Shown: positions 1-64,000 of the stretch, piece after piece
How positions within the stretch are numbered: the stretch's first letter is position 1
Layout: every line of letters begins with the position of its first letter
NCBI RefSeq assembly: GCF_007860185.1
Contig: NZ_SJPY01000011.1
Coordinates: 1-64,000, forward strand
DNA from: Novipirellula aureliae
GTDB taxonomy: Bacteria > Planctomycetota > Planctomycetia > Pirellulales > Pirellulaceae
Direction of reading: 5' to 3'
Length of the DNA stretch: 64,000 bases
Notes under the pieces: model-generated
The model's database searches: none
The model's input: only the letters and a program-made list of their open reading frames with translations
Told to the model about the DNA's origin: nothing
Made by a program: the position numbers and the translations under genes

Positions 1-1
1 T

Positions 2-541
2 GCAACTCGATTGACGGACGAAGCATCCCTGCTGGCCTGTGCCGCTTACGTGGATTTGAACCTGATTCGTGCCGCGATGGCGGAAACGCTGGAGCAGAGC
101 GATCATACGTCGGTGCAAAAACGAATCGAGGCGATGAAAAGTGAGTCACCAAGCGAAGACAAGCCGGATGCTTTCTTGGCACCTCTGTCGATCGATGAGC
201 GGCTTGATCCCGTAGGTCCCTGTGCTAGCGATAGCGGCAAGCGATGTAGTGATAAAGGCTTCTTACCGATTTCGCTCGTGGATTACTTGAAGCTACTCGA
301 TTGGACAGCTCGGCAAGTGGCGCCGGGCAAACGCGGAGTGACGCCTTCGGCTGCACCACCGATTTTGGTTCGGTTGGGACTCGAGCAAGCGACTTGGTGC
401 GAACTGGTGAAGGACTTTGGGAAATTGTTCTGCAGCATTGCTGGACGCCCCGAAAGTGTCGATTCGATGCGTTGTCACCGTACGCACCGCCGCTACCATC
501 TCCGCCGCCGCGCCCGCGAGCTATTGACGCTCCCGGACTGA
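2..541 (+). CDS. REP-associated (RAYT/IS200-like) transposase, C-terminal part
   Basis: The reading frame is open from the first bases of the window, so the N-terminus with the HUH catalytic motif lies outside. The visible part begins with a CAAYVDLNLIRAAMAETLE-type stretch, which is the signature following the Y1 transposase domain in RAYT-type single-strand transposases. The C-terminus is basic and arginine-rich (THRRYHLRRRARELL), as expected for nucleic-acid binding. These enzymes act on REP palindromes. A diverged second copy of the last 140 bp of the gene lies about 590 bp downstream, and a cluster of short CTCTGTCCCT motifs follows at once, which fits a transposase with its cognate repeats. 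Family assignment is by recognised motif only; activity cannot be judged without the N-terminus. Confidence 0.75.
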   Translation, partial: ATRLTDEASLLACAAYVDLNLIRAAMAETLEQSDHTSVQKRIEAMKSESPSEDKPDAFLAPLSIDERLDPVGPCASDSGKRCSDKGFLPISLVDYLKLLDWTARQVAPGKRGVTPSAAPPILVRLGLEQATWCELVKDFGKLFCSIAGRPESVDSMRCHRTHRRYHLRRRARELLTLPD

Positions 542-1441
542 GTGCCCCTTCTTCGATTCCCCTCCTTTTCGTGACGCTCTTTGAGCTGCCCCCAGGATGA
601 AGGTACGCACCCAATACGGCCATTCCGAGGTAAAAAGCCTATCTCCCTGGTTCCCATGCATGATTATTGACGATCAAGTGCAATAGCAAAGCAAAAATCA
701 CGACGGCGTCTGCCCGGGGTGTGGCTGTATCACCTGAAATGATGCTCTGTCCCTAAGATTTGGCTACGTGCCAACCGAACCATCACACACCTCCCGAGAG
801 AAAAGCATCAGCGGAATCACCAGGAATCGTATACCTCGGTTAGGGAAAAGGCAAATCCACCAGAATCATGCTCTGTCCCTTGGTGTTATATCCACCAGAA
901 TCATGCTCTGTCCCTTGGTGTTACCCGACGGCGTCTGCCCGGGGTGTGGCTGTATCACCTGAAATGATGCTCTGTCCCTAAGATTCCCGAACTGGTGAAG
1001 GACTTTGGGAAATTGTTCTGCAGCATTGCTGGACGCCCCGAGAGTGTCGATTCGATGCGTTGTCACCGCACGCACCGCCGCTACCATCTCCGCCGCCGCG
1101 CCCGCGAGCTATTGACGCTCCCGGACTGAGTGCCCCTTCTTCGATTTCCCTCCTTTTCGTGACGCTCTTTGAGCTGCCCCCAGGAAGATGGTACGCACTC
1201 GTTGCGGCCATTTCGAGGGAAAAGCCTATCTTGCTGGCTTGCATGCATGATTATTGACGATCAAGTGCAATAGCAAAGCAAAAATCACGACGGCGTCCGT
1301 CTGGGGTGTTGCCTCATCACCTGAAATGATGCTCTGTCCCTAAGATTCTTTCCTAAGATTCTTAGCGGAATCACCAGGAATCGTATACCTCGGTTAGGGA
1401 AAAGGCAAATCCACCAGAATCATGCTCTGACCCTTAGTGTT
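401..1441 (+). repeat. Diverged tandem duplication of transposase 3' end and downstream flank
   Basis: The block from 401 to about 890 (last part of the transposase gene plus 3' flank) recurs from 989 to about 1441 with scattered substitutions and small indels. The copies share the transposase C-terminal codons, the following non-coding stretch, the block starting GCGGAATCACCAGGAATCG (811 and 1365), and the CTCTGTCCCT motifs. The second copy carries only the transposase tail, so it is not a functional gene. The divergence suggests an old duplication. No long open frame in 542-1860 encodes a recognisable full-length protein. Confidence 0.8.
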
Positions 1442-1535
1442 AAATCCACCAGAATCATGCTCTGTCCCTTGGTGTTATGTCCCTTGGTGTTACCCCTAAG
1501 ATTTGTCCCTAAGATTTGTGTCCCTAAGATTTGGC
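731..1535 (+). repeat. Cluster of short CTCTGTCCCT motifs
   Basis: Two alternating motif versions are visible. One is TGATGCTCTGTCCCTAAGAT (about 740, 965 and 1327, with shorter pieces near 1350-1535). The other is CATGCTCTGTCCCTTGGTG (868, 902, 1453, and a variant reading CTCTGACCCTTAGTG at 1430). At least seven copies share the core, all in the same orientation, and some are nested or cut short. The motifs sit directly behind the RAYT-type transposase, so they may be its recognition or by-product sequence; that link is inference from position. Confidence 0.7.
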
Positions 1536-1639
1536 TTGCCAGAGTCAATGATATCGATGGCGCGATCGAAAAGGTCACGGGTGGATTTCAAGTCAGTTGC
1601 GATGTCGTTGGAGTACAGGCCCGGGCCCCAAGTTCCCAT
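1496..1639 (-). pseudogene. N-terminal fragment of a DUF4259-like protein
   Basis: The minus strand reads MGTWGPGLYSNDIATDLKS from an ATG at 1639. This resembles the conserved start of the small DUF4259-type family (MGTWG.G.F.ND.A). After about 35 residues the frame runs into copies of the CTCTGTCCCT motif (peptide LRDTNLRDKS) and stops. The full proteins are much longer, so this is a gene cut by the repeat cluster. Function of the family is not known to me. Confidence 0.5.
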
Positions 1640-1900
1640 ATTGATACCTCTTCAGATGCATAACGGCAGTGATCACCGAGCTGGAACGGCCGATCATCCA
1701 TTTGAAAGCACGAGCAAGTCCGGATTCGCGTGCATGGCATTGATACTCATCACGGCCTCCTTGGGTGTGTGAGCCTTTCCATGACGGCGAAGCCGTCTCA
1801 TTCGTCTTCTGCAAGCTACGCTTGCAGTGCGAAAAACGTCACCCAAAAGGTGCGTTACGACATCTGGCTAAAACCCAATCATCACCCAAGGAGAACCACA

Positions 1901-2075
1901 ATGAATTTGTATTCTACATAACATCCTTTCTACGGTGGAATCGATTTGCACACCGGAGCGATGTATGCCTGCGTCGTTGACCAAGATGGTAACAAACGAC
2001 TCCACCAAAACTTCTCAACTAACAACATTCCCGATTTCCTTGCGAAAATCAAACCCATTTTACCCGATCTTTATG
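1901..2075 (+). pseudogene. IS110-family transposase, truncated N-terminus with internal stop
   Basis: The frame reads MNLYST, then TAA at 1919-1921, then HPFYGGIDLHTGAMYACVVD and on to FLAKIKPILPDL. The GIDLH segment is the start of the DEDD (RuvC-like) domain of IS110/IS1111 transposases. The stop sits where related proteins have Gln, so one C-to-T change (CAA to TAA) explains it. Homology ends near 2075; the rest of the roughly 340-residue transposase is missing. A good ribosome-binding site (AAGGAG) precedes the ATG. The region from about 1765 may be the left end of the element. Confidence 0.7.
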
Positions 2076-2117
2076 GTCACTTTGCAATGGTTCGTCGGCT
2101 TGTGGGCGTTGGTGCAG

Positions 2118-2606
2118 TTATCGTTCGTTGGTGTCGTTGGCGTTGTGTTCTGCCCTTCCCATTTCTGTATCGGGCATGAAAAGACAAACTAAAGGTGCAG
2201 ACGCACAAGCAAGACCAAGAAACCAGCCAATGCCTAGAGTTGCCTTGCCGCTGGACAGTGCCAGTCCTATCGGGGTGGTAATCCAGATTGCTGCCCCAAT
2301 CGCTACGATCCAAAGGGCAATCTTTGGTATCGCGAAGGCATCCGATGAACGCATAAGCTGTAAGACATTTGCTGCAATTGCGACTGCAACTACGAACCAC
2401 AGTGGTGTCTTGAATAAAAGTGTCACGTGACCATTTAGCCCCGTAACGTCAAACGTCATCCCTTGGAATGCAGAATTGAACAGGTTTCCGAAGCCACCTT
2501 CGATCTGCATTTCGGCGTTGCGAATGGTCATCCAGGTCATGGGCAGAGACACCAGTCCTGACACGATACCGGCGGCTAGAATCGTGTTTTTCTGCTTTGC
2601 ATTCAT
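2118..2606 (-). CDS. Small four-helix membrane protein of unknown function
   Basis: The protein is 162 residues from the ATG at 2606, which I chose because hydrophobic structure begins just after it (MNAKQKNTILAAGIVSG). The frame is open further upstream, but that part is not membrane-like and I could not assign it. Four hydrophobic segments lie roughly at residues 8-28, 62-84, 93-118 and 122-142. The C-terminus is short and polar. I do not recognise the family. The gene is isolated between an IS110 fragment and an RHS remnant, so it could be cargo of a decayed mobile region. Confidence 0.5.
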   Translation of the reverse strand: MNAKQKNTILAAGIVSGLVSLPMTWMTIRNAEMQIEGGFGNLFNSAFQGMTFDVTGLNGHVTLLFKTPLWFVVAVAIAANVLQLMRSSDAFAIPKIALWIVAIGAAIWITTPIGLALSSGKATLGIGWFLGLACASAPLVCLFMPDTEMGRAEHNANDTNER

Positions 2607-2982
2607 TGTATTCTCGCGGGATGATATTTTGCCGACGATAACCGCGTCGGCCAAACTAACGCTTAGATGACCGCAAACCGTCGTGGCCAACCGTGGTTCA
2701 TCAGGTCCAGCGATTCTGCGATGGACTTCATCCGCTTCGGTGAGATATCGTTTACCAAACAACGTCGTCATCAAGTAAACGCTCGGATCCAATCCGATGC
2801 CATCGCGTTTGCTGTACGATGACTTCATCAAGTTTAGCTGAGTTGATTGGCAGAGCAAGTTCCGGTTGGTGTTCCAGATGTTTGCGAGGTGCAATTGCGG
2901 CGTGGATCGAGTATGCAAAGCGGATAACGAAACGAATTGCGATCTATCCGGGGGCCAGGCGTGTAAAAGCTTTGATCAATCG
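2607..2982. other. Stretch without an assignable gene
   Basis: The minus strand keeps an open frame through part of this stretch in phase with the downstream membrane protein. The translated sequence matches nothing I know and has no clear start. It lies between two degenerate elements and is probably remnant DNA. No RNA gene, terminator or clear repeat was seen. Confidence 0.4.
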
Positions 2983-3320
2983 TTGACGTGTTTCGCCTGG
3001 TCCACGGATAGAATGTGGGTTGAACTCTCGGTAAACGAGTTCCAGTCGCCGACCCGTGACAAGTTCCAGGACGGATCGAGATTACTGTCGGATCGATTTC
3101 AATTGACCAAGTGATCTTCAACATCGTAGCCGCTTGTGCCAGCGTTAAACCCATGACGACTCATCGTTCCCGCAATCGTTCCCGCAATCGTCTCGGACAT
3201 CGTGTTCTTGTTCGTGCTCGTGTCCCAGTCGTAGGTAAGATTGCCGATCGGGGTTACTGAGAAGGAGATCCCTGCGAGCGTGTTATCGGTATTGTCCGTT
3301 CTGGTTTCGCTCACCCCCAT
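2983..3320 (-). pseudogene. RHS/YD-repeat protein remnant with a TGA in place of Trp
   Basis: The minus strand encodes NLTYDWDTSTNKNTMSETI then GYDVEDHLVN, which is the rhythm of the YD-repeat in planctomycete RHS-like cell-surface proteins. Right after LVN comes TGA (3099-3101). The same frame continues as NRSDSNLDPSWNLSRVGDWN, typical of the next part of such repeats, where the stop position is normally Trp. A second stop follows about 38 codons later. Only about 110 codons of what is normally a protein of more than 1,000 residues remain, so this is a fragment with at least one nonsense mutation. Confidence 0.6.
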
Positions 3321-3381
3321 CTAGTCGGTCAAGAGGATCTCGGAAATACTAATGGGGAACGAAATTGATCGATAGGAATAC

Positions 3382-4806
3382 ATGAAACCGAATCAGGAGC
3401 TCCTTGTTATGGCGTTACACGAAAAAGATATGATCCGCGAAAACCTGCTTGATGATGTCTACGCCTCCGCTAGTCTCGCACACAGCTTGCCGAAGTACCG
3501 GATTCCGGACACCGAGCAGGATCCGCGTCATGCCTATTCGGTCGTGCACGACGAGTTAATGCTGGACGGAAATTCGCGACAAAACCTGGCAACGTTCTGT
3601 CAGACATGGTCCGAACCCGAAGTTCATTCGCTCATGGATGAGTGCATGGATAAGAACATGATCGACAAGGACGAGTATCCGCAGACGGCGGAGATTGAAT
3701 CCCGCTGTGTGCACATGTTGGCTGAGCTCTGGAATTCGCCGGAAGCGGCCAATACCATTGGATGCTCGACGACTGGATCGAGCGAAGCGGCAATGCTGGC
3801 TGGATTGGCGATGAAGTGGAAGTGGCGTGCGAAACGAAAGGCGGAAGCTAAATCGATCGACAAACCGAACATGATCTGCGGTCCGGTTCAGATTTGTTGG
3901 CATAAGTTCGCTCGTTATTGGGATATTGAATTGCGTGAAATTCCGATGGAGCGGGATCGTCTGATCATGTCGCCTGAAGAAGTGCTCAAGCGGTGTGACG
4001 AAAACACAATTGGGGTGGTGCCAACGCTAGGTGTAACGTTTACCTGCCAATACGAACCGGTCAAAGCTGTCGCCGACGCACTGGATAAACTGCAGGCAGA
4101 CACCGGGCTGGATGTTCCGATGCACGTGGACGGGGCCAGTGGCGGTTTTCTTGCACCGTTCTGTTCACCTGATCTCGTATGGGATTTCCGCATTCCCCGC
4201 GTGAAGTCCATCAACAGTTCCGGCCACAAGTTTGGCCTGTCTCCATTGGGTGTGGGCTGGGTCGTTTGGCGCGAGAAGGAAGATCTACCGGAAGACCTCG
4301 TGTTTCATGTCAACTATCTGGGCGGTGATATGATCGACTTTGCGCTGAACTTTTCGCGACCGGGCGGTTCAATTGTCGCCCAGTACTACAACTTTCTGCG
4401 GCTTGGCAAAGACGGCTATCGCAAGATACACACCGCCTGTTATGAAACGGCCGAGTTTTTAGCGAATGAAATTGAAAAACTGGGCCCGTTTGAAATCATC
4501 TACAACGGACAGATGGACGCAGGCATTCCGGCGCTTTGTTGGAAGTTGAAGGACCAAGAGGCGGAAGGCTATACGTTGTATGACTTCGCCAATGCGCTTC
4601 GTTCCCGAGGCTGGCAGGTGCCTGCATATTCGATGCCGGCAAACCGCCAGGATCTAGTGATCCAACGCATCCTCGTCCGTCACGGGGTCAGCCGTGATTT
4701 GGCGGTTCTCTTGCTGAAAGACATGAAGCGTTCGCTGGATTTTTTTGAGAAGCACCCCGACCATGCGTCGCTGGCCGCTGAAGAGGCAAGCGGGTTCATG
4801 CACTAG
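3382..4806 (+). CDS. gadB: Glutamate decarboxylase
   Basis: The enzyme converts L-glutamate and a proton to GABA and CO2, using PLP. The protein is 474 residues, close to the 466 of E. coli GadB, and is colinear with it. Visible blocks are [16 protein letters not shown] (61-76), the phosphate-binding region [10 protein letters not shown] (130-139), [20 protein letters not shown] (167-186), HVDGASGGF (248-256) and the PLP lysine K283 in [10 protein letters not shown]. An alternative ATG nine codons downstream is possible. The next gene starts 40 bp after the stop and the pair ends at a hairpin terminator, so they form one unit. No glutamate/GABA antiporter gene is present nearby, so an acid-resistance role is uncertain. 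Confidence 0.95.
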
Positions 4807-4845
4807 GGCCTTTTCGAGAACGATGTAGCCCCAGCCGCTTACGAA

Positions 4846-5793
4846 ATGAACTTCCAAAACATGACTGAACCAACTCCGAACGATGCTCGGCCTTTGGATT
4901 CCGATTGCGTCGAGCAAACGGGTCCGTGGCCGTTTGTGACGCGCCGAGTCTATCGGTTGGCGGATCCATCGAGACGGATCTGGAGTTCACGGCACCATCG
5001 GAAGGGCCTGCTTGTCCGTGACCTATCGGAGATCGAGCAACTCGGATCGATCCTGATTCGGTGCCTTTGGTTGCCGGGAAAGCTGAACTGGTGGATCGGC
5101 ATCGTCTTCACAATCGGATCGCTGCTGTTTGCGTTGGCGAGCGTATTGAGTTTGTCACCGTCGTTTGCAGGAAAATGGTCATTGGATGCGGAGCAGATCA
5201 ACGCTATCTTCTTCGCGGGATCGATCCCATTCACGACAGCAGCCTATCTGCAGCTCTATCAAGCCGCAAACGTGAGCCCGTTCTGGCCGGATGGTACGTC
5301 AGCAGGAAGGCGGCGATCCTTGATCGGTTGGCGGCCATTTGATATCGGATGGCTGAGTGCTGCGTTGCAGTTTGTGGGCACCATCCTATTCAATTTCAAC
5401 ACGTTCGACGCAATGATTCCAGCAATCAATTGGTTCCAGCAAGACTTGCTGATTTGGGTGCCAAACATCGTCGGATCGATCCTGTTCCTGGCGTCCGGCC
5501 ACTTGGCGTTCATCGAAACGTGTCATTCCCATTGGTCTTGGCAACCCAAAAGCATTTCCTGGTGGGTCGTATTCACCGGTTTACTGGGGTGCATGGGGTT
5601 CATGATCTCGGCATTGTTTGCGATATCTTTTCCCACGGCACACCCGGCGGCGATCACCCTCTCGATTGGGTTTACGCTGTTGGGGGCAATCGGTTTTCTG
5701 GTCAGTTCTCTGCTGATGCTTCCTGAGACAGTGGACGCAAATGGAATGCCGTACCGGCCCAATATCAAAAACTCGCATCGCATTGGCGACTGA
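4846..5793 (+). CDS. Multi-pass membrane protein linked to glutamate decarboxylase
   Basis: The product is 315 residues with a hydrophilic N-terminus containing GPWPFVTRRVYRLADPSRR, followed by about seven hydrophobic segments beginning near residue 83. I recognise related hypothetical bacterial membrane proteins by the conserved N-terminal WSSRHHRKG motif but know no function. The gene is 40 bp behind gadB and in the same transcription unit. It could help with GABA or glutamate movement, but it shows no resemblance to the APC-type antiporter GadC, so that is speculation. Confidence 0.75.
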   Translation: MNFQNMTEPTPNDARPLDSDCVEQTGPWPFVTRRVYRLADPSRRIWSSRHHRKGLLVRDLSEIEQLGSILIRCLWLPGKLNWWIGIVFTIGSLLFALASVLSLSPSFAGKWSLDAEQINAIFFAGSIPFTTAAYLQLYQAANVSPFWPDGTSAGRRRSLIGWRPFDIGWLSAALQFVGTILFNFNTFDAMIPAINWFQQDLLIWVPNIVGSILFLASGHLAFIETCHSHWSWQPKSISWWVVFTGLLGCMGFMISALFAISFPTAHPAAITLSIGFTLLGAIGFLVSSLLMLPETVDANGMPYRPNIKNSHRIGD

Positions 5794-5849
5794 AACGCGG
5801 ACACGCTGGTGTGCCGGAGTGGGGCGGGACACCACCCTTTCTTGAAGAG

Positions 5850-5890
5850 AAGGCCGTTGAACGGAGTGAAGTTCCGTTGAACGGCCTTTT
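5850..5890 (+). terminator. Hairpin terminator after the gadB unit
   Basis: A 16-bp stem (AAGGCCGTTGAACGGA against TCCGTTGAACGGCCTT, one mismatch) with a 7-base loop is followed by TTTT. It lies 57 bp behind the membrane-protein stop codon. It also sits between convergent genes, so it may serve the sulfatase gene from the other side. Confidence 0.8.
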
Positions 5891-5992
5891 CATTCGCGAT
5901 CATGAAAATCGATCACATGACAACCAACTCATTAACCTTTGCGTCGGCTCTGGTCAACCATTTGAGGCCATTGGCAGGGTTCCAAATCGAAT

Positions 5993-8470
5993 CTAGTTGT
6001 CTGCGTTCTTTTTCATTTCGTTTGCGGCCTTCTTATCAGCTGCAACCATCTGAGACGGACCGAGCTTGACGACCACTTTATCAATCTTTCCATTGAAGCG
6101 GAAAGGCAGCTGATAATCCTTATCGTTCACTCCCGTGCGGGTATCCATTCCGATATCGAACGACTCGTCGATCGTCAAGATAGCCGGGATGCTGTGAGGG
6201 ATTGTACCTCCGAAAACCTCCTTGCCGTCCACATACAACTTGCCTGACCCACCCTTGGCCATGCCGGGGCCATCGTATTTGAAATCAAACATGATGGTGT
6301 GCTTGCCAGGTGTCAGCGTCTGCTCTCCTGCCCAACGGTAATCGTTGATGCCCAGGAAGTTGTAGACATAGACGGGTTTTCCTTTGAGCAGATAGAGTCC
6401 GTAGCCACCGAATCGTCCGCCGCAGGTAACGATCATTCCGTCGCCCCCGCCTTCCGGGACTTCCACGTCGGCGGTGATGCTGTAGGACTTAGCCAGAATG
6501 TTCGGCGCGTCGCCGTTGGGCAGTCCACTCAATTCAGTTGTGTAGACGAACTCATTCCGTCCGGCGGTATAGCTTGGCCTTGCAGCGAGGATTCGTGGGA
6601 GGATTGAATTATCCAGTGGCAGCACCTGATATTTCGCGGCCTCGACGAGAAAGAGTTCCTGCAGTTCTCGCAGTTTCTCGGGATATTTGGCGGCCAGGTC
6701 ATTGGACTCCGAGAAATCCTCGTCGATATGGTAGAGTTCCCAGTTGTAGCCATTGACCACATCGGGAAACTTACCTTCGCCCATGAACCAGGGAGCGTTG
6801 GGCGGTGTCGTCGTCGCGATCCAACCCTCGTGATAGATTGCACGGTTTCCAAACATCTCAAAGTATTGCGTGGTTCGTTTGGATGGGACTTTGGCGTTGG
6901 CTTTGTCCCAGGTGTAGGCCATGCTTATGCCCTCGATGGGTTTCTGCGCGATGCCGTCGACCATCTTCGGAGCCTTGACTCCGGTCGCTTCCAAGATGGT
7001 GGGAACAACATCAATGAAGTGATGGAACTGGGGACGAATGCCTCCGGCGTCCTTGATATGTCCCGGCCATGACATAACCATTCCCTGGCGGGTTCCACCG
7101 AAGTGTGAGGCGACCTGTTTGGTCCATTTGAAGGGTGTATCAAAGGCCCATGACCAAGCCACCGACATGTGCGGCGTGGTCTCCGGCCCGCCCCATTTAT
7201 CGTAATACTTCATCTGATCTTCGACGGGAATGTTGATGCCCTGAATCGCTGCCATATCGAAAGGGGTGCCGATGGTCGAGCCTTCGGCACTCGTGCCGTT
7301 GTCACCGCTGACGTAGATAATCAGTGTGTTATCGAGTTTGCCCAAGTCTTCCACGGTCTGGATGACCCGGCCGATTTCGTGGTCGGTGTAGGCGACATAG
7401 GCTGCGAAGACTTCCGCTTGCCGCGCGAAGAGTTTCTTTTCGGTGTCCGTGAGCGTATCCCATTTCGGTAGTTTGGCGCCACCAAACTCGGCTTGCCCAT
7501 CTGGCCAATCCGTCAATACGGTATCCGCTGGGATGACGCCCAAACGTTTCTGGTTGGCGAAAATCTGCTTACGCAGTTCGTTCCATCCCATGTCAAATTT
7601 CCCTTTCATCTTGTCAATCCACTCCTGGGTGGGCTGATGAGGGGCATGGGTAGCGCCGGGGGCGTAATAAAGGAAAAAGGGTTTCTCGGGCGCGGCAGCT
7701 TCCAGTTGATGCAAATAGCGGATCGCGTCGTCTGCCATGCCGGTAACCAGGTTGTACCCGGGTTGCTCTCTCCATGGAAAAATCTGGGTGTGATCTCGGA
7801 ACAGCCATGGTGTCCATTGGTCGGTTTCACCGCCCATGAAACCATAGAAATATTCGAAGCCCATCCCGCTGGGCCATTGGTCGAACGGTCCCGCGACGCT
7901 GTATTGATAATCGGGTGTGTTGTGATTCTTGCCAAACCACGACGTTGCATAGCCGTTCTCTTGGAGGATTCGACCAATGGTTGCGTTGTCTGTGCCAATC
8001 GTGGAATCGTAGCCCGGGAAACCGGTGGCTTGCTCGGCGATCACGCCAAAGCCGACCGAGTGATGATTACGTCCGGTGATGATCGCCGCTCTTGAAGGCG
8101 AGCAGAGCGCCGTGGAATGAAACTGTGTATAGCGCAGCCCGGTTTTTGCAATACGATCCATATTCGGCGTCGGAATGATACCGCCGAAAGTGTCGTAGAT
8201 GCCAAAGCCCTGGTCGTCGGTCAAAATGAGCAGAACATTGGGCGCGTCTTTGGGCGGTACGACGTTCGGCGGCCAATACGGTTTGGAATCCTTCGCACTC
8301 AGATTGATCACCCCACCAAATCTGTCCGGCGGATTGGGTAGGTAATTGCCATCGACGGTCGTGGTTGCACTTGGCAAGCCAGGCGTACCGGTGATCTCTT
8401 GTGCTTGAGATGGCGACGCATGCACCATCAAGAAAAATGGGAATAGGAAAATGAGTCGGTTCGTTTTCAT
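5993..8470 (-). CDS. Secreted arylsulfatase, formylglycine type
   Basis: This enzyme hydrolyses sulfate esters, most likely of sulfated polysaccharides, in the periplasm. The 825-residue protein starts with a signal peptide (MKTNRLIFLFPFFLMVHASPSQA). The metal-binding start NVLLILTDDQG (78-88) and the sulfatase signature CSPSRAAIITGR follow, with C123 the residue oxidised to formylglycine. GKNHNTPDY and SGDNGTSAEGS are further active-site blocks. From about residue 660 there is an extra beta-rich domain resembling a carbohydrate-binding/LamG fold. The length and the PDRFGGVINLSAKDSKPYWP lead match the large AtsA-like S1 subfamily. The gene stands alone, with no maturase gene in the window. 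Confidence 0.92.
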   Translation of the reverse strand: MKTNRLIFLFPFFLMVHASPSQAQEITGTPGLPSATTTVDGNYLPNPPDRFGGVINLSAKDSKPYWPPNVVPPKDAPNVLLILTDDQGFGIYDTFGGIIPTPNMDRIAKTGLRYTQFHSTALCSPSRAAIITGRNHHSVGFGVIAEQATGFPGYDSTIGTDNATIGRILQENGYATSWFGKNHNTPDYQYSVAGPFDQWPSGMGFEYFYGFMGGETDQWTPWLFRDHTQIFPWREQPGYNLVTGMADDAIRYLHQLEAAAPEKPFFLYYAPGATHAPHQPTQEWIDKMKGKFDMGWNELRKQIFANQKRLGVIPADTVLTDWPDGQAEFGGAKLPKWDTLTDTEKKLFARQAEVFAAYVAYTDHEIGRVIQTVEDLGKLDNTLIIYVSGDNGTSAEGSTIGTPFDMAAIQGINIPVEDQMKYYDKWGGPETTPHMSVAWSWAFDTPFKWTKQVASHFGGTRQGMVMSWPGHIKDAGGIRPQFHHFIDVVPTILEATGVKAPKMVDGIAQKPIEGISMAYTWDKANAKVPSKRTTQYFEMFGNRAIYHEGWIATTTPPNAPWFMGEGKFPDVVNGYNWELYHIDEDFSESNDLAAKYPEKLRELQELFLVEAAKYQVLPLDNSILPRILAARPSYTAGRNEFVYTTELSGLPNGDAPNILAKSYSITADVEVPEGGGDGMIVTCGGRFGGYGLYLLKGKPVYVYNFLGINDYRWAGEQTLTPGKHTIMFDFKYDGPGMAKGGSGKLYVDGKEVFGGTIPHSIPAILTIDESFDIGMDTRTGVNDKDYQLPFRFNGKIDKVVVKLGPSQMVAADKKAANEMKKNADN

Positions 8471-9083
8471 AGCCTTACTTCGTAAAAAGACTGATCGTGG
8501 AGCGATCGAAAACAGTCATCAAGTTCAGAATGATTCTCGTACGTGATTGACTCGATACGATTCGACTTTGATGGTCGCGAAAAGAACACAATGGAAGCCA
8601 TTAACCATTGTTGCGAAGATCTTCGCTACAGAATCAAAAAGAGGAGATGACCGCGATAAGCCCACGTCACTACGTCGCACCTGCCCGCCGCGCGTGCAAA
8701 AAGAGTGTTGCAACAGAAAGCGTATCAAATCCAGGTGGGATTGCAATTACTGAAACACGAAATCGCCCGTTCTTCACACAAAGCTCAGGCGATTGCACCG
8801 TCAGAAATTAATTTTGGATTTCTCAGCCATGCTTTGCTGCATTTCTTGGGGCTTCAAGAAAATATCTTCCGCAATAGACCAGCAAAGCGATTTCCCCATT
8901 TGTCGATTGCGAAAGTTGTTTTTTTTGGACGCCTTTAGCTTTGACGCCTTTAGTGACGGCCATTCAAGCTGAGCTATGTGGACAGACAAACGGAATCGTT
9001 TTTGCCGATACCAACCGGACGCATTGGTGCACGGCGTGCAACCGCTAGTGATGTCTCAGGATAGCTGAATCGTCCGTTTGGGT
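8471..9083. other. Intergenic region upstream of the sulfatase
   Basis: About 610 bp lie between two minus-strand genes. I see short frames only, none with family features. A small direct repeat GACGCCTTTAG occurs twice near 8930-8955. Promoter elements for the sulfatase are expected here but none is convincing. Confidence 0.5.
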
Positions 9084-10331
9084 TCAGTTCCATTCGCAAG
9101 GAATGGGCAGACATTGACCGGAACCTCGTCGGAAACGCCAGGTAATTGCACCGCCCACCCAGTAGCTCTCGAGCGAAGAGATGGTGTCGGCAAACTGGTC
9201 GGTGTTCTCGAACATGCCGCCGGCAAATAGGTCGACATCGACGCCCGGCAGCATGTCGCGGATTCCCACTCCACCGGTGATGCGATGCTGGCTGATTGCG
9301 GCGAATTGTCCTTGAACGTATCGCAGGGCAGGTATTCCGTCAGGAAGATCCACACCACCGATCGAAGTCACCGAGGGATCCTGTCGCATCGGGTTCTCGT
9401 TGTATGCATATCCCGCTCGCAATCGAAGACGTGGTGATACCGCATACTGGGCCCCAAATTGATACACCCACTGGTTATTGTAGATTTCCTTCAGGAAATC
9501 CGCGTTACTGTGGTGCTTGTAGACGATATCCATGGCCAGCAGCAAGCGTCCATCAAGCAAAGAGCTGTTTGCGACACCGATGCCGAAATTTTCGGGATGA
9601 TCGAATGCAAGATCCTGAGCAGTACCACCATTGTAGAGCACGGCATCCTCGAAATTGAAACTCTTTTTGGTTTGCCAGTAGGCGCCCAACGACGTGTTAT
9701 GCCCGAGGTCATAGTTTGCACCAATCGTTCCTCGCAACGCGAAGGCCGCTGTCATGCCAGTTAAATCGACAAAAGGTCCATCAAGGAAAGAGGTGCCTAC
9801 CGTCATCGCAGCACCGACTGATAGCCGATCGGTTAGGTCGACGCCTGCACCGGCAACAACATCCAACGCCAGGTATTGCGACGACGTGCCGTTTGACGCG
9901 GGGACGCCTCGATACTCGGCGCCAAGTCCGGCATTGGTCAGCAAACCGAGTCCGATGGTAACAGGCAAATCAAACACTCGCATATCTTGGGTGACGCCAA
10001 TGTTGGGAATGGCACTTCCTGGCGTACCCGACTTCGCGGCATAGGGATCGACGCCGACCAGTGGAAGCGAAGTCGACTGATCGATATTGATCGTTGGTTC
10101 AGCCCATCCGGCACCGAACGAGAATTGGGTTCCGCGAAACTGTGTCAGCGTCGCCGGATTTCCATAGATTGCGGATTGAAGGTCTTGTGGGCGAGAGAGA
10201 CTGGCACCCGCCATTCCGCCCGAAGCGGGCATCATTGTATTGTGCAGTTCAATCCCAAACGTCTGGGCGTTGGCTTCGAAAGCAAAAGCAGATGCTGCAA
10301 AGAGAATCAGGGCGACTCGTAGGATTTTCAT
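9084..10331 (-). CDS. OmpP1/FadL-type outer-membrane transport protein
   Basis: The protein belongs to the FadL/TodX family of beta-barrels that bring hydrophobic compounds across the outer membrane. I start it at the ATG at 10331 (415 residues) because AGGA lies about eight bases before it and a signal peptide follows (MKILRVALILFAASAFAFEANAQ). The family mark is seen after cleavage: a GMAGAS segment and the NPATLTQ motif near residue 60. The rest alternates as amphipathic strands and ends in an ITWRFRRGSG-type strand with a short tail. It lies downstream of, and on the same strand as, the sigma-54 regulator gene, across a 350-bp gap. Confidence 0.85.
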   Translation of the reverse strand: MKILRVALILFAASAFAFEANAQTFGIELHNTMMPASGGMAGASLSRPQDLQSAIYGNPATLTQFRGTQFSFGAGWAEPTINIDQSTSLPLVGVDPYAAKSGTPGSAIPNIGVTQDMRVFDLPVTIGLGLLTNAGLGAEYRGVPASNGTSSQYLALDVVAGAGVDLTDRLSVGAAMTVGTSFLDGPFVDLTGMTAAFALRGTIGANYDLGHNTSLGAYWQTKKSFNFEDAVLYNGGTAQDLAFDHPENFGIGVANSSLLDGRLLLAMDIVYKHHSNADFLKEIYNNQWVYQFGAQYAVSPRLRLRAGYAYNENPMRQDPSVTSIGGVDLPDGIPALRYVQGQFAAISQHRITGGVGIRDMLPGVDVDLFAGGMFENTDQFADTISSLESYWVGGAITWRFRRGSGQCLPIPCEWN

Positions 10332-10681
10332 CGTTGACATCCTGTCAAAATTGGAATTTGGTTGGTTGCGGCAAGACTCATTCATGCCGGGATGATGGCC
10401 GCAAAACCTTCCGGGCCGTACATTGATTCCTACGTAGCCGCGGCATATCAAATGGGGATTCTGGCATTGCGCATTCATCTAATCGGATGAAACGCAAGTA
10501 TCTCCACAGGGACGCACCGAATGTATCGATTGTGACGCTAAATAGGATTGGTCACCCAATGGGAATTGGACTGCCATCCAATTTTCCAAATTGACAAAAG
10601 CGAAATCTTCTCGAACTCGGCAGCGTCAACAGCTTGGAAGCTGGCGGAAACCGAAGGGATGTAGAGATCGAAACGATTGAT
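10332..10681. other. Region between regulator gene and FadL-type gene
   Basis: The 350-bp gap presumably carries the promoter of the FadL-type gene. I searched the minus strand for GG-N10-GC and found only off-spacing candidates (11 bases), so I claim no sigma-54 site here. No gene or clear hairpin is seen. Confidence 0.4.
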
Positions 10682-12127
10682 TTAGTGAAGCCCGTGTCGA
10701 CTCATCTTGTAATGCAGCGTTCGCACGCTGACGCCGAGCATTTTTGCAGCTCGTTCGCGGTGATAGTCGCAGACGCCCAACGCAGCAGTGATCGCATCGA
10801 TCTCGGCTTTTTCCGTTGCCTCAACTAAGGATTTGACTTGAACGTTGCCAGCAGGGGTCACCTGTTGGATTTCCTTGGGCAGATGGTTGACTTCGATGGT
10901 CGAGCCACTGATCGTAACGACTAAGCGTTCCATCAGGTTTCGAAGTTGACGTACGTTGCCAGGCCAGTTTACCGACGCAAGCATTTGCATCGTATCGTCG
11001 CTAAGTTGCTTTGGCGGACGTTGATGTCGAAGGCAAAAATAGGTCAGGAAATGGTCGGCGAGTAGCGGTATGTCTTCGCGACGTTCTCTCAGCGAAGGAA
11101 CACGAATGGGAACGATATTGAGTCGATAATACAAATCGTCTCGGAACGACCCATCCTGAGTCATTTCACCGATATCCTTGTTCGTTGCTGAGATAATTCG
11201 AGCATCCGATTGCATTGTTTCCTCACCGCCAACTCGCGAGAATTCTCCCGTTTCGAGCACACGCAACAGATCGATTTGGCTCTTTGGCGGGATCTCGGTA
11301 ATCTCGTCCAAGAACAGGGTGCCGCCGAATGCTTGCTCGAAGCAGCCCGGTTTTTGTCGCGCCGCACCTGTGAACGAGCCTTTTTCGTGACCGAATAGTT
11401 CGCTTTCGAGGAGTGTTTCAGGTAGCGCACCCAAGTTGACGGCGATAAACGGATTTGCGCTCCGCGTGCTAAGATCGTGTAGGGCTCTGGCGATCAGTTC
11501 TTTGCCGGTGCCGCTTTCGCCTTGAATCAAAACCGTTGCGTCGGTTGTCGCAACCTGCCGAACTTGCTGATACACATCGCGCATCGCGGAACAGTTTCCA
11601 ATAATCCCAGAGATTGCACCCGCGTTTGCAAGTCGGCCCTTGAGCTCTCGATTTTCGGATTGAAGCCGATAATGCTCTAACGCCTTGGTGACCTGTTCGC
11701 GAATCAGGTCCAAGTCAACCGGTTTGGTGATGAAGTCGAACGCTCCGCGGCGCATCGCATCAACGGCGGTCTCAACGGTCCCGTGAGCGGTAATGACGAT
11801 GACGGAGGTGTCTGGTTTGTGTTGTCGAATCAGCGTCAACAAGTCGAGCCCATCACGATCGCCGGGCAGGCGAACATCGGCAATCACAAGTTGAAAGTCG
11901 CCTGATTCGAACTTGTCAAGCGCCTCGTTGACGTCGGATGCGGTTTCGATTTTGTCAACAATCTTGACCAAACCCTTGGCCAATCCGCTACGGATATTGG
12001 GTTCATCGTCCACCACCAGGACTTGAAATCGCCTTTCCACGACTTCGCCTTGCTTCTGATCGTTACGGTTGGGCTTCCGATCATTGTGGTTGGTAGGGGA
12101 GAGTGAATTCAAACACGGTTCCTTCAA
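10682..12127 (-). CDS. Sigma-54-dependent response regulator (NtrC/AtoC type)
   Basis: The protein activates transcription by sigma-54 RNA polymerase when phosphorylated. The receiver domain (about 35-150) has the acidic pair D40-D41 and phospho-acceptor D84 (VIADVRLPG). The AAA+ domain has Walker A GESGTGKE (203-210) and GSFTGA (250-255), a known variant of the GAFTGA sigma-54 contact loop. A Fis-type HTH is at the C-terminus (ERAAKMLGVSVRTLHYKM). The start shown overlaps the kinase gene by 47 bp; a GTG at 12040 just before the receiver domain is an alternative. Two plausible sigma-54 promoters lie in the Ehr/Dab cluster a few kb away and could be targets, though porin genes on both sides are also candidates. 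Confidence 0.93.
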   Translation of the reverse strand: MKEPCLNSLSPTNHNDRKPNRNDQKQGEVVERRFQVLVVDDEPNIRSGLAKGLVKIVDKIETASDVNEALDKFESGDFQLVIADVRLPGDRDGLDLLTLIRQHKPDTSVIVITAHGTVETAVDAMRRGAFDFITKPVDLDLIREQVTKALEHYRLQSENRELKGRLANAGAISGIIGNCSAMRDVYQQVRQVATTDATVLIQGESGTGKELIARALHDLSTRSANPFIAVNLGALPETLLESELFGHEKGSFTGAARQKPGCFEQAFGGTLFLDEITEIPPKSQIDLLRVLETGEFSRVGGEETMQSDARIISATNKDIGEMTQDGSFRDDLYYRLNIVPIRVPSLRERREDIPLLADHFLTYFCLRHQRPPKQLSDDTMQMLASVNWPGNVRQLRNLMERLVVTISGSTIEVNHLPKEIQQVTPAGNVQVKSLVEATEKAEIDAITAALGVCDYHRERAAKMLGVSVRTLHYKMSRHGLH

Positions 12128-13448
12128 ATGAACGGTGGAAGCTTAGGTTTCCATGATGTTGTCGCACAATCTTATCGCATAGAGCAAGTCCCATGCCTGT
12201 TCCCGCTGGTTTGGTCGTAAAATAGGGATCGAAGATTCGAGCCTTCAATTTGTCGGGGATGCCTGGACCGGTATCGATCACCTCTACCCGTTGAAAACCT
12301 AAATCGCGTCCACTCGGTTGAGCGGACAAACGAACGGTCAGCTGACCACCATTCTTCATTGCGTCGATCGCGTTGACCAGCAGATTAAGAATGACTTGCT
12401 CGATCCGCACCGCGTCGGCTTGTACCGCCCCGGAGAAGGAGCGTTCGATTTCGACATGGAGGTCGATTTTTTGTTTTTGAGCTTGAGGAGTCAATAGCGT
12501 CGTTTGCCTTTCGACGACCTCTCGCAGATCGACGGGCGAAAGGTTTAGTCTTCCCATTGAGGCAAAATCACGAAAATTTTCCAGGACCGAAACCGTTCGC
12601 TGAATTTCCGTTTTAATGATGATCAACATGTCATTCGTCTCTGGGGACACATCGCCATCTCTTAAATGCTCGTCCAGCAATTGCAAATGAAGTGACAATG
12701 CCGTCAATGGGTTTTCAATCTCGTGACGCAAGCCTGCGGCAAGCGTACCAAGTCCCATGTAGCGTTCCATTCGCCGCATCTGTTCTTCGATTAAGACGCG
12801 TTCGGTAACATCACGAAGCTGGATGATACAACCGATGTCGATATCTTCATGATTGCGAAGCGATTGCACAAAGGTGCGTAGCGTTTGCACCGAATCGTTG
12901 ACTTGAACCGCGAAATCGCGGGTCTCCGCATGGGTACCGCATTGGCAACCCGGTTCGTGGAAGATCGGTAACCCAATCGTTTCGGTCAGATTCCGAATCG
13001 GTATTCCGATCGGGTCTTCGGTGATCGAAAGCAACTCCAAACCACGATCGTTGATGCTGGTGACAAGTCCTTGTTCATCGGTTGTAATCACGCCTTGATC
13101 GAGGCTGCTGAGGATATCGCCAGCGAGAGTTTTCAAATCTCGGAGCGTTCGTTGACTTGTTTTTAACGCACGCCACAGCAGCGCCATTACCGCTCCGGTA
13201 ACGATCGAGTTGAGGACAATCAGCGAAGACAGCCGGAATTGCCACTTCAGTTCGCTTTCTAGCTCTTTCCCCGAATCACGTGCTTCGGCGGGCAGTTGGC
13301 TGATGAGTTGGTGAACGATTTGGCGTTCTTTTAGAAAATCGACCATGACCCAAATCGTGATCAGCAATGCGGTGACGCTGAGGATCAACAACAAGGCGAT
13401 AACGAGGCGATAACTCTTACTGGTTTCAGCATCGGAGACGCGAAACAT
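12081..13448 (-). CDS. Sensor histidine kinase, partner of the NtrC-type regulator
   Basis: This membrane kinase phosphorylates the overlapping regulator. From the ATG at 13448 it has 455 residues. Two membrane segments (about 14-37 and 74-93) flank a periplasmic region of only some 37 residues, so the signal may be sensed in the membrane or cytoplasm. A PAS domain (about 108-215) contains an HEPGCQCGTH cysteine/histidine cluster. The H-box LAAGLRHEIENPL has H242, followed by an HATPase domain with NAIDA, DTGPGIP and GTGMGLAL. The frame extends upstream, but residues before this Met have no domain features. Confidence 0.9.
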   Translation of the reverse strand: MFRVSDAETSKSYRLVIALLLILSVTALLITIWVMVDFLKERQIVHQLISQLPAEARDSGKELESELKWQFRLSSLIVLNSIVTGAVMALLWRALKTSQRTLRDLKTLAGDILSSLDQGVITTDEQGLVTSINDRGLELLSITEDPIGIPIRNLTETIGLPIFHEPGCQCGTHAETRDFAVQVNDSVQTLRTFVQSLRNHEDIDIGCIIQLRDVTERVLIEEQMRRMERYMGLGTLAAGLRHEIENPLTALSLHLQLLDEHLRDGDVSPETNDMLIIIKTEIQRTVSVLENFRDFASMGRLNLSPVDLREVVERQTTLLTPQAQKQKIDLHVEIERSFSGAVQADAVRIEQVILNLLVNAIDAMKNGGQLTVRLSAQPSGRDLGFQRVEVIDTGPGIPDKLKARIFDPYFTTKPAGTGMGLALCDKIVRQHHGNLSFHRSFEGTVFEFTLPYQPQ

Positions 13449-13909
13449 GATGATTGGCTTTGAGTGAATGAGGGGTTTGACAGGTGGCTTCGATGGCGCC
13501 CGATCGGTTCCGTTTGGCCGCAATTGGGCATCGTCGTATGGGGCATCGTCGTGCCAGCCTAGAAAGCCAGACTCTGTTTTGCAATTCGGCTAGTGCTTTG
13601 TCCAGCCAAAAAAATAGGGTGGGTCGTCCACGACCCTAAAGATATGTTTTGACAACGCACTACGGGGAAAACTCTGAAACGATTCCGGCTCGACGAAAAT
13701 CACGTTTCAGCACCGCAAAACATGCAGACAACTGCAGCCGGCGTGCAAGAATTTGCAGGGTTGTTCGTTGGGCGTGATAGGTCGGGGCATCTCTAACGAT
13801 TGACACAGTCGAAACGAAAATTCACTCTCTGCATTGCCGATGGGAAAGAAGGATACGCCGAAGGCTTACCCCTAACCCCGCCCCTATCAAGCACCAAGGA
13901 ACCTGGGCA
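13449..13909. other. Divergent promoter region between kinase and porin genes
   Basis: About 460 bp separate the diverging units. GGGGCATCGTCGT occurs twice in tandem near 13528-13552. A sequence reading TGGCACGACGATGCC on the minus strand resembles a sigma-54 promoter, but its GG-to-GC distance is nine and not ten. GGGTGGGTCGTCCACGACCC near 13618 contains a perfect GGGTCGT/ACGACCC inverted repeat and could be an operator or hairpin. Confidence 0.45.
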
Positions 13910-15298
13910 ATGGATTACCGAAACGTTTTGCGAGTTCTAATGCTCGCCATCACTGGCATTATACAAATCCCCACCAAGGCGCAGAATACCGGCTCTGAAG
14001 ATCTCGGAATCCAAGAGATTGGATTGCTGGCAGAGGGGGTTCCCGATTCCGGATCCATTCCGAGCGACGTTCGTATCGCCCTGGATCATATGCAGCGTCA
14101 GATCGACGCCATCAACGCTCCGGTGATCCACTGTGCTCCCGCACCGGCAAAGCCTGAATTTCCAGCAATTCGCGTTTCGGGATTTTTTCAAGCCGACACG
14201 GCATGGTTTGATCAGGACGCCGCTAACATAATTGCCGTGGGCGACGTCCAAGATGGTGCCGATTTCCGTCGCGCTCGTTTGCAGGCGATTGGGTCCGTCG
14301 CTGAGAACGTTGACTTTAGCGTCGAGTTCGACTTCGGTTTTCCAGGTCGGCCAAGCTTTATGGACGTTTGGCTCGACGTCCAAGATTTGAGCATACTACA
14401 AAATGTAAAAGTTGGCTTGTATCGGCAACCCTTCGGACTCGATGCATTAACAAGTGTTCGTGAGCTGACGTTCATCGAACGAGCGTTGCCATTTGCATTT
14501 GTCCCGTTTCGTCAAATTGGTGCGATGGCTCACGGTAGCTCGAAAGCCGACGACATCACCTGGGCCGTTTCAGGCTTTCGTTTTCCAACCGATTTCAATG
14601 GCGGAAATATCGGTGACAACGGAGGCTATGGTTTAGCGACGCGATGGACAGGGCTACTTATCGACAACGGCGATTGCGCAGCACTGCATCTAGGTGGAGC
14701 TTACTGTCTCATTGATCCTTCAAATGACGCGGTTCAATATCGGTCTCAACCGGAGATCTTCATTGCCGAAACCGGCGGTGCTGCATTCGTCCCCGCTGGT
14801 GTCCCTTCCACCGTCCCTCCGTTCGTCGATACAGGGGTGATTGAAAATACGGATTTGACGAATTTGTTTTCGGCCGAATTGGCGACCACGATCGGATCGT
14901 TTCATGCGCAATCGGAGGTCATCTATTCAACCGTTGACCGCAGCATTGGATCGACGGTCGGCTTTTCCGGCTTTTCGGCCCAAGCGGCCTACATTCTCAC
15001 AGGCGAGCATCGGCCTTACAACAAAACCAATGGTGTTTTGGGGCGAATCACACCAAGAAATAATTTCGGGAAAGACGGCTGGGGAGCCTGGGAGGCAACG
15101 TCGCGTTACTCCTACCTCGATTTGAATGACGACGATATCCAAGGCGGACGACTCAACGATGTCACTCTTGGCTTGAATTGGTATCTCAACAACTATACTA
15201 AATTTCAAGCCAACTACATCCACGCGATGTTGGATAGCCCGGTCAACGGTGACAGCGATGCCGATATCGTTGCCATGCGAGCCCAGGTGGACTTTTAG
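13910..15298 (+). CDS. OprO/OprP-like phosphate-selective-type porin
   Basis: The product is a 462-residue outer-membrane porin of the Porin_O_P family. After an N-terminal signal region ([16 protein letters not shown]) there is a coiled-coil-like segment ([10 protein letters not shown]), as in other planctomycete members, then the barrel beginning [14 protein letters not shown]. Family blocks visible are [28 protein letters not shown] and [13 protein letters not shown]. It ends with an aromatic strand (MRAQVDF). In pseudomonads such porins carry phosphate or polyphosphate; in planctomycetes the substrate is unknown. The gene diverges from the two-component genes and converges with the hyfF-like gene, with four bases between the stops. 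Confidence 0.85.
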
Positions 15299-15302
15299 GG
15301 CG

Positions 15303-16751
15303 TTAGTCGAGCGGTATGCGTTGGAGAAACGCTACCGCTTGGTCGACCCACGCGGTCAGGAAAGAAGGCGTATAGACCCCTAGCAAGACCGTCAATCCAA
15401 CCGCGATAAAAATAGGTAGAATCAACAAAAAGCTTTCTCGAAATTGCTGTGGTGACCCCACGCCTTCGACTTCTTCGGCGGGCCCCAACATGAAACCCAA
15501 CAAGACGGACCCCATGCCGAAGAAAACGATCAATAGCAGGACCAAAAACGTGATGCCCCGTCCCACGTTCCCAGAGTCGAACGTACCACTGAGTATTTGA
15601 AATTCGCTGACAAAGGGTCCAAACAGTGGCGAACCGGTGATTGCAAAAAACAGAATCATCATCATCCATCCACTCCAGGGCAGTCGCTTGAGCACGCCGC
15701 GCACTTGGTCCGTCGTCTTGCTGCAATAGGCACGATGGATATTGGCCGCTGCCAGGAATAGCCCGGCCTTGCATAGTCCATTGTGAATGACATGAAGGAG
15801 TGCTCCACCCGTGGCAATACCGCCAATCCCAAGTCCAAAGACAAGCATCCCCATGTGCTCAACACTGCTGTAGGCCAACAGTCGTTTGATATCGCGTTGC
15901 CGGGGCATAAATACAGCCGCCGTTCCCATCGACAATAGTCCCATGAAGATCAACAACCGCTGTGAGTGCTGGTCGTCATCTGCGATATGAGCGATATGAA
16001 AGAATCGCAAGACGCATAAAAACGCACAACTCGTTAACCCACCCGCCAACAGGGCACCGACAATCCCCGGAGCTTCGCCGTAGGCGTCTGGTTTCCAGGT
16101 GTGCATTGGGGACAACCCCATCTTGGTGCCATAGCCTACTAACAACAGGACAAATGCGGCGTGCAACCAGGGCAACGACAAGGGGTGCGAATGCTCGATC
16201 AATTCATCGAAAAGTAGCGTCGATTCCGAACCCGCTTGAACCATTGCGTAAATCAAAAAGAACGACCCAAGAAGCGCCAATGCGATCCCGACGGATCCGA
16301 TCACTAAGTATTTCCAAGTCGCCTCGAGCGATTTGGGGTTGCGGTTGAAATAGACGCACGGTGCAGTCGCTAACGTGGTCGCTTCCATGGCAATCCACAT
16401 CAATCCAAGATGGTGCGATAGCGTGACGAGCGACATCATACCGAACGCGACGAGCAAACATGCGACCAAGATTCGATTGTCGCGTCCCAGTCGCAATCGA
16501 AGGTATGCGGGCGCGTACAATGCACAAATGAAGAACAACACGCTGATGAAGCCCACGAACAGTCGGCTTAGCGGATCGATCGCCAACCATCGGTCCATCG
16601 CCCATTGCTCCCCTTGCGGCAACATCCAGACAACCAATGCCAGATGGCAGACTGCGGTAACGGGCAAAATCCATGGGCGATGACGGTTCGAGGGAACCAG
16701 CATCGCGATAGCGGCCGCAACCAGCGGAACAAGAACGAGCAAGACAATCAC
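15303..16751 (-). CDS. hyfF: HyfF-like proton-pumping antiporter subunit
   Basis: The 482-residue membrane protein belongs to the NuoL/M/N-Mrp antiporter family, HyfF branch. The GTG start at 16751 has AGGA about ten bases upstream and lies six bases after the hyfE-like stop. Conserved ion-path residues are visible: IAMEATTLATAP (Glu in TM5), the Lys in VGYGTKMGLSPMHTWKPDAYGEAP, and the HNGLCKAGLF helix with its lysine. It is the last gene of the minus-strand unit and should form part of the membrane arm of the Ehr-type complex. Confidence 0.9.
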   Translation of the reverse strand: MIVLLVLVPLVAAAIAMLVPSNRHRPWILPVTAVCHLALVVWMLPQGEQWAMDRWLAIDPLSRLFVGFISVLFFICALYAPAYLRLRLGRDNRILVACLLVAFGMMSLVTLSHHLGLMWIAMEATTLATAPCVYFNRNPKSLEATWKYLVIGSVGIALALLGSFFLIYAMVQAGSESTLLFDELIEHSHPLSLPWLHAAFVLLLVGYGTKMGLSPMHTWKPDAYGEAPGIVGALLAGGLTSCAFLCVLRFFHIAHIADDDQHSQRLLIFMGLLSMGTAAVFMPRQRDIKRLLAYSSVEHMGMLVFGLGIGGIATGGALLHVIHNGLCKAGLFLAAANIHRAYCSKTTDQVRGVLKRLPWSGWMMMILFFAITGSPLFGPFVSEFQILSGTFDSGNVGRGITFLVLLLIVFFGMGSVLLGFMLGPAEEVEGVGSPQQFRESFLLILPIFIAVGLTVLLGVYTPSFLTAWVDQAVAFLQRIPLD

Positions 16752-16757
16752 GATACA

Positions 16758-17438
16758 CTATTCCTTCAAAGTAGAGAGATGCTCGACGCTGGCTTCCGGA
16801 AACGCTCGGCTGACGTGATTGAAGATGATCCCCATCACAAACACGCCGACGAACAAATCCAGCACGATCCCAAGTTCAACCAATAGGGGAACCGCTTCGA
16901 TCAATAATAGGCCGAAGATGAAGATCCCGTTTTCCAACACGATGTATCCCAGGACTTGTCCCATCGCTTCGCGGCGGCTACTAAGGATCAAGAAGCCACA
17001 CATCACGGTCGCCAAGGATGCAGGGATCGGTAGATGGCTGATGTGCTGCGGTGCCAACGGTAGCGACTTGGCAAAGACGAGTGCCAAGACCGTTGCCACG
17101 CCCCCTAACAGTAGCGGTAGCATCACGCCTACGGTGGAAGTGACCTGCGACCGCACATCCGCCAAACGTGCTGCACGAAGTAAGAAGCGTGGAATGAGAA
17201 ATCCTTTGACGAGCACAATCGTTGCTGTCAACGCCATCAAGCGGAGACCGCTGAACCAGCTCGTCGGCTCGGCATCTGCATGGGAAAGAAATCCGGTGTG
17301 GGCAATCGGATACAGCATGCCTAGCAGCGCACCCTGCATCGCGACCGCATAGATCATTTGTTTTAGATTGGTGGTCGTTAAAGCGTAAAAGTTTAACAGC
17401 AACGCAATCACGAGACCTGGGTCCAGTAAATCACTCAT
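16758..17438 (-). CDS. hyfE: HyfE-like membrane subunit
   Basis: The 226-residue protein has about six to seven transmembrane segments and aligns in layout with hydrogenase-4 component E, a NuoK-related fusion. The C-terminal part ILSSRREAMGQVLGYIVLENGIFIFGLLL, which I quote only by its key residues R, E and the ENG motif (about 154-178), is the family mark. Its ATG overlaps the upstream hyfC-like stop as ATGA, a sign of translational coupling. Confidence 0.85.
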   Translation of the reverse strand: MSDLLDPGLVIALLLNFYALTTTNLKQMIYAVAMQGALLGMLYPIAHTGFLSHADAEPTSWFSGLRLMALTATIVLVKGFLIPRFLLRAARLADVRSQVTSTVGVMLPLLLGGVATVLALVFAKSLPLAPQHISHLPIPASLATVMCGFLILSSRREAMGQVLGYIVLENGIFIFGLLLIEAVPLLVELGIVLDLFVGVFVMGIIFNHVSRAFPEASVEHLSTLKE

Positions 17439-18355
17439 TGATAGCTCAAAAGTAAGATGACTGCAAACAACGATACCACGCCGGCACCGATCAATAACTT
17501 CGGAATTTCAGCAATTTTTAATCGAGCCATCGTGGACTCAATCGTGCCGATCACCACGGCGACAAACAGTGTGCCGAGCAAGAAGATCAGCCAATCCAAC
17601 AGCGAGCTGCCGCTGTCAAACGGCAGGATTAGGTTGACAATCAAACCCGCAAAGACGAATAGCTTTAAGGCTGCGGCATAGACGATCAAGCCAAGGGTTG
17701 GTCCGCTGTGGTCTAGCACCATAACCTCATGGATCATCGTCAATTCCAAGTGCGTGTTGGGATCGTCAAATGGAATCCGGCAGTTCTCGACTAACAACAC
17801 CACGAACCACGACGCGACAATCAATAGCAGCGGAGCAGCGGCAACCCCCCACCCATTCGCGACCCCATCGCCAAGCATTTGGCTCATCTGCAGCGAACCG
17901 CTGAGTCGTGCGAACACCAATAGCCCTAAGAAAAGCACGGGTTCCGCCAGGACAGCGAACGTCGCTTCCCGCGCCGCGCCCATGCCTTCGAATGCCGATC
18001 CCGTGTCGAGAGCGGCAGCCATGGTGAAGAACCGACCAAGCGCTAAAACATAGGCAAACAAAATGAGGTCGCCAGTGAATGACAACGGTGCACTGGCGTG
18101 TCCGAGTGGGACGATGCAGGCCGCGACCAACGCGGTTACCACGCTCACGATTGGACCAAAACGAAACACCCATGACGTGGTTTCGCTAAACACACAATCC
18201 TTCTGCATCAATTTGATCAGGTCAAAATAGGTTTGCAAAATCGGTTGCCCGCGCCGTCCACCAAACATCGCTTTGGTACGGTTGATCACGCCTAACAATA
18301 GCGGTGGAAACGACAGTATGACGATCATATGGAAAAGGTTGTGGAGAATTATCAT
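17435..18355 (-). CDS. hyfC: HyfC-like membrane anchor (NuoH-related)
   Basis: The subunit is homologous to formate hydrogenlyase subunit 4/NuoH, which joins the soluble redox arm to the membrane arm. I chose the ATG at 18355 because it overlaps the hyfB-like stop codon as ATGA; upstream codons give no membrane-like sequence. The family marks are GGRRGQPILQTYFDLIKL (about 28-45), QKDCVFS, and the conserved cytoplasmic segment ENCRIPFDDPNTHLELTM with its acidic residues. About eight membrane segments are seen in 306 residues. This gene identifies the cluster as group-4-hydrogenase-like and not Mrp-like. Confidence 0.92.
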   Translation of the reverse strand: MIILHNLFHMIVILSFPPLLLGVINRTKAMFGGRRGQPILQTYFDLIKLMQKDCVFSETTSWVFRFGPIVSVVTALVAACIVPLGHASAPLSFTGDLILFAYVLALGRFFTMAAALDTGSAFEGMGAAREATFAVLAEPVLFLGLLVFARLSGSLQMSQMLGDGVANGWGVAAAPLLLIVASWFVVLLVENCRIPFDDPNTHLELTMIHEVMVLDHSGPTLGLIVYAAALKLFVFAGLIVNLILPFDSGSSLLDWLIFLLGTLFVAVVIGTIESTMARLKIAEIPKLLIGAGVVSLFAVILLLSYQ

Positions 18356-20388
18356 GCCGTTGGGTTCCATAGCATCAGACCAATCACGATCACAAGAATG
18401 TACAGTAAATACGCTTGCAAACTTCCCTGTTGCAAATAGCGGGAAAGCCCAAACAACCACGTCAATCCTTTCGTCGTCGGCTTGACCGCTTTCTCCAAAA
18501 CGGTGTCGTTCACATGGCTTTCAAACTCAGCATCGGCAGGAAACAATGTGTTGATAACCGGCAAGTGGACGGCTGGTCGCAAAGCCCATGCAAATAGATC
18601 AACCAACCATTGAGCGAACGACGATGACGTGTACTGCATCGACGCCGAAGGAGCCGCGTAACCACAATCCCAGGTGCCTGATTCAGGACTTGTGCGAACA
18701 CGACGCATTAACACCATGCTGCCAACTCCGATCAGTAGGATCAAAATACCGGCGACCACACTGATGGCCATCAACGGAGCAATGTTTGCCAAGTGAAGCC
18801 CCCCGACGTCCGCTGCGATGCCTGTATCGGCGGCTGCCCAAGTCGAGGTTGCGAGTTCTAGCATCGGAGCAAATAGTAGCGGCACCACACCGATCAGAAC
18901 ACAGCATCCCGCCAGTACCATCATTGGTCCTGTCATCGCGTGACCTGATTCGCGTGCCTTGGCTGCTTGCTGACTACGGCTCGCTCCGAGAAACACGATG
19001 CCATAGACTTTCACGAAACAGGCGACCGCCAAAGCTCCCACTAACGCCAAGCCAGGTGCTGCAAACGCGGCGGCTGAGGCGATCGATGCGGAGGGGGTTC
19101 CTGCGGGCGATGGATCCATTGGCATTTGAATCGTGCCGAACAGGCCGAGGTAAATCAATAATTCGGACACAAATCCATTGAGCGGAGGCAGCCCACAAAT
19201 GGCAACGGCTCCAATGAGAAAACAAGTTGCCGTTTGAGGCATGCGGCGGCTCAGTCCACCCATGATATCCAAATCGCGGCTACCGACTCGGTGAATCACC
19301 GAACCGGCTCCGAAGAACAGCAACGATTTGAATAGGGCATGATTCCAAACGTGGAGCAAACTGCCGCAAGCTCCCAGCAATACCCACTGAGGTTGGTGCA
19401 TCGCTCGACCGATCAGGGCAACCCCCAAACCCATTACAATGATGCCAACGTTTTCGATACTGTGGTATGCCAACAAACGCTTGATATCGTGTTGCCCAAT
19501 CGCAAAGGCAACCCCAAGGATCGCCGAGATCGTTCCGACAACCAAAGTGGTCATTCCCCACGACAATGGTATTTCAGGATAGAACGAGGCGACACGAAAA
19601 ATTCCATAAATGCCCATCTTAATCATCACGCCCGACATGACGGCCGATACATGACTGGGGGCCGAAGCGTGTGCGCCTGGCAACCATATATGCATCGGCA
19701 TCAAGCCTGCCTTGGTCCCAAATCCGACGAGTCCTAAGGCGGCCATCGCTATCGCAGCAACCGACGTCACGCCTGGAACGGTTGCGTATTCGAAAGAGCC
19801 GGTTTGTGCATACAAAAGGGCAAACACCCCAAAAGCACATAGCGTTGCAAAATGACTGGCTGCGATATAAAGCCACGCTGCTTTGCGAGTGGAGGCAATA
19901 TGATCTTCCGCCGCGACCAAAAAGTAGGCGGATACGGCCATTGCTTCCCAGCCAAACAAGAACGCGATACCATCGCGAGCGATCACTAGCATGATCATCG
20001 CAGCCGTCATTGTGCCGAGAAACAGAGAAACGCGACGTGGGTTGGCGGAGTGTTCGCTGTCGTGGTGGGGCCAATATTGAAGCGAATAGATCGACGCTAA
20101 ACCGCACACCAACAACACCGGAACGAGGAAAAACGCAGACAAGCCATCGACAGCAAACGTGAACGCAAAACCTGAGATCGGAGCCGCGATTCGCGTCACT
20201 TCGATCGATCCGTTTTGCAAGAAAGACCAAACCGCAACCAAGCCAATGGTACAACCGATGACATTCATCGCGATAGCAATCCATTGCCCTAGCGAAGAAC
20301 GTGCTGGCATCATCAGAGCGGGACATCCACTCAGACTGGACAGTAGGGTTGCGATGAGAATCAATTCGGTACTGGACACAAGCGACAC
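18352..20388 (-). CDS. hyfB: HyfB-like large antiporter subunit
   Basis: The 678-residue protein is the first gene of the minus-strand unit. It has an antiporter core with FGWEAMAVSAYFLV (Glu), GTKAGLMPMHIWLPGAHASAP (Lys) and WNHALFKSLLFFGAGSVIH, followed by a long C-terminal part with GTWDCGYAAPSASMQYTS, the HyfB signature. The longest frame begins with GTG at 20388; a second GTG three codons later (20379) has AAAGG at better spacing and may be the true start. With HyfC, HyfE and HyfF it would make the ion-translocating arm. Confidence 0.92.
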   Translation of the reverse strand: MSLVSSTELILIATLLSSLSGCPALMMPARSSLGQWIAIAMNVIGCTIGLVAVWSFLQNGSIEVTRIAAPISGFAFTFAVDGLSAFFLVPVLLVCGLASIYSLQYWPHHDSEHSANPRRVSLFLGTMTAAMIMLVIARDGIAFLFGWEAMAVSAYFLVAAEDHIASTRKAAWLYIAASHFATLCAFGVFALLYAQTGSFEYATVPGVTSVAAIAMAALGLVGFGTKAGLMPMHIWLPGAHASAPSHVSAVMSGVMIKMGIYGIFRVASFYPEIPLSWGMTTLVVGTISAILGVAFAIGQHDIKRLLAYHSIENVGIIVMGLGVALIGRAMHQPQWVLLGACGSLLHVWNHALFKSLLFFGAGSVIHRVGSRDLDIMGGLSRRMPQTATCFLIGAVAICGLPPLNGFVSELLIYLGLFGTIQMPMDPSPAGTPSASIASAAAFAAPGLALVGALAVACFVKVYGIVFLGASRSQQAAKARESGHAMTGPMMVLAGCCVLIGVVPLLFAPMLELATSTWAAADTGIAADVGGLHLANIAPLMAISVVAGILILLIGVGSMVLMRRVRTSPESGTWDCGYAAPSASMQYTSSSFAQWLVDLFAWALRPAVHLPVINTLFPADAEFESHVNDTVLEKAVKPTTKGLTWLFGLSRYLQQGSLQAYLLYILVIVIGLMLWNPTA

Positions 20389-20817
20389 CTTTGTGACACG
20401 ACGATGATCGAGAATATACTTTCCATGACGATACCTTCAAACGGGTTGGCATCGTAGCCTTTCTATACTGGGAGACGAAGTACCAGTGACAGAATTCTTG
20501 GTGTGGCAAAATTTCGCGTGCAAGCGATTGCATTCGTTCTGCAATGATCTGCACCAAAAGATCGCTTGCGTTTTGACCAGCATTGTGGACGAGTAAAAAA
20601 ATGGAAATGGATCGCGAGATCGTCGGCCCCATACCCCCAATGCTCATCGTGGGCCCTTCTATGGTACCCGTTTAGCCACTAAATTGACCTGCCTGTTCAT
20701 ATCGACGCCGTCGTATATCCTTAGCAGGGGCATCCGCTTGACGTGCATCCTCGTTGTGGCACGTAATAAGCATGTTTGCTCTCGACTTCTCGATCACTAT
20801 CCTTTTAAACAAATCGT
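20389..20817. other. Divergent control region between the two Ehr operons
   Basis: This 430-bp region separates the hyfB-like gene and the HTH-IIA gene. It contains the sigma-54-like promoter facing right. No clear sigma-54 site faces left; GGGCCCACGATGAGC on the minus strand near 20655 has the GG-N10-GC spacing but poor flanks. No open frame there has family features. Confidence 0.5.
20757..20772 (+). promoter_or_regulatory. Probable sigma-54 promoter of the HTH-IIA/hyfG/hyfI unit
   Basis: TGGCACGTAATAAGCA matches the -24 element (TGGCACG) exactly, and GG and GC are ten bases apart as sigma-54 requires; the -12 block is AAGCA where TTGCA is usual. It lies about 46 bp before the start codon of the HTH-IIA gene. 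An NtrC-type activator gene is present in the same window. Confidence 0.6.
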
Positions 20818-21501
20818 ATGGAACTGTCACTCCACCAAGTCGCCAAGATCTTCCGCGTCTCGGAGACGCAAATTATTGGTTGGATCAATAGCAAAAATCT
20901 ACCTGCCGAGTTGGTGTCGGATCAATATCGTTTCCATCGCGCCGATTTGTTAGAGTGGGCAGCGGTTGCGAATCGCTCCTTTGACCCTTCGATTTATTCG
21001 GAGGTCAATGGCGACTTGACACCTGCGGGAACCCATCTTGCCGATGCTTTAGAAAGGGGCGGCATCCTAGTCGATGTTTCGGGGAAAGGCATCCGTGATG
21101 TCTTGTCCAACGCGATCGACGGGTTGCCAATTCCCGCATCGATTGGCCATGATGACTTGATCGAATTGTTGCTCGCACGCGAAAGCGTTGGCAGCACAGC
21201 GCTCGGTGATGGAATCGCGGTACCCCATCCACGTAAACCAACCCTGGTTTCGGTTCCATCGGCAATGGTGAGGTTGTGCTATTTATCTCAACCGCTAGCG
21301 ATGAAGAGTCCTGATGGTATCCCGGTCGACAAACTCTTTTTGATGATTTGTCCAACCGTACACGAACATTTACAACTGCTCGCTCGACTCGGGGCACTGC
21401 TACAAAACGAGTCGGTGGGGCAGGCGCTCCGCGATAAAGTTGCGGGTGGTGAAATGTTCAAGATTTTGCGGGAAGCGGGTCAGGAATTTGTAGCGGCGTA
21501 G
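20818..21501 (+). CDS. HTH-PTS EIIA (PtsN-type) fusion regulator
   Basis: The 227-residue protein has an N-terminal helix-turn-helix of the excisionase/MerR kind (LHQVAKIFRVSETQIIGWI, about 5-23), a linker, and a fructose/nitrogen-type PTS IIA domain from about residue 70. The phosphorylatable histidine is H137 in DGIAVPHPRKP. This lets PTS phosphate flow be read at the DNA or protein level. It starts the unit with the hyfG-like gene 31 bp downstream, so it probably regulates the Ehr complex or its own operon. A separate PtsN, HPr and enzyme I set is encoded near 37-40 kb and could be its phosphate source. Confidence 0.88.
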   Translation: MELSLHQVAKIFRVSETQIIGWINSKNLPAELVSDQYRFHRADLLEWAAVANRSFDPSIYSEVNGDLTPAGTHLADALERGGILVDVSGKGIRDVLSNAIDGLPIPASIGHDDLIELLLARESVGSTALGDGIAVPHPRKPTLVSVPSAMVRLCYLSQPLAMKSPDGIPVDKLFLMICPTVHEHLQLLARLGALLQNESVGQALRDKVAGGEMFKILREAGQEFVAA

Positions 21502-21532
21502 AGAAAACAATCGATCATGCACGAGAATTTTA

Positions 21533-23071
21533 ATGACAGTTGCTGAACAATTGACGACAACAAACGGCGTTTCGGTTGCTACGGAGAGTGTTCCGCTACT
21601 GTCGTTCGATAGTTTTGCCGATCGGCTCGCTGAGCAACTCGATCACAACACCAGCGGTTTGTCCGCATTGTTCGGGGTTCCAACGGCGAGCCAAACCGTG
21701 CGATTGTACGCCGTCACCAACCGAGCAACCAAATCGGAAGTGACCATTTTTGCAACCGACGTCGGCGATTCCTACCCTGCGTTGTCGGTGCGAACGCCGC
21801 AAGCCCATTGGTTTGAGCGAGAAATCGCCGAACAGTGGGGGATTGTGCCGGAAGGTCACCCCTGGTTGAAGCCGATTCGGTTCCACCGATCGTATGTCGC
21901 GACGCGCGATGCCTGGGGACGCAGCGAGAACGAAGAGATATTGCCAAGCGTGCAGCCTCAGGGAACGGACTATTTTAAAATTCGTGGCGATGAAATCCAC
22001 GAGGTTGCTGTCGGACCGGTACATGCTGGGGTGATCGAGCCAGGCCATTTTCGATTTCAATGTCATGGCGAGAATGTGTTTTCGCTCGAGATTGAACTTG
22101 GCTTTCAGCATCGTGGTATCGAACGGCAATTACTTGGCGGGCCTGATAAACGATCGCTGCACTTCATGGAAACACTCTCGGGTGATACATCGATTGGCCA
22201 TGCGACCACCTATTGTCAAGCACTGGAAGGACTCGCAGGCGTCGATGCGCCTCTTCGTGCTCATTCGATTCGCGCGATTGCGTTGGAGTTTGAGCGGCTG
22301 GCGAATCACACCGGCGATCTGGGGGCTTTGGCGATGGATGTTGGTTTTTTGCCGACGGCTTCGTTCTGTGGCCGATTGCGGGGCGATTGGCTCAATGCGA
22401 GTGCGTTGATTTGTGGCAATCGTTTTGGCCGTGCCACCGTGCGGCCTGGCGGTGTACAATTTGATCTGGACGAAGAACGCATTGACGAGCTTCAAACGCG
22501 AATCGATGCAATTTATCGCGATGTGACGGGTGCCGCTGAATTGCTTTGGAATACACCAAGCGTGATGGCTCGTTTCGAAGGTTGCGGCGTGGTTCCACGT
22601 CATGTAGCCGACGACTTGGGCTTGGTGGGAATCGCAGGCCGAGCGTGCGGGATTGATCGTGACGCGCGGCGAGATTTCCCATTCGGCATCTTCCGATTCC
22701 ACCAAATTCCTGTCTCGACATCGAGTACAGGTGACGTGTTTTCGCGTGCTTATGTGCGTTGGCTAGAAATCCAAAGGTCGGTGCGATTTATCCAAGAACA
22801 ACTGCGTGCAATGCCGAAAACGGCAACGCGGCGTGATCTTGATGAGTTGAAAGGCAATCAATTCGTGGTTTCGATCGCCGAGGGTTGGCGCGGCGAAATT
22901 TGCCATGTTGCCCTCACCAATCACGAGGGTCAATTCGAGCACTACAAAGTGGTCGACCCCAGCTTTCACAATTGGATCGGTTTGGCGATGGCCCTGCGGA
23001 ATCAAGAAATCTCGGACTTCCCGGTCAACAATAAAAGTTTCAATCTCAGTTACTGCGGACACGATCTGTAA
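21533..23071 (+). CDS. HyfG/HycE-like large subunit without NiFe ligands (Ehr type)
   Basis: The 512-residue protein joins a NuoC-like part (about 25-145) and a NuoD/hydrogenase large-subunit part. GPVHAGVIEPGHFRF (161-175) is the strong group-4 hydrogenase mark. The CxxC normally seen in RVCGICG is replaced by LSGDTSIGH (215-223), and the C-terminal DPCxxC is DPSFHNW (475-481). All four cysteines that bind the NiFe centre are therefore missing, as in the energy-converting-hydrogenase-related (Ehr) complexes. It cannot be a normal hydrogenase. The active chemistry of Ehr complexes is unknown to me. It sits three bases before the hyfI-like gene. Confidence 0.9.
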   Translation: MTVAEQLTTTNGVSVATESVPLLSFDSFADRLAEQLDHNTSGLSALFGVPTASQTVRLYAVTNRATKSEVTIFATDVGDSYPALSVRTPQAHWFEREIAEQWGIVPEGHPWLKPIRFHRSYVATRDAWGRSENEEILPSVQPQGTDYFKIRGDEIHEVAVGPVHAGVIEPGHFRFQCHGENVFSLEIELGFQHRGIERQLLGGPDKRSLHFMETLSGDTSIGHATTYCQALEGLAGVDAPLRAHSIRAIALEFERLANHTGDLGALAMDVGFLPTASFCGRLRGDWLNASALICGNRFGRATVRPGGVQFDLDEERIDELQTRIDAIYRDVTGAAELLWNTPSVMARFEGCGVVPRHVADDLGLVGIAGRACGIDRDARRDFPFGIFRFHQIPVSTSSTGDVFSRAYVRWLEIQRSVRFIQEQLRAMPKTATRRDLDELKGNQFVVSIAEGWRGEICHVALTNHEGQFEHYKVVDPSFHNWIGLAMALRNQEISDFPVNNKSFNLSYCGHDL

Positions 23072-23074
23072 TCC

Positions 23075-23854
23075 ATGTTCAAAATTCTTAACCAACGTCG
23101 CTGCCAACAATATCGCACCATCGATTGGCCTGACGGGGACGCACCGAAATTGTCCGCTCGCTATCGCGGTTTGCCGGTGATCGATTCGAGTCGCTGTCCA
23201 GATGGTTGCCAGGCGTGCGTCGATGCCTGCCCGACCAATGCCATTTCCATCAACGGTTCGCTGAAAATGGACTTAGGGAAATGCTTGTTTTGTACCGATT
23301 GTGTTGACGCCTGTCCCGAGTCCGCGATTTCCTACAGCGAAGATTTTCGTCAAGCCGTCCGTGTTCGAAATGACTTGGTCGTTGATGGCGGGGCGATCGT
23401 GTTGGCGGATGCGTTGGAAGCAAAATCGCGAAAACTGTTTGGTCGATCGCTACAATTACGGCAAGTGAGTGCGGGTGGCTGTAACGCCTGCGAAGCCGAC
23501 ATCAATGTGCTGAGCACGATTGGGTTCGATCTCGGTCGGTTCGGAATTCACATCGTGGCCTCGCCCCGGCACGCCGATGGCTTGATCATCACCGGTCCTG
23601 TGACCGAAAACATGAAATTGGCACTAAAGAAAACCTACGATGCCATCCCATCGCCAAAGATTGTCATCGCCGTTGGGGCATGCGCGATTAGCGGTGGTCC
23701 ATTCATCGACAATCCAGAGCAGAACAACGGCGTGGATCACATGTTGCCCGTCGACCTCTACATTCCCGGTTGCCCACCACACCCGCTGACGATTCTCGAT
23801 GGATTGCTACGCCTGTTGGGTCGAATCGAAGACGACTCGTCGGATACACACTAA
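23075..23854 (+). CDS. Ferredoxin-HyfI (NuoB-like) fusion subunit
   Basis: The 259-residue protein fuses two parts usually encoded apart. Residues 35-90 hold two 4Fe-4S sites: C41, C45, C48, C52 (CPDGCQACVDACP) and C70, C73, C76, C80 (CLFCTDCVDACP). Residues 125-250 are a NuoB/HycG small subunit with C136 and C139 (GGCNACE), C203 (VGACAISGG) and C233 (PGCPPHP), the full ligand set of the proximal cluster N2. The complex thus keeps an electron path even though the NiFe site is gone. It replaces separate HyfA/HyfH and HyfI proteins. Confidence 0.9.
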   Translation: MFKILNQRRCQQYRTIDWPDGDAPKLSARYRGLPVIDSSRCPDGCQACVDACPTNAISINGSLKMDLGKCLFCTDCVDACPESAISYSEDFRQAVRVRNDLVVDGGAIVLADALEAKSRKLFGRSLQLRQVSAGGCNACEADINVLSTIGFDLGRFGIHIVASPRHADGLIITGPVTENMKLALKKTYDAIPSPKIVIAVGACAISGGPFIDNPEQNNGVDHMLPVDLYIPGCPPHPLTILDGLLRLLGRIEDDSSDTH

Positions 23855-24306
23855 CGCTGTGTCCCAATTCCGATGTTGGCATGCCCGAAGTGGGCGCGGT
23901 TTCGATTCGCGAACGTTCACGAAGCGAGTGGCATTCTTCGCGTAGTCTCTCAACTTCTCTTTGTGTAGCGGGCCGAGCTTCCGTCCTCCCAAGCACAGGA
24001 GGCCATGTTGTTTTTAGATGCATGTTTCACAGGCGTTGGCGCTTGTGAGACATCTCATGTAGCGGCGCATCCGCAATGGATTGCACCGCGGCTGCAAGGA
24101 TTTGCAGATGTCGGATTCTCGTAACGGGCACGATTCTCGATATGGTTGTTTTGTCTTCCTTAAAGTGCATTTCTGTGCAAGAAATGCTCTCCGCATGAAG
24201 GTCTCGATTCGCTTGGCACGGGGAGTGCTTCTAGCTGGCAAGGTCACAAACGTTATGAGAGCGTTCGGACAACTGCCATCTTGTACTTTATAGAACGACT
24301 CGCACC
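23855..24306. other. Region between the Ehr and Dab units
   Basis: About 450 bp without a supported gene. The right half holds a sigma-54-like promoter. I see no convincing rho-independent terminator behind the hyfI-like gene, so partial read-through into dabA is possible. Confidence 0.5.
24214..24229 (+). promoter_or_regulatory. Probable sigma-54 promoter of the dabA unit
   Basis: TGGCACGGGGAGTGCT matches the consensus TGGCACG-N4-TTGCT with one mismatch and has exactly ten bases between GG and GC. It lies about 78 bp before the dabA start. The same arrangement precedes the HTH-IIA/hyfG unit, so both plus-strand units may share one activator. Confidence 0.65.
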
Positions 24307-27300
24307 GTGATTGTCGAAACCTCTGAACAACCATCTGAGTCCAACCCGTCCGATAGCCGTTTGGATGAGTTGCAATCAATTATTGACCATGCGATCCATT
24401 TTTTGCCTGCGCAAGGTCCTATCGAAGTTTTTGTTCATCACAACACGCTACATGCGTTCGAGGACAAGTCGTTCCATGAAGCGGCGCGATTGGCATCAAA
24501 GATCTATGACGCGAATCCGTATCTGAGCGAACAACGATACCGCGAGATGCTGGAGTCGAAGCGGATTCGGATTGCGGATCTAAAGGCGGTCTTGGCTGAT
24601 GACATGGTCAGTCGTGCCGATGCAACGATCGACGGCTTGGGAACTCGTTTCGATTTACGGCTTTCGATGCTACTCTATCCGCTTCGTACCGCCCCCGAAG
24701 CCGAGTTGCGATGGGTGATTGCTGAAAGTGACGCGTTGAGCCGATTCCGGCCTGAGGTCTCGTCGTTGGTTCGCGAACAAGTTCTTGAAGCGACCCAGAA
24801 ATATGTATTGTCGTCACTGGTACGAATTCCAACGGCGAATGGAAGTAGCACGAGACAACTCGCGGACCTGCTAGACGAATTCGGCCATGGCGACCCAGCA
24901 CATTGGAGCGAGCGGCGGTGGGAGGAATTCACGCTGCGTTATCTTTGGCAAGTTTGTGATTCCGGTATTCGCGCGGCGAGTATGGATGAGGGCACGTTGC
25001 GAGTGCCAATTCGTGGACGGGACGCTTTGCTCGCAGCGACGGGGCAAGACACCGACCGCTATGTTCATGAAACACTGATCCGGTTTTGTGCTGCGTTCTT
25101 GGATCAGGGGTATGCCGATTGGCGACTGCCTCAGCGAGAAGCGGGCCTGTTCGGGTCGTTTGTAGAGGTATATGGCAAACCCAGTTTATTCGCCGAATCA
25201 TGGCTACATTCCTTGCCGGATGAGCTAAAGAAGATATCGCAAGCCCAGATGACGCCGCTTGAATCGATAGACGAATCGTTAACGATGCTTGGCGTTCCAA
25301 TGTCCGATCGAGCGATGTTTATCACCAAGAGTTTGCTGGCACTCGGTGGTTGGGCCGGAATGATATGGCAACTCGAATCGTCAGCAACTTGGGTGGACCG
25401 CCCCATCCGCCCTGGATCGCTGATGGAGTTCTTGGCCGTTCGTTTGATATTGGACCGAGTTGCGATCGACTATGTCGCTCGTGAATACTTACGTTTTGGG
25501 GGGGCCCTTAGCCAGGTGAGTGACGCGGCTTGGAAAAAGGCCGCCGCATTGAACGATTCTCACTTCCAGACCACTTTCCAGATTTTTCAAGTGGCACAGT
25601 CGATGGGTTGGGCACCTCAAGCGATGGGGCAAATGTCGACAGAAGATTGGCGGGCATTGATCGGCGAAGTCCGTGATTTCGACGAGCTGCATCGCCGCTG
25701 TATCTTCCACGAAGCTTACGAAAAATCGTACCGAACGGATGCGCTCGACGCGTTGACTCTGCATTGCCGAACGATAAACAATGGTCCCAAAGAACCAATC
25801 TCACGACCTTCGTTTCAGATTGTGTGCTGCCTTGATGACCGGGAAGAATCGATTCGTCGGCACATCGAAGAGGTCGATCCGGCAGCCATCACATACGGTG
25901 CGGCAGGTTTTTTTGCGGTGGTGATGAATTACCAAGGTGCCGCCGACGCGGGGTACAAGCCATTGTGCCCGGTGGTGGTGACGCCGAAGCATTTCGTTCG
26001 CGAAAACGTCGGCTATACATTTGCGGGTGAAGATCGTCGGCGAGCAGGAACACGGCGAACGCTTGGCCATTTGACGCACCAAGTTCACTCCCGTAGCCGA
26101 ACGATTGGCGGGGGCGCGTTGACTGCGATCTTCGGATCATTGGCCGCATTTCCGCTGGTTGCTCGCGTGTTATTTCCACGAATCACTTCGCAAATTAGGC
26201 GGCGTGCGGGACGGTTTGTTCAACCACCACCGATCACGCAATTGCAACTCGAACGCTACCAAGTGGAACCGGGACCAGAGAATGGGCACGTTGGCTACAC
26301 CGTCGATGAGATGGTCGAAATCGTCTCGCGTTTGCTCAACGATATTGGTGCACTGAAAAATTTCTCGCGGCTTTTCGTGGTGACGGGACATGGATCTTCG
26401 AGTACGAATAATCCCCACGAGTCCGCTTACAATTGTGGTGCCTGTGCTGGCAAACGGGGTGGCCCGAACGCTCGAGCGGTCGCACAAATGGCAAACGATT
26501 GGCGTGTTCGAGCCAAACTGCTCGAACTTGGATTGCGAATCCCCAATGACACGGTTTTCCTTGGTGCTTACCACAATACTTGTGACGACAGTTTGGTGTG
26601 GTTCGATTTGGATCGTATGCCATCGTCTCACTTTGCCGATTTTGAACATGTAAAAACGGTCGTCGATGAAGCACGAAAAAGAAACGCTCACGAACGTTGT
26701 CGTCGATTCGAGTTGGCGTCGCTCGATTTAACGCCAACCGAAGCGCTGCGGCACGTCGAGCAGCGGTCCGAAGATTTGTCTCAGGTGCGTCCCGAATACA
26801 ACCACGCCACCGATGCGATGTGTTTCGTTGGACGCCGTGATTGGTCGAGAGGCTTGTTTTTGGATCGACGTACATTTTTGACATCGTACGATCCCGCCGT
26901 TGATGACGAAGAACAATCGATCCTGCTTGGGATCTTGTCTGCTGCGATCCCCGTCTGTGCAGGCATTAGTTTGGAGTACTATTTCTCCGCGGTTGACAAT
27001 GGCAAGTTCGGATCGGGGTCAAAGTTGCCGCACAACATTGCGTCGCTGCTTGGTGTGATGGAGGGGGCAACGAGCGATTTACGTACCGGTTTGTATCAGC
27101 AAATGGTCGAAATTCACGAGCCAATGCGAATACTGTTTGTGATCGAGACAACACCTGATGCGATGCGGAGCGTGATGCAGCGTCATGTGGGGATTAGGAG
27201 ATTGGTCGAAGGCGAATGGGTTCAACTCGCATTGATCGACGCAGAAACCTCAACTCTTCTGTTCTATCGTAACGGCGATTTCCATCCGCATCGCTGCGAA

Positions 27301-27459
27301 TCGAGTTCGTTACCACAGGTTAATCAGTCGTCGGATTGGTATTCGGGATGCCGCGAGCACTTAGGGTTTGCGACCATTCGTAAGACAGCAATCGTCGATC
27401 GACCGTTGATAGCCGAGGCGGCGAAAGAGTTCACAACCGAACAAGAGGTGGCGTCATGA
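24307..27459 (+). CDS. dabA: DabA-like inorganic-carbon transport protein (DUF2309)
   Basis: DabA forms with DabB a membrane complex thought to take up CO2/bicarbonate through an energy-coupled carbonic-anhydrase-like site. The 1,050-residue protein (GTG start) has the expected ligands: C508 and D510 in [11 protein letters not shown]695 in [11 protein letters not shown] and C710 in YNCGACAG. The H-to-C spacing of 15 residues equals that of the characterised Halothiobacillus protein (H524/C539). The N-terminal [10 protein letters not shown] motif (44-53) is also a family mark. The dabB-like ATG overlaps its stop as ATGA. No RuBisCO gene is present in the window, so the use may be pH control or supply of bicarbonate to carboxylases. 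Confidence 0.93.
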
Positions 27460-28955
27460 CGCTTGAAACAAGCATTCATTTTTTCGGCGTGATGGTCGTC
27501 GCGGCTCCCGCGGTTTTGTTGTCCATGCTCGGTTTAAGCATGCTGTTTGGGATTCCGCTCAGTGAAAAATCGACGTCACGATTGACTCAATCGTCCGTCG
27601 CGATCGGATTGCTTGCGGTTCTCTCGATCCTACTGTTAATGTTGTGGAACGGTGATCGGCATCTACCAATCGAAATGGGCAATTGGGTTTCGATCCAAGA
27701 GCAACATTTCCACTTTCATTTGAAGTTTGTCTTCGACCGGCTTAGCATTCCGTTTACGATTTTGACATTCGTTTTGTGTGGAACGATCGGTGCTTTTGCA
27801 AAGGTCTATTTGCACCGTGAACCAGGTTACAACCGGTTCTTTTTGTTGTATAGCGTGTTCTTACTCGGGATGGTCGTGTCGTCGCTTGCGGGAACGATTG
27901 AAACGTTATTCTTTGGTTGGGAGTTGGTCGGATTATCGTCTGCGTTATTGATCGCGTACTTCCATGAACGTCAAACGCCAGTCATCAACGGACATCGTGT
28001 TTGGAGTGTCTACCGCATTGCCGACGCCGCATTCTTAGTTGCAGCATTGACGATGCACCATTTGACGGGGGGTGGCGATTTCGACGGTTTGATGGGATCT
28101 GGCCCGTGGCCCGAAGGTGTCGCCAGTATCGATCCACATGCTGCATTGGTCGTGGGACTACTGTTATTGGTTGCCGCAGCGGGCAAGTCGGGCATGGTGC
28201 CGTTTTCAGGCTGGCTACCCCGAGCCATGGAAGGGCCTACTCCATCAAGTGCGGTCTTCTACGGAGCGTTGTCGGTCCACTTGGGCGCGTACATGTTGTT
28301 GCGTGTCAGTCCGTTGTTAGATGTTTCTTTTCCGCTTCGCGTTTGCGTGATTGTGATGGGAGCGGCCTCGGCCCTCTTTGGTGCGTTGACCGCCCGCGTG
28401 CAAACCGATGTCAAGAGTGCGCTTGCGTATGCATCGCTAACTCAAGTCGGGATCATTGTGGTTGAAATTGGTTTTGGGTTTCACTATCTCGCGTTAATTC
28501 ACATCATTGGCCACGCGTTGATGCGAACGCTTCAATTGCTACGCGCTCCATCGCTGCTGAAAGACTACCACACGTTGGAAGATGCGATCGGTGGTCATTT
28601 GCCGCAGACGGAATCGATCATTCGATCACCGCAGCGTGGTGGTTCGCCACGCTTGTACCGTTTCTGTTTAGAGAGAGGTCATTTGGACGCAATGATTGAT
28701 CGTTTTGTCGTTCGCCCTTTTGAAAAGACGTTTCTCTGGACAGGCGAGATGGAGCGACGATGGACGCGGTTCCTTTCAGGGGATCGTTCACCGCAGGTCG
28801 ACCAAGCACGATGGGAACATCCCTCGATCAATCCCGAACCTCGTGAAACCACAACACAGCGAACTGCAACGCAACCAATCACAACGCAAAAAAGGATGAG
28901 TGCCACCGTGCTAACTAGCGGCCAACTCTCGACACGGGAGAACTCCGATGCCTGA
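27456..28955 (+). CDS. dabB: DabB-like NuoL-family antiporter subunit
   Basis: The 499-residue protein has the NuoL/MrpA-type antiporter core: [20 protein letters not shown] (about 152-171), [19 protein letters not shown] (about 244-262) with the conserved Lys, [20 protein letters not shown], and [17 protein letters not shown]. It would couple ion flow to DabA. After about residue 385 the sequence is soluble and ends in a Thr/Gln-rich tail ([14 protein letters not shown]). It is translationally coupled to dabA and overlaps the next gene by eight bases. Confidence 0.88.
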
Positions 28956-30396
28956 GATGCATTTTCCATGGCTTGAATTGTCGATCCTCATTCCGCTAAT
29001 GGGTTCTGTGCTCGTTCGATTACCAAAGAATCGAGAATTTGCACGCAAGCTGTGTGTGGCAATTTGTGTGTTAACGTTGGCGTGTACGATTGGCGAATTC
29101 TGGGACTTCGCAAGTCTTGACCGGTTTGAAGCTCATGACCACGGGGGGTTATTGTCCTACTTATTTCGCCAGGGATTGTTTGTTGTTGACGAACTGAGCG
29201 CACCGCTGTTTCCGTTAACCGCCTTGATCTTCTTGATGACGTTTCTATCCACGCTAAAGACCAAGCTTGACCGGTTTTCTTTGAGTGGAACGTTGGTCTC
29301 TGAGTCGATTCTTCTCGCGACCTTTAGTTGCCGTGCGGGATGGTTGTTGGTCGTGCTGTTGGCTCTGGGGACGTTGCCACCACTGATTGAACTGGCCTAT
29401 CGCCGCCGCGAGGGGATTCGGGTTTATGCCATTCATATGGGGTTGTTTGTTGCTTGCCTGATCGCCGGATGGGCTTTGCTTCCCAGTGAAGCGTACACAA
29501 TGGATGCGGCGACGATTTCTAGCAAACTCACTTTCCGGTTTCTATTGAGCGGTGCGTTGTTGACGATCGCTGGATTGATTCGTAGTGGGGTCGCGCCACT
29601 GCACTGCTGGATGACCGACCTGTTTGAACGGGCGACGTTAGGCACGGCGTTGTTGTTTGTCGTTCCGATGCCCGGAGTCTATGCTCTGATGCGATTGGTG
29701 TTGCCAATCGCTCCCTCGTGGGCACTGCAAAGCATTGCGATCTTGTCCCTGATTACATCGGTTTACGCCGCAGCAATGGCGTTGGTCGAGACGGACGCTC
29801 GCAAGTTCTTTTGTTACCTGTTCCTCTCTCATGCCTCGCTGGTCTTAGTCGGCTTGGAACTTGTCACGGCCGTCGGATTAACCGGGGCATTGTGTTTGTG
29901 GCTGTCGGTTGGTTTGTCGCTAAGCGGCCTTGGTTTGACGCTTCGATCGGTTGAAGCCCGAATGGGACGCATTGATTTATCACGATTTCACGGGCTGCAT
30001 GAACACACACCCATCTTGGCTGGATTGTTTCTGCTAACGGGACTCGCTTCCATCGGTTTCCCAGGCACGATTGGGTTCATTGGAACGGAACTTCTAGTCG
30101 AAGGGGCCGTCGGCGTCTATCCATTGATCGGGATGGCGGTCGTTGTTGCAGCGGCACTGAATGGAATTGCCATTTTGAGAGTCTACTTTCGCGTATTTTC
30201 GGGGACTCAGTTTTCAGCAACGGTTTCGTTCATGGCCAAACGCGAAGAACGATTCGCGGTGTTGGTGCTGACATTGCTAATCATCGGTGGTGGTTTGTGG
30301 CCACAGCCAAGTGTGGCATCTCGCTACCACGCAGCGAAAGCACTCATCCAAAAAAGATTGGACCAGGAAGTAAGTCATCCACCGCCGGAATCGTGA
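28948..30396 (+). CDS. Second antiporter-like subunit of the Dab unit
   Basis: The 482-residue protein has about 13 membrane segments and resembles NuoM/NuoL-like subunits but is more diverged. [16 protein letters not shown] (about 217-232) occupies the place of the HxWLPxAxxxAP segment, and [20 protein letters not shown] matches the broken helix before it. Most canonical lysines are not obvious, so proton translocation is uncertain. Its eight-base overlap with the dabB-like gene suggests a three-protein DabA-DabB-X complex. Confidence 0.7.
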
Positions 30397-30499
30397 TTCG
30401 GTAAAAGGCTTGGCGACTTCTGCTACGAAATTCGAAAGTCTTGACGACTCCCGCTTCACATCAAACAAGTAAACACATTTACAAACTGAGTCATCGATC

Positions 30500-32506
30500 A
30501 TGAACGGTTCCGAAAATGATAGTAATGTTAAAACTCCGCGTGGCGATCTTGCCGGGTTTACGAAGTACTTGAAGAGCGACGTGACGTCGGGCTTTTTGGT
30601 TTTCTTGATTGCCTTGCCGCTGTGTCTGGGGATTTCATTGGCTTGCGGTTTCCCACCGATCGCTGGGATCTTTACGGCGATCATCGGATCGGTGCTGACA
30701 ACGTTTGTCAGCAATTCGGAGTTGACGATCAAAGGCCCTGCAGCCGGTCTCATCGTGATTGCAATTGGTTGCATCGAGGATTTCGGTGGCAACGGAATGA
30801 CGGATGGTTGGATACCGTCTGATATGACCGCCTACAAGGCGGCGTTGGCGGTCGGAGTCGCGGCAGCGGTACTACAGATCCTCTTTGGGATTTTCCGCGC
30901 CGGTATATTGGGAGAGTTTTTCCCCGTCTCGGCGGTTCACGGGATGTTGGCCGCGATCGGTGTCATTATCATCCTAAAACAATTTCCCGTCGCACTAGGT
31001 GTTTCCGCGGGGGGGGAACCACTCGAAATGCTACGCGAAATCCCTGATTATATCGCGGAAGCGAACCCCGCAATCGCGTCGATCGGGATCGTCAGTATCT
31101 TGATTATGTTCTTTTGGCCAATGATCCGAGCAAAGGTAAGTTTATTAAAAGCGATTCCGGCACCGTTGATCGTTTTGCTTGTTACCGTACCAATGGGTAT
31201 GGCATTCGATTTGTTGCATACGCATTCGTATATGCTGCAAGAACATCAATATCAACTTGGCGAACAATATTTAGTTAAGATGCCGACACGTGTTTTTGGG
31301 ATGTTTGACGACATTACCACCCCTGACTTTTCGGTATTGCGACAGGTCAAAGCTTGGAAGTGGGTAATGATGTTCTTCATCATCGGAACCCTTGAATCGG
31401 TTCTCAGTGCCAAGGCGGTAGACCTGCTCGACCCATGGAAGCGTAAAACCAACATGGACCGTGACATTGTTGCGGTTGGTATCGGCAACCTTTGCGCGTC
31501 GGCGGTCGGCGGGTTGCCGATGATTTCAGAGATCGTTCGCTCCAAAGCGAATATCGACAACGGCGCGAAAACGCGATTCGCCGACATGTGGCATGGCGTG
31601 TTCCTGCTGATCTGTGTGGCCATGATTCCAATGGTTTTGCATCGCATCCCACTCGCGGCTCTCGCCGGAATGCTCGTTTATACCGGTTATCGCTTGGCTC
31701 ACCCAAACGAGTTTGTTCATGTGTATCGAATTGGAAAAGAGCAACTGGCAATCTTTGTGACGACCCTGATCATGGTTTTGGCGACCGACCTGCTAATCGG
31801 TGTTGCGGCGGGCATTTTGCTGAAAATGTTGATCCATCTATCCAACGGCGTGCCCATGAAATCGTTGTTTAAGCCATACATCGAAGTCGAGGAAATCGAT
31901 GAGAACACAAGTTTGATTGTAGCCCGAGAATCAGCCGTCTTTAGCAATTGGATTCCGTTTCGTCGTCAAATCGAGCAGATCGGCTTGATCCAAAGAAGGA
32001 ACCTGATTATCGACGTGTCCGACACGAAGCTCATCGATCATAGCGTGATGGAGAAACTCAAAGAAATGGAACGCGACTTTGAGCAAGAAGGTTTGACCTT
32101 TGAAGTTCGTGGTCTTGATTCCCTTCAGCCTCTTACCGATAACGCCAATGCCGCTCGTAAACGTGGTCTCGCATCCATGCGGCGGGTGACACTTGTTGCA
32201 GATGCAACGATCGAACATTGGCTCGAAGAGGAACTTATCCAGCTTGGTGCGAGCGGATTGACTTCCATCGTTTGTCACGAAGCCAAATCCAACGGCGTAG
32301 ACGATGGTGTCCAATCCTGCAATGGGAAGGTCCGTTTGGAATTGATTGCACCGCGATCAACTTGTGATGCGATGTTGACGTTTGTTCGGCAGGACGTTTT
32401 GCCGCTGCATAGCGTCTTGGTAAGTGTCGAGAACGTGGATGTACTACGTACCAGTGATTTTGTGTCCGATCCTTTCCCCGCTGAATCTGAATCACTCTCG
32501 CATTAG
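30500..32506 (+). CDS. SulP anion transporter with STAS and PII-like C-terminal domain
   Basis: SulP proteins carry bicarbonate or sulfate, usually with Na+. The first 430 residues form the transporter core ([52 protein letters not shown]). A STAS domain follows at about 455-565 ([20 protein letters not shown]). The last 95 residues ([51 protein letters not shown]) have the beta-alpha-beta order of a PII/SbtB-like domain. With dabAB directly upstream, bicarbonate is the likeliest substrate and the PII-like tail a possible built-in regulator. The PII assignment is inferred from secondary-structure rhythm. Confidence 0.88.
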
Positions 32507-32588
32507 CTATCGCGGTTGCATTGAAACCGATTACACCCGTTCCCGTACGAAACTTGAACTCACCTCTGATGCGAAAGACCCAATAGAA

Positions 32589-33302
32589 ATGCACCATTCG
32601 ATTCTGATCACGCTATTCGCTTCGGCAATGCTAAACCAACTCGCAGCGGCTGGCGAACCTGTGGCTGGCGAACCTGTGGCTGGCGAACCTGTGGCTGGCG
32701 AACCTGTGGCTGGCGAACCGATAGCCAACGCCCAGATACCCATGACGGTTGAACAGTCTTCCGAAGCATTCAACAAGCTCGGGGCCCAAAAGGTTTTGAT
32801 TCTTGATGGCGAGCTTTCCTATGTAAACCTCAACTCCTCTCGATTCAGTGACCGCCATGTCAACTTGCTACCGGGACACTCGAATCTCGTTTATCTCTCG
32901 TTGACCAAGACTCGTATCTCCGATGCGGCATTGGATGCAGTAGGCAGGCTTCCGTCGTTGCGTTGGTTAATGTTAAGTCACACCGACATCTCCGATGCAG
33001 GTGTTGCGAAGCTGTCAGGTCTATCCAATTTGCAAACTCTCACCCTCCGAGCGACCAAGATTTCTAACAACTCTCTTGAAACCATCTCGCAACTACCTAA
33101 TCTTAGGACGCTCGTAATCGGCGACACCAACATTACTGACGAGGGAATAGATTGGTTGTTGGCGATGAAGAACTTGAGCATCCTCCATCTCGAGGGAACG
33201 AAGGTTAGCGAATCGGGAATACAGCAATTACGTCGTGAGATGCCCGAATGCGAGATCCTTGGTAGCCCGGTGCCGCATCAAGGTGTTGGAAAAACTTTTT
33301 AA
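32589..33302 (+). CDS. Secreted leucine-rich-repeat protein
   Basis: The 237-residue protein starts with a signal peptide (MHHSILITLFASAMLNQLAAA) and then carries five VAGEP-type pentapeptides. From about residue 95 there are six LRRs of the planctomycete kind (LVYLSLTKTRISDAALDAVG and similar, about 24 residues each). Such proteins are periplasmic or surface-bound with unknown partners. The frame is open further upstream, but this Met begins the signal peptide. It lies 83 bp behind the SulP gene and may be co-transcribed. Confidence 0.8.
   Translation: MHHSILITLFASAMLNQLAAAGEPVAGEPVAGEPVAGEPVAGEPIANAQIPMTVEQSSEAFNKLGAQKVLILDGELSYVNLNSSRFSDRHVNLLPGHSNLVYLSLTKTRISDAALDAVGRLPSLRWLMLSHTDISDAGVAKLSGLSNLQTLTLRATKISNNSLETISQLPNLRTLVIGDTNITDEGIDWLLAMKNLSILHLEGTKVSESGIQQLRREMPECEILGSPVPHQGVGKTF
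32649..32723 (+). repeat. 15-bp in-frame tandem repeat (VAGEP)
   Basis: GCTGGCGAACCTGTG is repeated four times without a change, with a fifth partly altered copy. Each unit adds five codons just behind the signal-peptide cleavage region. Perfect identity suggests recent slippage. Confidence 0.95.
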
Positions 33303-33789
33303 TACGGCAAGCTTCGATTGGGGGCACTGACAGTGCCTTGACGTACCCGTTTCATCTTGTCCGTCCCAGCGGAAGCCATCAGGCTGAAGCACCGATTGCT
33401 TGCACGCCCCTACCGGTGATGCGAGTCTCAAGTTGCGGACCCGCGACCTCCGGGGGGGATCACCCTGGTCATCAGCTTTCCCCACAACAGCCTTTTCCTT
33501 TCGCGTCAAATGTCGCTTGATCGCTCGGAACCAATCGAGCAAGCGGATCGAGATTCGCGGGTACACTCGATAGCCGCCCCGTCCAATCGATTTCACGAAC
33601 GCTGCTGCCTTCCACCACGCTTATCCTCAGGCGGGAGCCTGGGGATAAGTGTTCGTGGCGTAGTCGCTTGCGAAACAACAACCTAATAGCCGCACAACCT
33701 CAGGGAGTTTAAGGGAGGTCGAACGCGGCGTTAAGCTGCGGTTCGGGAAGGTGTGGGGATAGCCTCCCGATGAGGAAGTCAAGCGATCT
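33303..33789. other. Intergenic region with a long hairpin
   Basis: The 490 bp between convergent genes contain an inverted repeat at 33620-33649 (CTTATCCTCAGGC against GCCTGGGGATAAG, one mismatch, four-base loop), extended on both sides by CCACG/CGTGG. It lacks a T-tract, so it may be a dispersed palindrome or a terminator used from both sides. No gene is supported. Confidence 0.6.
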
Positions 33790-35394
33790 TTACGAATCGA
33801 TTTCGACTCGCTCGCCGTGCGCGTCACGGCAATCCATTTCGAGGTGTTCGGGGAACAATCCTTCGCTGCCGAGAATTTGCACGGTCATTTTTCCCACATC
33901 TTCCATCTCCATGACATCGCGGCGCTTTTTGTTGTTCAAATGTGCCGCTACTTCATCGTTCACTCGGATCGTCACTCGTTCGATATGATCGTTTGGCACC
34001 GCCAGGGCCAACATGCGAATCACTTCGATCGACATACTCTCCGCGGTCTTGACCAAGCCACGGCCTTGGCAACAGGGGCAATCGGTATAGATGCTTCGTT
34101 TCAAGCTCGGGCGGATTCTTTGCCGAGTCATCTCGACCAATCCAAACGGGCTCGTTCTTAGAATTTTCGTTCGTGCTCGGTCATTGGCCATCGCATCGCG
34201 AAGCGCGTGTTCAACTTTACGTCGGTAGCTTTCTTTTCGCATATCGATAAAGTCGTTGACGATGACACCGCCGAGGTCGCGGAGTCTAAGTTGCCTTGCG
34301 ATCTCTTTGGCTGCCGCCAAGTTCAAACGGAACGCGTTTTCTTCAGGAGAATCATTGCCTCGGAAATTACCGCTATTGACGTCGATCGCCACGAGAGCCT
34401 CCGTCGGATCGATCACGATGGAACCACCGTTAGGAAGAGGCACTTGACGTTGATTGATTTGCATAATCTCTTGCTCCAACTTGTATTTATGGAAGAGCGG
34501 TTGACCGCCATCATGAAGGACCAATCGATCGACGACACGTGGCATGACCATCTTCAAAAAGTCCTTTGCCTTTTCGTAGGACTCTCGTTCATCGATCACG
34601 ATTTGATCGATATCCTCGCTGTAGATATCGCGGATTGTGCGAATGATTAAATCACTTTCCTCATACAGTACGCCAGGATCGCCAGGCGTATTCACTCGGC
34701 GAACGATCGCTTTCCATAGTCGCAGCAGGTAATCCAAGTCGCGTTGAAGTTCGGGCTCTTTCCGTCCAGCACCGGCGGTACGAACGATGAAGCCGAGTCC
34801 TTTGGGTGGGTCGAGTGACAACAAGCATCGCTTGAGTCGTTTGCGGTCGTCTTCGTCTTCGATTTTTCGGCTGACCCCGACGCGCCCGAGGGCAGGCATG
34901 AGGACGAGGTAACGGCCTGGGATCGAGATATAAGTACTGAGGGTTGGGCCCTTTGTGCCAATTCCTTCTTTGATCACTTGGACCAAGACTTCATCGCCTC
35001 GTCTAAATATTTCTTGGATAGGCGGTTTGACTCGGGGCCGGCCACCTTTGAAGGCATGTTTGCGTCCTTGTCCTGAGTCTCTCGCTCGTTTCGCGGCTGC
35101 CTCGGCCATCTCGTCCGATTCTCTCATGATCTCTTCGGGATCGTAACCGCCTTGGCGGAAGTACTGCGGTTCAACATCACTGATGTGCAAGAATCCGTTT
35201 CGACCGACTCCAAAATCGACAAAGGCTGCTTGGATACTTGGTTCCAAGTTGACGATTTTGCCACGGTAGATATTTCCGGCAAATGCTTCGACACTTTTTC
35301 GTTCGACATAGAGTTCGTCGAGGCGTTTATCGGCAATGACTGCAATCCGGCATTCTTCGGGTTGCAACACGTTGATCAACATTTCTTTCTTCAT
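33790..35394 (-). CDS. rng: Ribonuclease E/G family endoribonuclease
   Basis: The enzyme cuts single-stranded RNA and takes part in rRNA processing and mRNA decay. From the ATG at 35394 it has 534 residues, near RNase G length; AAAGGTG precedes this start. The S1 domain (about 30-130) carries an insert rich in basic residues (AAKRARDSGQGRKHAFKGG). The catalytic part has VAIDVNSGNF and GGVIVNDFIDM with the metal-binding aspartates, and the zinc-link CPCC in YTDCPCCQGRG. It is separated from its usual neighbour, the DUF2344 gene, by a repeat array. Confidence 0.93.
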   Translation of the reverse strand: MKKEMLINVLQPEECRIAVIADKRLDELYVERKSVEAFAGNIYRGKIVNLEPSIQAAFVDFGVGRNGFLHISDVEPQYFRQGGYDPEEIMRESDEMAEAAAKRARDSGQGRKHAFKGGRPRVKPPIQEIFRRGDEVLVQVIKEGIGTKGPTLSTYISIPGRYLVLMPALGRVGVSRKIEDEDDRKRLKRCLLSLDPPKGLGFIVRTAGAGRKEPELQRDLDYLLRLWKAIVRRVNTPGDPGVLYEESDLIIRTIRDIYSEDIDQIVIDERESYEKAKDFLKMVMPRVVDRLVLHDGGQPLFHKYKLEQEIMQINQRQVPLPNGGSIVIDPTEALVAIDVNSGNFRGNDSPEENAFRLNLAAAKEIARQLRLRDLGGVIVNDFIDMRKESYRRKVEHALRDAMANDRARTKILRTSPFGLVEMTRQRIRPSLKRSIYTDCPCCQGRGLVKTAESMSIEVIRMLALAVPNDHIERVTIRVNDEVAAHLNNKKRRDVMEMEDVGKMTVQILGSEGLFPEHLEMDCRDAHGERVEIDS

Positions 35395-35489
35395 CAAATT
35401 CACCTTTCGGGTGTTTGGCAAGCTTAATGCGGCGTTAAGTAAAAAGACGTTCGCATGGACGCTCACCGGGGTTTAGTATTCGGTTTAGG

Positions 35490-36702
35490 GCAGGCGTTCA
35501 ACCTGCCGTTTGTTTCTATTTCGTAGGATAGGCTTCTAGCCTGTCGTGTTTTTTCAACACAGGCTGGAAGCCTGTGCTACGTGTTTTTTCAATACAGGCT
35601 GGAAGCCTGTGCTACGTGCTTTTTCGACACAGGCTGGAAGCCTGTGCTACGTGTTTTTTCAATACAGGCTGGAAGCCTGTGCTACGTGCTTTTTCGACAC
35701 AGGCTGGAAGCCTGTGCTACGTGTTTTTTCAATACAGGCTGGAAGCCTGTGCTACGTGTTTTTTCGACACAGGCTGGAAGCCTGTGCTACGTGGTTTTTC
35801 AATACAGGCTGGAAGCCTGTGCTACGTGTTTTTTCGATACAGGCTGGAAGCCTGTGCTACGTGCTTTTTCGACACAGGCTGGAAGCCTGTGCTACGTGCT
35901 TTTTCGACACAGGCTGGAAGCCTGTGCTACGTGTTTTTTCAATACAGGCTGGAAGCCTGTGCTACGTGTTTTTTCAATACAGGCTGGAAGCCTGTGCTAC
36001 GTGTTTTTTCGACACAGGCTGGAAGCCTGTGCTACGTGTTTTTTCGACACAGGCTGGAAGCCTGTGCTACGTGTTTTTTCGACACAGGCTGGAAGCCTGT
36101 GCTACGTGTTTTTTCGACACAGGCTGGAAGCCTGTGCTACGTGTTTTTTCAATACAGGCTGGAAGCCTGTGCTACGTGTTTTTTCAATACAGGCTGGAAG
36201 CCTGTGCTACGTGTTTTTTCGACACAGGCTGGAAGCCTGTGCTACGTGTTTTTTCGACACAGGCTGGAAGCCTGTGCTACGTGCTTTTTCGACACAGGCT
36301 GGAAGCCTGTGCTACGTGCTTTTTCGACACAGGCTGGAAGCCTGTGCTACGTGTTTTTTCAATACAGGCTGGAAGCCTGTGCTACGTGTTTTTTCAATAC
36401 AGGCTGGAAGCCTGTGCTACGTGTTTTTTCGACACAGGCTGGAAGCCTGTGCTACGTGTTTTTTCGACACAGGCTGGAAGCCTGTGCTACGTGTTTTTTC
36501 GACACAGGCTGGAAGCCTGTGCTACGTGTTTTTTCAATACAGGCTGGAAGCCTGTGCTACGTGTTTTTTCAACACAGGCTGGAAGCCTGTGCTACGTGTT
36601 TTTTCAATTCAGGCTGGAAGCCTGTGCTACGTGTTTTTTCAATTCAGGCTGGAAGCCTGTGCTACGTGTTTTTTCAACACAGGCTGGAAGCCTGTGCTAC
36701 GT
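35490..36702 (+). repeat. Array of 33 palindromic 35-bp repeats
   Basis: From 35561 to 36702 the core AGGCTGGAAGCCTGTGCTAC occurs 33 times at a strict 35-bp period. Each unit holds the inverted repeat ACAGGCT-GGA-AGCCTGT followed by GCTACGTG, a T-run and a variable CRAYAC. The left flank (35490-35550) has two degenerate relatives, GGCAGGCGTTCAACCTGCC and AGGCTTCTAGCCT. Because 35 is not a multiple of three, all three forward frames stay open across the array. Variation is confined to the linker between cores. On the minus strand, the sense of the flanking genes, each unit would form an RNA hairpin. There are no unique spacers. Confidence 0.97.
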
Positions 36703-37353
36703 GTGTTCTTCTTCGAGCACAACGCGGGTGCGGGAAATTATCGCTCCACCATTGATCCAATCATCAAAGCCAAGTATTTGCAGGATATCGTTCGGTTTTA
36801 GCGAAGCGCCCGGTGTCGCAGTCAGCGACAGCACTAAGTGCCCATCTTCCAATTCAAGCTGGGGGATGTCGTTCGCAACGTTTGCGACAACTTGTTTTTT
36901 CTTCCGTTCGACCGAGACCGTTTCTCGACTTTTAAGTTCTGCAACCGCCGCGCGGATCGCATCAAGGTCGCTATCGCTTGTCATCGAGGGTGGTAGTGCG
37001 ATCACATAGTCGCTTCGCTTAAGTTGAGCCTTTTTGATTCCCTCGGGCAATCGACAAACATGCTTGATAACGAGTCCAGGTTGATGGTCGTCAGCCAATC
37101 GCCGGAACAGATCGTCGGGAGGGAGTTCTTCGGCAAGATCGATGTCGAGGACTTCGTCCAATCCCTCGATGCCGAGGGCTAGTGCTGAGGGGAATGCAAT
37201 TCGCGGTTTGGGATGGAAGCCTTCTGTCATCGATGGCTTTAACTGAGCGCGGCGAACGATCCGTTCCCAGAGGCGTGCCAGATCGTTGTGGCCAATCCAC
37301 CTCAGCAAATCTCTCTTCTCGAATCGAACGCGATAGCGAATTCTTATTGTCAT
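36697..37353 (-). CDS. DUF2344 (radical-SAM-linked) protein
   Basis: The 218-residue protein has the family start IRYRVRFEKRDLLRWIGHND and the GFHPKPRIAFPSALALGIEG segment. The family is known as a partner, often as a fusion, of a radical SAM protein and commonly lies beside rng; its function is not established. I start it at the ATG at 37353, 28 bp after the ptsI stop. Its TAG stop and last codons lie inside the final unit of the repeat array, so the C-terminus may have been altered by the array. Confidence 0.85.
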   Translation of the reverse strand: MTIRIRYRVRFEKRDLLRWIGHNDLARLWERIVRRAQLKPSMTEGFHPKPRIAFPSALALGIEGLDEVLDIDLAEELPPDDLFRRLADDHQPGLVIKHVCRLPEGIKKAQLKRSDYVIALPPSMTSDSDLDAIRAAVAELKSRETVSVERKKKQVVANVANDIPQLELEDGHLVLSLTATPGASLKPNDILQILGFDDWINGGAIISRTRVVLEEEHT

Positions 37354-37381
37354 TATTGGTTTGAAAAGTAGGTCAATCCGT

Positions 37382-39130
37382 CTAGCTAACAACCAATTCG
37401 GGAACAAGGGCTTCGAGTCGGTCGAGAAGATACAAGTCGACATCCTTTGCCGTTTCCAGCTTCATGACCCGCTCGGCGATTTGTCGGCACTGCTCGCTGG
37501 TAACGCTTCGAATCGCTTTTTTGAGTCGATGCAACGCTGACGGCGGCACACTTAAACATCGCACCCCCATTCCGATTAGCAGTAGTGCACGAGCCGGATT
37601 ACTGCTCATTTCACCGCAAACGGAGATCGGGATATTATTGGCATTGGCGACTTCAATACTATGGGCGATCAATCGAAGCACGGCTGGGTCACACGATTGA
37701 TAGAGGTTTGCGACATACTCGTTGCTGCGATCGACCGCCAACGTGTATTGGGCCAAATCATTCGTTCCAATGCTGAAAAAATCGACTTCACGGGCGAACA
37801 CGTCAAGCATGACGACGGCAGCAGGGACTTCCACCATCATACCGACCGGGATGTCACTTCGATAAGGAACGCCAGAGTCCTGCAAATCTTCAGCAACGAC
37901 ATTGAGCAGCATTCTAGCTTGTCGCAGTTCGCCGATCGTCGTTATGAGCGGAAACATAATCCGAATATCTCCGAGGACGGCAGCACGTAAGATCGCTCTT
38001 AATTGTGGTCGAAACAGGTTCGAGTTTCGCAGCGACAAACGGATGCTACGGAGCCCCAAGGATGGATTGTGTTCGTATTCGGCATGCGGGCGTTTGCCCA
38101 TCTTGTCGGCCCCCAGATCGAGCGTTCGAATCACAACCGGGCGTCCATCCATCTCCCGAACGACTTGGCTGTAGGCTTCGTAATGATCCTCTTCGCTCGG
38201 CTCTCGTTCGCTTGCAAGGTAGAGGAACTCGGTTCGATACAAGCCAATTCCGTCGGCCCCACGCTGCAAGCATCCTTCCGCTTCGCTGGGGAATTCGATG
38301 TTTGCACTCAATTGCAGCTTGAGTCCGTCCGCTGTTTCGGCAGGCAGATCTTTCAGCTCAGCTAGCCGGGCGGTAAGCGAGCGACGATCAGCGAGACGCT
38401 TTCGATACTCGCAAAGTACTTGTTCGTCGGGATCGATGATCACTCGCCCGCGGTCGCCATCGACAATGACCGTTCCTGCACTATTGACCGAATCGAGAAA
38501 GGGGCCGATGCCGACGACTGCGGGCAATTCGAGTCCTTTGGCGACGATCGCGGTGTGTCCACCGGGGCCACCTGTTTCGGTACAAAATCCCCGAACATAG
38601 CGGCGATCGAGATTGGCTGTTTCGCTTGGCGACAATCCATGTGCAAGCACAATGACCGGCTCACTCAGGTCGGCTAATGGTTGCCGGGTGACGGCCCCGA
38701 GTTCAAATAGCAATTGTTTTTCGATATCGAGAACATCTTCAGCCCGGTCGGCGAGAAGCGGGTTATCGAGTCGGCGAAGCGCGGTTGCATAATTGTTCAA
38801 TACGCGGCTAACCGCATAGGGTGCCGATTGGTGATCGTCGCGAATACGTCGTCCCAATTCGGCGTGCAGTCGTGGGTCGTGCAGCATTTGAAGCTGAGCG
38901 GCAAAAATATCGCCCGTACTGTTTCCGGCGGCGGCGGAGGTTTCCAAGCGATTGGTTTCAAGTCGGGCGGAAACGAAATCCACCGCTTGGCTCAAGCGCG
39001 CGTACTCATCCTCCGCATCATCTGCGGCGACGAGACAACGGGGAATACGGTACCCATCCGCGTCGAGCACTAGGGCTGGACCGATGGCGACTCCCGGCGA
39101 TACAGGGATGCCTTGTAATTCAACCATCAA
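37382..39130 (-). CDS. ptsI: PTS enzyme I (phosphoenolpyruvate-protein phosphotransferase)
   Basis: Enzyme I takes phosphate from PEP and passes it to HPr. The 582-residue protein is full length. The N-terminal domain has H192 in GGPGGHTAIVAKGLELPAVVG's first half (GGHTAI); the usual GGRTSHTAI is altered before the histidine. The PEP-binding barrel has GIGLYRTEFLYL, LDLGADK, NPSLGLRSIR, FFSIGTNDLAQYTLAVDR and the catalytic Cys in ISVCGEMSSNP. It follows ptsH by 85 bp. No sugar permease (EIIBC) lies in the window, which points to a regulatory phosphorelay. Confidence 0.95.
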   Translation of the reverse strand: MMVELQGIPVSPGVAIGPALVLDADGYRIPRCLVAADDAEDEYARLSQAVDFVSARLETNRLETSAAAGNSTGDIFAAQLQMLHDPRLHAELGRRIRDDHQSAPYAVSRVLNNYATALRRLDNPLLADRAEDVLDIEKQLLFELGAVTRQPLADLSEPVIVLAHGLSPSETANLDRRYVRGFCTETGGPGGHTAIVAKGLELPAVVGIGPFLDSVNSAGTVIVDGDRGRVIIDPDEQVLCEYRKRLADRRSLTARLAELKDLPAETADGLKLQLSANIEFPSEAEGCLQRGADGIGLYRTEFLYLASEREPSEEDHYEAYSQVVREMDGRPVVIRTLDLGADKMGKRPHAEYEHNPSLGLRSIRLSLRNSNLFRPQLRAILRAAVLGDIRIMFPLITTIGELRQARMLLNVVAEDLQDSGVPYRSDIPVGMMVEVPAAVVMLDVFAREVDFFSIGTNDLAQYTLAVDRSNEYVANLYQSCDPAVLRLIAHSIEVANANNIPISVCGEMSSNPARALLLIGMGVRCLSVPPSALHRLKKAIRSVTSEQCRQIAERVMKLETAKDVDLYLLDRLEALVPELVVS

Positions 39131-39215
39131 AGAATCGACGGTCGCAGCCTCTTACTTGATGCGACGACCGATCGAGATTTGGCTTCTTTAAGTTTGGGAT
39201 TAGCGAGAAGTTCGA

Positions 39216-39509
39216 TTACTCTTCATCATTCATTTCATGAAACCCCGCTTCAAACAATTCCACAATCGCTTGAATGGCCGCATCGGCATCGCTTCCGAAC
39301 GCCGAGATCGACAACTCGGTGCCGGCTGCCGCTCCGAGCGTCAGAAGCGAGAGAATACTTTTGCAGTCGACATGCTCGCTGCCTTTACCGATTTTGATGG
39401 TCGAATCGAACTGGTTCGCCAGTCGAACGAGCATATCGGCAGGACGAGCGTGTAAGCCTTGCGGATTACGCACGACGACAACTGTGGATAGCGAGGAATC
39501 GTTTGTCAT
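39216..39509 (-). CDS. ptsH: HPr phosphocarrier protein
   Basis: The 97-residue protein has the active histidine H20 in PQGLHARPADMLV and a serine in the regulatory position (CKSILSLLTLGA), so HPr kinase control is possible; no hprK is in the window. Its start codon overlaps the ptsN stop by one base (TAATG). Confidence 0.93.
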   Translation of the reverse strand: MTNDSSLSTVVVVRNPQGLHARPADMLVRLANQFDSTIKIGKGSEHVDCKSILSLLTLGAAAGTELSISAFGSDADAAIQAIVELFEAGFHEMNDEE

Positions 39510-39988
39510 TAGCCAGACACAAATTGATTATCGTCAGCTTCTTGAAGCAGTTGGCTGATATCCTCGGGAGTCTTGCTCTGCTTGAGGAATCGGCAGAAAT
39601 TCTCGTCGCGAAGTTGCCGCGAGATATTCTCGAGGGCACGCAAGTGATCGCCAGGCCGCTCGGGTGGGCTGATCAACAGAAAGAAAAGCTGAACGCGTTC
39701 GCCATCGAGCGAATCAAAGTCGACGCCTTCATTGCTAACGCCAACGGTGCCAACCAACTTTTGTACACTGGGGTGCTTCGTGTGGGGAACGGCGACGCCA
39801 CGCCCAATTCCGGTACTGCCAAGTTCTTCTCGCTTCATGATTGCAGCGATGATGTCTTCTTTTTGGTCAGCTTCGATTTGACCGGATTCCAAAAGCGACT
39901 CGACGAGCTCTTGGATGACTTCTTCCTTCGTCACGGCTTTCAGATCCGCACGAATTGCTTTGGTGTTGATAAAGTCTGCGAACTTCAT
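39509..39988 (-). CDS. ptsN: PTS EIIA-Ntr (PtsN)
   Basis: The 159-residue protein is a nitrogen-type IIA with H69 in [12 protein letters not shown] and the [16 protein letters not shown] segment. I start it at the ATG at 39988, which has AAGGAA nine bases upstream. It is the terminal acceptor of the relay with ptsH and ptsI and may act on transporters or kinases. The gene lies 44 bp after hpf, an order seen in rpoN-hpf-ptsN clusters, but rpoN is not here. Confidence 0.93.
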
Positions 39989-40032
39989 TGGTATACGATT
40001 CCTTTGTGAAATCAAATTGAGTTAAATGGGGT

Positions 40033-40380
40033 TTATTCGTCGTCGTCATCGGTGACGACGGATTCAATGTGTTTGTGGGGCGTATTACGGTGACCCGTTT
40101 TTTTGTCCTTCAGTTTCCGTAATTGCTGCTCCATTTTCGGGATTGCCGAATCGAGAGCGGAGATCACCGTGTTGGCTTCACCCGTGGAGATGCAATCATC
40201 GGTCTTTTCGGCCGAGACACGAATTTCCAAAGAGGGCTTATCAAGATTTTCTAAGTCAACGGTGACTTCGATCGCACTGATTCGATCGTACAGCCTCCGT
40301 AACTTTTCCGTTTTTTCTACAATAAGCTGCTGATCGCCAGGTTGAAGATTACCATGACGCGCCGAAACGCTTACCTGCAT
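40033..40380 (-). CDS. hpf: Ribosome hibernation promoting factor (HPF/RaiA)
   Basis: The 115-residue protein binds the 30S subunit and inactivates ribosomes in stationary phase. The start MQVSVSARHGNLQPGDQQLI is the family pattern, followed by KLRRLYDRISAIEVTVDLE. The C-terminus is acidic (VTDDDDE) and there is no long-form dimerisation domain. The leader in front of the start carries four copies of a 16-bp repeat. Confidence 0.9.
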   Translation of the reverse strand: MQVSVSARHGNLQPGDQQLIVEKTEKLRRLYDRISAIEVTVDLENLDKPSLEIRVSAEKTDDCISTGEANTVISALDSAIPKMEQQLRKLKDKKTGHRNTPHKHIESVVTDDDDE

Positions 40381-40396
40381 CTTGTTGTCGCTCCGT

Positions 40397-40460
40397 GAAT
40401 CGGTAGAAGTGGGAATCGGTAGAAGTGGGAATTGGTAGAAGTGGGAATCGGTAGAAGTGG
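40397..40460 (-). repeat. Four 16-bp tandem repeats in the hpf leader
   Basis: GAATCGGTAGAAGTGG (plus-strand reading) occurs four times end to end, with one C-to-T change in the third copy. It ends 16 bp before the hpf start codon, so it lies in the leader RNA or promoter region and may influence expression. Confidence 0.95.
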
Positions 40461-40750
40461 GTTCTTTGATTTGACCGCCGTCGTGAGCCGCCCGGTTGTC
40501 GTGAATCTTGTGAAAGATTCCAAGCCGGTTGGAATTTAACCGTCTCAACACAGGTCGGGCAATCAAAACCAATCGGGAGTTCAGTCTACGCGACAATCAG
40601 CAGAAAGGATAGCGATCAAGACTCCTATTCTCTACCCTGAATCATAATTTTTCTAGCTTGCCGTCTCCCCCGGTGACAGAACGAACAAAAAGATGGTATC
40701 TTTTCGCCCTTACCGTTTACCACTTTATTCCTCGATCCCCCCTGGTTCAC

Positions 40751-41056
40751 ATGGCCCGTAAGGTCGTCAGTCGTAAAGCAAAAGCTGCAGAGGCGGAGGC
40801 TGCCGAAAAGCAGGCTACGGCCAAAAAAAAAGCTAAGAAAAAGCGCGCATCCACTCGAAAGTCGAAGAAAACAGCGGAAAATGTTCGCTTGAGACTTTAT
40901 TGGGGTGTCTTCAGCCAAAATCTCAAACGCGTTGCTGTGTTCGAGTTTGATCAGAAAAAAGAAGCGGAAAAGCGAGCTGTCGAGCTTAGTAAGGGTGGCA
41001 AATCGCCTCACTTCATCCAGAAAGTGAAGGAAGAAATTCGGCTCGAAGGCGAATAG
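40751..41056 (+). CDS. Lysine/alanine-rich small protein of unknown function
   Basis: The 101-residue protein has a very basic N-terminal half (ARKVVSRKAKAAEAEAAEKQ, then AKKKAKKKRASTRKSKK), which suggests binding to nucleic acid, and a folded C-terminal part containing RLYWGVFSQNLKRVAVFEF and HFIQKVKEEI. I start it at the Met before the basic tail; the frame is open upstream. I regard it as a planctomycete hypothetical. The aguA start follows six bases after the stop, so the two are probably co-transcribed. Confidence 0.75.
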   Translation: MARKVVSRKAKAAEAEAAEKQATAKKKAKKKRASTRKSKKTAENVRLRLYWGVFSQNLKRVAVFEFDQKKEAEKRAVELSKGGKSPHFIQKVKEEIRLEGE

Positions 41057-41062
41057 CCCACC

Positions 41063-42193
41063 GTGACCGATCCTTCGACTTCTCTCCAGCTCTCCGATCG
41101 TGGTTTTTTGCGGAGGATGCCTGCGGAATGGGAATCGCTCGCTGCCGTTTGGCTCGCTTGGCCGCATAGCCACGAGACATGGCCGGGATATTTCGAGCGA
41201 ATTCCTGACTTTTTCGTGTCCTGGGTCCGGTCGATGGCGGCGAGCACGGAGGTGAAAATATTGGTGCCCCCCGCTCGCTTGAATGATGCGCGAAAGCTAC
41301 TGGATATTTCTGCCAATTCGCTCGTTCACGCCTCGATCGAATTGGTGGTTGTGCAGACCAACGATTGCTGGATCCGAGATTATGGACCAACCTTTGTCGT
41401 CTCGAATGAGCGTGCAATCGCAGCGGAAAATCCAATCGCAGCGGAAAATCCGATCGCAGCGGAAAATTCGCTGAGCTGGATTGGGGTCGATTGGCGCTAT
41501 AATGCTTGGGGAGGAAAGTACCCGCCCTGGGATGCCGATGACGCTGCCGCGAAAACGATATGCGAATTTCTTGGTATCCAACGAGTCCGCAGCCAATTGT
41601 GTCTAGAGGGAGGCGCGATCGAAACCGATGGTTGCGGTCGATTGCTGACAACGCCTGAATGCTTGGTAACGGCTACAAGAAACCCAAACTGGACCGCCGA
41701 CCAAATCTCAGCCGAACTTTATTCACAACTTGGGGTCACCGAGATTGTATGGCTTTCTGGTGGCGGTCTGATCGGCGATGATACCGACGGGCACATCGAC
41801 CAACTGGCTCGATTTTTGGACCCTGAGAATGTCGTGGTCGCCGTTTGCGACGATCCGTCGGATGAAAATCACGAACCGCTCGAAGAAAATTTTCGGCAAC
41901 TGCGTTTGTGGGCTGATTCAACAACTCCCAACGTCAATGTGCATCGATTGCCGATTCCTGAACCACGATCCGTCTCTGGACAGCGAGTTCCAGAAAGTTA
42001 CTGCAATTTTTTGATGCTAGGACGGGATCGATTGTTAATGCCAAGCTTTGGCCAACCGAAGTCGGATGATCGAGCAATGCAGATTTTGCAAAACCTCGCT
42101 CATGGTGCGGTCGTCGAATCTATTGATTGCCGCGATTTGATTTGGGGGCTCGGTGCACTTCATTGCGCGAGCCGCGATCAGCCGCGATGGTAG
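41063..42193 (+). CDS. aguA: Agmatine deiminase
   Basis: The enzyme hydrolyses agmatine to N-carbamoylputrescine and ammonia in polyamine synthesis from arginine. The 376-residue protein (GTG start) has the PAD_porph family marks MPAEWESLAAVWLAWPHSHE, NDCWIRDYGPTFV, LEGGAIETDG, GDDTDGHIDQLARF and the nucleophile C368 in GALHCAS. A run of three IAAENP-like hexapeptides is inserted after FVVSNERA (about 118-136), a place where homologues have a short loop. Confidence 0.93.
   Translation: MTDPSTSLQLSDRGFLRRMPAEWESLAAVWLAWPHSHETWPGYFERIPDFFVSWVRSMAASTEVKILVPPARLNDARKLLDISANSLVHASIELVVVQTNDCWIRDYGPTFVVSNERAIAAENPIAAENPIAAENSLSWIGVDWRYNAWGGKYPPWDADDAAAKTICEFLGIQRVRSQLCLEGGAIETDGCGRLLTTPECLVTATRNPNWTADQISAELYSQLGVTEIVWLSGGGLIGDDTDGHIDQLARFLDPENVVVAVCDDPSDENHEPLEENFRQLRLWADSTTPNVNVHRLPIPEPRSVSGQRVPESYCNFLMLGRDRLLMPSFGQPKSDDRAMQILQNLAHGAVVESIDCRDLIWGLGALHCASRDQPRW
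41417..41470 (+). repeat. 18-bp in-frame tandem repeat inside aguA
   Basis: Three copies of ATCGCAGCGGAAAATCCG (last base variable; third copy ends TTCG) add 18 codons. The near identity points to recent expansion, and the frame is kept. Confidence 0.95.
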
Positions 42194-42608
42194 GCTTCGC
42201 TTGCTGGCGGTCGATTCCATGAGCCGTTTAGGGCGTTAGCCTCGGTTTGACCATCCAATCGAAGAACGATTGCTGAACCGATGTATCGACCCCACCGTTT
42301 CGCAAGAGATGCTTCGGTAACGATAGCAAAGCCGATTTCGTCGAAACTCTGACAACAAAATCCGCTCCATCTAGCGGCTTTGTGGGATAAAAGGAGGTTG
42401 CAGAAGCCCAAGCCGATGAACCATGATAATTCTAGCGAATCGATCTTGAGTCAAAATCAGAATTTTTCTACTTTCCGATTCTAAGTAAGTACTTTTGGGG
42501 TGAAAGCGGATGGAATTCGTTGCCTCGGAAAGTGACGTGGTAGGCTCGACGATCAAACGATTGCTCGACAATCAAACGATTGCTCTACGATTCAAAGGAA
42601 TGACCGGG
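42194..42608. other. Intergenic region upstream of the parvulin gene
   Basis: About 400 bp. A direct repeat CAATCAAACGATTGCTC-like pair lies at about 42551-42585. An upstream extension of the parvulin frame covers 42510-42608 but is not signal-peptide-like. Nothing else is assignable. Confidence 0.5.
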
Positions 42609-44417
42609 ATGTTTTACCGACCCAACCGATTCAAGCTGTGGATGACTTCGCTTCTTCGTTTTGGCCTCTATTTGTCTGTCGTGATTGGCATTGCCAGTAC
42701 GCTCGGCACTTCGGTGGCCCGTAGTCAAGACAATGCCAACGACGTGGTTGCCGTTGTGAATGCTGACCCCATCACGCGGAAAACGTTGACCGAAGAAACG
42801 CTTCGCCGTTACGGTACCGAAGTGCTTGAGAACATGGTCAATCGACATTTGATTTTGCAGGCTTGTCAGTCGCAGGGCATTGAAGTGACCGCGACCGAAG
42901 TCCGTGAAGAGATCGCTCGTATCGCATCAAAATTTGGTTTGGCGATGCCCGCGTATCTGCAGCTTTTGCAAGAAGAGCGTAATATCGCGCCCGATCAATA
43001 TAGCCGCGAAATCATATGGCCCATGTTGGCTCTCCGCCGTTTGGTCGATGACCAAGTGAAAGTGACTCAGGAAGAAATGGATCGTGCCTTCATCGCTCAG
43101 TTTGGTGAGGCGGTCAAATGTCGGTTGATTATGGTAGCGTCCCGAGCGGACGCGGACCGATTGCATCAACAAGCGACCAAAAATCCCAGTCAATTTGCTC
43201 AGTTGGCAAAACAATATAGTGAGGATCCTGCAAGTGCTAGCGTTGGAGGCTTGATCCCACCGATTCGCCGCTACAGCGGCGATTCACGTCTAGAAGAAGC
43301 CGCATTTGCTCTCGCCGATGATGCGGTATCGCCCGTTATGCAACTTGGCGATCAATGGATCATCTTGCAAGCGGTTCGACGCATTGGTGAGACCATCCCA
43401 AGTCCGCAGGCGTTGCCTGCCATTCGAGAGCAAATCAGTGATCGAATTCGCGATCAAAAGATGAAAGGGGCCGCAACCGAGTTGTTTGCACGGTTGCAAG
43501 CCGACGCCCAAGTGAAGACAATTCTTGGCGATGCCGAAAAAATGAATCAATATCCTGGTGTGGCGGCGATCGTCAACGGTCAAGAGGTGACGATTGCCTC
43601 GGTTGGAGCCGAATGTGTGAAACGCCATGGAGAAGAAGTGCTTGACGGTGAAATCAACCGCAAACTCCTCACCCAAGCGTTACGAAAAGCGAACAAGCAA
43701 GTGACCGATGCCGATTTGCAAGCCGAGATCGAACGAGCAGCGCTCAGCTTCGGGTACATTCGCAAAGATCATCAACCCGATGTTCAGGCATGGATGGAGT
43801 CGATCACGGCGGACGGAAAGACGACCACGGAACTCTACATTCGCGATGCTGTTTGGCCCAGTGTTGCAATGAAAAAGTTGGTCGAAGAGTCGGTGACGTT
43901 AAGCGAAGAGGATCTGCAACAAGGCTTTGAGTCTGCCTATGGACCTCGAGTGGAAATCCTGGCGATCGTTCTGTCCGATCAGCGGACGGCACAGAAGGTA
44001 TGGGAAATGGCTCGCGACAATCCGACCGATCACTTCTTTGGCGAATTGGCACAGCAATACAGCGTCGAGCCCGTCTCGTCGAGCAATATGGGCAAAGTCC
44101 CACCGATTCGCAAACATAGCGGTCAACCCGCCATTGAGCGAGAAGCGTTCGCAATGAAACCGGGTGATTTAAGCGGCATCGTTGTCACCGGCGACAAGTA
44201 TATCGTGATGCGATGTCAAGGTTATACAACGCCAATCGTACAGAAAATGGAGGATGTGCGAGCCGAACTGGTCCGAGACTTGACAGAAACCAAAACGAAT
44301 GTGGCGATGAATATCAAGTTCGAAGAGCTTCAAAACAGCGCCGAAATCGATAACTTTTTCGTCGCCGCAAAAGAGATTCCCAAGATGGCCAAGCAAAGCG
44401 CAACGACGACCCATTGA
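42609..44417 (+). CDS. Duplicated SurA/parvulin-type peptidyl-prolyl isomerase
   Basis: This exported chaperone-like protein has two complete SurA-like modules in tandem. I start it at the ATG at 42609 (602 residues), with AAAGGA nine bases before it and a hydrophobic segment following (LLRFGLYLSVVIGIASTLG). Module 1 (about 45-320) begins VAAVVNADPI-like with VVAVVNADPITRKTL and has the rotamase LAKQYSEDPASASVGGLIPP. Module 2 (about 330-600) begins VAAIVNGQEVTIASV and has LAQQYSVEPVSSSNMGKVPP. The internal symmetry is clear, and both modules retain N-terminal helical chaperone parts. A hairpin terminator lies about 50 bp behind the stop. Confidence 0.88.
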   Translation: MFYRPNRFKLWMTSLLRFGLYLSVVIGIASTLGTSVARSQDNANDVVAVVNADPITRKTLTEETLRRYGTEVLENMVNRHLILQACQSQGIEVTATEVREEIARIASKFGLAMPAYLQLLQEERNIAPDQYSREIIWPMLALRRLVDDQVKVTQEEMDRAFIAQFGEAVKCRLIMVASRADADRLHQQATKNPSQFAQLAKQYSEDPASASVGGLIPPIRRYSGDSRLEEAAFALADDAVSPVMQLGDQWIILQAVRRIGETIPSPQALPAIREQISDRIRDQKMKGAATELFARLQADAQVKTILGDAEKMNQYPGVAAIVNGQEVTIASVGAECVKRHGEEVLDGEINRKLLTQALRKANKQVTDADLQAEIERAALSFGYIRKDHQPDVQAWMESITADGKTTTELYIRDAVWPSVAMKKLVEESVTLSEEDLQQGFESAYGPRVEILAIVLSDQRTAQKVWEMARDNPTDHFFGELAQQYSVEPVSSSNMGKVPPIRKHSGQPAIEREAFAMKPGDLSGIVVTGDKYIVMRCQGYTTPIVQKMEDVRAELVRDLTETKTNVAMNIKFEELQNSAEIDNFFVAAKEIPKMAKQSATTTH

Positions 44418-44469
44418 TTCGTGAAGCCGCGTGGATAACGGCCCACGCGTCCAGCTTGATCACCCAGCG

Positions 44470-44504
44470 AAAACCGGTGCCTCCATCGCGAGACACCGGT
44501 TTTT
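44470..44504 (+). terminator. Hairpin terminator after the parvulin gene
   Basis: AAAACCGGTG pairs perfectly with CACCGGTTTT across a 14-base loop, and the right arm ends in a run of five T. It directly follows the parvulin stop codon and precedes the next start by about 125 bp. Confidence 0.85.
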
Positions 44505-44630
44505 GCTATTCCGTAAGGTGGCTTCGCGGCAATCTTTGCTGCGGTTAAGCTATAATGGAGACAGCGAAACCAGAACGACTCCGATTTGACCTTGATCCCT
44601 ACCAAGATCCTATTTCTACCTGCAAATAGC

Positions 44631-45800
44631 ATGAATTTTCTAGCTTGGAACATGACCCATCTTGCAGCGATTCTGATCGTTTTCGTTGCCACGATTGCGG
44701 ACGCGCAGGTTGTCGATCGGTCCACCGAGGAATTCGATCAAGACCAAGTTGCAATTTGGATCAATCAGCTCGGTGCGGACGAGTTTGCGCAACGCGAATA
44801 TGCGGCAGGCCAGTTGATCGAGCTAGGGGTTTCGGTGTTACCACCGCTGCAGGACGCTGCCGAGCGAACAACCGATCCCGAGGTCAGGCTGCGAAGTCGA
44901 CAATTGATTCTTCAATTGACTTCCGGCGATTTGCAGCAACGAACCGATTCCTTCTTAGCGGGTGACGAGGTTCCCTTCGAAGGATGGGGGGTGATGCAGA
45001 GTGTGATGGGCGATTCGTACGGAGTCAGAAAACTGTTTGTTGAGCTGTTGATGTCCCATGCCGATGTGGTCAAGTCGCTCGATGGATCGGCTCGGGACCG
45101 AGCGATTGCAATGCAATCCGCTGTGGGAAGAATTCGTGTTCGCAAGTACGAGAAAATGCAGATGCCAACGCGTAGCGATATTTTGGCGATGTTGTTGCCT
45201 GGGCAAGACTCAAACGTACCAATTAGCGAAGCGGATGAAAGTCTAATGTTGTCGATGCTTCGTCAAGCGACGGGGAACGAATTGCATCGCGATCTGCAAT
45301 TAGGAGGTCCTGTCGACGCCTTGGTTGGCAATTGGATCAATCGATCCAGTTTAGCGAATCGTGATGAAACGATCTTCTTTGCTTTGAGTTGGGATTTGGA
45401 AAGTGTTGTTCCGCTCGCAATTCGTACACTCGATGAAGCGACAACGGCTGACCAAATCTCGATGGCAATGCAAGCGATTGCTCAGCATGGAACTCGCCAA
45501 GATGGGAAGCACGTCGCCAAGTTTTTGGATGATACACGGATCGTGGCGGCACGGAGGAGTGCAACCGGAGAGAAGTTGGAGACGCAGTTGGGTGACGTGG
45601 CGATGGCTACGATTGCGATGGCCAATGGGATGAAACTTAGCGAAGTTGGCTTCGCGAAAGCCGAGCAGCATCCGTTGCAGGCATTCATTCTGGAGGAGAT
45701 CGGTTTTCCAAGCGACGACCCTTCCAAACGTCAAGCCACACGAAAACGAATCGACGCCATTTTAGAAGGGAATGCAAATTCTTTGCCGATTTTTCCGTAG
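44631..45800 (+). CDS. Secreted protein with N-terminal HEAT-like repeats
   Basis: The protein is 389 residues from the chosen ATG; other starts at 44586 (TTG) or 44652 are possible. A signal peptide (HLAAILIVFVATIADAQ) is followed by a helical module QREYAAGQLIELGVSVLPPL and VRLRSRQLILQL, which resembles HEAT-type repeats found in many planctomycete secreted proteins. The middle and C-terminal parts are helical without known motifs. No function can be given. It stands alone between a terminator and the Ser/Thr kinase gene. Confidence 0.7.
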   Translation: MNFLAWNMTHLAAILIVFVATIADAQVVDRSTEEFDQDQVAIWINQLGADEFAQREYAAGQLIELGVSVLPPLQDAAERTTDPEVRLRSRQLILQLTSGDLQQRTDSFLAGDEVPFEGWGVMQSVMGDSYGVRKLFVELLMSHADVVKSLDGSARDRAIAMQSAVGRIRVRKYEKMQMPTRSDILAMLLPGQDSNVPISEADESLMLSMLRQATGNELHRDLQLGGPVDALVGNWINRSSLANRDETIFFALSWDLESVVPLAIRTLDEATTADQISMAMQAIAQHGTRQDGKHVAKFLDDTRIVAARRSATGEKLETQLGDVAMATIAMANGMKLSEVGFAKAEQHPLQAFILEEIGFPSDDPSKRQATRKRIDAILEGNANSLPIFP

Positions 45801-46026
45801 GGCGGCTGCGCCGCGATGTCGCTTCGCTCGTTGAGCGATTTGCGTCCATCGATTGGCTCGGTCCAACCATCCTTCTAGCCCGGATGATCGATGTGATTGG
45901 GCGCGGTTTTAACGACCCGCAGGTAGCGGAATGAATTTCGCACGATGACAGTGTCGAAGCAGATGACACTCGTCTATAATTTGATGCAGCGAGAATCGTT
46001 TCGTTTCCCAAAATCCCAACCGTTGA

Positions 46027-48204
46027 ATGTCGTCCAAACCCGTTTCTAACGATGCTCATGCCTCGGCTTTGATCACCCTTGTTTTGAGCAACCGCGAATT
46101 GCGGGATCGCTTGGCGTCAATGCCCGCAGATGAGCAAACCGTGGTTCTATCGGGAACGGTGGAAAAAGCGTTTTTGTCACATCCTGCTTGGGAAAAGATG
46201 GCGAACGGGGCGGACCTTGAAACCATCGAGTTGCCCGAAAAGCCGGATCCAACGGAAACGATCCGAAAGCAGAAGTTGGATTGCCAGGATGTTGGATTCG
46301 TCCCTCTGAGAAAGGTTGCCACAATCGGAGGCATCAAAGGGGGAGTCAACGGATGCGAGGCGGAATACCGATTGGTTGGCCAACTCGGATCCGGCGGCAC
46401 TGGGATCGTTTACCAAGCTCATCAACGCGCCATCGATCGCGAGGTGGCCATTAAAGTGCTTCGCGACCATTTAGCGGTCGACCCTACATCGAGAGACCGT
46501 TTTCTTAGTGAAGCACGTGTGATTGGAGGACTCGATCACCCCAATGTCATTGCCTTGCATGAAGTTTGCGTCGACCAGGATGGTGGATTGTTCTATTCGA
46601 TGAAGCGAATTGATGGAGCAAGTTGGGATCAACAGATCAAGGAGAAGTCGGTCAAAGAAAATGTCCAAATCTTGACTCGCGTGGCGGATGCGATTCGTTA
46701 TGCGCACTCGCGTGGACTCGTCCACCGCGACATCAAACCTGAAAACGTTATGCTCGGGCGGTTCGGTGAAGTGCTACTTGCGGATTGGGGATTGGCGGTC
46801 CAGTATGAAGCGAGAGATCCGCTGATTGACAAACAGGATTGTTCTTCACAGGCGAATCGGCATACGATCGGCGGCACGCCTGCGTACATGGCTCCCGAGT
46901 TGGCGAGAGGTGACTATCGACAGGTCTCGTTCCAAACCGATGTTTATCTTCTCGGAGCGATTCTATTCCAAATCAAAACGGGCTATCCACCCCATCATGG
47001 CGAGACGTTACTCGAATGCATCCAGGCGGCCGCCGAAAACAAAATCCGCCCGACCAACGTGAAAACGGAACTGCTTGACATCGCGATGAAGGCGATGTCC
47101 ACGGACCCAGCCGACCGGTATCCAAATGTGGACGCGTTCTTAGCAGCGATCCATCAACAACGCGAACATGAGGAAAGCACGCGACTTGTCAAGCGTGTCG
47201 AAGAACATTTGACAACGGCGACCGCGGAGAACCATTACGAAGCGTTTCGCGTTTCGGGCGCGTTACTGGCTGAAGCACTGGAAATTTGGCCGGAGAATCG
47301 CCGCGCCTTGGATATCCGCGATCAGCTGAATCTCGAATTCGCTCGTGTAGCGACTAAACAAGGTGATCTCGACTTGGCATTGTCGCTCTATGATGCAGCG
47401 GGACATGGGACGAGTGAACGGGCGGCGCGAGTACGTCGTGAACGAGATCTACGGCTGGAAAACCGAGAAAAGGAATCTCGCTATAGTGTTTTGTTTACCC
47501 AGTCTCCCGAGGCGGGGCTGTTGGTGAGAATGTCGTCAGGTCGTGTCATCGAAGCGAATCAACAATTCAGCGACTTGATGGGATATCGAGAGGACGAAAT
47601 AGTTGGAAAGTTGATGTCTAAACTCAATGTTTGGGTTTCCGAAAAGCAGCGAGACGAGTTGATTTCTCGATTGGAAAAGAATGGTCGAATCGATAATTTT
47701 GAAGGGGTCTTCAAGCATCGCAATGGAACTCGTATTGATGTTTTGATTAGCGGTCGCATTGCGAGTTTGAACGGCGAGATGGTTCTGCTTTCAAGTATTC
47801 GAGACATCTCGCTGCGAAAGAAAGCCGAAAACGAGCTGAGGCAAAGCCGCCGCCGACTTCGCGAGCTACAAGCCTTGGCGGGGCTAGCGACCTGGTCTTA
47901 CGACGTGCAGAGCAAAGAGATTGTTTGGAATGATGAGGCCTTTGCATTGGCCGGCCGCAAGCCTGATCAAGGAGTTCCGAGTTTCGACGAATACCTCAAA
48001 GTGATTCACCCGGATGACCGCCGACGGATGAAAGAAGCGATCACTCAAGCGATCAAATCGGGTGCCGCTTATGAGATCAAAGTCCGCCAGAAAGGCGTTC
48101 ATAACCGCTATCGCACGCTCATTGTTCGCGGCCAACCGATCTTCGATGAAACGGGCAAGACGATTGAAGTTTACGGCGTGTTGATCCCGCAAAAGGACGG
48201 CTGA
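46027..48204 (+). CDS. Ser/Thr protein kinase with C-terminal tandem PAS domains
   Basis: The 725-residue protein has a Hanks-type kinase domain at about 115-385: GSGGTGIVYQ glycine loop, K143 in VAIKV, HRDIKPEN (233-240) with D235, DWG (253-255) in place of DFG, a common bacterial form, and GTPAYMAPE. A helical region (about 395-480) follows, then two PAS domains (about 485-600 and 615-720; WNDEAFALAGRKPDQG and HPDDRRRM in the second). No histidine-kinase, cyclase or DNA-binding output follows. No transmembrane segment is seen, so it is cytoplasmic. The PAS pair presumably senses a ligand or redox state and controls the kinase. Confidence 0.92.
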   Translation: MSSKPVSNDAHASALITLVLSNRELRDRLASMPADEQTVVLSGTVEKAFLSHPAWEKMANGADLETIELPEKPDPTETIRKQKLDCQDVGFVPLRKVATIGGIKGGVNGCEAEYRLVGQLGSGGTGIVYQAHQRAIDREVAIKVLRDHLAVDPTSRDRFLSEARVIGGLDHPNVIALHEVCVDQDGGLFYSMKRIDGASWDQQIKEKSVKENVQILTRVADAIRYAHSRGLVHRDIKPENVMLGRFGEVLLADWGLAVQYEARDPLIDKQDCSSQANRHTIGGTPAYMAPELARGDYRQVSFQTDVYLLGAILFQIKTGYPPHHGETLLECIQAAAENKIRPTNVKTELLDIAMKAMSTDPADRYPNVDAFLAAIHQQREHEESTRLVKRVEEHLTTATAENHYEAFRVSGALLAEALEIWPENRRALDIRDQLNLEFARVATKQGDLDLALSLYDAAGHGTSERAARVRRERDLRLENREKESRYSVLFTQSPEAGLLVRMSSGRVIEANQQFSDLMGYREDEIVGKLMSKLNVWVSEKQRDELISRLEKNGRIDNFEGVFKHRNGTRIDVLISGRIASLNGEMVLLSSIRDISLRKKAENELRQSRRRLRELQALAGLATWSYDVQSKEIVWNDEAFALAGRKPDQGVPSFDEYLKVIHPDDRRRMKEAITQAIKSGAAYEIKVRQKGVHNRYRTLIVRGQPIFDETGKTIEVYGVLIPQKDG

Positions 48205-48253
48205 GCAGAGCGTTCGGCGTCACTCGATCGTCCGCTCGTTTTTTCGAGGGTGC

Positions 48254-50038
48254 TCACCTATCGGTTTCCAAGCCATGGCTTGCTGGCGATGTTCCAACTT
48301 CCTCTCGTTGCTCTAATTCGTGGTTGAGGATTTCCAGCAACGTTTGCAAGAACACGACAACCATTGGCCCGACGAGAATTCCAATTGGGCCGAACACTTT
48401 GACACCGCCCAAGACACTTAGCAGTGCGAATAGCGGATGCAGTTGGGATCGTCCTTGTAACACGTAAACCTTGATGACATTGTCAATCGATGAGATGATA
48501 ACAACACCATAGATTGCTAGCGCGCCAGCTTCCATCCACTGCTGTTCGACCAGCCCTAACCATAATGTCGCTGGAACCCAAACCGATGCCGCCCCTAAAA
48601 AGGGGACAAGTGCCATCAACGTGGTCGCTAAAAACAATAGTACGACCGACTCAAATCCGAGCGTCCAAAATCCGATGCCCGCCAAGATGCCTTGTATCAA
48701 GGCACTCAGCGCACTCGCCAAAACCACCGCGCGACTGGTTCGATCAAACTCTAGCAACAAGCGTCTTTCATAATTGTCATCGAGTGGGCTAAGCCGCATC
48801 AATGTCCGGATCATGGCGGCACCGTCGACCAAAAAGAAGTAGACCGAAATGACCAACACAACCATTCCAATCAAAATCTGCAGAAAATAGCTTCCCGTTG
48901 CACTGGTCAGACTGACGAAGCGAGGTTGTAGTGTTTCTCTTGCGCGGACCAACAGTTTTTTGAAATCTTCGGCGCTCGGATTCGCTACCAATTTTACTTG
49001 ACTACGAAAGGAGCCACCTAGCAGTATTTTCATCCAAGAGCGAATTGCCGCTGATGCAATGACACTCTTCTGGTGAAATTGTTCGTCCGCCGTCAATTGG
49101 TCGACGACTTCCTCCTGCTCTTCGACGCCTTCGCTCGGCTCTGGCAACAACAGGTCCAATGGTCCATGCTTGGTAGGTGCAAGCGAGCGGCGCAGTTCTT
49201 CGAGGCGGTCGATTGCAACGGTCGCTGCAGCATTTGCGGTCACGGGACCGTCCACTTCCTGCTGTAAAAAAACGATCAAATTCTCGGCTTCGTTCAATTC
49301 GGCTTCGACCAATTCCCGATTGTCCGACCGCTGCTCGAAAGAGGACAATACCTGAATGAATTCGCTTAGCGGGGTGTCCGAGTCGAGCTTTGCTCGCTGC
49401 TCATCATTCAAGGATGAAGCGCTGATTGCATCGGTCAATTGATCGAGCCGCCTGAATTTCTCGGCATGCGGAAGCGAAATACCAACTTGCTCTCGCGCTC
49501 GGTCGAGGGCGGTTTCAATATCCCTAAAATTCATCTGGCTAACCATCGATGTGAACTGACTCGTCGCGACGGACAGGACGACAATGATTGGCATGAGCAC
49601 GAGGGTCAAAATCAAAAAAGTTGTCGCAACGGCGGCCGTCCGCCGGCGATTCCCGATTCGGGTATAGATCCAATCGTACACGGGGTGGAAGATGACGACT
49701 AGCAAAGCGGAGAGGAACAACGGCACGAAAAAGCCGGCCATCACCCGGTAAAACAATGCACCAACCGCCACGATGCCAAGCAACAACATGACGACCGACA
49801 GAATTCTTGACAACGACGGGAGCCGGTTCAAGCGATCGGTTACCGAGCTGGGAATGTCTGGTGGGCGAGCGGCGTTCGCTATCGGAGCGGCGTCGGGAAC
49901 CTTCGCCTTCTGTTCCGAATCGGCTGGCGGATCGGTGGGCGGATCGGCGGGCGGATCGGCGGGCGGATTAAGATCGGGTTTGGGCTCCGATGCCGGCTTG
50001 GGATCGACTGGCCGTTTCCTTGCTCGTCGTTTCGTCAT
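48254..50038 (-). CDS. AI-2E family (PerM/DUF20) membrane protein
   Basis: The 594-residue protein belongs to the eight-helix AI-2E/PerM transporter family. The N-terminus (about 1-50) is a proline/aspartate repeat region (PPADPPADPPTDPPAD). Helices start near residue 80. A large soluble insert of about 200 residues, helical and rich in Glu, lies between the early and late helices, longer than in most members. The C-terminal part has LVPFLGAASVWVPATLWL and GGVKVFGPIGILVGPMVVV, the family signature. Its start overlaps the stop of the upstream HtrA-like gene (ATGA), so it belongs to that operon. The substrate is unknown. Confidence 0.85.
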   Translation of the reverse strand: MTKRRARKRPVDPKPASEPKPDLNPPADPPADPPTDPPADSEQKAKVPDAAPIANAARPPDIPSSVTDRLNRLPSLSRILSVVMLLLGIVAVGALFYRVMAGFFVPLFLSALLVVIFHPVYDWIYTRIGNRRRTAAVATTFLILTLVLMPIIVVLSVATSQFTSMVSQMNFRDIETALDRAREQVGISLPHAEKFRRLDQLTDAISASSLNDEQRAKLDSDTPLSEFIQVLSSFEQRSDNRELVEAELNEAENLIVFLQQEVDGPVTANAAATVAIDRLEELRRSLAPTKHGPLDLLLPEPSEGVEEQEEVVDQLTADEQFHQKSVIASAAIRSWMKILLGGSFRSQVKLVANPSAEDFKKLLVRARETLQPRFVSLTSATGSYFLQILIGMVVLVISVYFFLVDGAAMIRTLMRLSPLDDNYERRLLLEFDRTSRAVVLASALSALIQGILAGIGFWTLGFESVVLLFLATTLMALVPFLGAASVWVPATLWLGLVEQQWMEAGALAIYGVVIISSIDNVIKVYVLQGRSQLHPLFALLSVLGGVKVFGPIGILVGPMVVVFLQTLLEILNHELEQREEVGTSPASHGLETDR

Positions 50039-52026
50039 ATTGCTTGGAGTCCTCGAACCCAGGTCAACAAATCTTCTTGGGTCACTTCACCACCCCGGAC
50101 GACGGGGAACCCCGTTTTTTGAAGGGTTGGTGCCCAGGTAGGCAATTCATCTTTTGAAGCGATCGGCAACAAGATCTGCAGCGATGCTTCTGCGTCATTT
50201 TCACGAAGGCGAACCGCAGGTGGACGCGTCTTCGCGGCAACCGCGACACCATAGAAGGTATGGTTAGACGACAATGCAACCGCCACGGCCATCGAATCGG
50301 CCGCAGCGGCTTTGCCTCCTGCGACCGCAGCGGGTGAAGCGATCGCGACGGATTGGGGATCAATCGACTGGCTCTTTTGAATCGAAGCTGCAAACTTCGC
50401 CATCACTTCAATTTCTTTTGGCTGCCAACGCTCATTCGATTCAGGCATCACCGCACAAACCACGACCCCCAGTTCCTGGGCAGCTTTTTGCCACGATTCC
50501 AATACCTTTGTCGATACGTCTTCACCTGGATTTAGTAGCAGAATCAGCAACCCCAATGGCCCTCGTTTCTCATCGTCGCCAGGAATTAAAACGGCAGCCT
50601 CGTTCGCGGAGTCTGGCAACTTTAGTGCTTCGATTTTCCACTTGCCCGATGTTGCCGAATGATCCGGCGGCAATTTCTGGATGGACGACGCGTCGATCGT
50701 TTCCGGGATCACGCTTACCGTCCTTGATTCACCGGATCGGTCAATTGTCAACACAATCTCTTTGCCCTCTTCCGACGCAATCAGTTGTCTCCTTAGAAAG
50801 TCAATATTTGCAATCGGGACTTCCCCGAGTTTTAGGACGACGTCGCCGACTTCGAGTTTTCCATCGCTGGGGCTTTCCGGAACGATATGTTCGACGACAA
50901 CCTTTGTCCTTTCCTGCTCGGGATCTTCAGGATTGTCGACTGAAATATTTGCGGCCATCACACCGAGCCGCTGTGGCGTCAACGGCGGGATGGAATCCGT
51001 CAGTGTGATTTGCAACGTTTGCGAACCACCATCACGCATGATTTCCATCTGGATCTCGTCGCCGGCATCAAATCGGCCAAGCACTTGGCGGATTTCTTGT
51101 TGGCGCTGAACCTTCACACCTTCAATCGACTTGATCACATCGCCCGCTTTCAATCCAGACGATTCGGCAGGCGAGCGAACTCGGACCGCGGCCACTTTGG
51201 TGTCGTTTTCATACGGATCTTTGCTGTTGGGAACGAAACCCATCAAGCCTTTCTTGATGTTTTCTCCTTCCTTCATTCGTGGTAGATTTTTTTTGATAAC
51301 CGAAAGTGGGACGGCGAATGCAATCCCTGAGTCGTACCAACTTGTAGCCTCTTCGGCGCCGCCTGCCGCGACTGCAGGAATCGAAATGCCAAGCGGATTG
51401 CCATGCAAATCGACCAGCAATCCGCCGTAGAACGATGGTGAAATTCGAGCGTCAAACTGCAGAGCAACACCATCGAGCCGATCTTGACCGCTGAGAATAC
51501 CACGGCTGACAAGTGGTGCGGCATCACTTCCGTAACGTCCGACTGCGACCGTGGTTTGGCCGATTTCAAGGGACGCCGATTCAGGAAAATCGATGGCGGT
51601 CAATTTGGACTTCGCTTCCATTTTCAACAACACTAAATGGCGATGGAAGTCTTGCGCAACGACCTTGGCCGCATGGCGGGTTTGATCGGGCAGCATCACA
51701 AGCAGGCTAGCCGAAGGACGGCGAACGACAATGTCCGAGACGATCACATAGCCGTCCGAATCGACGACAACTCCGCTTGTTGGCGCGTCCTGCTCGACGT
51801 CACCATTTGCACCTCCCGTACCGCCGATCACTTCGACCATCACGATCGACGGCAAAACTTCATTTGCTGCACTGCGTACCGCTTCAGACATCAATTGGCG
51901 ATACTCAAAATCTTGTGCGCGAGAGGAATCTGACATGAGTGTCGAGACCAGCATAGCGAATAATGCCACACCAAAGAACGGGTTGCGAAGGTGATGAAAC
52001 GTCATGACGATGGACTTCGGATTCAT
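50035..52026 (-). CDS. HtrA-like PDZ protein lacking the catalytic triad
   Basis: The 663-residue exported protein follows the DegP plan: protease-like domain (about 45-240), PDZ 1 (about 250-345), PDZ 2 (about 350-440), then a C-terminal domain of about 200 residues. The catalytic residues are replaced: Ile99 in VIVSDIVV where His is expected, His130 in HRHLVLLKM where Asp is expected, and Tyr200 in SPSFYGGLLV where Ser is expected in NPGNSGG. It should be a non-proteolytic scaffold or regulator. Both PDZ domains look intact (SSGLKAGDVIKSIEG; KLEVGDVVLKLGE). Confidence 0.85.
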   Translation of the reverse strand: MNPKSIVMTFHHLRNPFFGVALFAMLVSTLMSDSSRAQDFEYRQLMSEAVRSAANEVLPSIVMVEVIGGTGGANGDVEQDAPTSGVVVDSDGYVIVSDIVVRRPSASLLVMLPDQTRHAAKVVAQDFHRHLVLLKMEAKSKLTAIDFPESASLEIGQTTVAVGRYGSDAAPLVSRGILSGQDRLDGVALQFDARISPSFYGGLLVDLHGNPLGISIPAVAAGGAEEATSWYDSGIAFAVPLSVIKKNLPRMKEGENIKKGLMGFVPNSKDPYENDTKVAAVRVRSPAESSGLKAGDVIKSIEGVKVQRQQEIRQVLGRFDAGDEIQMEIMRDGGSQTLQITLTDSIPPLTPQRLGVMAANISVDNPEDPEQERTKVVVEHIVPESPSDGKLEVGDVVLKLGEVPIANIDFLRRQLIASEEGKEIVLTIDRSGESRTVSVIPETIDASSIQKLPPDHSATSGKWKIEALKLPDSANEAAVLIPGDDEKRGPLGLLILLLNPGEDVSTKVLESWQKAAQELGVVVCAVMPESNERWQPKEIEVMAKFAASIQKSQSIDPQSVAIASPAAVAGGKAAAADSMAVAVALSSNHTFYGVAVAAKTRPPAVRLRENDAEASLQILLPIASKDELPTWAPTLQKTGFPVVRGGEVTQEDLLTWVRGLQAI

Positions 52027-52055
52027 ACGAATGTGTTGATAAGTTTAAAAAACAA

Positions 52056-53075
52056 TTAGGGCGTGATCATTACAGAAAGAATCTCGGAAGCGCGTTGGAT
52101 CGTAAGCTCCACAGGATCGCGGCGGTCGATGGTCCGCAAAAGTTGACGGATTGAACGTTGTCCATCGATGCGGCGTCCGTTGATTAACAGAATCAAATCA
52201 TCGGGCTGCAATCGAGCCTTTGCCGCCAAACTATTCTCGGCAACGTCATCAACGTACGCTGGCGTGGATTCCAAGATATCGGGAATCAAGATCAAGCCGA
52301 TCGTGGCCAAAGAATGCGATTGATCACGGGGTAACATTTTCTCTTCGGGATCGATATTTTCGGTCACTCGGCCCGCAATGATGTCGCCGAGTGTTTTCCG
52401 AAGCGTGGAAGCAGGCAATGCATAGTTGAGCCATACGCCGGTCGTTCGATCACGCAGTTCTTTGCCAAGCATACCTATCAATTGGCCGTTTCCATTGATC
52501 AAAGCACCGCCCGCAGCCCCAGGATTGTTGGCGACCAAATCGAGTATGAACACGGTTCCTCGGTATGGCGTTTTAAAGGTCCCACGCCGCGCATCGAGTG
52601 TCGAGACCGATGCGATGCTCCCCTGCATCACGCTTGCCGGTTCTTGCCCAGCGGCAATGTTAAATAGATTACTGATGGCCAATACAGGGTCGCCCCAGTT
52701 CACTCTTATTTCGTCATCAATGCGAAAGAAAGGCAGCCCCGTAGCCTCGATCTTTAGAACGGCCAAATCGAGTGCCGGTTCGAAGCCGACGATGGTGGAA
52801 TCAAAGCGTTGCCCATCGTTCAATACGACCGTAGGTTCGACGTCGAGGACGTAGCTCCAAGCGGTTGCGATATGGCCTTCGGGAGAAATCAAAAAGCCGC
52901 TTTGGTAGGCTTCCAACCCGGCGATCCCGCCAGCGCCATAAACTTTTACGACGCGAGCTTGAGCGTCTTCACAGGCTTGTTCCAGTGAAGGTTGCGCTTG
53001 GCAAACATTGGTAGCCGTCGCCAAAAACACAAAGACCATTGCGGTCGGGCGAGCAAAATAGGGCATCTTATTCAT
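52056..53075 (-). CDS. Second HtrA-like protein with degenerate triad
   Basis: I start it at the ATG at 53075, with AAGGAA nine bases before it; this overlaps the end of the upstream protease gene by eight bases. The 339-residue protein has a signal peptide, a trypsin-like domain and one PDZ domain (about 245-335; LQPDDLILLINGRRIDGQ). Asp103 is kept (ALDLAVLKIE), but the histidine position reads TAWSYV and the serine position is Ala188 (NNPGAAGG). It is probably inactive and may pair with the active homologue next door. Confidence 0.85.
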   Translation of the reverse strand: MNKMPYFARPTAMVFVFLATATNVCQAQPSLEQACEDAQARVVKVYGAGGIAGLEAYQSGFLISPEGHIATAWSYVLDVEPTVVLNDGQRFDSTIVGFEPALDLAVLKIEATGLPFFRIDDEIRVNWGDPVLAISNLFNIAAGQEPASVMQGSIASVSTLDARRGTFKTPYRGTVFILDLVANNPGAAGGALINGNGQLIGMLGKELRDRTTGVWLNYALPASTLRKTLGDIIAGRVTENIDPEEKMLPRDQSHSLATIGLILIPDILESTPAYVDDVAENSLAAKARLQPDDLILLINGRRIDGQRSIRQLLRTIDRRDPVELTIQRASEILSVMITP

Positions 53076-54912
53076 CGACGGATTCCTTTTCGTTATTCGC
53101 TTCGCCGTTGTTTTCCCACGAATCGACGTGGATCCGAAGTACCGACTCGATTCCATAACGCAGGTCGAGCGTGATGGGTATAGCGTTGGGATCGTCAACA
53201 GGCCGTGTGATCCAAAGCTCCGCCGGATCTTCGTCTCGGTCAGCGAAAACTTCGATTGCTTCGACAAGTTCACTCTCGGGATGCGACAAAAAGCGAACTT
53301 CAAGTTCACCGTCGTTGGCAACCATACAATCCCGAAGCGGTCTCTCGCCCGCCAGCGGCATCGTGCCTAGATAGATCGTTTCACCAAACTTTTTGGGGCC
53401 ATCAATAAGCATTCGCTGCCAAGCGGCAAGTGCTGGCAAAATGCCGGCAAAGTTTTGAGCGTCAACGTTATCATACAAATCGGCCTTCGTCTTGGGTTCC
53501 ACCGCAACATCGCCAACCACGATCGCCAACTTATCGGTGGTGACAGAGATTGCAACATCACGCCCGTCGTCTGTTTTTCCGCGAATATTCCAAGCGATCG
53601 TGTCGGAGTCCTCTTTTGCAGGAAACTGTTTTCGCAAACGGGTGATAAAACGCTCTTGCTGAATTTCATTGAACGCGTAGTTGGCAAAACCTCGTTTCGC
53701 TTCATAAAGGGATGCAACGGCTGGGGGGATTGGATTGGACGCATCGCCATTCGGAGCCAATCGGGGAGTCGCTTTTTTTTCCCCGTCGGGTTCATCGCTG
53801 CCGCCTTCCTCTTCTTTCGGTGGCTTTTTCAGGGGGGGTGGCGGAGGCATTGCACCCGCCATTTTGGTGAGCAGTTCGTCTTGGCGATGGACACTTCGCA
53901 GCCGCACGAGTGTATGGACCGTTTCACCTTGGTTGCGATAAACCAACTTCACTCGCCACCCGGCTGGCAACGTCGCTAAGACATTTTGCAACTCGTTGGC
54001 AGTATGAACGACACGCCCATCGACTTCCAAAATCTCAGCCGAATAGGTTAAACCGCGACGGTAGGCGTCACTCGATTCCAGAATGTTCGACACACGGACG
54101 CCGCCATCGGAATCGCTCGCGACGGTCGCTCCGAGCGTGGCGTGATCGACGATCCGCCCACTGTGCAGGTAGCCGATGAAATTCTTGGCTTGGTTGATAC
54201 TGATCGCATAGCCGACACCAACATTGACGCGGCCGCGTTTCTCGAACGAGCACCGGCCGACAATGCCGAGCAATTCTCCCTCGGCGTTGTAGATCGGGCC
54301 ACCTGAATTGCCAGGGTTGACTGACGCATCGGTTTGTAAACAATCCGCATATTCAAGTAGTGTTCCCGAAGGGTATTGGTAGCGTCCAACGCCGCTCAAA
54401 ATTCCCCATGTCACGGTGGGTTGCAAGTTGGAAGCCAATAAGAACGGGTTTCCGATCACCATCACCCAATCACCTGCGGACGCCAATCGACTGTCGGCCA
54501 TCGTTGCGTAGGGAAAATCGTCTCGCCCGAGTAGTTTGATCAATGCAAGATCACCGACGGGATCAATTCCCACGATCACCGCGTCGTAAATGTTGCCGTC
54601 GCTTAGTCCACACCGCATAAAGGAGCCCGCTGGTGAGGTGACATGAAAGTTGGTCAGAGCAAACCCGTCGGGCGAGATCAGCACCCCGCTGCCACCACCT
54701 CCGCCGCCAGGAACAAAGACGCATACGGTTGACGGCACTGCGCGAGCGATCGCATCAATCCGTTGCTGTTCCGCCTCCGCCAACCTCGGATTTAGGGTCA
54801 ACGGCCCGTCCTTTGCGGCCAATATCGCAGGGCAGCAAAGGCAGCCGAAAATCGCGACTCCCGCTAATCGCAACGCTGCGATCGGAAACCTTGTTGATGT
54901 CATGTCTTTCAT
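53068..54912 (-). CDS. HtrA/DegP-type serine protease, triad intact
   Basis: This exported protease has H90 (TNFHV), D121 (GDLALIKL) and S203 (NPGNSGGP). The signal peptide runs to about residue 33. One PDZ domain (about 255-345) follows, then a linker with poly-proline (MPPPPPLKKPPKEEE) and a C-terminal domain of about 200 residues without a name. Length is 614 residues; typical DegP has about 450, so the C-terminal extension is unusual. AAAGG precedes the start. It is the only catalytically complete member of three HtrA-like genes in the operon. Confidence 0.9.
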   Translation of the reverse strand: MKDMTSTRFPIAALRLAGVAIFGCLCCPAILAAKDGPLTLNPRLAEAEQQRIDAIARAVPSTVCVFVPGGGGGGSGVLISPDGFALTNFHVTSPAGSFMRCGLSDGNIYDAVIVGIDPVGDLALIKLLGRDDFPYATMADSRLASAGDWVMVIGNPFLLASNLQPTVTWGILSGVGRYQYPSGTLLEYADCLQTDASVNPGNSGGPIYNAEGELLGIVGRCSFEKRGRVNVGVGYAISINQAKNFIGYLHSGRIVDHATLGATVASDSDGGVRVSNILESSDAYRRGLTYSAEILEVDGRVVHTANELQNVLATLPAGWRVKLVYRNQGETVHTLVRLRSVHRQDELLTKMAGAMPPPPPLKKPPKEEEGGSDEPDGEKKATPRLAPNGDASNPIPPAVASLYEAKRGFANYAFNEIQQERFITRLRKQFPAKEDSDTIAWNIRGKTDDGRDVAISVTTDKLAIVVGDVAVEPKTKADLYDNVDAQNFAGILPALAAWQRMLIDGPKKFGETIYLGTMPLAGERPLRDCMVANDGELEVRFLSHPESELVEAIEVFADRDEDPAELWITRPVDDPNAIPITLDLRYGIESVLRIHVDSWENNGEANNEKESVDE

Positions 54913-54924
54913 CGTTACCTTTGC

Positions 54925-56088
54925 CTATCGCAATAATCTTGGAAGTAGGATGCGAATGATATCACCGATTTCACCATCATCAGCGATATCGGTTTCGATG
55001 GTCAAACGATTGCCGCCATCGATGGGGAGTTCGAAACCAAATGTTTCCTCGCCGACGATCGACTGTTCCCAAATGAGCTTTCCATCGAGCCGAATTCGGA
55101 CGATCGACTTGGTTGCTTTGCTCACTTGCCGATCACGTCGCACGCCCGCTGCGAAAACCGTATAGCCATCCTCAATTCGATAGTCGACGGACGACTTACC
55201 AATTAGAATCAGATCTTGATCGGCATCCGCTTTGGGGCTGAACCATGAATCCAACCGCGAGGAATCTAAATTCGTCTTGATCGCCGGGGTAAACGATTTC
55301 TCCGCTGGTTCCATTTGGGCGAGGAGCGACAAACCACCTGACCAGCGGATCGATTCAATGTGCTCGAGCGGCAATCGATGTTCGAGCGAATTGCTTAAAA
55401 CCAATCGTAGAGGTTCGCCAAGTTCGCTTGGCTCAAGACGAGAAACGGACCAACGAGAATTGTAGACATCGACGATTTGAATATCCGATGCGTTGGCTAT
55501 CGATTGGCTGCCGCCAAACAGAACACCTTCCAACCGCCCGATGGGTGCATCGATGACTTCTCCATCGATGTCAAACTTGACCACACTATCTGTGATCGAC
55601 ACGACCAATCCGTCGACAAAATCGAGTTGGTCACCCTCGCGGCGTATCACCAACGTATCGCCTCTCCGCTCCGTTTCGAACTTACCGAACCAAACCGGAT
55701 CGACATTTTGGTTGGAAGCTTGGAAACGGATCGCACGAACTTGGTCGATCGCAAGGTCAAGTTTCGCTTGTCGACGAGGTTCGATCGTCAACCGATCGCC
55801 TGCCAAGGCGATGCCTTGCGCAGTAATCACACTGCCGCCCACCAATGTCACCGTTGGTTTCGGCGCTAGTCCCGTCGGTTCTTCAATGGGTTCGAGGGCG
55901 GTCAGCTCGGAAAAAGCAATCGCTGTCTCCGCTCCTTCGGATTGCAATAACAGTTCCGATTCGCCAATGCCTCTCAGTTCCCCTTCGATCCACTTGCCGT
56001 CGGTGGTGGAAACGCGAACGGGGAAACCCGCTAAAAGGGTCAAAAATAACAGTTTTATCAGCATAGATATCGATTGATGGGTGTTCAT
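54925..56088 (-). CDS. Exported protein with C-terminal NPCBM-like domain
   Basis: The protein heads the operon. From the ATG at 56088 it has 387 residues with a signal peptide (MLIKLLFLTLLAGFPV region). The N-terminal half contains repeated small beta units of a kind seen in planctomycete proteins (TTDGKWIEGELRGIGESEL; LVGGSVITAQGIALAGDRL). The last 150 residues (SSVDYRIEDGYTVFAAGVRR; SIVRIRLDGKLIWEQ) resemble NPCBM/NEW2 carbohydrate-binding domains. It could bring the HtrA group to a glycan or cell-wall structure. The protease gene starts 12 bp behind its stop. Confidence 0.75.
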   Translation of the reverse strand: MNTHQSISMLIKLLFLTLLAGFPVRVSTTDGKWIEGELRGIGESELLLQSEGAETAIAFSELTALEPIEEPTGLAPKPTVTLVGGSVITAQGIALAGDRLTIEPRRQAKLDLAIDQVRAIRFQASNQNVDPVWFGKFETERRGDTLVIRREGDQLDFVDGLVVSITDSVVKFDIDGEVIDAPIGRLEGVLFGGSQSIANASDIQIVDVYNSRWSVSRLEPSELGEPLRLVLSNSLEHRLPLEHIESIRWSGGLSLLAQMEPAEKSFTPAIKTNLDSSRLDSWFSPKADADQDLILIGKSSVDYRIEDGYTVFAAGVRRDRQVSKATKSIVRIRLDGKLIWEQSIVGEETFGFELPIDGGNRLTIETDIADDGEIGDIIRILLPRLLR

Positions 56089-56239
56089 TGAGAATAGCAG
56101 CTTCGTGCTCACGACAGCTATTCTAGCGCAACATCGAAAAAAAGTCTGCCATCGAACGGAAAAACGCTCGATTTTTGCGTTCGATGGATTGAGGCAGAAA
56201 AAAAACGGGTTCCCGGTGCTTTGTCAGCATTGGATCTGA

Positions 56240-56297
56240 GGGAGTGGAGCTTGTGAAAGATCCGGAAGCACGGGGATCTTTCACAGACTCCACTACC
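56240..56297. repeat. Long hairpin ending in CCACTACCG
   Basis: The left arm GGGAGTGGAGCTTGTGAAAG continues into ATCC and pairs with a right arm ending CAGACTCCACTACC: 24 pairs with three mismatches and a ten-base loop. A related element is found at 63654. It lies upstream of the HtrA operon start and may be a dispersed palindrome or a terminator. Confidence 0.75.
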
Positions 56298-56511
56298 GTC
56301 AAACCGTGTTCCTATAACCTGCCAAACCACTACGATGGCGTTATTAAGTTGATTGGGGCAAAAAGTGAGTCATCGCCAAACTGCGCTTGGATAGGGTGAA
56401 GCGTGATGGCGGTCAGCGAGAAATGTCAAGAAAACTGAATATTTAAAGCGAGAGGATTTCCTTGGTTTCTGCACGATGGTGGTGGCTTCCGGATGAGTTG
56501 GAGATTCTCAA

Positions 56512-57045
56512 TTGGCTGCATCATTACCTTCGTCGAGTTCACGCATACTATCCATCGTGGCCGAGGAGTCTTCAACGGACTCGTCGCTCGATGGCGAAGA
56601 GCCATTCGTGAGCGACCGACTGCTGCTTGACGCTTGGAATTGTCACCAAGATGCGGATGCGTTTTCGATTCTCGTTCATCGCTATTCACGTTTCGTGATG
56701 AGCGTTTGTTTGCGTCAATGCCGAACGCCCGAAGATGCGGGTGGTGCGACCGGTGCAACCAACACCGTCGATTTGGATGGAGCAGCGGCGAACACCGCGT
56801 CTCCGCAGGTGACAACCGATCCCTTTGCCGAGAGTCCCTTCCGCAATCAAACTGCCGTACATTCCAATTCAAATGCACCGCAGCCATCGAAATCGACATG
56901 GGCAAGCGAGAACGCCGATTTTTTGGCACGAGTCGAGCAGGCATTGACTGAGAAGGGGCGGTTCCAATTCGTCGAGACGCCACTCGACTTGGCGATCGAA
57001 AAGTGCTTCTCAGTACAGGCTTGTGCTGAGTTTCCGTACCATTGA
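56512..57045 (+). pseudogene. ECF sigma-factor remnant fused to unrelated tail
   Basis: Residues 37-76 (LLLDAWNCHQDADAFSILVH and on to CLRQCRTPEDA) are the start of sigma-70 region 2 as in planctomycete ECF factors. In a complete factor this would be followed by the rest of region 2 and region 4. Here the frame passes at once into a Thr/Asn/Ser-rich, apparently disordered segment and a short helical end. An internal deletion inside a larger sigma-fusion gene would explain it. The start is unclear (TTG at 56512 or GTG at 56557). A minus-strand frame over the same bases looks like a shadow. Confidence 0.6.
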
Positions 57046-57075
57046 CCGCGTGCCCCGCAGGCCGCACGTTTCTCG

Positions 57076-58299
57076 TTACGGCTCAATCGTCTCTCGCGAA
57101 GCTCGTGTGCCGAGCGCTCCCCATAGTCCATACGGACTTTGCGAGCCAGCAGCGGTCGGGCTATCCGTACCCTCGGCAAGAGCATCGCAATAAACACATG
57201 GAATCTTCGGATCGCCTGCTTCGATCGAATCGGAAATAAAACGCACGGCTCCATCCGCCATCAAAACGTGCACACCTCCCTGATGGCGACTACTTGGTGG
57301 GGCGACCCCATAGGTGTGCGAGTTCCCAACCAAGCAAACCTCAGCATTGGGAGCTAGAATCGTATTCATGATCGATTGTAGCGTGTGATAGTCGGCCCAA
57401 CGGAACCCGCGTTGGGAAACGGCGCCATAGACGTTCGCTGAATCGTTCCAAAACTGAGGTCTCGCTGGATCGATCAACCCAAGTTCGGAACAGCGATGAG
57501 GATTGTCTGCGACGCCAAGAAAACCACCCTTCGTATTGGTGAATCCGACGCTGCGAATATCGCGGTCACCGAGTCCTGTGGCGATCTCGCCAATCGCGAT
57601 CGTATTTGATAGTCCGTCGGTGACGTCGCGAAACCGCAGTGCTTGACGTGTTACGAACATACCACGAAGGCCACAGCGTGCGCGTTGCATCGCTTGCGAG
57701 TCCGACTGATACCGCCATCGATTGATTGAATTGTCCCAAACGGTGACTCCATCTTCTGCATCATAGAAACCATCGCCGAAACAGGCTGCGTAGTTGGTTC
57801 GGCCGAGTGCAGGGACGCCGACACCTGGATCACTGGGGCATCGAAACGTCGGGATCTCGGTTGCCCAGGGGGGATAGTTTCCATTGTTAGGACGCGACCC
57901 GAAGGCAGGCCATCGATCGCCGTCGGCCTCGACCAAGGGATTGCTGACTTGATCCCAGATAGCTTGCTGTTCCACGAATGGCAGCAGCCCCACCAAATAC
58001 CCGAGTTCGAGTCGAGTGAAACCGGTTCCATCGTTCTTCGAGGCAAGCGTCGTGTCGTTTTCAAATTCGTTGGTCGGTCCCGTCCCATGCATAGGTAAAC
58101 GATCGAAAGCGGCATGATAATTGTGTAGCCCCAATCCAATCTGTTTGACATTGTTGCTACAACTCATCCGCCGAGCTGCTTCGCGTGCCGATTGAACTGC
58201 GGGAAGTAACAACCCGACTAAGACACCGATGATGGCAATGACGACCAAAAGTTCAACGAGGGTAAAGGCTCTTCGTTTGCGATAGCGAAGCCTACTCAT
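57076..58299 (-). CDS. DUF1559 prepilin-like protein
   Basis: The 407-residue protein has a type IV prepilin N-terminus (RRAFTLVELLVVIAIIGVLV, cleavage before Phe) and the DUF1559 pattern LLLPAVQSAREAARRMSCSN and the H-x9-DG end motif (VHVLMADGAVRF). Such proteins exist in dozens of copies in planctomycetes and are thought to form pseudopili or surface assemblies. A strong ribosome-binding site (GGAGGA) lies before the start, and its ATG overlaps the stop of the small lipoprotein gene. Confidence 0.95.
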   Translation of the reverse strand: MSRLRYRKRRAFTLVELLVVIAIIGVLVGLLLPAVQSAREAARRMSCSNNVKQIGLGLHNYHAAFDRLPMHGTGPTNEFENDTTLASKNDGTGFTRLELGYLVGLLPFVEQQAIWDQVSNPLVEADGDRWPAFGSRPNNGNYPPWATEIPTFRCPSDPGVGVPALGRTNYAACFGDGFYDAEDGVTVWDNSINRWRYQSDSQAMQRARCGLRGMFVTRQALRFRDVTDGLSNTIAIGEIATGLGDRDIRSVGFTNTKGGFLGVADNPHRCSELGLIDPARPQFWNDSANVYGAVSQRGFRWADYHTLQSIMNTILAPNAEVCLVGNSHTYGVAPPSSRHQGGVHVLMADGAVRFISDSIEAGDPKIPCVYCDALAEGTDSPTAAGSQSPYGLWGALGTRASRETIEP

Positions 58300-58493
58300 G
58301 GTGATTCCTCCTCCACTTCTTCCGCTGCGACTTGAGCCATGATTTCGTCGAAGGTGTACTCGTCGGTCTCTTCGACGACCTCAGCCGCTGGTTCACTGCA
58401 CCCGGCTATCCAAAGGGCACTAAACACAGACATAGGGAGTAAAAACGACAAAGCAATACGATGCGTCATTTTGTTTTGGTAAGAGGCTTTCAC
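58296..58493 (-). CDS. Small lipoprotein paired with DUF1559
   Basis: This 65-residue protein has a lipoprotein signal (lipobox WIAGC) and an acidic tail (EETDEYTFDEIMAQVAAEEV). The GTG start at 58493 has AGGTG seven bases before it; an internal ATG eight codons later lacks one. ATGA coupling to the DUF1559 gene is visible. Such short lipoproteins commonly precede DUF1559 genes; their role is unknown. Confidence 0.75.
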   Translation of the reverse strand: MKASYQNKMTHRIALSFLLPMSVFSALWIAGCSEPAAEVVEETDEYTFDEIMAQVAAEEVEEESP

Positions 58494-58694
58494 TTGTATT
58501 CACCTAATGATAGAAAAGTAGTCGCCTTTCGTTGTTGTACCGACAAACCACTCAAACACAAAATATTTTCGGTAGTTTTTCCGGAAAATCGATGACTTTG
58601 CGTTACCCACCTTTACGAACACGTGGGTTTGCTAAAATAGGCGATTGGCAATTCGCCTCCGCTGTCGCTCCCAATCCAACACTGAGAAGCACGA

Positions 58695-60401
58695 ATGCGT
58701 TTAGGACAAAACACGATCATGCCTAGGCTACAGGTTCTATTCCCCATCATTCTCTGCGTTATTGGTGTGCTGGGGTGCTCCTCGAGCGATTCGACGGACT
58801 CGGCTGCTCTCGAGACCCGACCGACGCAGGCCTCCGGCACTCAAAGCGAGCTTCCGCCAAAGCCTGAGATTCCGCAGGACACCTGGACAACAACACCGGC
58901 GCAGCAGCAACCTGCTGTCGAAGAATTGCCGCCGCTTGTCAAATCGATCGATCGGCAAAACGAGCCGAAGCAAACAGGTGACCTCCGTCGAGCGGATTCC
59001 CCGGTCAACGTCTCGGTGGATAACGATCTGACGGAAGCAGCAAAACGGCTTCAGCTTCGAGCCGATTTAACGCCTGATGAATTGCAAGTCTTTCTTGCCG
59101 GTGCCGATAAAGACATGCAGATGATCGCGAGTGGTCGAACAGCAATCACCGATCAGCAGAAAGCTCTCGCTGAAATGAAGCGAATCGTCAGATTGAAGTT
59201 GGAGGCGTCTCGCCGGCTCAGCGAACATGCTGACGCGAGCGACCAAGCCAAACAGGAAGCCGCTCGAGGCGAGTTGCAATCCCTTTCCCACTTAGCCGCT
59301 CTCGGCGATGTCAAAGCAGCGGTCGAACTTGAAGCATTGGCCAAATCCAACCTCGACTCGAATGATCCAAACCTCGTTTTCGATAGCCGATTGGTATTGA
59401 TCGGTTTCGCCATCGAATCCCTTCAAAATGGCAAACAGGATGCACCTCAACAAATTGTTCAGTTGATTGAAAGTCTTGGCAAGGCAGCGAGTGACTCCGA
59501 AGATGCAAACCAATCGCCAGGGATTGCTGCATTGATGGTGATGGGGCAAGCTCGGCAGATGTTGGTTCAGTACAACCAAGTAGATGAAGCCGCGATCGTG
59601 CGGCAAACCATTTTGGATCGATTCGCCAATGCCGCGGATCCACAAATTGCGAAAATGGCTGCCCAGATGGCGGGCACGAGTGAATACGACAACATCGATG
59701 TCATGCTGCAGAAATCGATCGATGGCGAGACCATTGCCGTTGATGATTGGGTCACTGCGATGCAAGCCTTGATCCGTGAATCACCCGATTTGCAGACGGT
59801 TCAGTATCTGGCAGGTGCAGCGTTGCAATTCGAAGGACTCGAGCAATTGGAACTTGCCGAGGCGACGTACGAACAATTGGCCGACAGTTTTTCTGATCCC
59901 ATTCCTGCGACCGGCAAAGAGACTCAGCTAGCGATCCAGGCTCGACAAAACCGGAAAAACGCGATCGGAAAGACATTCGATCCCGATCTTGACACGCTGA
60001 CCGGAACCCCCATTGCTATCGCTGACTATCGCGGCCAAATCGTCTTGATGCCGTTTTGGGCGATGACATTTCCGGAATCCTTGCAACTGGTTCCTGCCCT
60101 CGAAGAGATCGCGAACCAGTCTTCCGGAAAAATCGCCATCATTGGAATGAACTTAGATCCAAAGGACGCTCCGGTATTGGAATTCATCAAGCAGCACGAA
60201 ATGCCGTTCCCGAGCTACCGATCGGAAACATCGGATTCAGAACAGGTGGCCAACGAGGTCGCAGCGCGATTCGGCATGGTGTCTGCCCCCTTTGTCGTCA
60301 TCATCGATCAGCAAGGTAAAGTGACATCGATCGCCTACACCCGATCTCAAGTGGAAAAGGCGATCGAGCAGTTGTTACGCCGTTCATCGCCCCGCGATTA
60401 A
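58695..60401 (+). CDS. Lipoprotein with thioredoxin-like domain lacking CxxC
   Basis: The 568-residue protein has a lipoprotein signal (VIGVLGCSSS), a Pro/Gln-rich linker, a long helical middle part (about 100-420) and a C-terminal TlpA/AhpC-like domain (about 425-565). The domain keeps GTPIAIADYRGQIVLMPFWA and the cis-Pro region VSAPFVVIID, but the redox motif reads AMTFPESL with no cysteine. It is therefore unlikely to be a disulfide oxidoreductase. It stands alone, diverging from the DUF1559 pair. Confidence 0.8.
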   Translation: MRLGQNTIMPRLQVLFPIILCVIGVLGCSSSDSTDSAALETRPTQASGTQSELPPKPEIPQDTWTTTPAQQQPAVEELPPLVKSIDRQNEPKQTGDLRRADSPVNVSVDNDLTEAAKRLQLRADLTPDELQVFLAGADKDMQMIASGRTAITDQQKALAEMKRIVRLKLEASRRLSEHADASDQAKQEAARGELQSLSHLAALGDVKAAVELEALAKSNLDSNDPNLVFDSRLVLIGFAIESLQNGKQDAPQQIVQLIESLGKAASDSEDANQSPGIAALMVMGQARQMLVQYNQVDEAAIVRQTILDRFANAADPQIAKMAAQMAGTSEYDNIDVMLQKSIDGETIAVDDWVTAMQALIRESPDLQTVQYLAGAALQFEGLEQLELAEATYEQLADSFSDPIPATGKETQLAIQARQNRKNAIGKTFDPDLDTLTGTPIAIADYRGQIVLMPFWAMTFPESLQLVPALEEIANQSSGKIAIIGMNLDPKDAPVLEFIKQHEMPFPSYRSETSDSEQVANEVAARFGMVSAPFVVIIDQQGKVTSIAYTRSQVEKAIEQLLRRSSPRD

Positions 60402-60474
60402 ACGTGGGATGTACTTGCCTCGGACTTCGCTTGGTTGTCTCGCCGCATCATGCTATTTCGCAGCCTGTTTCTCG

Positions 60475-62310
60475 CTACGGTGTGGACGCGACTGGTTTCA
60501 GGGTAATCGTTGCGAGTTTGAGGATGCTTGCTTCGTCGATCGTCGCGCACCGCAGGGTCAGCGTGATTGGGCCGGACGGAAGTTCGATGGAACCAGCGTC
60601 GAGAGTTTTCCAGACTTCGCCGCCTCCGGTTGACTTGACTTCAAACGACCGCTGGGCCTCCCCAGCGGACAAGGCAAACGTGGCGTTGTCCTTGATCTTG
60701 TCGGCAGCCACTTCGATTTGGACCGCATAGCTTTGCGATTTTTCGACCTGCAATGGGAATTGTGCCTCGGCGTTTGCTTTCCATGAATCGATGCATGACC
60801 GCCGGTGCATTTCATGGTCGTGGTATATTGCGTCCTTGACGGTCGCGTCGGCGGGCTCCAAATCAAAGGAGCCATCGGTTGCGGCGTGGACGCGGTACGG
60901 AGCGACGCTGGGAACCTGATCAAAGTCAATCGCGATCACCGTGGCTGCGTCGTGAACCGGTTGCGTCGGTAGACCTTCAAGGACCACACCGCCGCGTGCT
61001 TTCGACATCCTCAGCGTCTCGGCCGCCTTTCCGCCCATGACAGATCCATGAGTCGGTATCGTTTGCAGACCCGGCACCAGCAGTTCACCATTGGCTGGCC
61101 AGTCAAACACGTGCAGATACAGGCGATGGCCGCCGTCGCCAATCTCCTTTGCGGTAGCGCGTCCCCAGGGTAGACGGGAAAACGGGCCCGCTTGCGTGCC
61201 GTAGATCGCGTCTCCATTGATTTGCATCCACTCGCCAATATCGCTGAACCGCTCCACTGTCTTCGGATCGATCGATCCGTCGGGTAGGGGGCCGATGTTG
61301 AGCAGATAGTTTCCACCTTTGCTGACAGCATCGATGAGTCGATGAATCAGCTCGGTCGAGGTTTTAAATTCAACGGCATGCTTGCTCCAGCCCCAGGTGA
61401 TATTCAGGGTGTCGCAAGTTTCCCAATCGATGCCCTCAATTCCGGTTGCTGGAATGTGTTGTTCCGGTGTGGAAAAATCGCCGAACCAGTATTTCCCGCT
61501 ATCCTCGCGCTGTTCCTTCGTGTTTTGCCACAAACGGTTGTTGATCAAGATTTGTGGTTGGTTGTTACGAATGAGTTCGACGAGCTGTTTGGCACGCCAA
61601 ACCTCGCCTTGGTACGGTCCTTTGGAGTAGTCCAGCCAAAGGACATCCACATCACCGTATCGGCCATCGGTGATTTCATTCACTTGCGCGTGCAGGTAAT
61701 TGGTATAGCGGGAAAGATCACGTCCTTCCATCGTCAAGCCGCTCACATTCATCGCGCCCTTTCCAGCAGGGGCATCGGGATGGTGCCAATCCCAAAGCGA
61801 GTGATAGACACCGACGCGCAAGCCTTCCGCACGGAGCGCCTCGACCACTTCCTTGTGCAGATCGCGACCGGTTACGTCCTTGGCGTCGTACTCGGTTTGC
61901 GTCGAATCGTGCAGGGCGAACCCTTCGTGGTGTTTGTTGGTAAAGACCACGTACTTCGCACCGGCCTGTTTCGCCAGGCTCGCCCATTTCGACGCGAAAT
62001 CGGGTGCGGGTTTGAATTTCGGTAGCATGGTTTCCTGATAGACATCGGCTGACACGTTCGCGTTTCGCTGAATCCATTCCGCGGCTCTCGTGAACGTCTT
62101 GTCGCCCCACTCGCCTTCGGCAGAGGAATAGAGTCCCCAGTGGACAAACATGCCGAAACGTGCCTCCTTCCACCAAGCCATGCGTTCTTGCTTGTCGGCT
62201 GCCGACTCGGTGTTCAGAATATACTCCTGCCCCTCCGTTTGTGCGTTCACCTGAACGCCGGAGAAACCCATCAACAAACAAAAACCTGCAATCAAACCCA
62301 TTCGTTTCAT
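60475..62310 (-). CDS. Secreted GH29 alpha-L-fucosidase
   Basis: The enzyme removes alpha-linked fucose from glycans such as fucoidan. I start it at the ATG at 62310 (AGGAATAATCGA before it); it is 611 residues with a signal peptide (GLIAGFCLLMGFSGVQVNAQ). The catalytic barrel shows WWKEARFGMFVHWGLYS, TNKHHEGFALHDS, YHSLWDWHHPD and the probable nucleophile D227 in DVLWLDYSKG. The C-terminal 150 residues form a beta-rich domain. With the sulfatase remnant and the next glycosidase it marks a marine polysaccharide locus. Confidence 0.93.
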   Translation of the reverse strand: MKRMGLIAGFCLLMGFSGVQVNAQTEGQEYILNTESAADKQERMAWWKEARFGMFVHWGLYSSAEGEWGDKTFTRAAEWIQRNANVSADVYQETMLPKFKPAPDFASKWASLAKQAGAKYVVFTNKHHEGFALHDSTQTEYDAKDVTGRDLHKEVVEALRAEGLRVGVYHSLWDWHHPDAPAGKGAMNVSGLTMEGRDLSRYTNYLHAQVNEITDGRYGDVDVLWLDYSKGPYQGEVWRAKQLVELIRNNQPQILINNRLWQNTKEQREDSGKYWFGDFSTPEQHIPATGIEGIDWETCDTLNITWGWSKHAVEFKTSTELIHRLIDAVSKGGNYLLNIGPLPDGSIDPKTVERFSDIGEWMQINGDAIYGTQAGPFSRLPWGRATAKEIGDGGHRLYLHVFDWPANGELLVPGLQTIPTHGSVMGGKAAETLRMSKARGGVVLEGLPTQPVHDAATVIAIDFDQVPSVAPYRVHAATDGSFDLEPADATVKDAIYHDHEMHRRSCIDSWKANAEAQFPLQVEKSQSYAVQIEVAADKIKDNATFALSAGEAQRSFEVKSTGGGEVWKTLDAGSIELPSGPITLTLRCATIDEASILKLATITLKPVASTP

Positions 62311-62417
62311 TCGATTATTCCTGGAAATTAGGGATGCTTCTTGGTAAACGCCACCGCCGATTGTTGCCAAATATTTGAAAAGACTCAAAGTTGTCTCACT
62401 CATGTTAGCATAGAGGT

Positions 62418-62639
62418 CAACGGACTTCTTCGTGCCGGCAATTATCTGCGGTCCTCCGCAGATGGAAGGTGGTCATCGTGTGCCCGCCATGTTCAAGTGG
62501 ACGGGAAAGATCCCAGCGAGTTGGGGCGGCGCTGATGGAGGAAGCGGAACGTCTGCGTCGCGAACTCGGTGACGTCAATGTGGAAGGGACCGATCAACGG
62601 CCCCCTATGTTTGCCCCCTTTGTTCGAATATCCAAATGA
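62418..62639 (+). pseudogene. Sulfatase remnant, C-terminal pieces
   Basis: Three short stretches in different frames resemble consecutive parts of a sulfatase: VNGLLRAGNY (62417-62446; compare the N.PLRGGK motif), EGGHRVPAMFKWTGKIP (62465-62515), and LMEEAERLRRELGDVNVEGT up to the TGA at 62637 (end of such enzymes). The central 100 or more residues between the last two are missing. This is a deletion- and frameshift-ridden gene lying between two glycosidase genes. Confidence 0.55.
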
Positions 62640-62652
62640 GAGAACTTAGACA

Positions 62653-63630
62653 ATGATGAAGCGAATTTTTACCAACACCCTCCTTACGTGCTCGCTGTTG
62701 ACGATGTCATGTGTTGCATCTCAAGCGGAGGAAACCTCTTTCGGCACCGTGAACGTAACCCACAGCGAGCTGACGGGTATCGGCGTTGAAAATGGGGTGA
62801 TGCGGCGTGATCCAAGTGATGTGATCAAGGTCGGCGATCTTTACTACGTTTGGTATTCAAAAGGGAAGATCTCTCCCGGCTACGACGCAACCGTGTGGTA
62901 TGCGACTTCGCCTGATGGTCATCAATGGACCGAAAAGGGTATGGCTCTTGCCAAAGGGGAAGCGGGTACATGGGAAGGTGCCAGTGTCTTCACGCCGAAC
63001 ATTCTTGTTGCTGAAGGACGCTATTGGTTATTCTACACCGGCACCTCGAGGGAATTTGGAAAGGGATTCAATCCAGACTCGAAAATTGGCATTGCGGTTG
63101 CCGATTCGCCCGATGGTCCGTGGGAGCGTCTGGCCACGAATCCCGCTTTGACAAATAGCGACAACCCCGACGATTTCGACAGCCACCTAACCGATGACGC
63201 TTGTCTGATTGTTCGTGACGGAAAATATTGGTTCTATTACAAGGGGCGGCAATTGGGAAAGGGGCCCGGACAAACTCAGATGGGATTGGCGATTGCAGAT
63301 CATCCGCAAGGGCCCTATGTGAAACATGAGTCGAATCCGGTCATTCCCGGCAATCATGAAGTGCTGGTGTGGCCGCAGGGCAAGGGCGTCGCAGCGATGA
63401 TTGGTACGACGGGGCCGAAGACCATTACCAACACCGTCCAGTATGCAGAGGACGGGGTTCATTTCCATAAGACTCATGATGTGAAAAATGGCCCCTGGGC
63501 AGGCGGTGCCTATCGGCCTGAAGCGTTTACGCAGAGCGGAACTGGAGAGATGCCGCGGTGGGGCGTCGAGATTGGCGGAGCAAGAGGGCAGCTGCCGTTT
63601 ATTCGGCGGTTTGACGTCAAGGAGGACTAA
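62653..63630 (+). CDS. Secreted beta-propeller glycosidase (GH43/GH117-like)
   Basis: The 325-residue protein has a signal peptide (to about residue 25) and a five-bladed propeller pattern: RRDPSDVIKVGDLYYVWYSK, ATVWYATSPDGHQWTEKG, FTPNILVAEGRYWLFYTGT, KIGIAVADSPDGPWERL and DDACLIVRDGKYWFYYKGR. The first Asp (RDPSD), the later FTPN and the acidic residue around DSHLTDDA are typical places for catalytic residues. It fits GH117 (3,6-anhydrogalactosidase) at least as well as GH43; which cannot be told by eye. It follows the fucosidase divergently and the sulfatase remnant directly. Confidence 0.8.
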   Translation: MMKRIFTNTLLTCSLLTMSCVASQAEETSFGTVNVTHSELTGIGVENGVMRRDPSDVIKVGDLYYVWYSKGKISPGYDATVWYATSPDGHQWTEKGMALAKGEAGTWEGASVFTPNILVAEGRYWLFYTGTSREFGKGFNPDSKIGIAVADSPDGPWERLATNPALTNSDNPDDFDSHLTDDACLIVRDGKYWFYYKGRQLGKGPGQTQMGLAIADHPQGPYVKHESNPVIPGNHEVLVWPQGKGVAAMIGTTGPKTITNTVQYAEDGVHFHKTHDVKNGPWAGGAYRPEAFTQSGTGEMPRWGVEIGGARGQLPFIRRFDVKED

Positions 63631-63653
63631 TCGGCGGTCAGCGTTGAATCTTC

Positions 63654-63711
63654 GGTAGGGGATCTTGTTAACGGTCCTGACGCAATGGGATCTTGAACAA
63701 GATCCACTACC
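63654..63711. repeat. Hairpin ending in CCACTACCG, second copy
   Basis: GGTAGGGGATCTTGTT pairs with AACAAGATCCACTACC over 16 positions with one mismatch. Inside, a second GGATCTTG occurs, giving an alternative shorter stem. The element and its tail CCACTACCGCCAAACC match the one at 56240. It lies just behind the glycosidase stop and may also end its transcript. Confidence 0.75.
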
Positions 63712-63781
63712 GCCAAACCTTCTTCCCATTCCTTTCAAATTCCCATTCCTTTCCAACCACTTGAGTTCAGCGAGAAACCGC

Positions 63782-64000
63782 ATGCAATTAAAGGTCATTA
63801 ACCATTCGTCCGGTGACTCATCGTGTGGTACCCCCCCGGACATGTCCCGTCGCCGGTTTTTGGTAGCCACCACTGTCTTGACGGCGGGGCTAAGCGGCAA
63901 ACCGATACTGGCCGCTGACCAACAAGAGAGCTATTCGGACGCGGTGAAGTCGCATGCTTCTTTGCGAGGCTATTGGCGGTTTGACGGTGATCTTGTCGAT
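63782..64000 (+). CDS. Start of a Tat-exported LamG-type protein, cut by the window
   Basis: Seventy-three codons are seen. A twin-arginine signal is present (MSRRRFLVATTVLTAGLSG), beginning at an internal Met at 63842; the upstream ATG at 63782 adds 20 polar residues. After it, SLRGYWRFDGDLVD is the usual opening strand of a concanavalin/LamG domain. The rest lies outside the window. Given its place, another polysaccharide-related protein is likely. Confidence 0.65.
   Translation, partial: MQLKVINHSSGDSSCGTPPDMSRRRFLVATTVLTAGLSGKPILAADQQESYSDAVKSHASLRGYWRFDGDLVD

Follow-up and report, generated by a model that had tools for sequence, protein, structure and literature searches.

A NiFe-less Ehr gene set beside a second class of Dab module in Novipirellula aureliae: a candidate redox-energised system for CO2 hydration

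In the window (the whole 64,000-nucleotide stretch of Novipirellula aureliae DNA analysed here), a set of hyf genes lies beside dabA, dabB, a NuoM-like gene (ant2) and sulP. The hyf set is an Ehr complex (energy-converting or Ech hydrogenase-related). The Dab module is of a second class: the DabA finger is devoid of glutamate, DabB keeps a TM5 glutamate and stops after TM11, and a NuoM-like gene stands next to dabB. Several separate lineages show the same pairing, and this suggests that Ehr and Dab work together. As the best explanation we propose, at about even chances, that Ehr energises the CO2-hydrating Dab via a shared ion gradient. Our observations concern gene content, residues kept or lost, recurrent adjacency and operon-like junctions in three relatives; from these we infer that Ehr may power Dab, an inference of the same kind as the shared energy source and the exchange of subunits put forward in an earlier, sequence-only reading. 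None of the open-licence papers listed links Ehr with Dab; in two candidates, PMC10052474 and PMC7714395, 'Ehr' occurred only in author names.

The genes named in that reading were all present: the hyf, dab, ant2 and sulP genes at 15303-32506 are intact frames with the expected Pfam domains (Table 1). The exception is hyfE, which had no Pfam match and scored 61 bits against a cut-off of 136 with the NCBIfam model 'hydrogenase 4 membrane subunit'. The arrangement given there, seven consecutive genes followed by dab, had to be corrected. hyfB-C-E-F lie on the minus strand (20388-15303), while the HTH-EIIA regulator, hyfG and hyfI lie on the plus strand (20818-23854), followed by dabA, dabB, the NuoM-like gene and sulP. 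Also missing from that reading were the Porin_O_P gene, the gene pair for a sigma-54 response regulator and its likely partner, a histidine kinase (10685-13523), and the end of DabB after TM11. A Proton_antipo_M domain is found in hyfB, hyfF, dabB and the second antiporter gene. The hyfC frame extends to 18460, with 18370 or 18355 as its likely ATG.

Table 1. Features of the Ehr-Dab locus (positions in the window)
Feature	Position	Strand	Basis or remark
Sigma-54-dependent response regulator (NtrC type)	10685..12127	-	Pfam Response_reg, Sigma54_activat, HTH_8
Histidine kinase, likely partner of the sigma-54 regulator	12084..13523	-	Pfam HisKA, HATPase_c
Porin_O_P outer-membrane porin	13910..15295	+	Pfam
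hyfF-like antiporter subunit of Ehr	15303..16751	-	PF00361; NCBIfam hydrogenase 4 subunit F models below cut-off
hyfE-like membrane subunit of Ehr	16758..17438	-	NF008556, 61 bits, below cut-off; present in Ehr loci
hyfC/NuoH-like subunit of Ehr	17435..18370	-	PF00146 (NADHdh)
hyfB-like antiporter subunit of Ehr	18352..20388	-	PF00361; NF005086 554.8 bits, below cut-off
Regulator, HTH_17 and PTS EIIA_2 domain	20818..21501	+	Pfam
hyfG, NuoC-NuoD fusion, NiFe ligands absent	21533..23071	+	Complex1_30kDa and 49kDa
hyfI, two 4Fe-4S motifs fused to NuoB domain	23075..23854	+	Oxidored_q6 and Fer4
Sigma-54-like -24/-12 site TGGCACGGGGAGTGCT	24214..24229	+	93 bp upstream of dabA GTG
dabA (class 2)	24307..27459	+	PF10070, 767 bits; GTG start
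dabB, NuoL-like, TM1-11 only	27456..28955	+	PF00361
ant2, NuoM-like subunit accompanying class-2 Dab	28948..30396	+	PF00361
SulP-family transporter, candidate bicarbonate or sulfate carrier	30500..32506	+	PF00916

The NiFe-less character of HyfG was confirmed. Both CxxC pairs are gone, with METLSGDTSIGH and NNKSFNLSYCGHDL at the places where a NiFe relative (genome G007) has RICGIC and DPCFSC. All 12 ligand cysteines of HyfI are kept, C41, 45, 48, 52 and C70, 73, 76, 80 for the two 4Fe-4S clusters and C136, 139, 203, 233 for the NuoB-type cluster, and a HyfB/C/E/F-like membrane arm is present. Ehr complexes, the original survey of which is reportedly that of Marreiros, occur in many phyla. The Ehr of Geobacter sulfurreducens (GSU0739-0745), for instance, comprises the same hyfB-C-E-F-G-I set, and Ehr complexes likewise have a HyfG without NiFe cysteines; the window keeps the Fe-S cysteines. 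Elsewhere, however, the genes mostly form one co-directional run, whereas in the window they are split into divergent halves with the dab operon behind hyfI. A homologue of the HTH-EIIA regulator (at least 45 bits) was found in 39 of 80 Ehr loci (the best 80 of at least 568). The closest PDB match of HyfG was subunit 5 of formate hydrogenlyase (7z0s, 152.5 bits). The large subunit of such group 4 [NiFe] hydrogenases has two CxxC pairs, both missing in the window and both kept in the anammox relatives described below. A passage of PMC10284858 calls the function of Ehr unknown, one of PMC7894505 states that its role was never investigated in Geobacter, and one of PMC6349859 suspects redox-driven charge translocation. 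A recurrent Dab neighbour, with its fairly well understood energised CO2 hydration, offers a concrete, testable hypothesis for the role of Ehr.

DABs, first reported, it is said, by Desmarais, include the vectorial carbonic anhydrase DAB2/DAC of Halothiobacillus neapolitanus (PDB 9rd0), with which the Dab module of the window shares several features. Both DabA proteins belong to the same Pfam family, with the Zn ligands and Asp-Arg dyad in place (C508, D510, R512, H695 and C710 in the window, aligned with C351, D353, R355, H524 and C539), and both DabB proteins are NuoL-like and keep the four proton-path residues, two lysines and two histidines (K244, K320, H349 and H353 in the window). Three class-1 traits of DAB2 are nevertheless absent from the window: Glu444 in the DabA finger, a residue other than Glu in TM5 of DabB, and TM12-15. 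In the window, the finger (approximately 577-632) contains no acidic residue, Ile occupies the Glu444 column, TM5 keeps E156, and a NuoM-like third subunit is added. DAB2 is described in the Discussion of PMC13144422 as working independently of electron transfer. The predicted model of DabB has 11 membrane helices followed by a low-confidence stretch and one helix; in the phmmer alignment a second, C-terminal NuoL piece was not significant (2.5 bits).

This pattern was not restricted to the window. The Glu444 column was acidic in 0 of 33 class-2 DabA sequences, against 28 of 28 of class 1 (Glu or Asp; same family). No acid occurred anywhere in the finger slice in 32 of the 33 class-2 rows, the remaining one (L070) having a single Asp outside that column. 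Conversely, the TM5 Glu (GWELVG) was present in 32/32 class-2 DabB rows, as in NuoL, but the residue was non-acidic in all 21 readable class-1 rows (30 small-locus rows sought, 24 found). Among the DabB rows, TM5 could not be read in L014 and L025, and L026 (G096) and L080 are one gene; L063 lay outside alignment A1 and L067 was left out. In DAB2 the TM5 position is Ile151, and restoring Glu there halved the growth yield, according to a passage of PMC13144422. Two Dab classes distinguished by a swapped glutamate, in the DabA finger or in DabB TM5, amount to a structural prediction and bear on how ion flow is coupled to CO2 hydration in DABs. All Ehr-linked Dabs with readable residues showed the class-2 Glu pattern, as did many unlinked ones, and dabA-dabB-ant2 had no Ehr beside it in any of the 20 loci retrieved to look at this, which were picked by size of the DabA match. 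In 13 of 20 sister loci, ant2 was followed by a SulP gene.

How often the modules meet depended on the scope. Across phyla, DabA (E ≤ 1e-20) was found in 2 of 80 Ehr genomes and dabA was a neighbour of Ehr in 1 of 80 loci (both for the best 80 of at least 568 loci). Within the family of the window, DabA was present in 8 of the 11 genomes with Ehr and lay adjacent to it in seven of these eight. The sequence-only reading would have taken the link as accidental were the modules rarely neighbours; they are rare neighbours across phyla, but there 78 of 80 genomes lack DabA, and in the family the opposite holds. Ten genomes held both strict Ehr and DabA, within 10 kb of each other in eight (7/8 in the family, 1/2 across phyla), against about 0.04 expected for randomly placed genes and independent genomes, though the genomes are not independent; in G104 and G539 the two were apart. 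Ehr did not clearly enrich for DabA at the genome level: 8/11 Ehr genomes compared with 89/149 genomes in the family, and 1/37 compared with 60/392 overall in the phylum sample. In the latter, Ehr was counted only at 508 bits or more, leaving uncounted some fragments and three lower-scoring genomes of family f77 (two were read and are NiFe-less); these f77 genomes were all absent from the DabA list. The NiFe hydrogenase of G007 (C597) was excluded from the Ehr count.

Linked loci comprised two strict-Ehr clades with different gene layouts and a NiFe-cysteine-bearing anammox relative. In the HyfG tree the Dab-linked label changed at least four times and linked rows fell in three separate parts, and the Dab operons that clade-A Ehr precedes hold different positions in the Dab tree; a single ancient linkage with many losses may also be compatible with the trees. 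Junctions between hyfI and dabA were tight in three relatives. The two genes share 29 nt in G044, counting the stop codon and taking the first ATG as the start; the spacing is 18 bp in G101 and 32 bp in G119. In anammox genome G461, dabA-dabB run into hyfB-C-E-F-G-I. Anammox loci were not taken as strict Ehr and were counted apart, since RICGVC and ELCYSC were kept in 9 of 9. Their DabA (nine rows) had no acid at the Glu444 column and Asp or Glu elsewhere in the finger slice, and one DabB of ten (L207) had Gln at TM5. A search of G461 for hydrazine synthase gave no match; the Pfam model concerned also matches non-anammox planctomycetes. Through the anammox loci, a relative of Ehr that bears NiFe cysteines is connected with Dab in biogeochemically important organisms.

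In the window, hyfI and dabA lie on the same strand, separated by 452 bp. This gap, with the sigma-54-like site inside it, does not indicate co-transcription of dabA with hyfG-hyfI. Such sites were not enriched in the whole window (4 found, 5.2 expected), and the candidate site is supported by its position and its recurrence before dabA elsewhere. Thirteen of 35 dabA upstream regions had a site with at most one mismatch. Twelve of the 35 had three or more mismatches, nine of them unlinked, so that the three fused loci are not alone in lacking it. Homologues of the sigma-54 response regulator adjoin dabA in many Ehr-less Dab loci, the histidine kinase homologue is a frequent dabA neighbour, and homologues of the Porin_O_P gene adjoin dabA in many sister loci. 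In loci L076, L223 and L227 the porin homologue sits between the kinase and dabA; the Ehr block of the window therefore looks like an insertion that separated porin from dabA. Within the genus the rne-ptsI flank is conserved; we looked there for the Ehr-Dab island at the same place and did not find it, and both sampled members had neither Ehr nor DabA. The island is thus mobile or often lost.

Under the preferred explanation, two separately evolved membrane machines would have been joined into one regulated unit. From the named families we infer the Fe-S electron path, the ion pumping and the CO2 hydration. Ehr would act as a NiFe-less, complex-I-like redox pump in which HyfI hands electrons on to HyfG by way of its two 4Fe-4S clusters and its NuoB-type cluster, and in which ions are pumped through HyfB/HyfF. 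In the class-2 DAB, DabA would be a beta-carbonic-anhydrase-like CO2 hydratase seated on the NuoL-like DabB, which, ending after TM11, would work with the NuoM-like third subunit; SulP would move an anion, possibly bicarbonate. The redox reaction of Ehr would sustain the ion gradient driving one-way CO2 hydration, and electron flow would pay for bicarbonate retention in the cell for carboxylations. These are probably anaplerotic, since no RuBisCO large chain was matched in the window's own genome, and the earlier caution about carbon fixation was justified. A gradient as driving force would accord with DAB2, which a passage of PMC13144422 argues to be driven by the proton motive force. The recurrent adjacency, separate clades, tight junctions, complex-I-like residues of class-2 DabB and joint absence of both modules from the two sampled members of the genus speak for this explanation. 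Against it, the modules often occur alone (2/80; 1/37; the Ehr-less class-2 trio in 20/20), Ehr does not clearly enrich for DabA even in the family, class-2 Dabs are not confined to Ehr-linked loci, the gap and sigma-54-like site before dabA give no sign of co-transcription in the window, and G104 and G539 keep the modules apart.

Alternatively, the Ehr membrane arm might carry DabA, DabB and ant2 docked at its end in a single complex, so that electron transfer drives CO2 hydration directly. The NuoL-like TM5 Glu in 32/32 class-2 DabB (non-acidic in 21/21 of class 1), the lack of an acid at the Glu444 column that DAB2 needs, the accompanying NuoM-like subunit and the continuous dab-hyf run in G461 would all fit such docking, as would G014, where the first gene of an Ehr operon encodes a finger-less DabA and DabB is missing. 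The same class-2 residues, however, are found in Dabs without Ehr in the locus, and the G014 protein may be decaying: the Arg of its Asp-Arg dyad is lost, its dN/dS reaches 0.19 compared with 0.07-0.10 for hyf genes, and the copy in the sister genome G078 is shortened, its first part being gone. All this weakens the finger-less DabA of both genomes as proof of subunit exchange. Its AlphaFold model (pLDDT 70.6) gave no meaningful Foldseek match. The Ehr-less trios and dabA's own sigma-54-like site also count against a need for Ehr subunits. We consider direct coupling unlikely. It is quite unlikely, too, that class-2 DABs are built for lateral coupling to other antiporter-like subunits and, together with Ehr, make up a redox-driven membrane complex for CO2 hydration in this locus. 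If true, such a complex would parallel cyanobacterial NDH-1MS, though evolved from different parts, and would be the first function for one Ehr lineage. The carbonic anhydrase module of NDH-1MS is not known to be PF10070-based. The two systems have the concept in common, redox-driven antiporter-like subunits that power a Zn carbonic anhydrase (as outlined in a passage of PMC6981117), the redox part being Ehr, known here from its genes, in the window and NDH-1 in NDH-1MS.

The modules might also share regulation only, answering a common signal (low CO2, redox or pH stress) with no energetic coupling. The sigma-54 regulator and kinase, the HTH-EIIA regulator and the site before dabA would suit this, as would the occurrence of each module elsewhere without the other. 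But the regulators differ, the sigma-54 pair accompanying Dab and HTH-EIIA accompanying Ehr, and the stacking is seen repeatedly, in separate lineages whose layouts differ, which leaves shared regulation conceivable though rather unlikely. An Ehr cassette inserted between porin and dabA without functional meaning would agree with the lack of a clear genome-level association and with the missing island beside the conserved rne-ptsI flank. Against such an accident stand the adjacency in eight of ten genomes, the two strict-Ehr clades with the anammox relative and the tight junctions in three relatives. These make chance alone unlikely; we hold mere accident to be highly improbable, and the sequence-only reading finds partial support.

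Two further observations concerned neighbouring and duplicated genes. Long frames behind hyfI (1177 aa in G145, 1217 aa in G060), considered as PFOR-type electron donors of Ehr, turned out otherwise: the first encodes a kinase/Hsp70 protein and the second matched no Pfam family. Replacement of a second hyfB by DabB was suggestive only, several one-hyfB loci lacking Dab; two hyfB genes were present in 11 of 21 loci whose hyfF was at least 50% like that of the window, compared with 10 of 65 others.

ORFs and domain searches gave a complete Ehr complex in the window, with the Dab genes beside it. The sequence-only reading had seven Ehr and control genes running straight into dab; the genes are indeed there, but hyfB, hyfC, hyfE and hyfF lie on the strand opposite to the regulator, hyfG, hyfI and dab, and 452 bp separate hyfI from dabA. 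Many Ehr-free sister loci have homologues of the regulator and kinase adjoining dabA-dabB-ant2, and some have the porin as well; the Ehr block, about 8.5 kb long, therefore seems to have been inserted between the porin gene and dabA. The NuoM-like ant2 followed dabA-dabB in all 20 fetched loci without Ehr, with sulP after it in 13 of the 20.

Coordinates of the Ehr and Dab genes and their neighbours in the window
Feature	Position	Strand	Description
Sigma-54 regulator, kinase, porin	10685-15295		on far side of Ehr block from dabA
hyfB, hyfC, hyfE, hyfF	within 15303-23854	minus	Ehr membrane genes
HTH/PTS-EIIA regulator	20818-21501	plus	beside Ehr genes
hyfG	within 15303-23854	plus	NuoC-D fusion
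hyfI	within 15303-23854	plus	2x4Fe-4S + NuoB
dabA, dabB, ant2, SulP transporter gene	24307-32506		ant2 NuoM-like

The HyfG of the window lacks both NiFe CxxC pairs, which are present in a NiFe relative of the same sample (G007), and its HyfI keeps all 8 ferredoxin-type and 4 NuoB-type cysteines. The earlier assignment to an Ehr-type complex, devoid of NiFe ligands but with its Fe-S path, was thus confirmed. Searching named genomes with 10 aligned HyfG sequences yielded at least 568 relatives; the best 80, from many phyla, were kept, and most of their loci show the order hyfB-C-E-F-G-I in one direction. A homologue of the HTH-EIIA regulator occurred in 39 of these best 80 loci, across phyla, a recurrence that hints at PTS-linked control of Ehr. 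The sections of the literature cited here describe Ehr as of unknown function (PMC10284858), its role in Geobacter as never investigated (PMC7894505) and charge translocation as suspected (PMC6349859). Two variants were seen: hyfF, single in the window, is doubled in G101, with adjacent copies (L061:5255-8191), and in G060 (locus L063) HyfG resembles that of the window (66%) more than the membrane subunits do (hyfF and hyfB 44%, vs 60-69% in the clade-A loci G101 and G044), which suggests that the two Ehr arms can recombine.

How often do Ehr and Dab meet? The pairing of NiFe-less HyfG with dabA was rare across phyla and frequent close to home. Among the best 80 of at least 568 relatives, dabA lay in the flanks of one Ehr locus (L081, Planctomycetaceae) and DabA anywhere in the genome of two. 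In a phylum sample of 392 genomes, HyfG (threshold at least 508 bits) was found in 37 and DabA in 60, both together in the window's genome only. In the family of the window species (149 genomes), DabA was present in 89 and strict Ehr, with HyfG lacking both CxxC pairs, in 11; eight of these 11 also hold DabA, within 10 kb in all but one (G104). Pooled with G532 (L081, adjacent) and G539 (L088, non-adjacent), 8/10 genomes with both have them adjoining, vs an expected ~0.04 under random placement, a figure that counts genomes as independent, which they are not. Ehr therefore does not raise the chance of finding DabA in a genome, yet where both occur they are usually neighbours.

The HyfG tree (137 rows) needs at least four changes of the Dab-linked label. 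Clade A comprises the window, L081, G044, G101 and G119 (support 85, or 99 with the unlinked G060 added), clade B G014, G078 and G145 (support 100), and a third linked set G315, G461 and G477, part of the anammox group. In principle, losses from an older linkage could account for the label changes; the differing gene layouts speak for separate joinings of Ehr and Dab. The Dab tree (DabA-DabB-ant2, 33 rows) forces at least three changes, and Ehr linkage is not mirrored in it: rows of clade A are scattered over three positions, the window and L081 with the unlinked G137, G044 with G042, and G119 (placed on only a partial DabA) with G053. A single Ehr lineage thus precedes Dab operons of different descent, through transfer or repeated loss. 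The two further members of the genus in the sample lack Ehr and DabA; there the rne-ptsI flank is conserved but has other neighbours.

The junctions differ within clade A. In the window and L081, hyfI-dabA gaps of ~450-500 bp carry a sigma-54-like site with one mismatch to the consensus (TGGCACGGGGAGTGCT in the window, 93 bp upstream of the dabA start). The two genes are 18 bp apart in G101 and 32 bp in G119, and in G044 they share 29 nt, counting the stop codon and taking the first ATG as start; no such site precedes dabA in these three (3-4 mismatches), nor in 9 unlinked loci. We read this as two probable stages, separate promoters first and a single operon later.

G315 encodes a hydrazine synthase alpha that matches PDB 5c2v at 1597.8 bits, which identified the anammox group; a hydrazine synthase match sought in G461, of the same family (f46), was not found. 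Anammox HyfG keeps RICGVC and ELCYSC in 9/9 rows and is therefore counted not as strict Ehr but as a NiFe-cysteine-bearing relative. Linked anammox loci have dabA-dabB followed by hyfB-C-E-F-G-I on a single strand, with a SelR gene intervening in G315. In G404, a 173-aa hyfI-like ORF follows dabA-dabB and the other hyf genes are missing there; the two sets are 2 Mb apart in G394 and on different contigs, outside each other's fetched flanks, in G300, G437 and G472. At 665 aa, anammox DabB is the longer protein, and the fetched loci show no ant2 homologue next to it. The C-terminal extension of the hydrogenase large subunit is normally removed in maturation; the anammox large subunit (L190:14171-15760, L192:14546-16135) has none, stopping 3 residues past the last Cys with both CxxC pairs kept.

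The window DabA shares the zinc ligands and Asp-Arg dyad of DAB2, the Halothiobacillus neapolitanus reference, but has no acidic residue in its membrane finger, where DAB2 requires Glu444 (PMC13144422, section 11). This column is acidic in 28/28 DAB2-like (class-1) DabA of the same family (25 Glu, 3 Asp), in 0/33 of the window type (class 2) and in 0/9 anammox DabA. Glu occupies the NuoL TM5 position in 32/32 class-2 and 9/10 anammox DabB and in none of 21 readable class-1 DabB; the Glu of the GWE motif corresponds to E. coli NuoL Glu144. DAB2 has Ile151 at the TM5 position, and putting Glu back halves growth yield, according to the same study (PMC13144422). Class-2 DabB terminates after TM11: the phmmer match of the window DabB to NuoL-type chains reaches about residue 376, and its AlphaFold model (pLDDT 78.0), alignable to NuoL across ~360 columns, shows 11 long membrane helices and, past a low-confidence stretch, one more. 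In ant2, R212 and E381 are invariant over 32 rows. The finger acid is absent from linked DabA of the window, L081, G044, G119, G145 and three anammox loci, and the TM5 Glu present in DabB of all these except G119, whose contig ends within dabA. The linked DabA of G101, a contig-end fragment, and of G014 and G078, which have no finger, were left unclassed.

Most likely, the Ehr redox reaction would sustain an ion gradient, and this gradient would drive class-2 Dab. The DabB residues leave room for a closer, lateral complex-I-like coupling of Dab to Ehr, which we infer rather than conclude because identical residues occur in Dabs without Ehr. Subunit exchange was considered from the finger-less DabA heading the Ehr operon in G014 and G078 (L069:5265-7982, L071:12495-14468), with no adjoining DabB and with Cys replacing the dyad Arg. 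This is weakened by the weaker constraint on the G014 copy (dN/dS 0.19 vs 0.07-0.10 for hyf genes) and by the shortened G078 copy, whose first part is lost.

Carbon fixation had been treated with caution as a role, rightly so: no match to the RuBisCO large chain was found in the species' own genome, and among 14 genomes searched G044 alone matched, at 96 bits and over part of the model. The system therefore more likely serves pH balance or supplies bicarbonate to ordinary carboxylations. Among the papers listed in our literature searches none joined Ehr with Dab, two candidate papers proving false; Ehr and Dab are each known, and neither their repeated pairing nor the division of Dab into two classes is described, as far as these searches show.

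Elsewhere in the window, a PTS enzyme I-like gene with PEP-utiliser domains lies at 37385-39130, and beside rne a long run of near-identical repeats (35546-37006; translated HRLEACATCFF.TGWKPVLR) is open in several frames. A PLP-dependent decarboxylase (PF00282) at 3382-4803, ~20 kb from dabA, is perhaps a glutamate decarboxylase, which would consume protons and release CO2.
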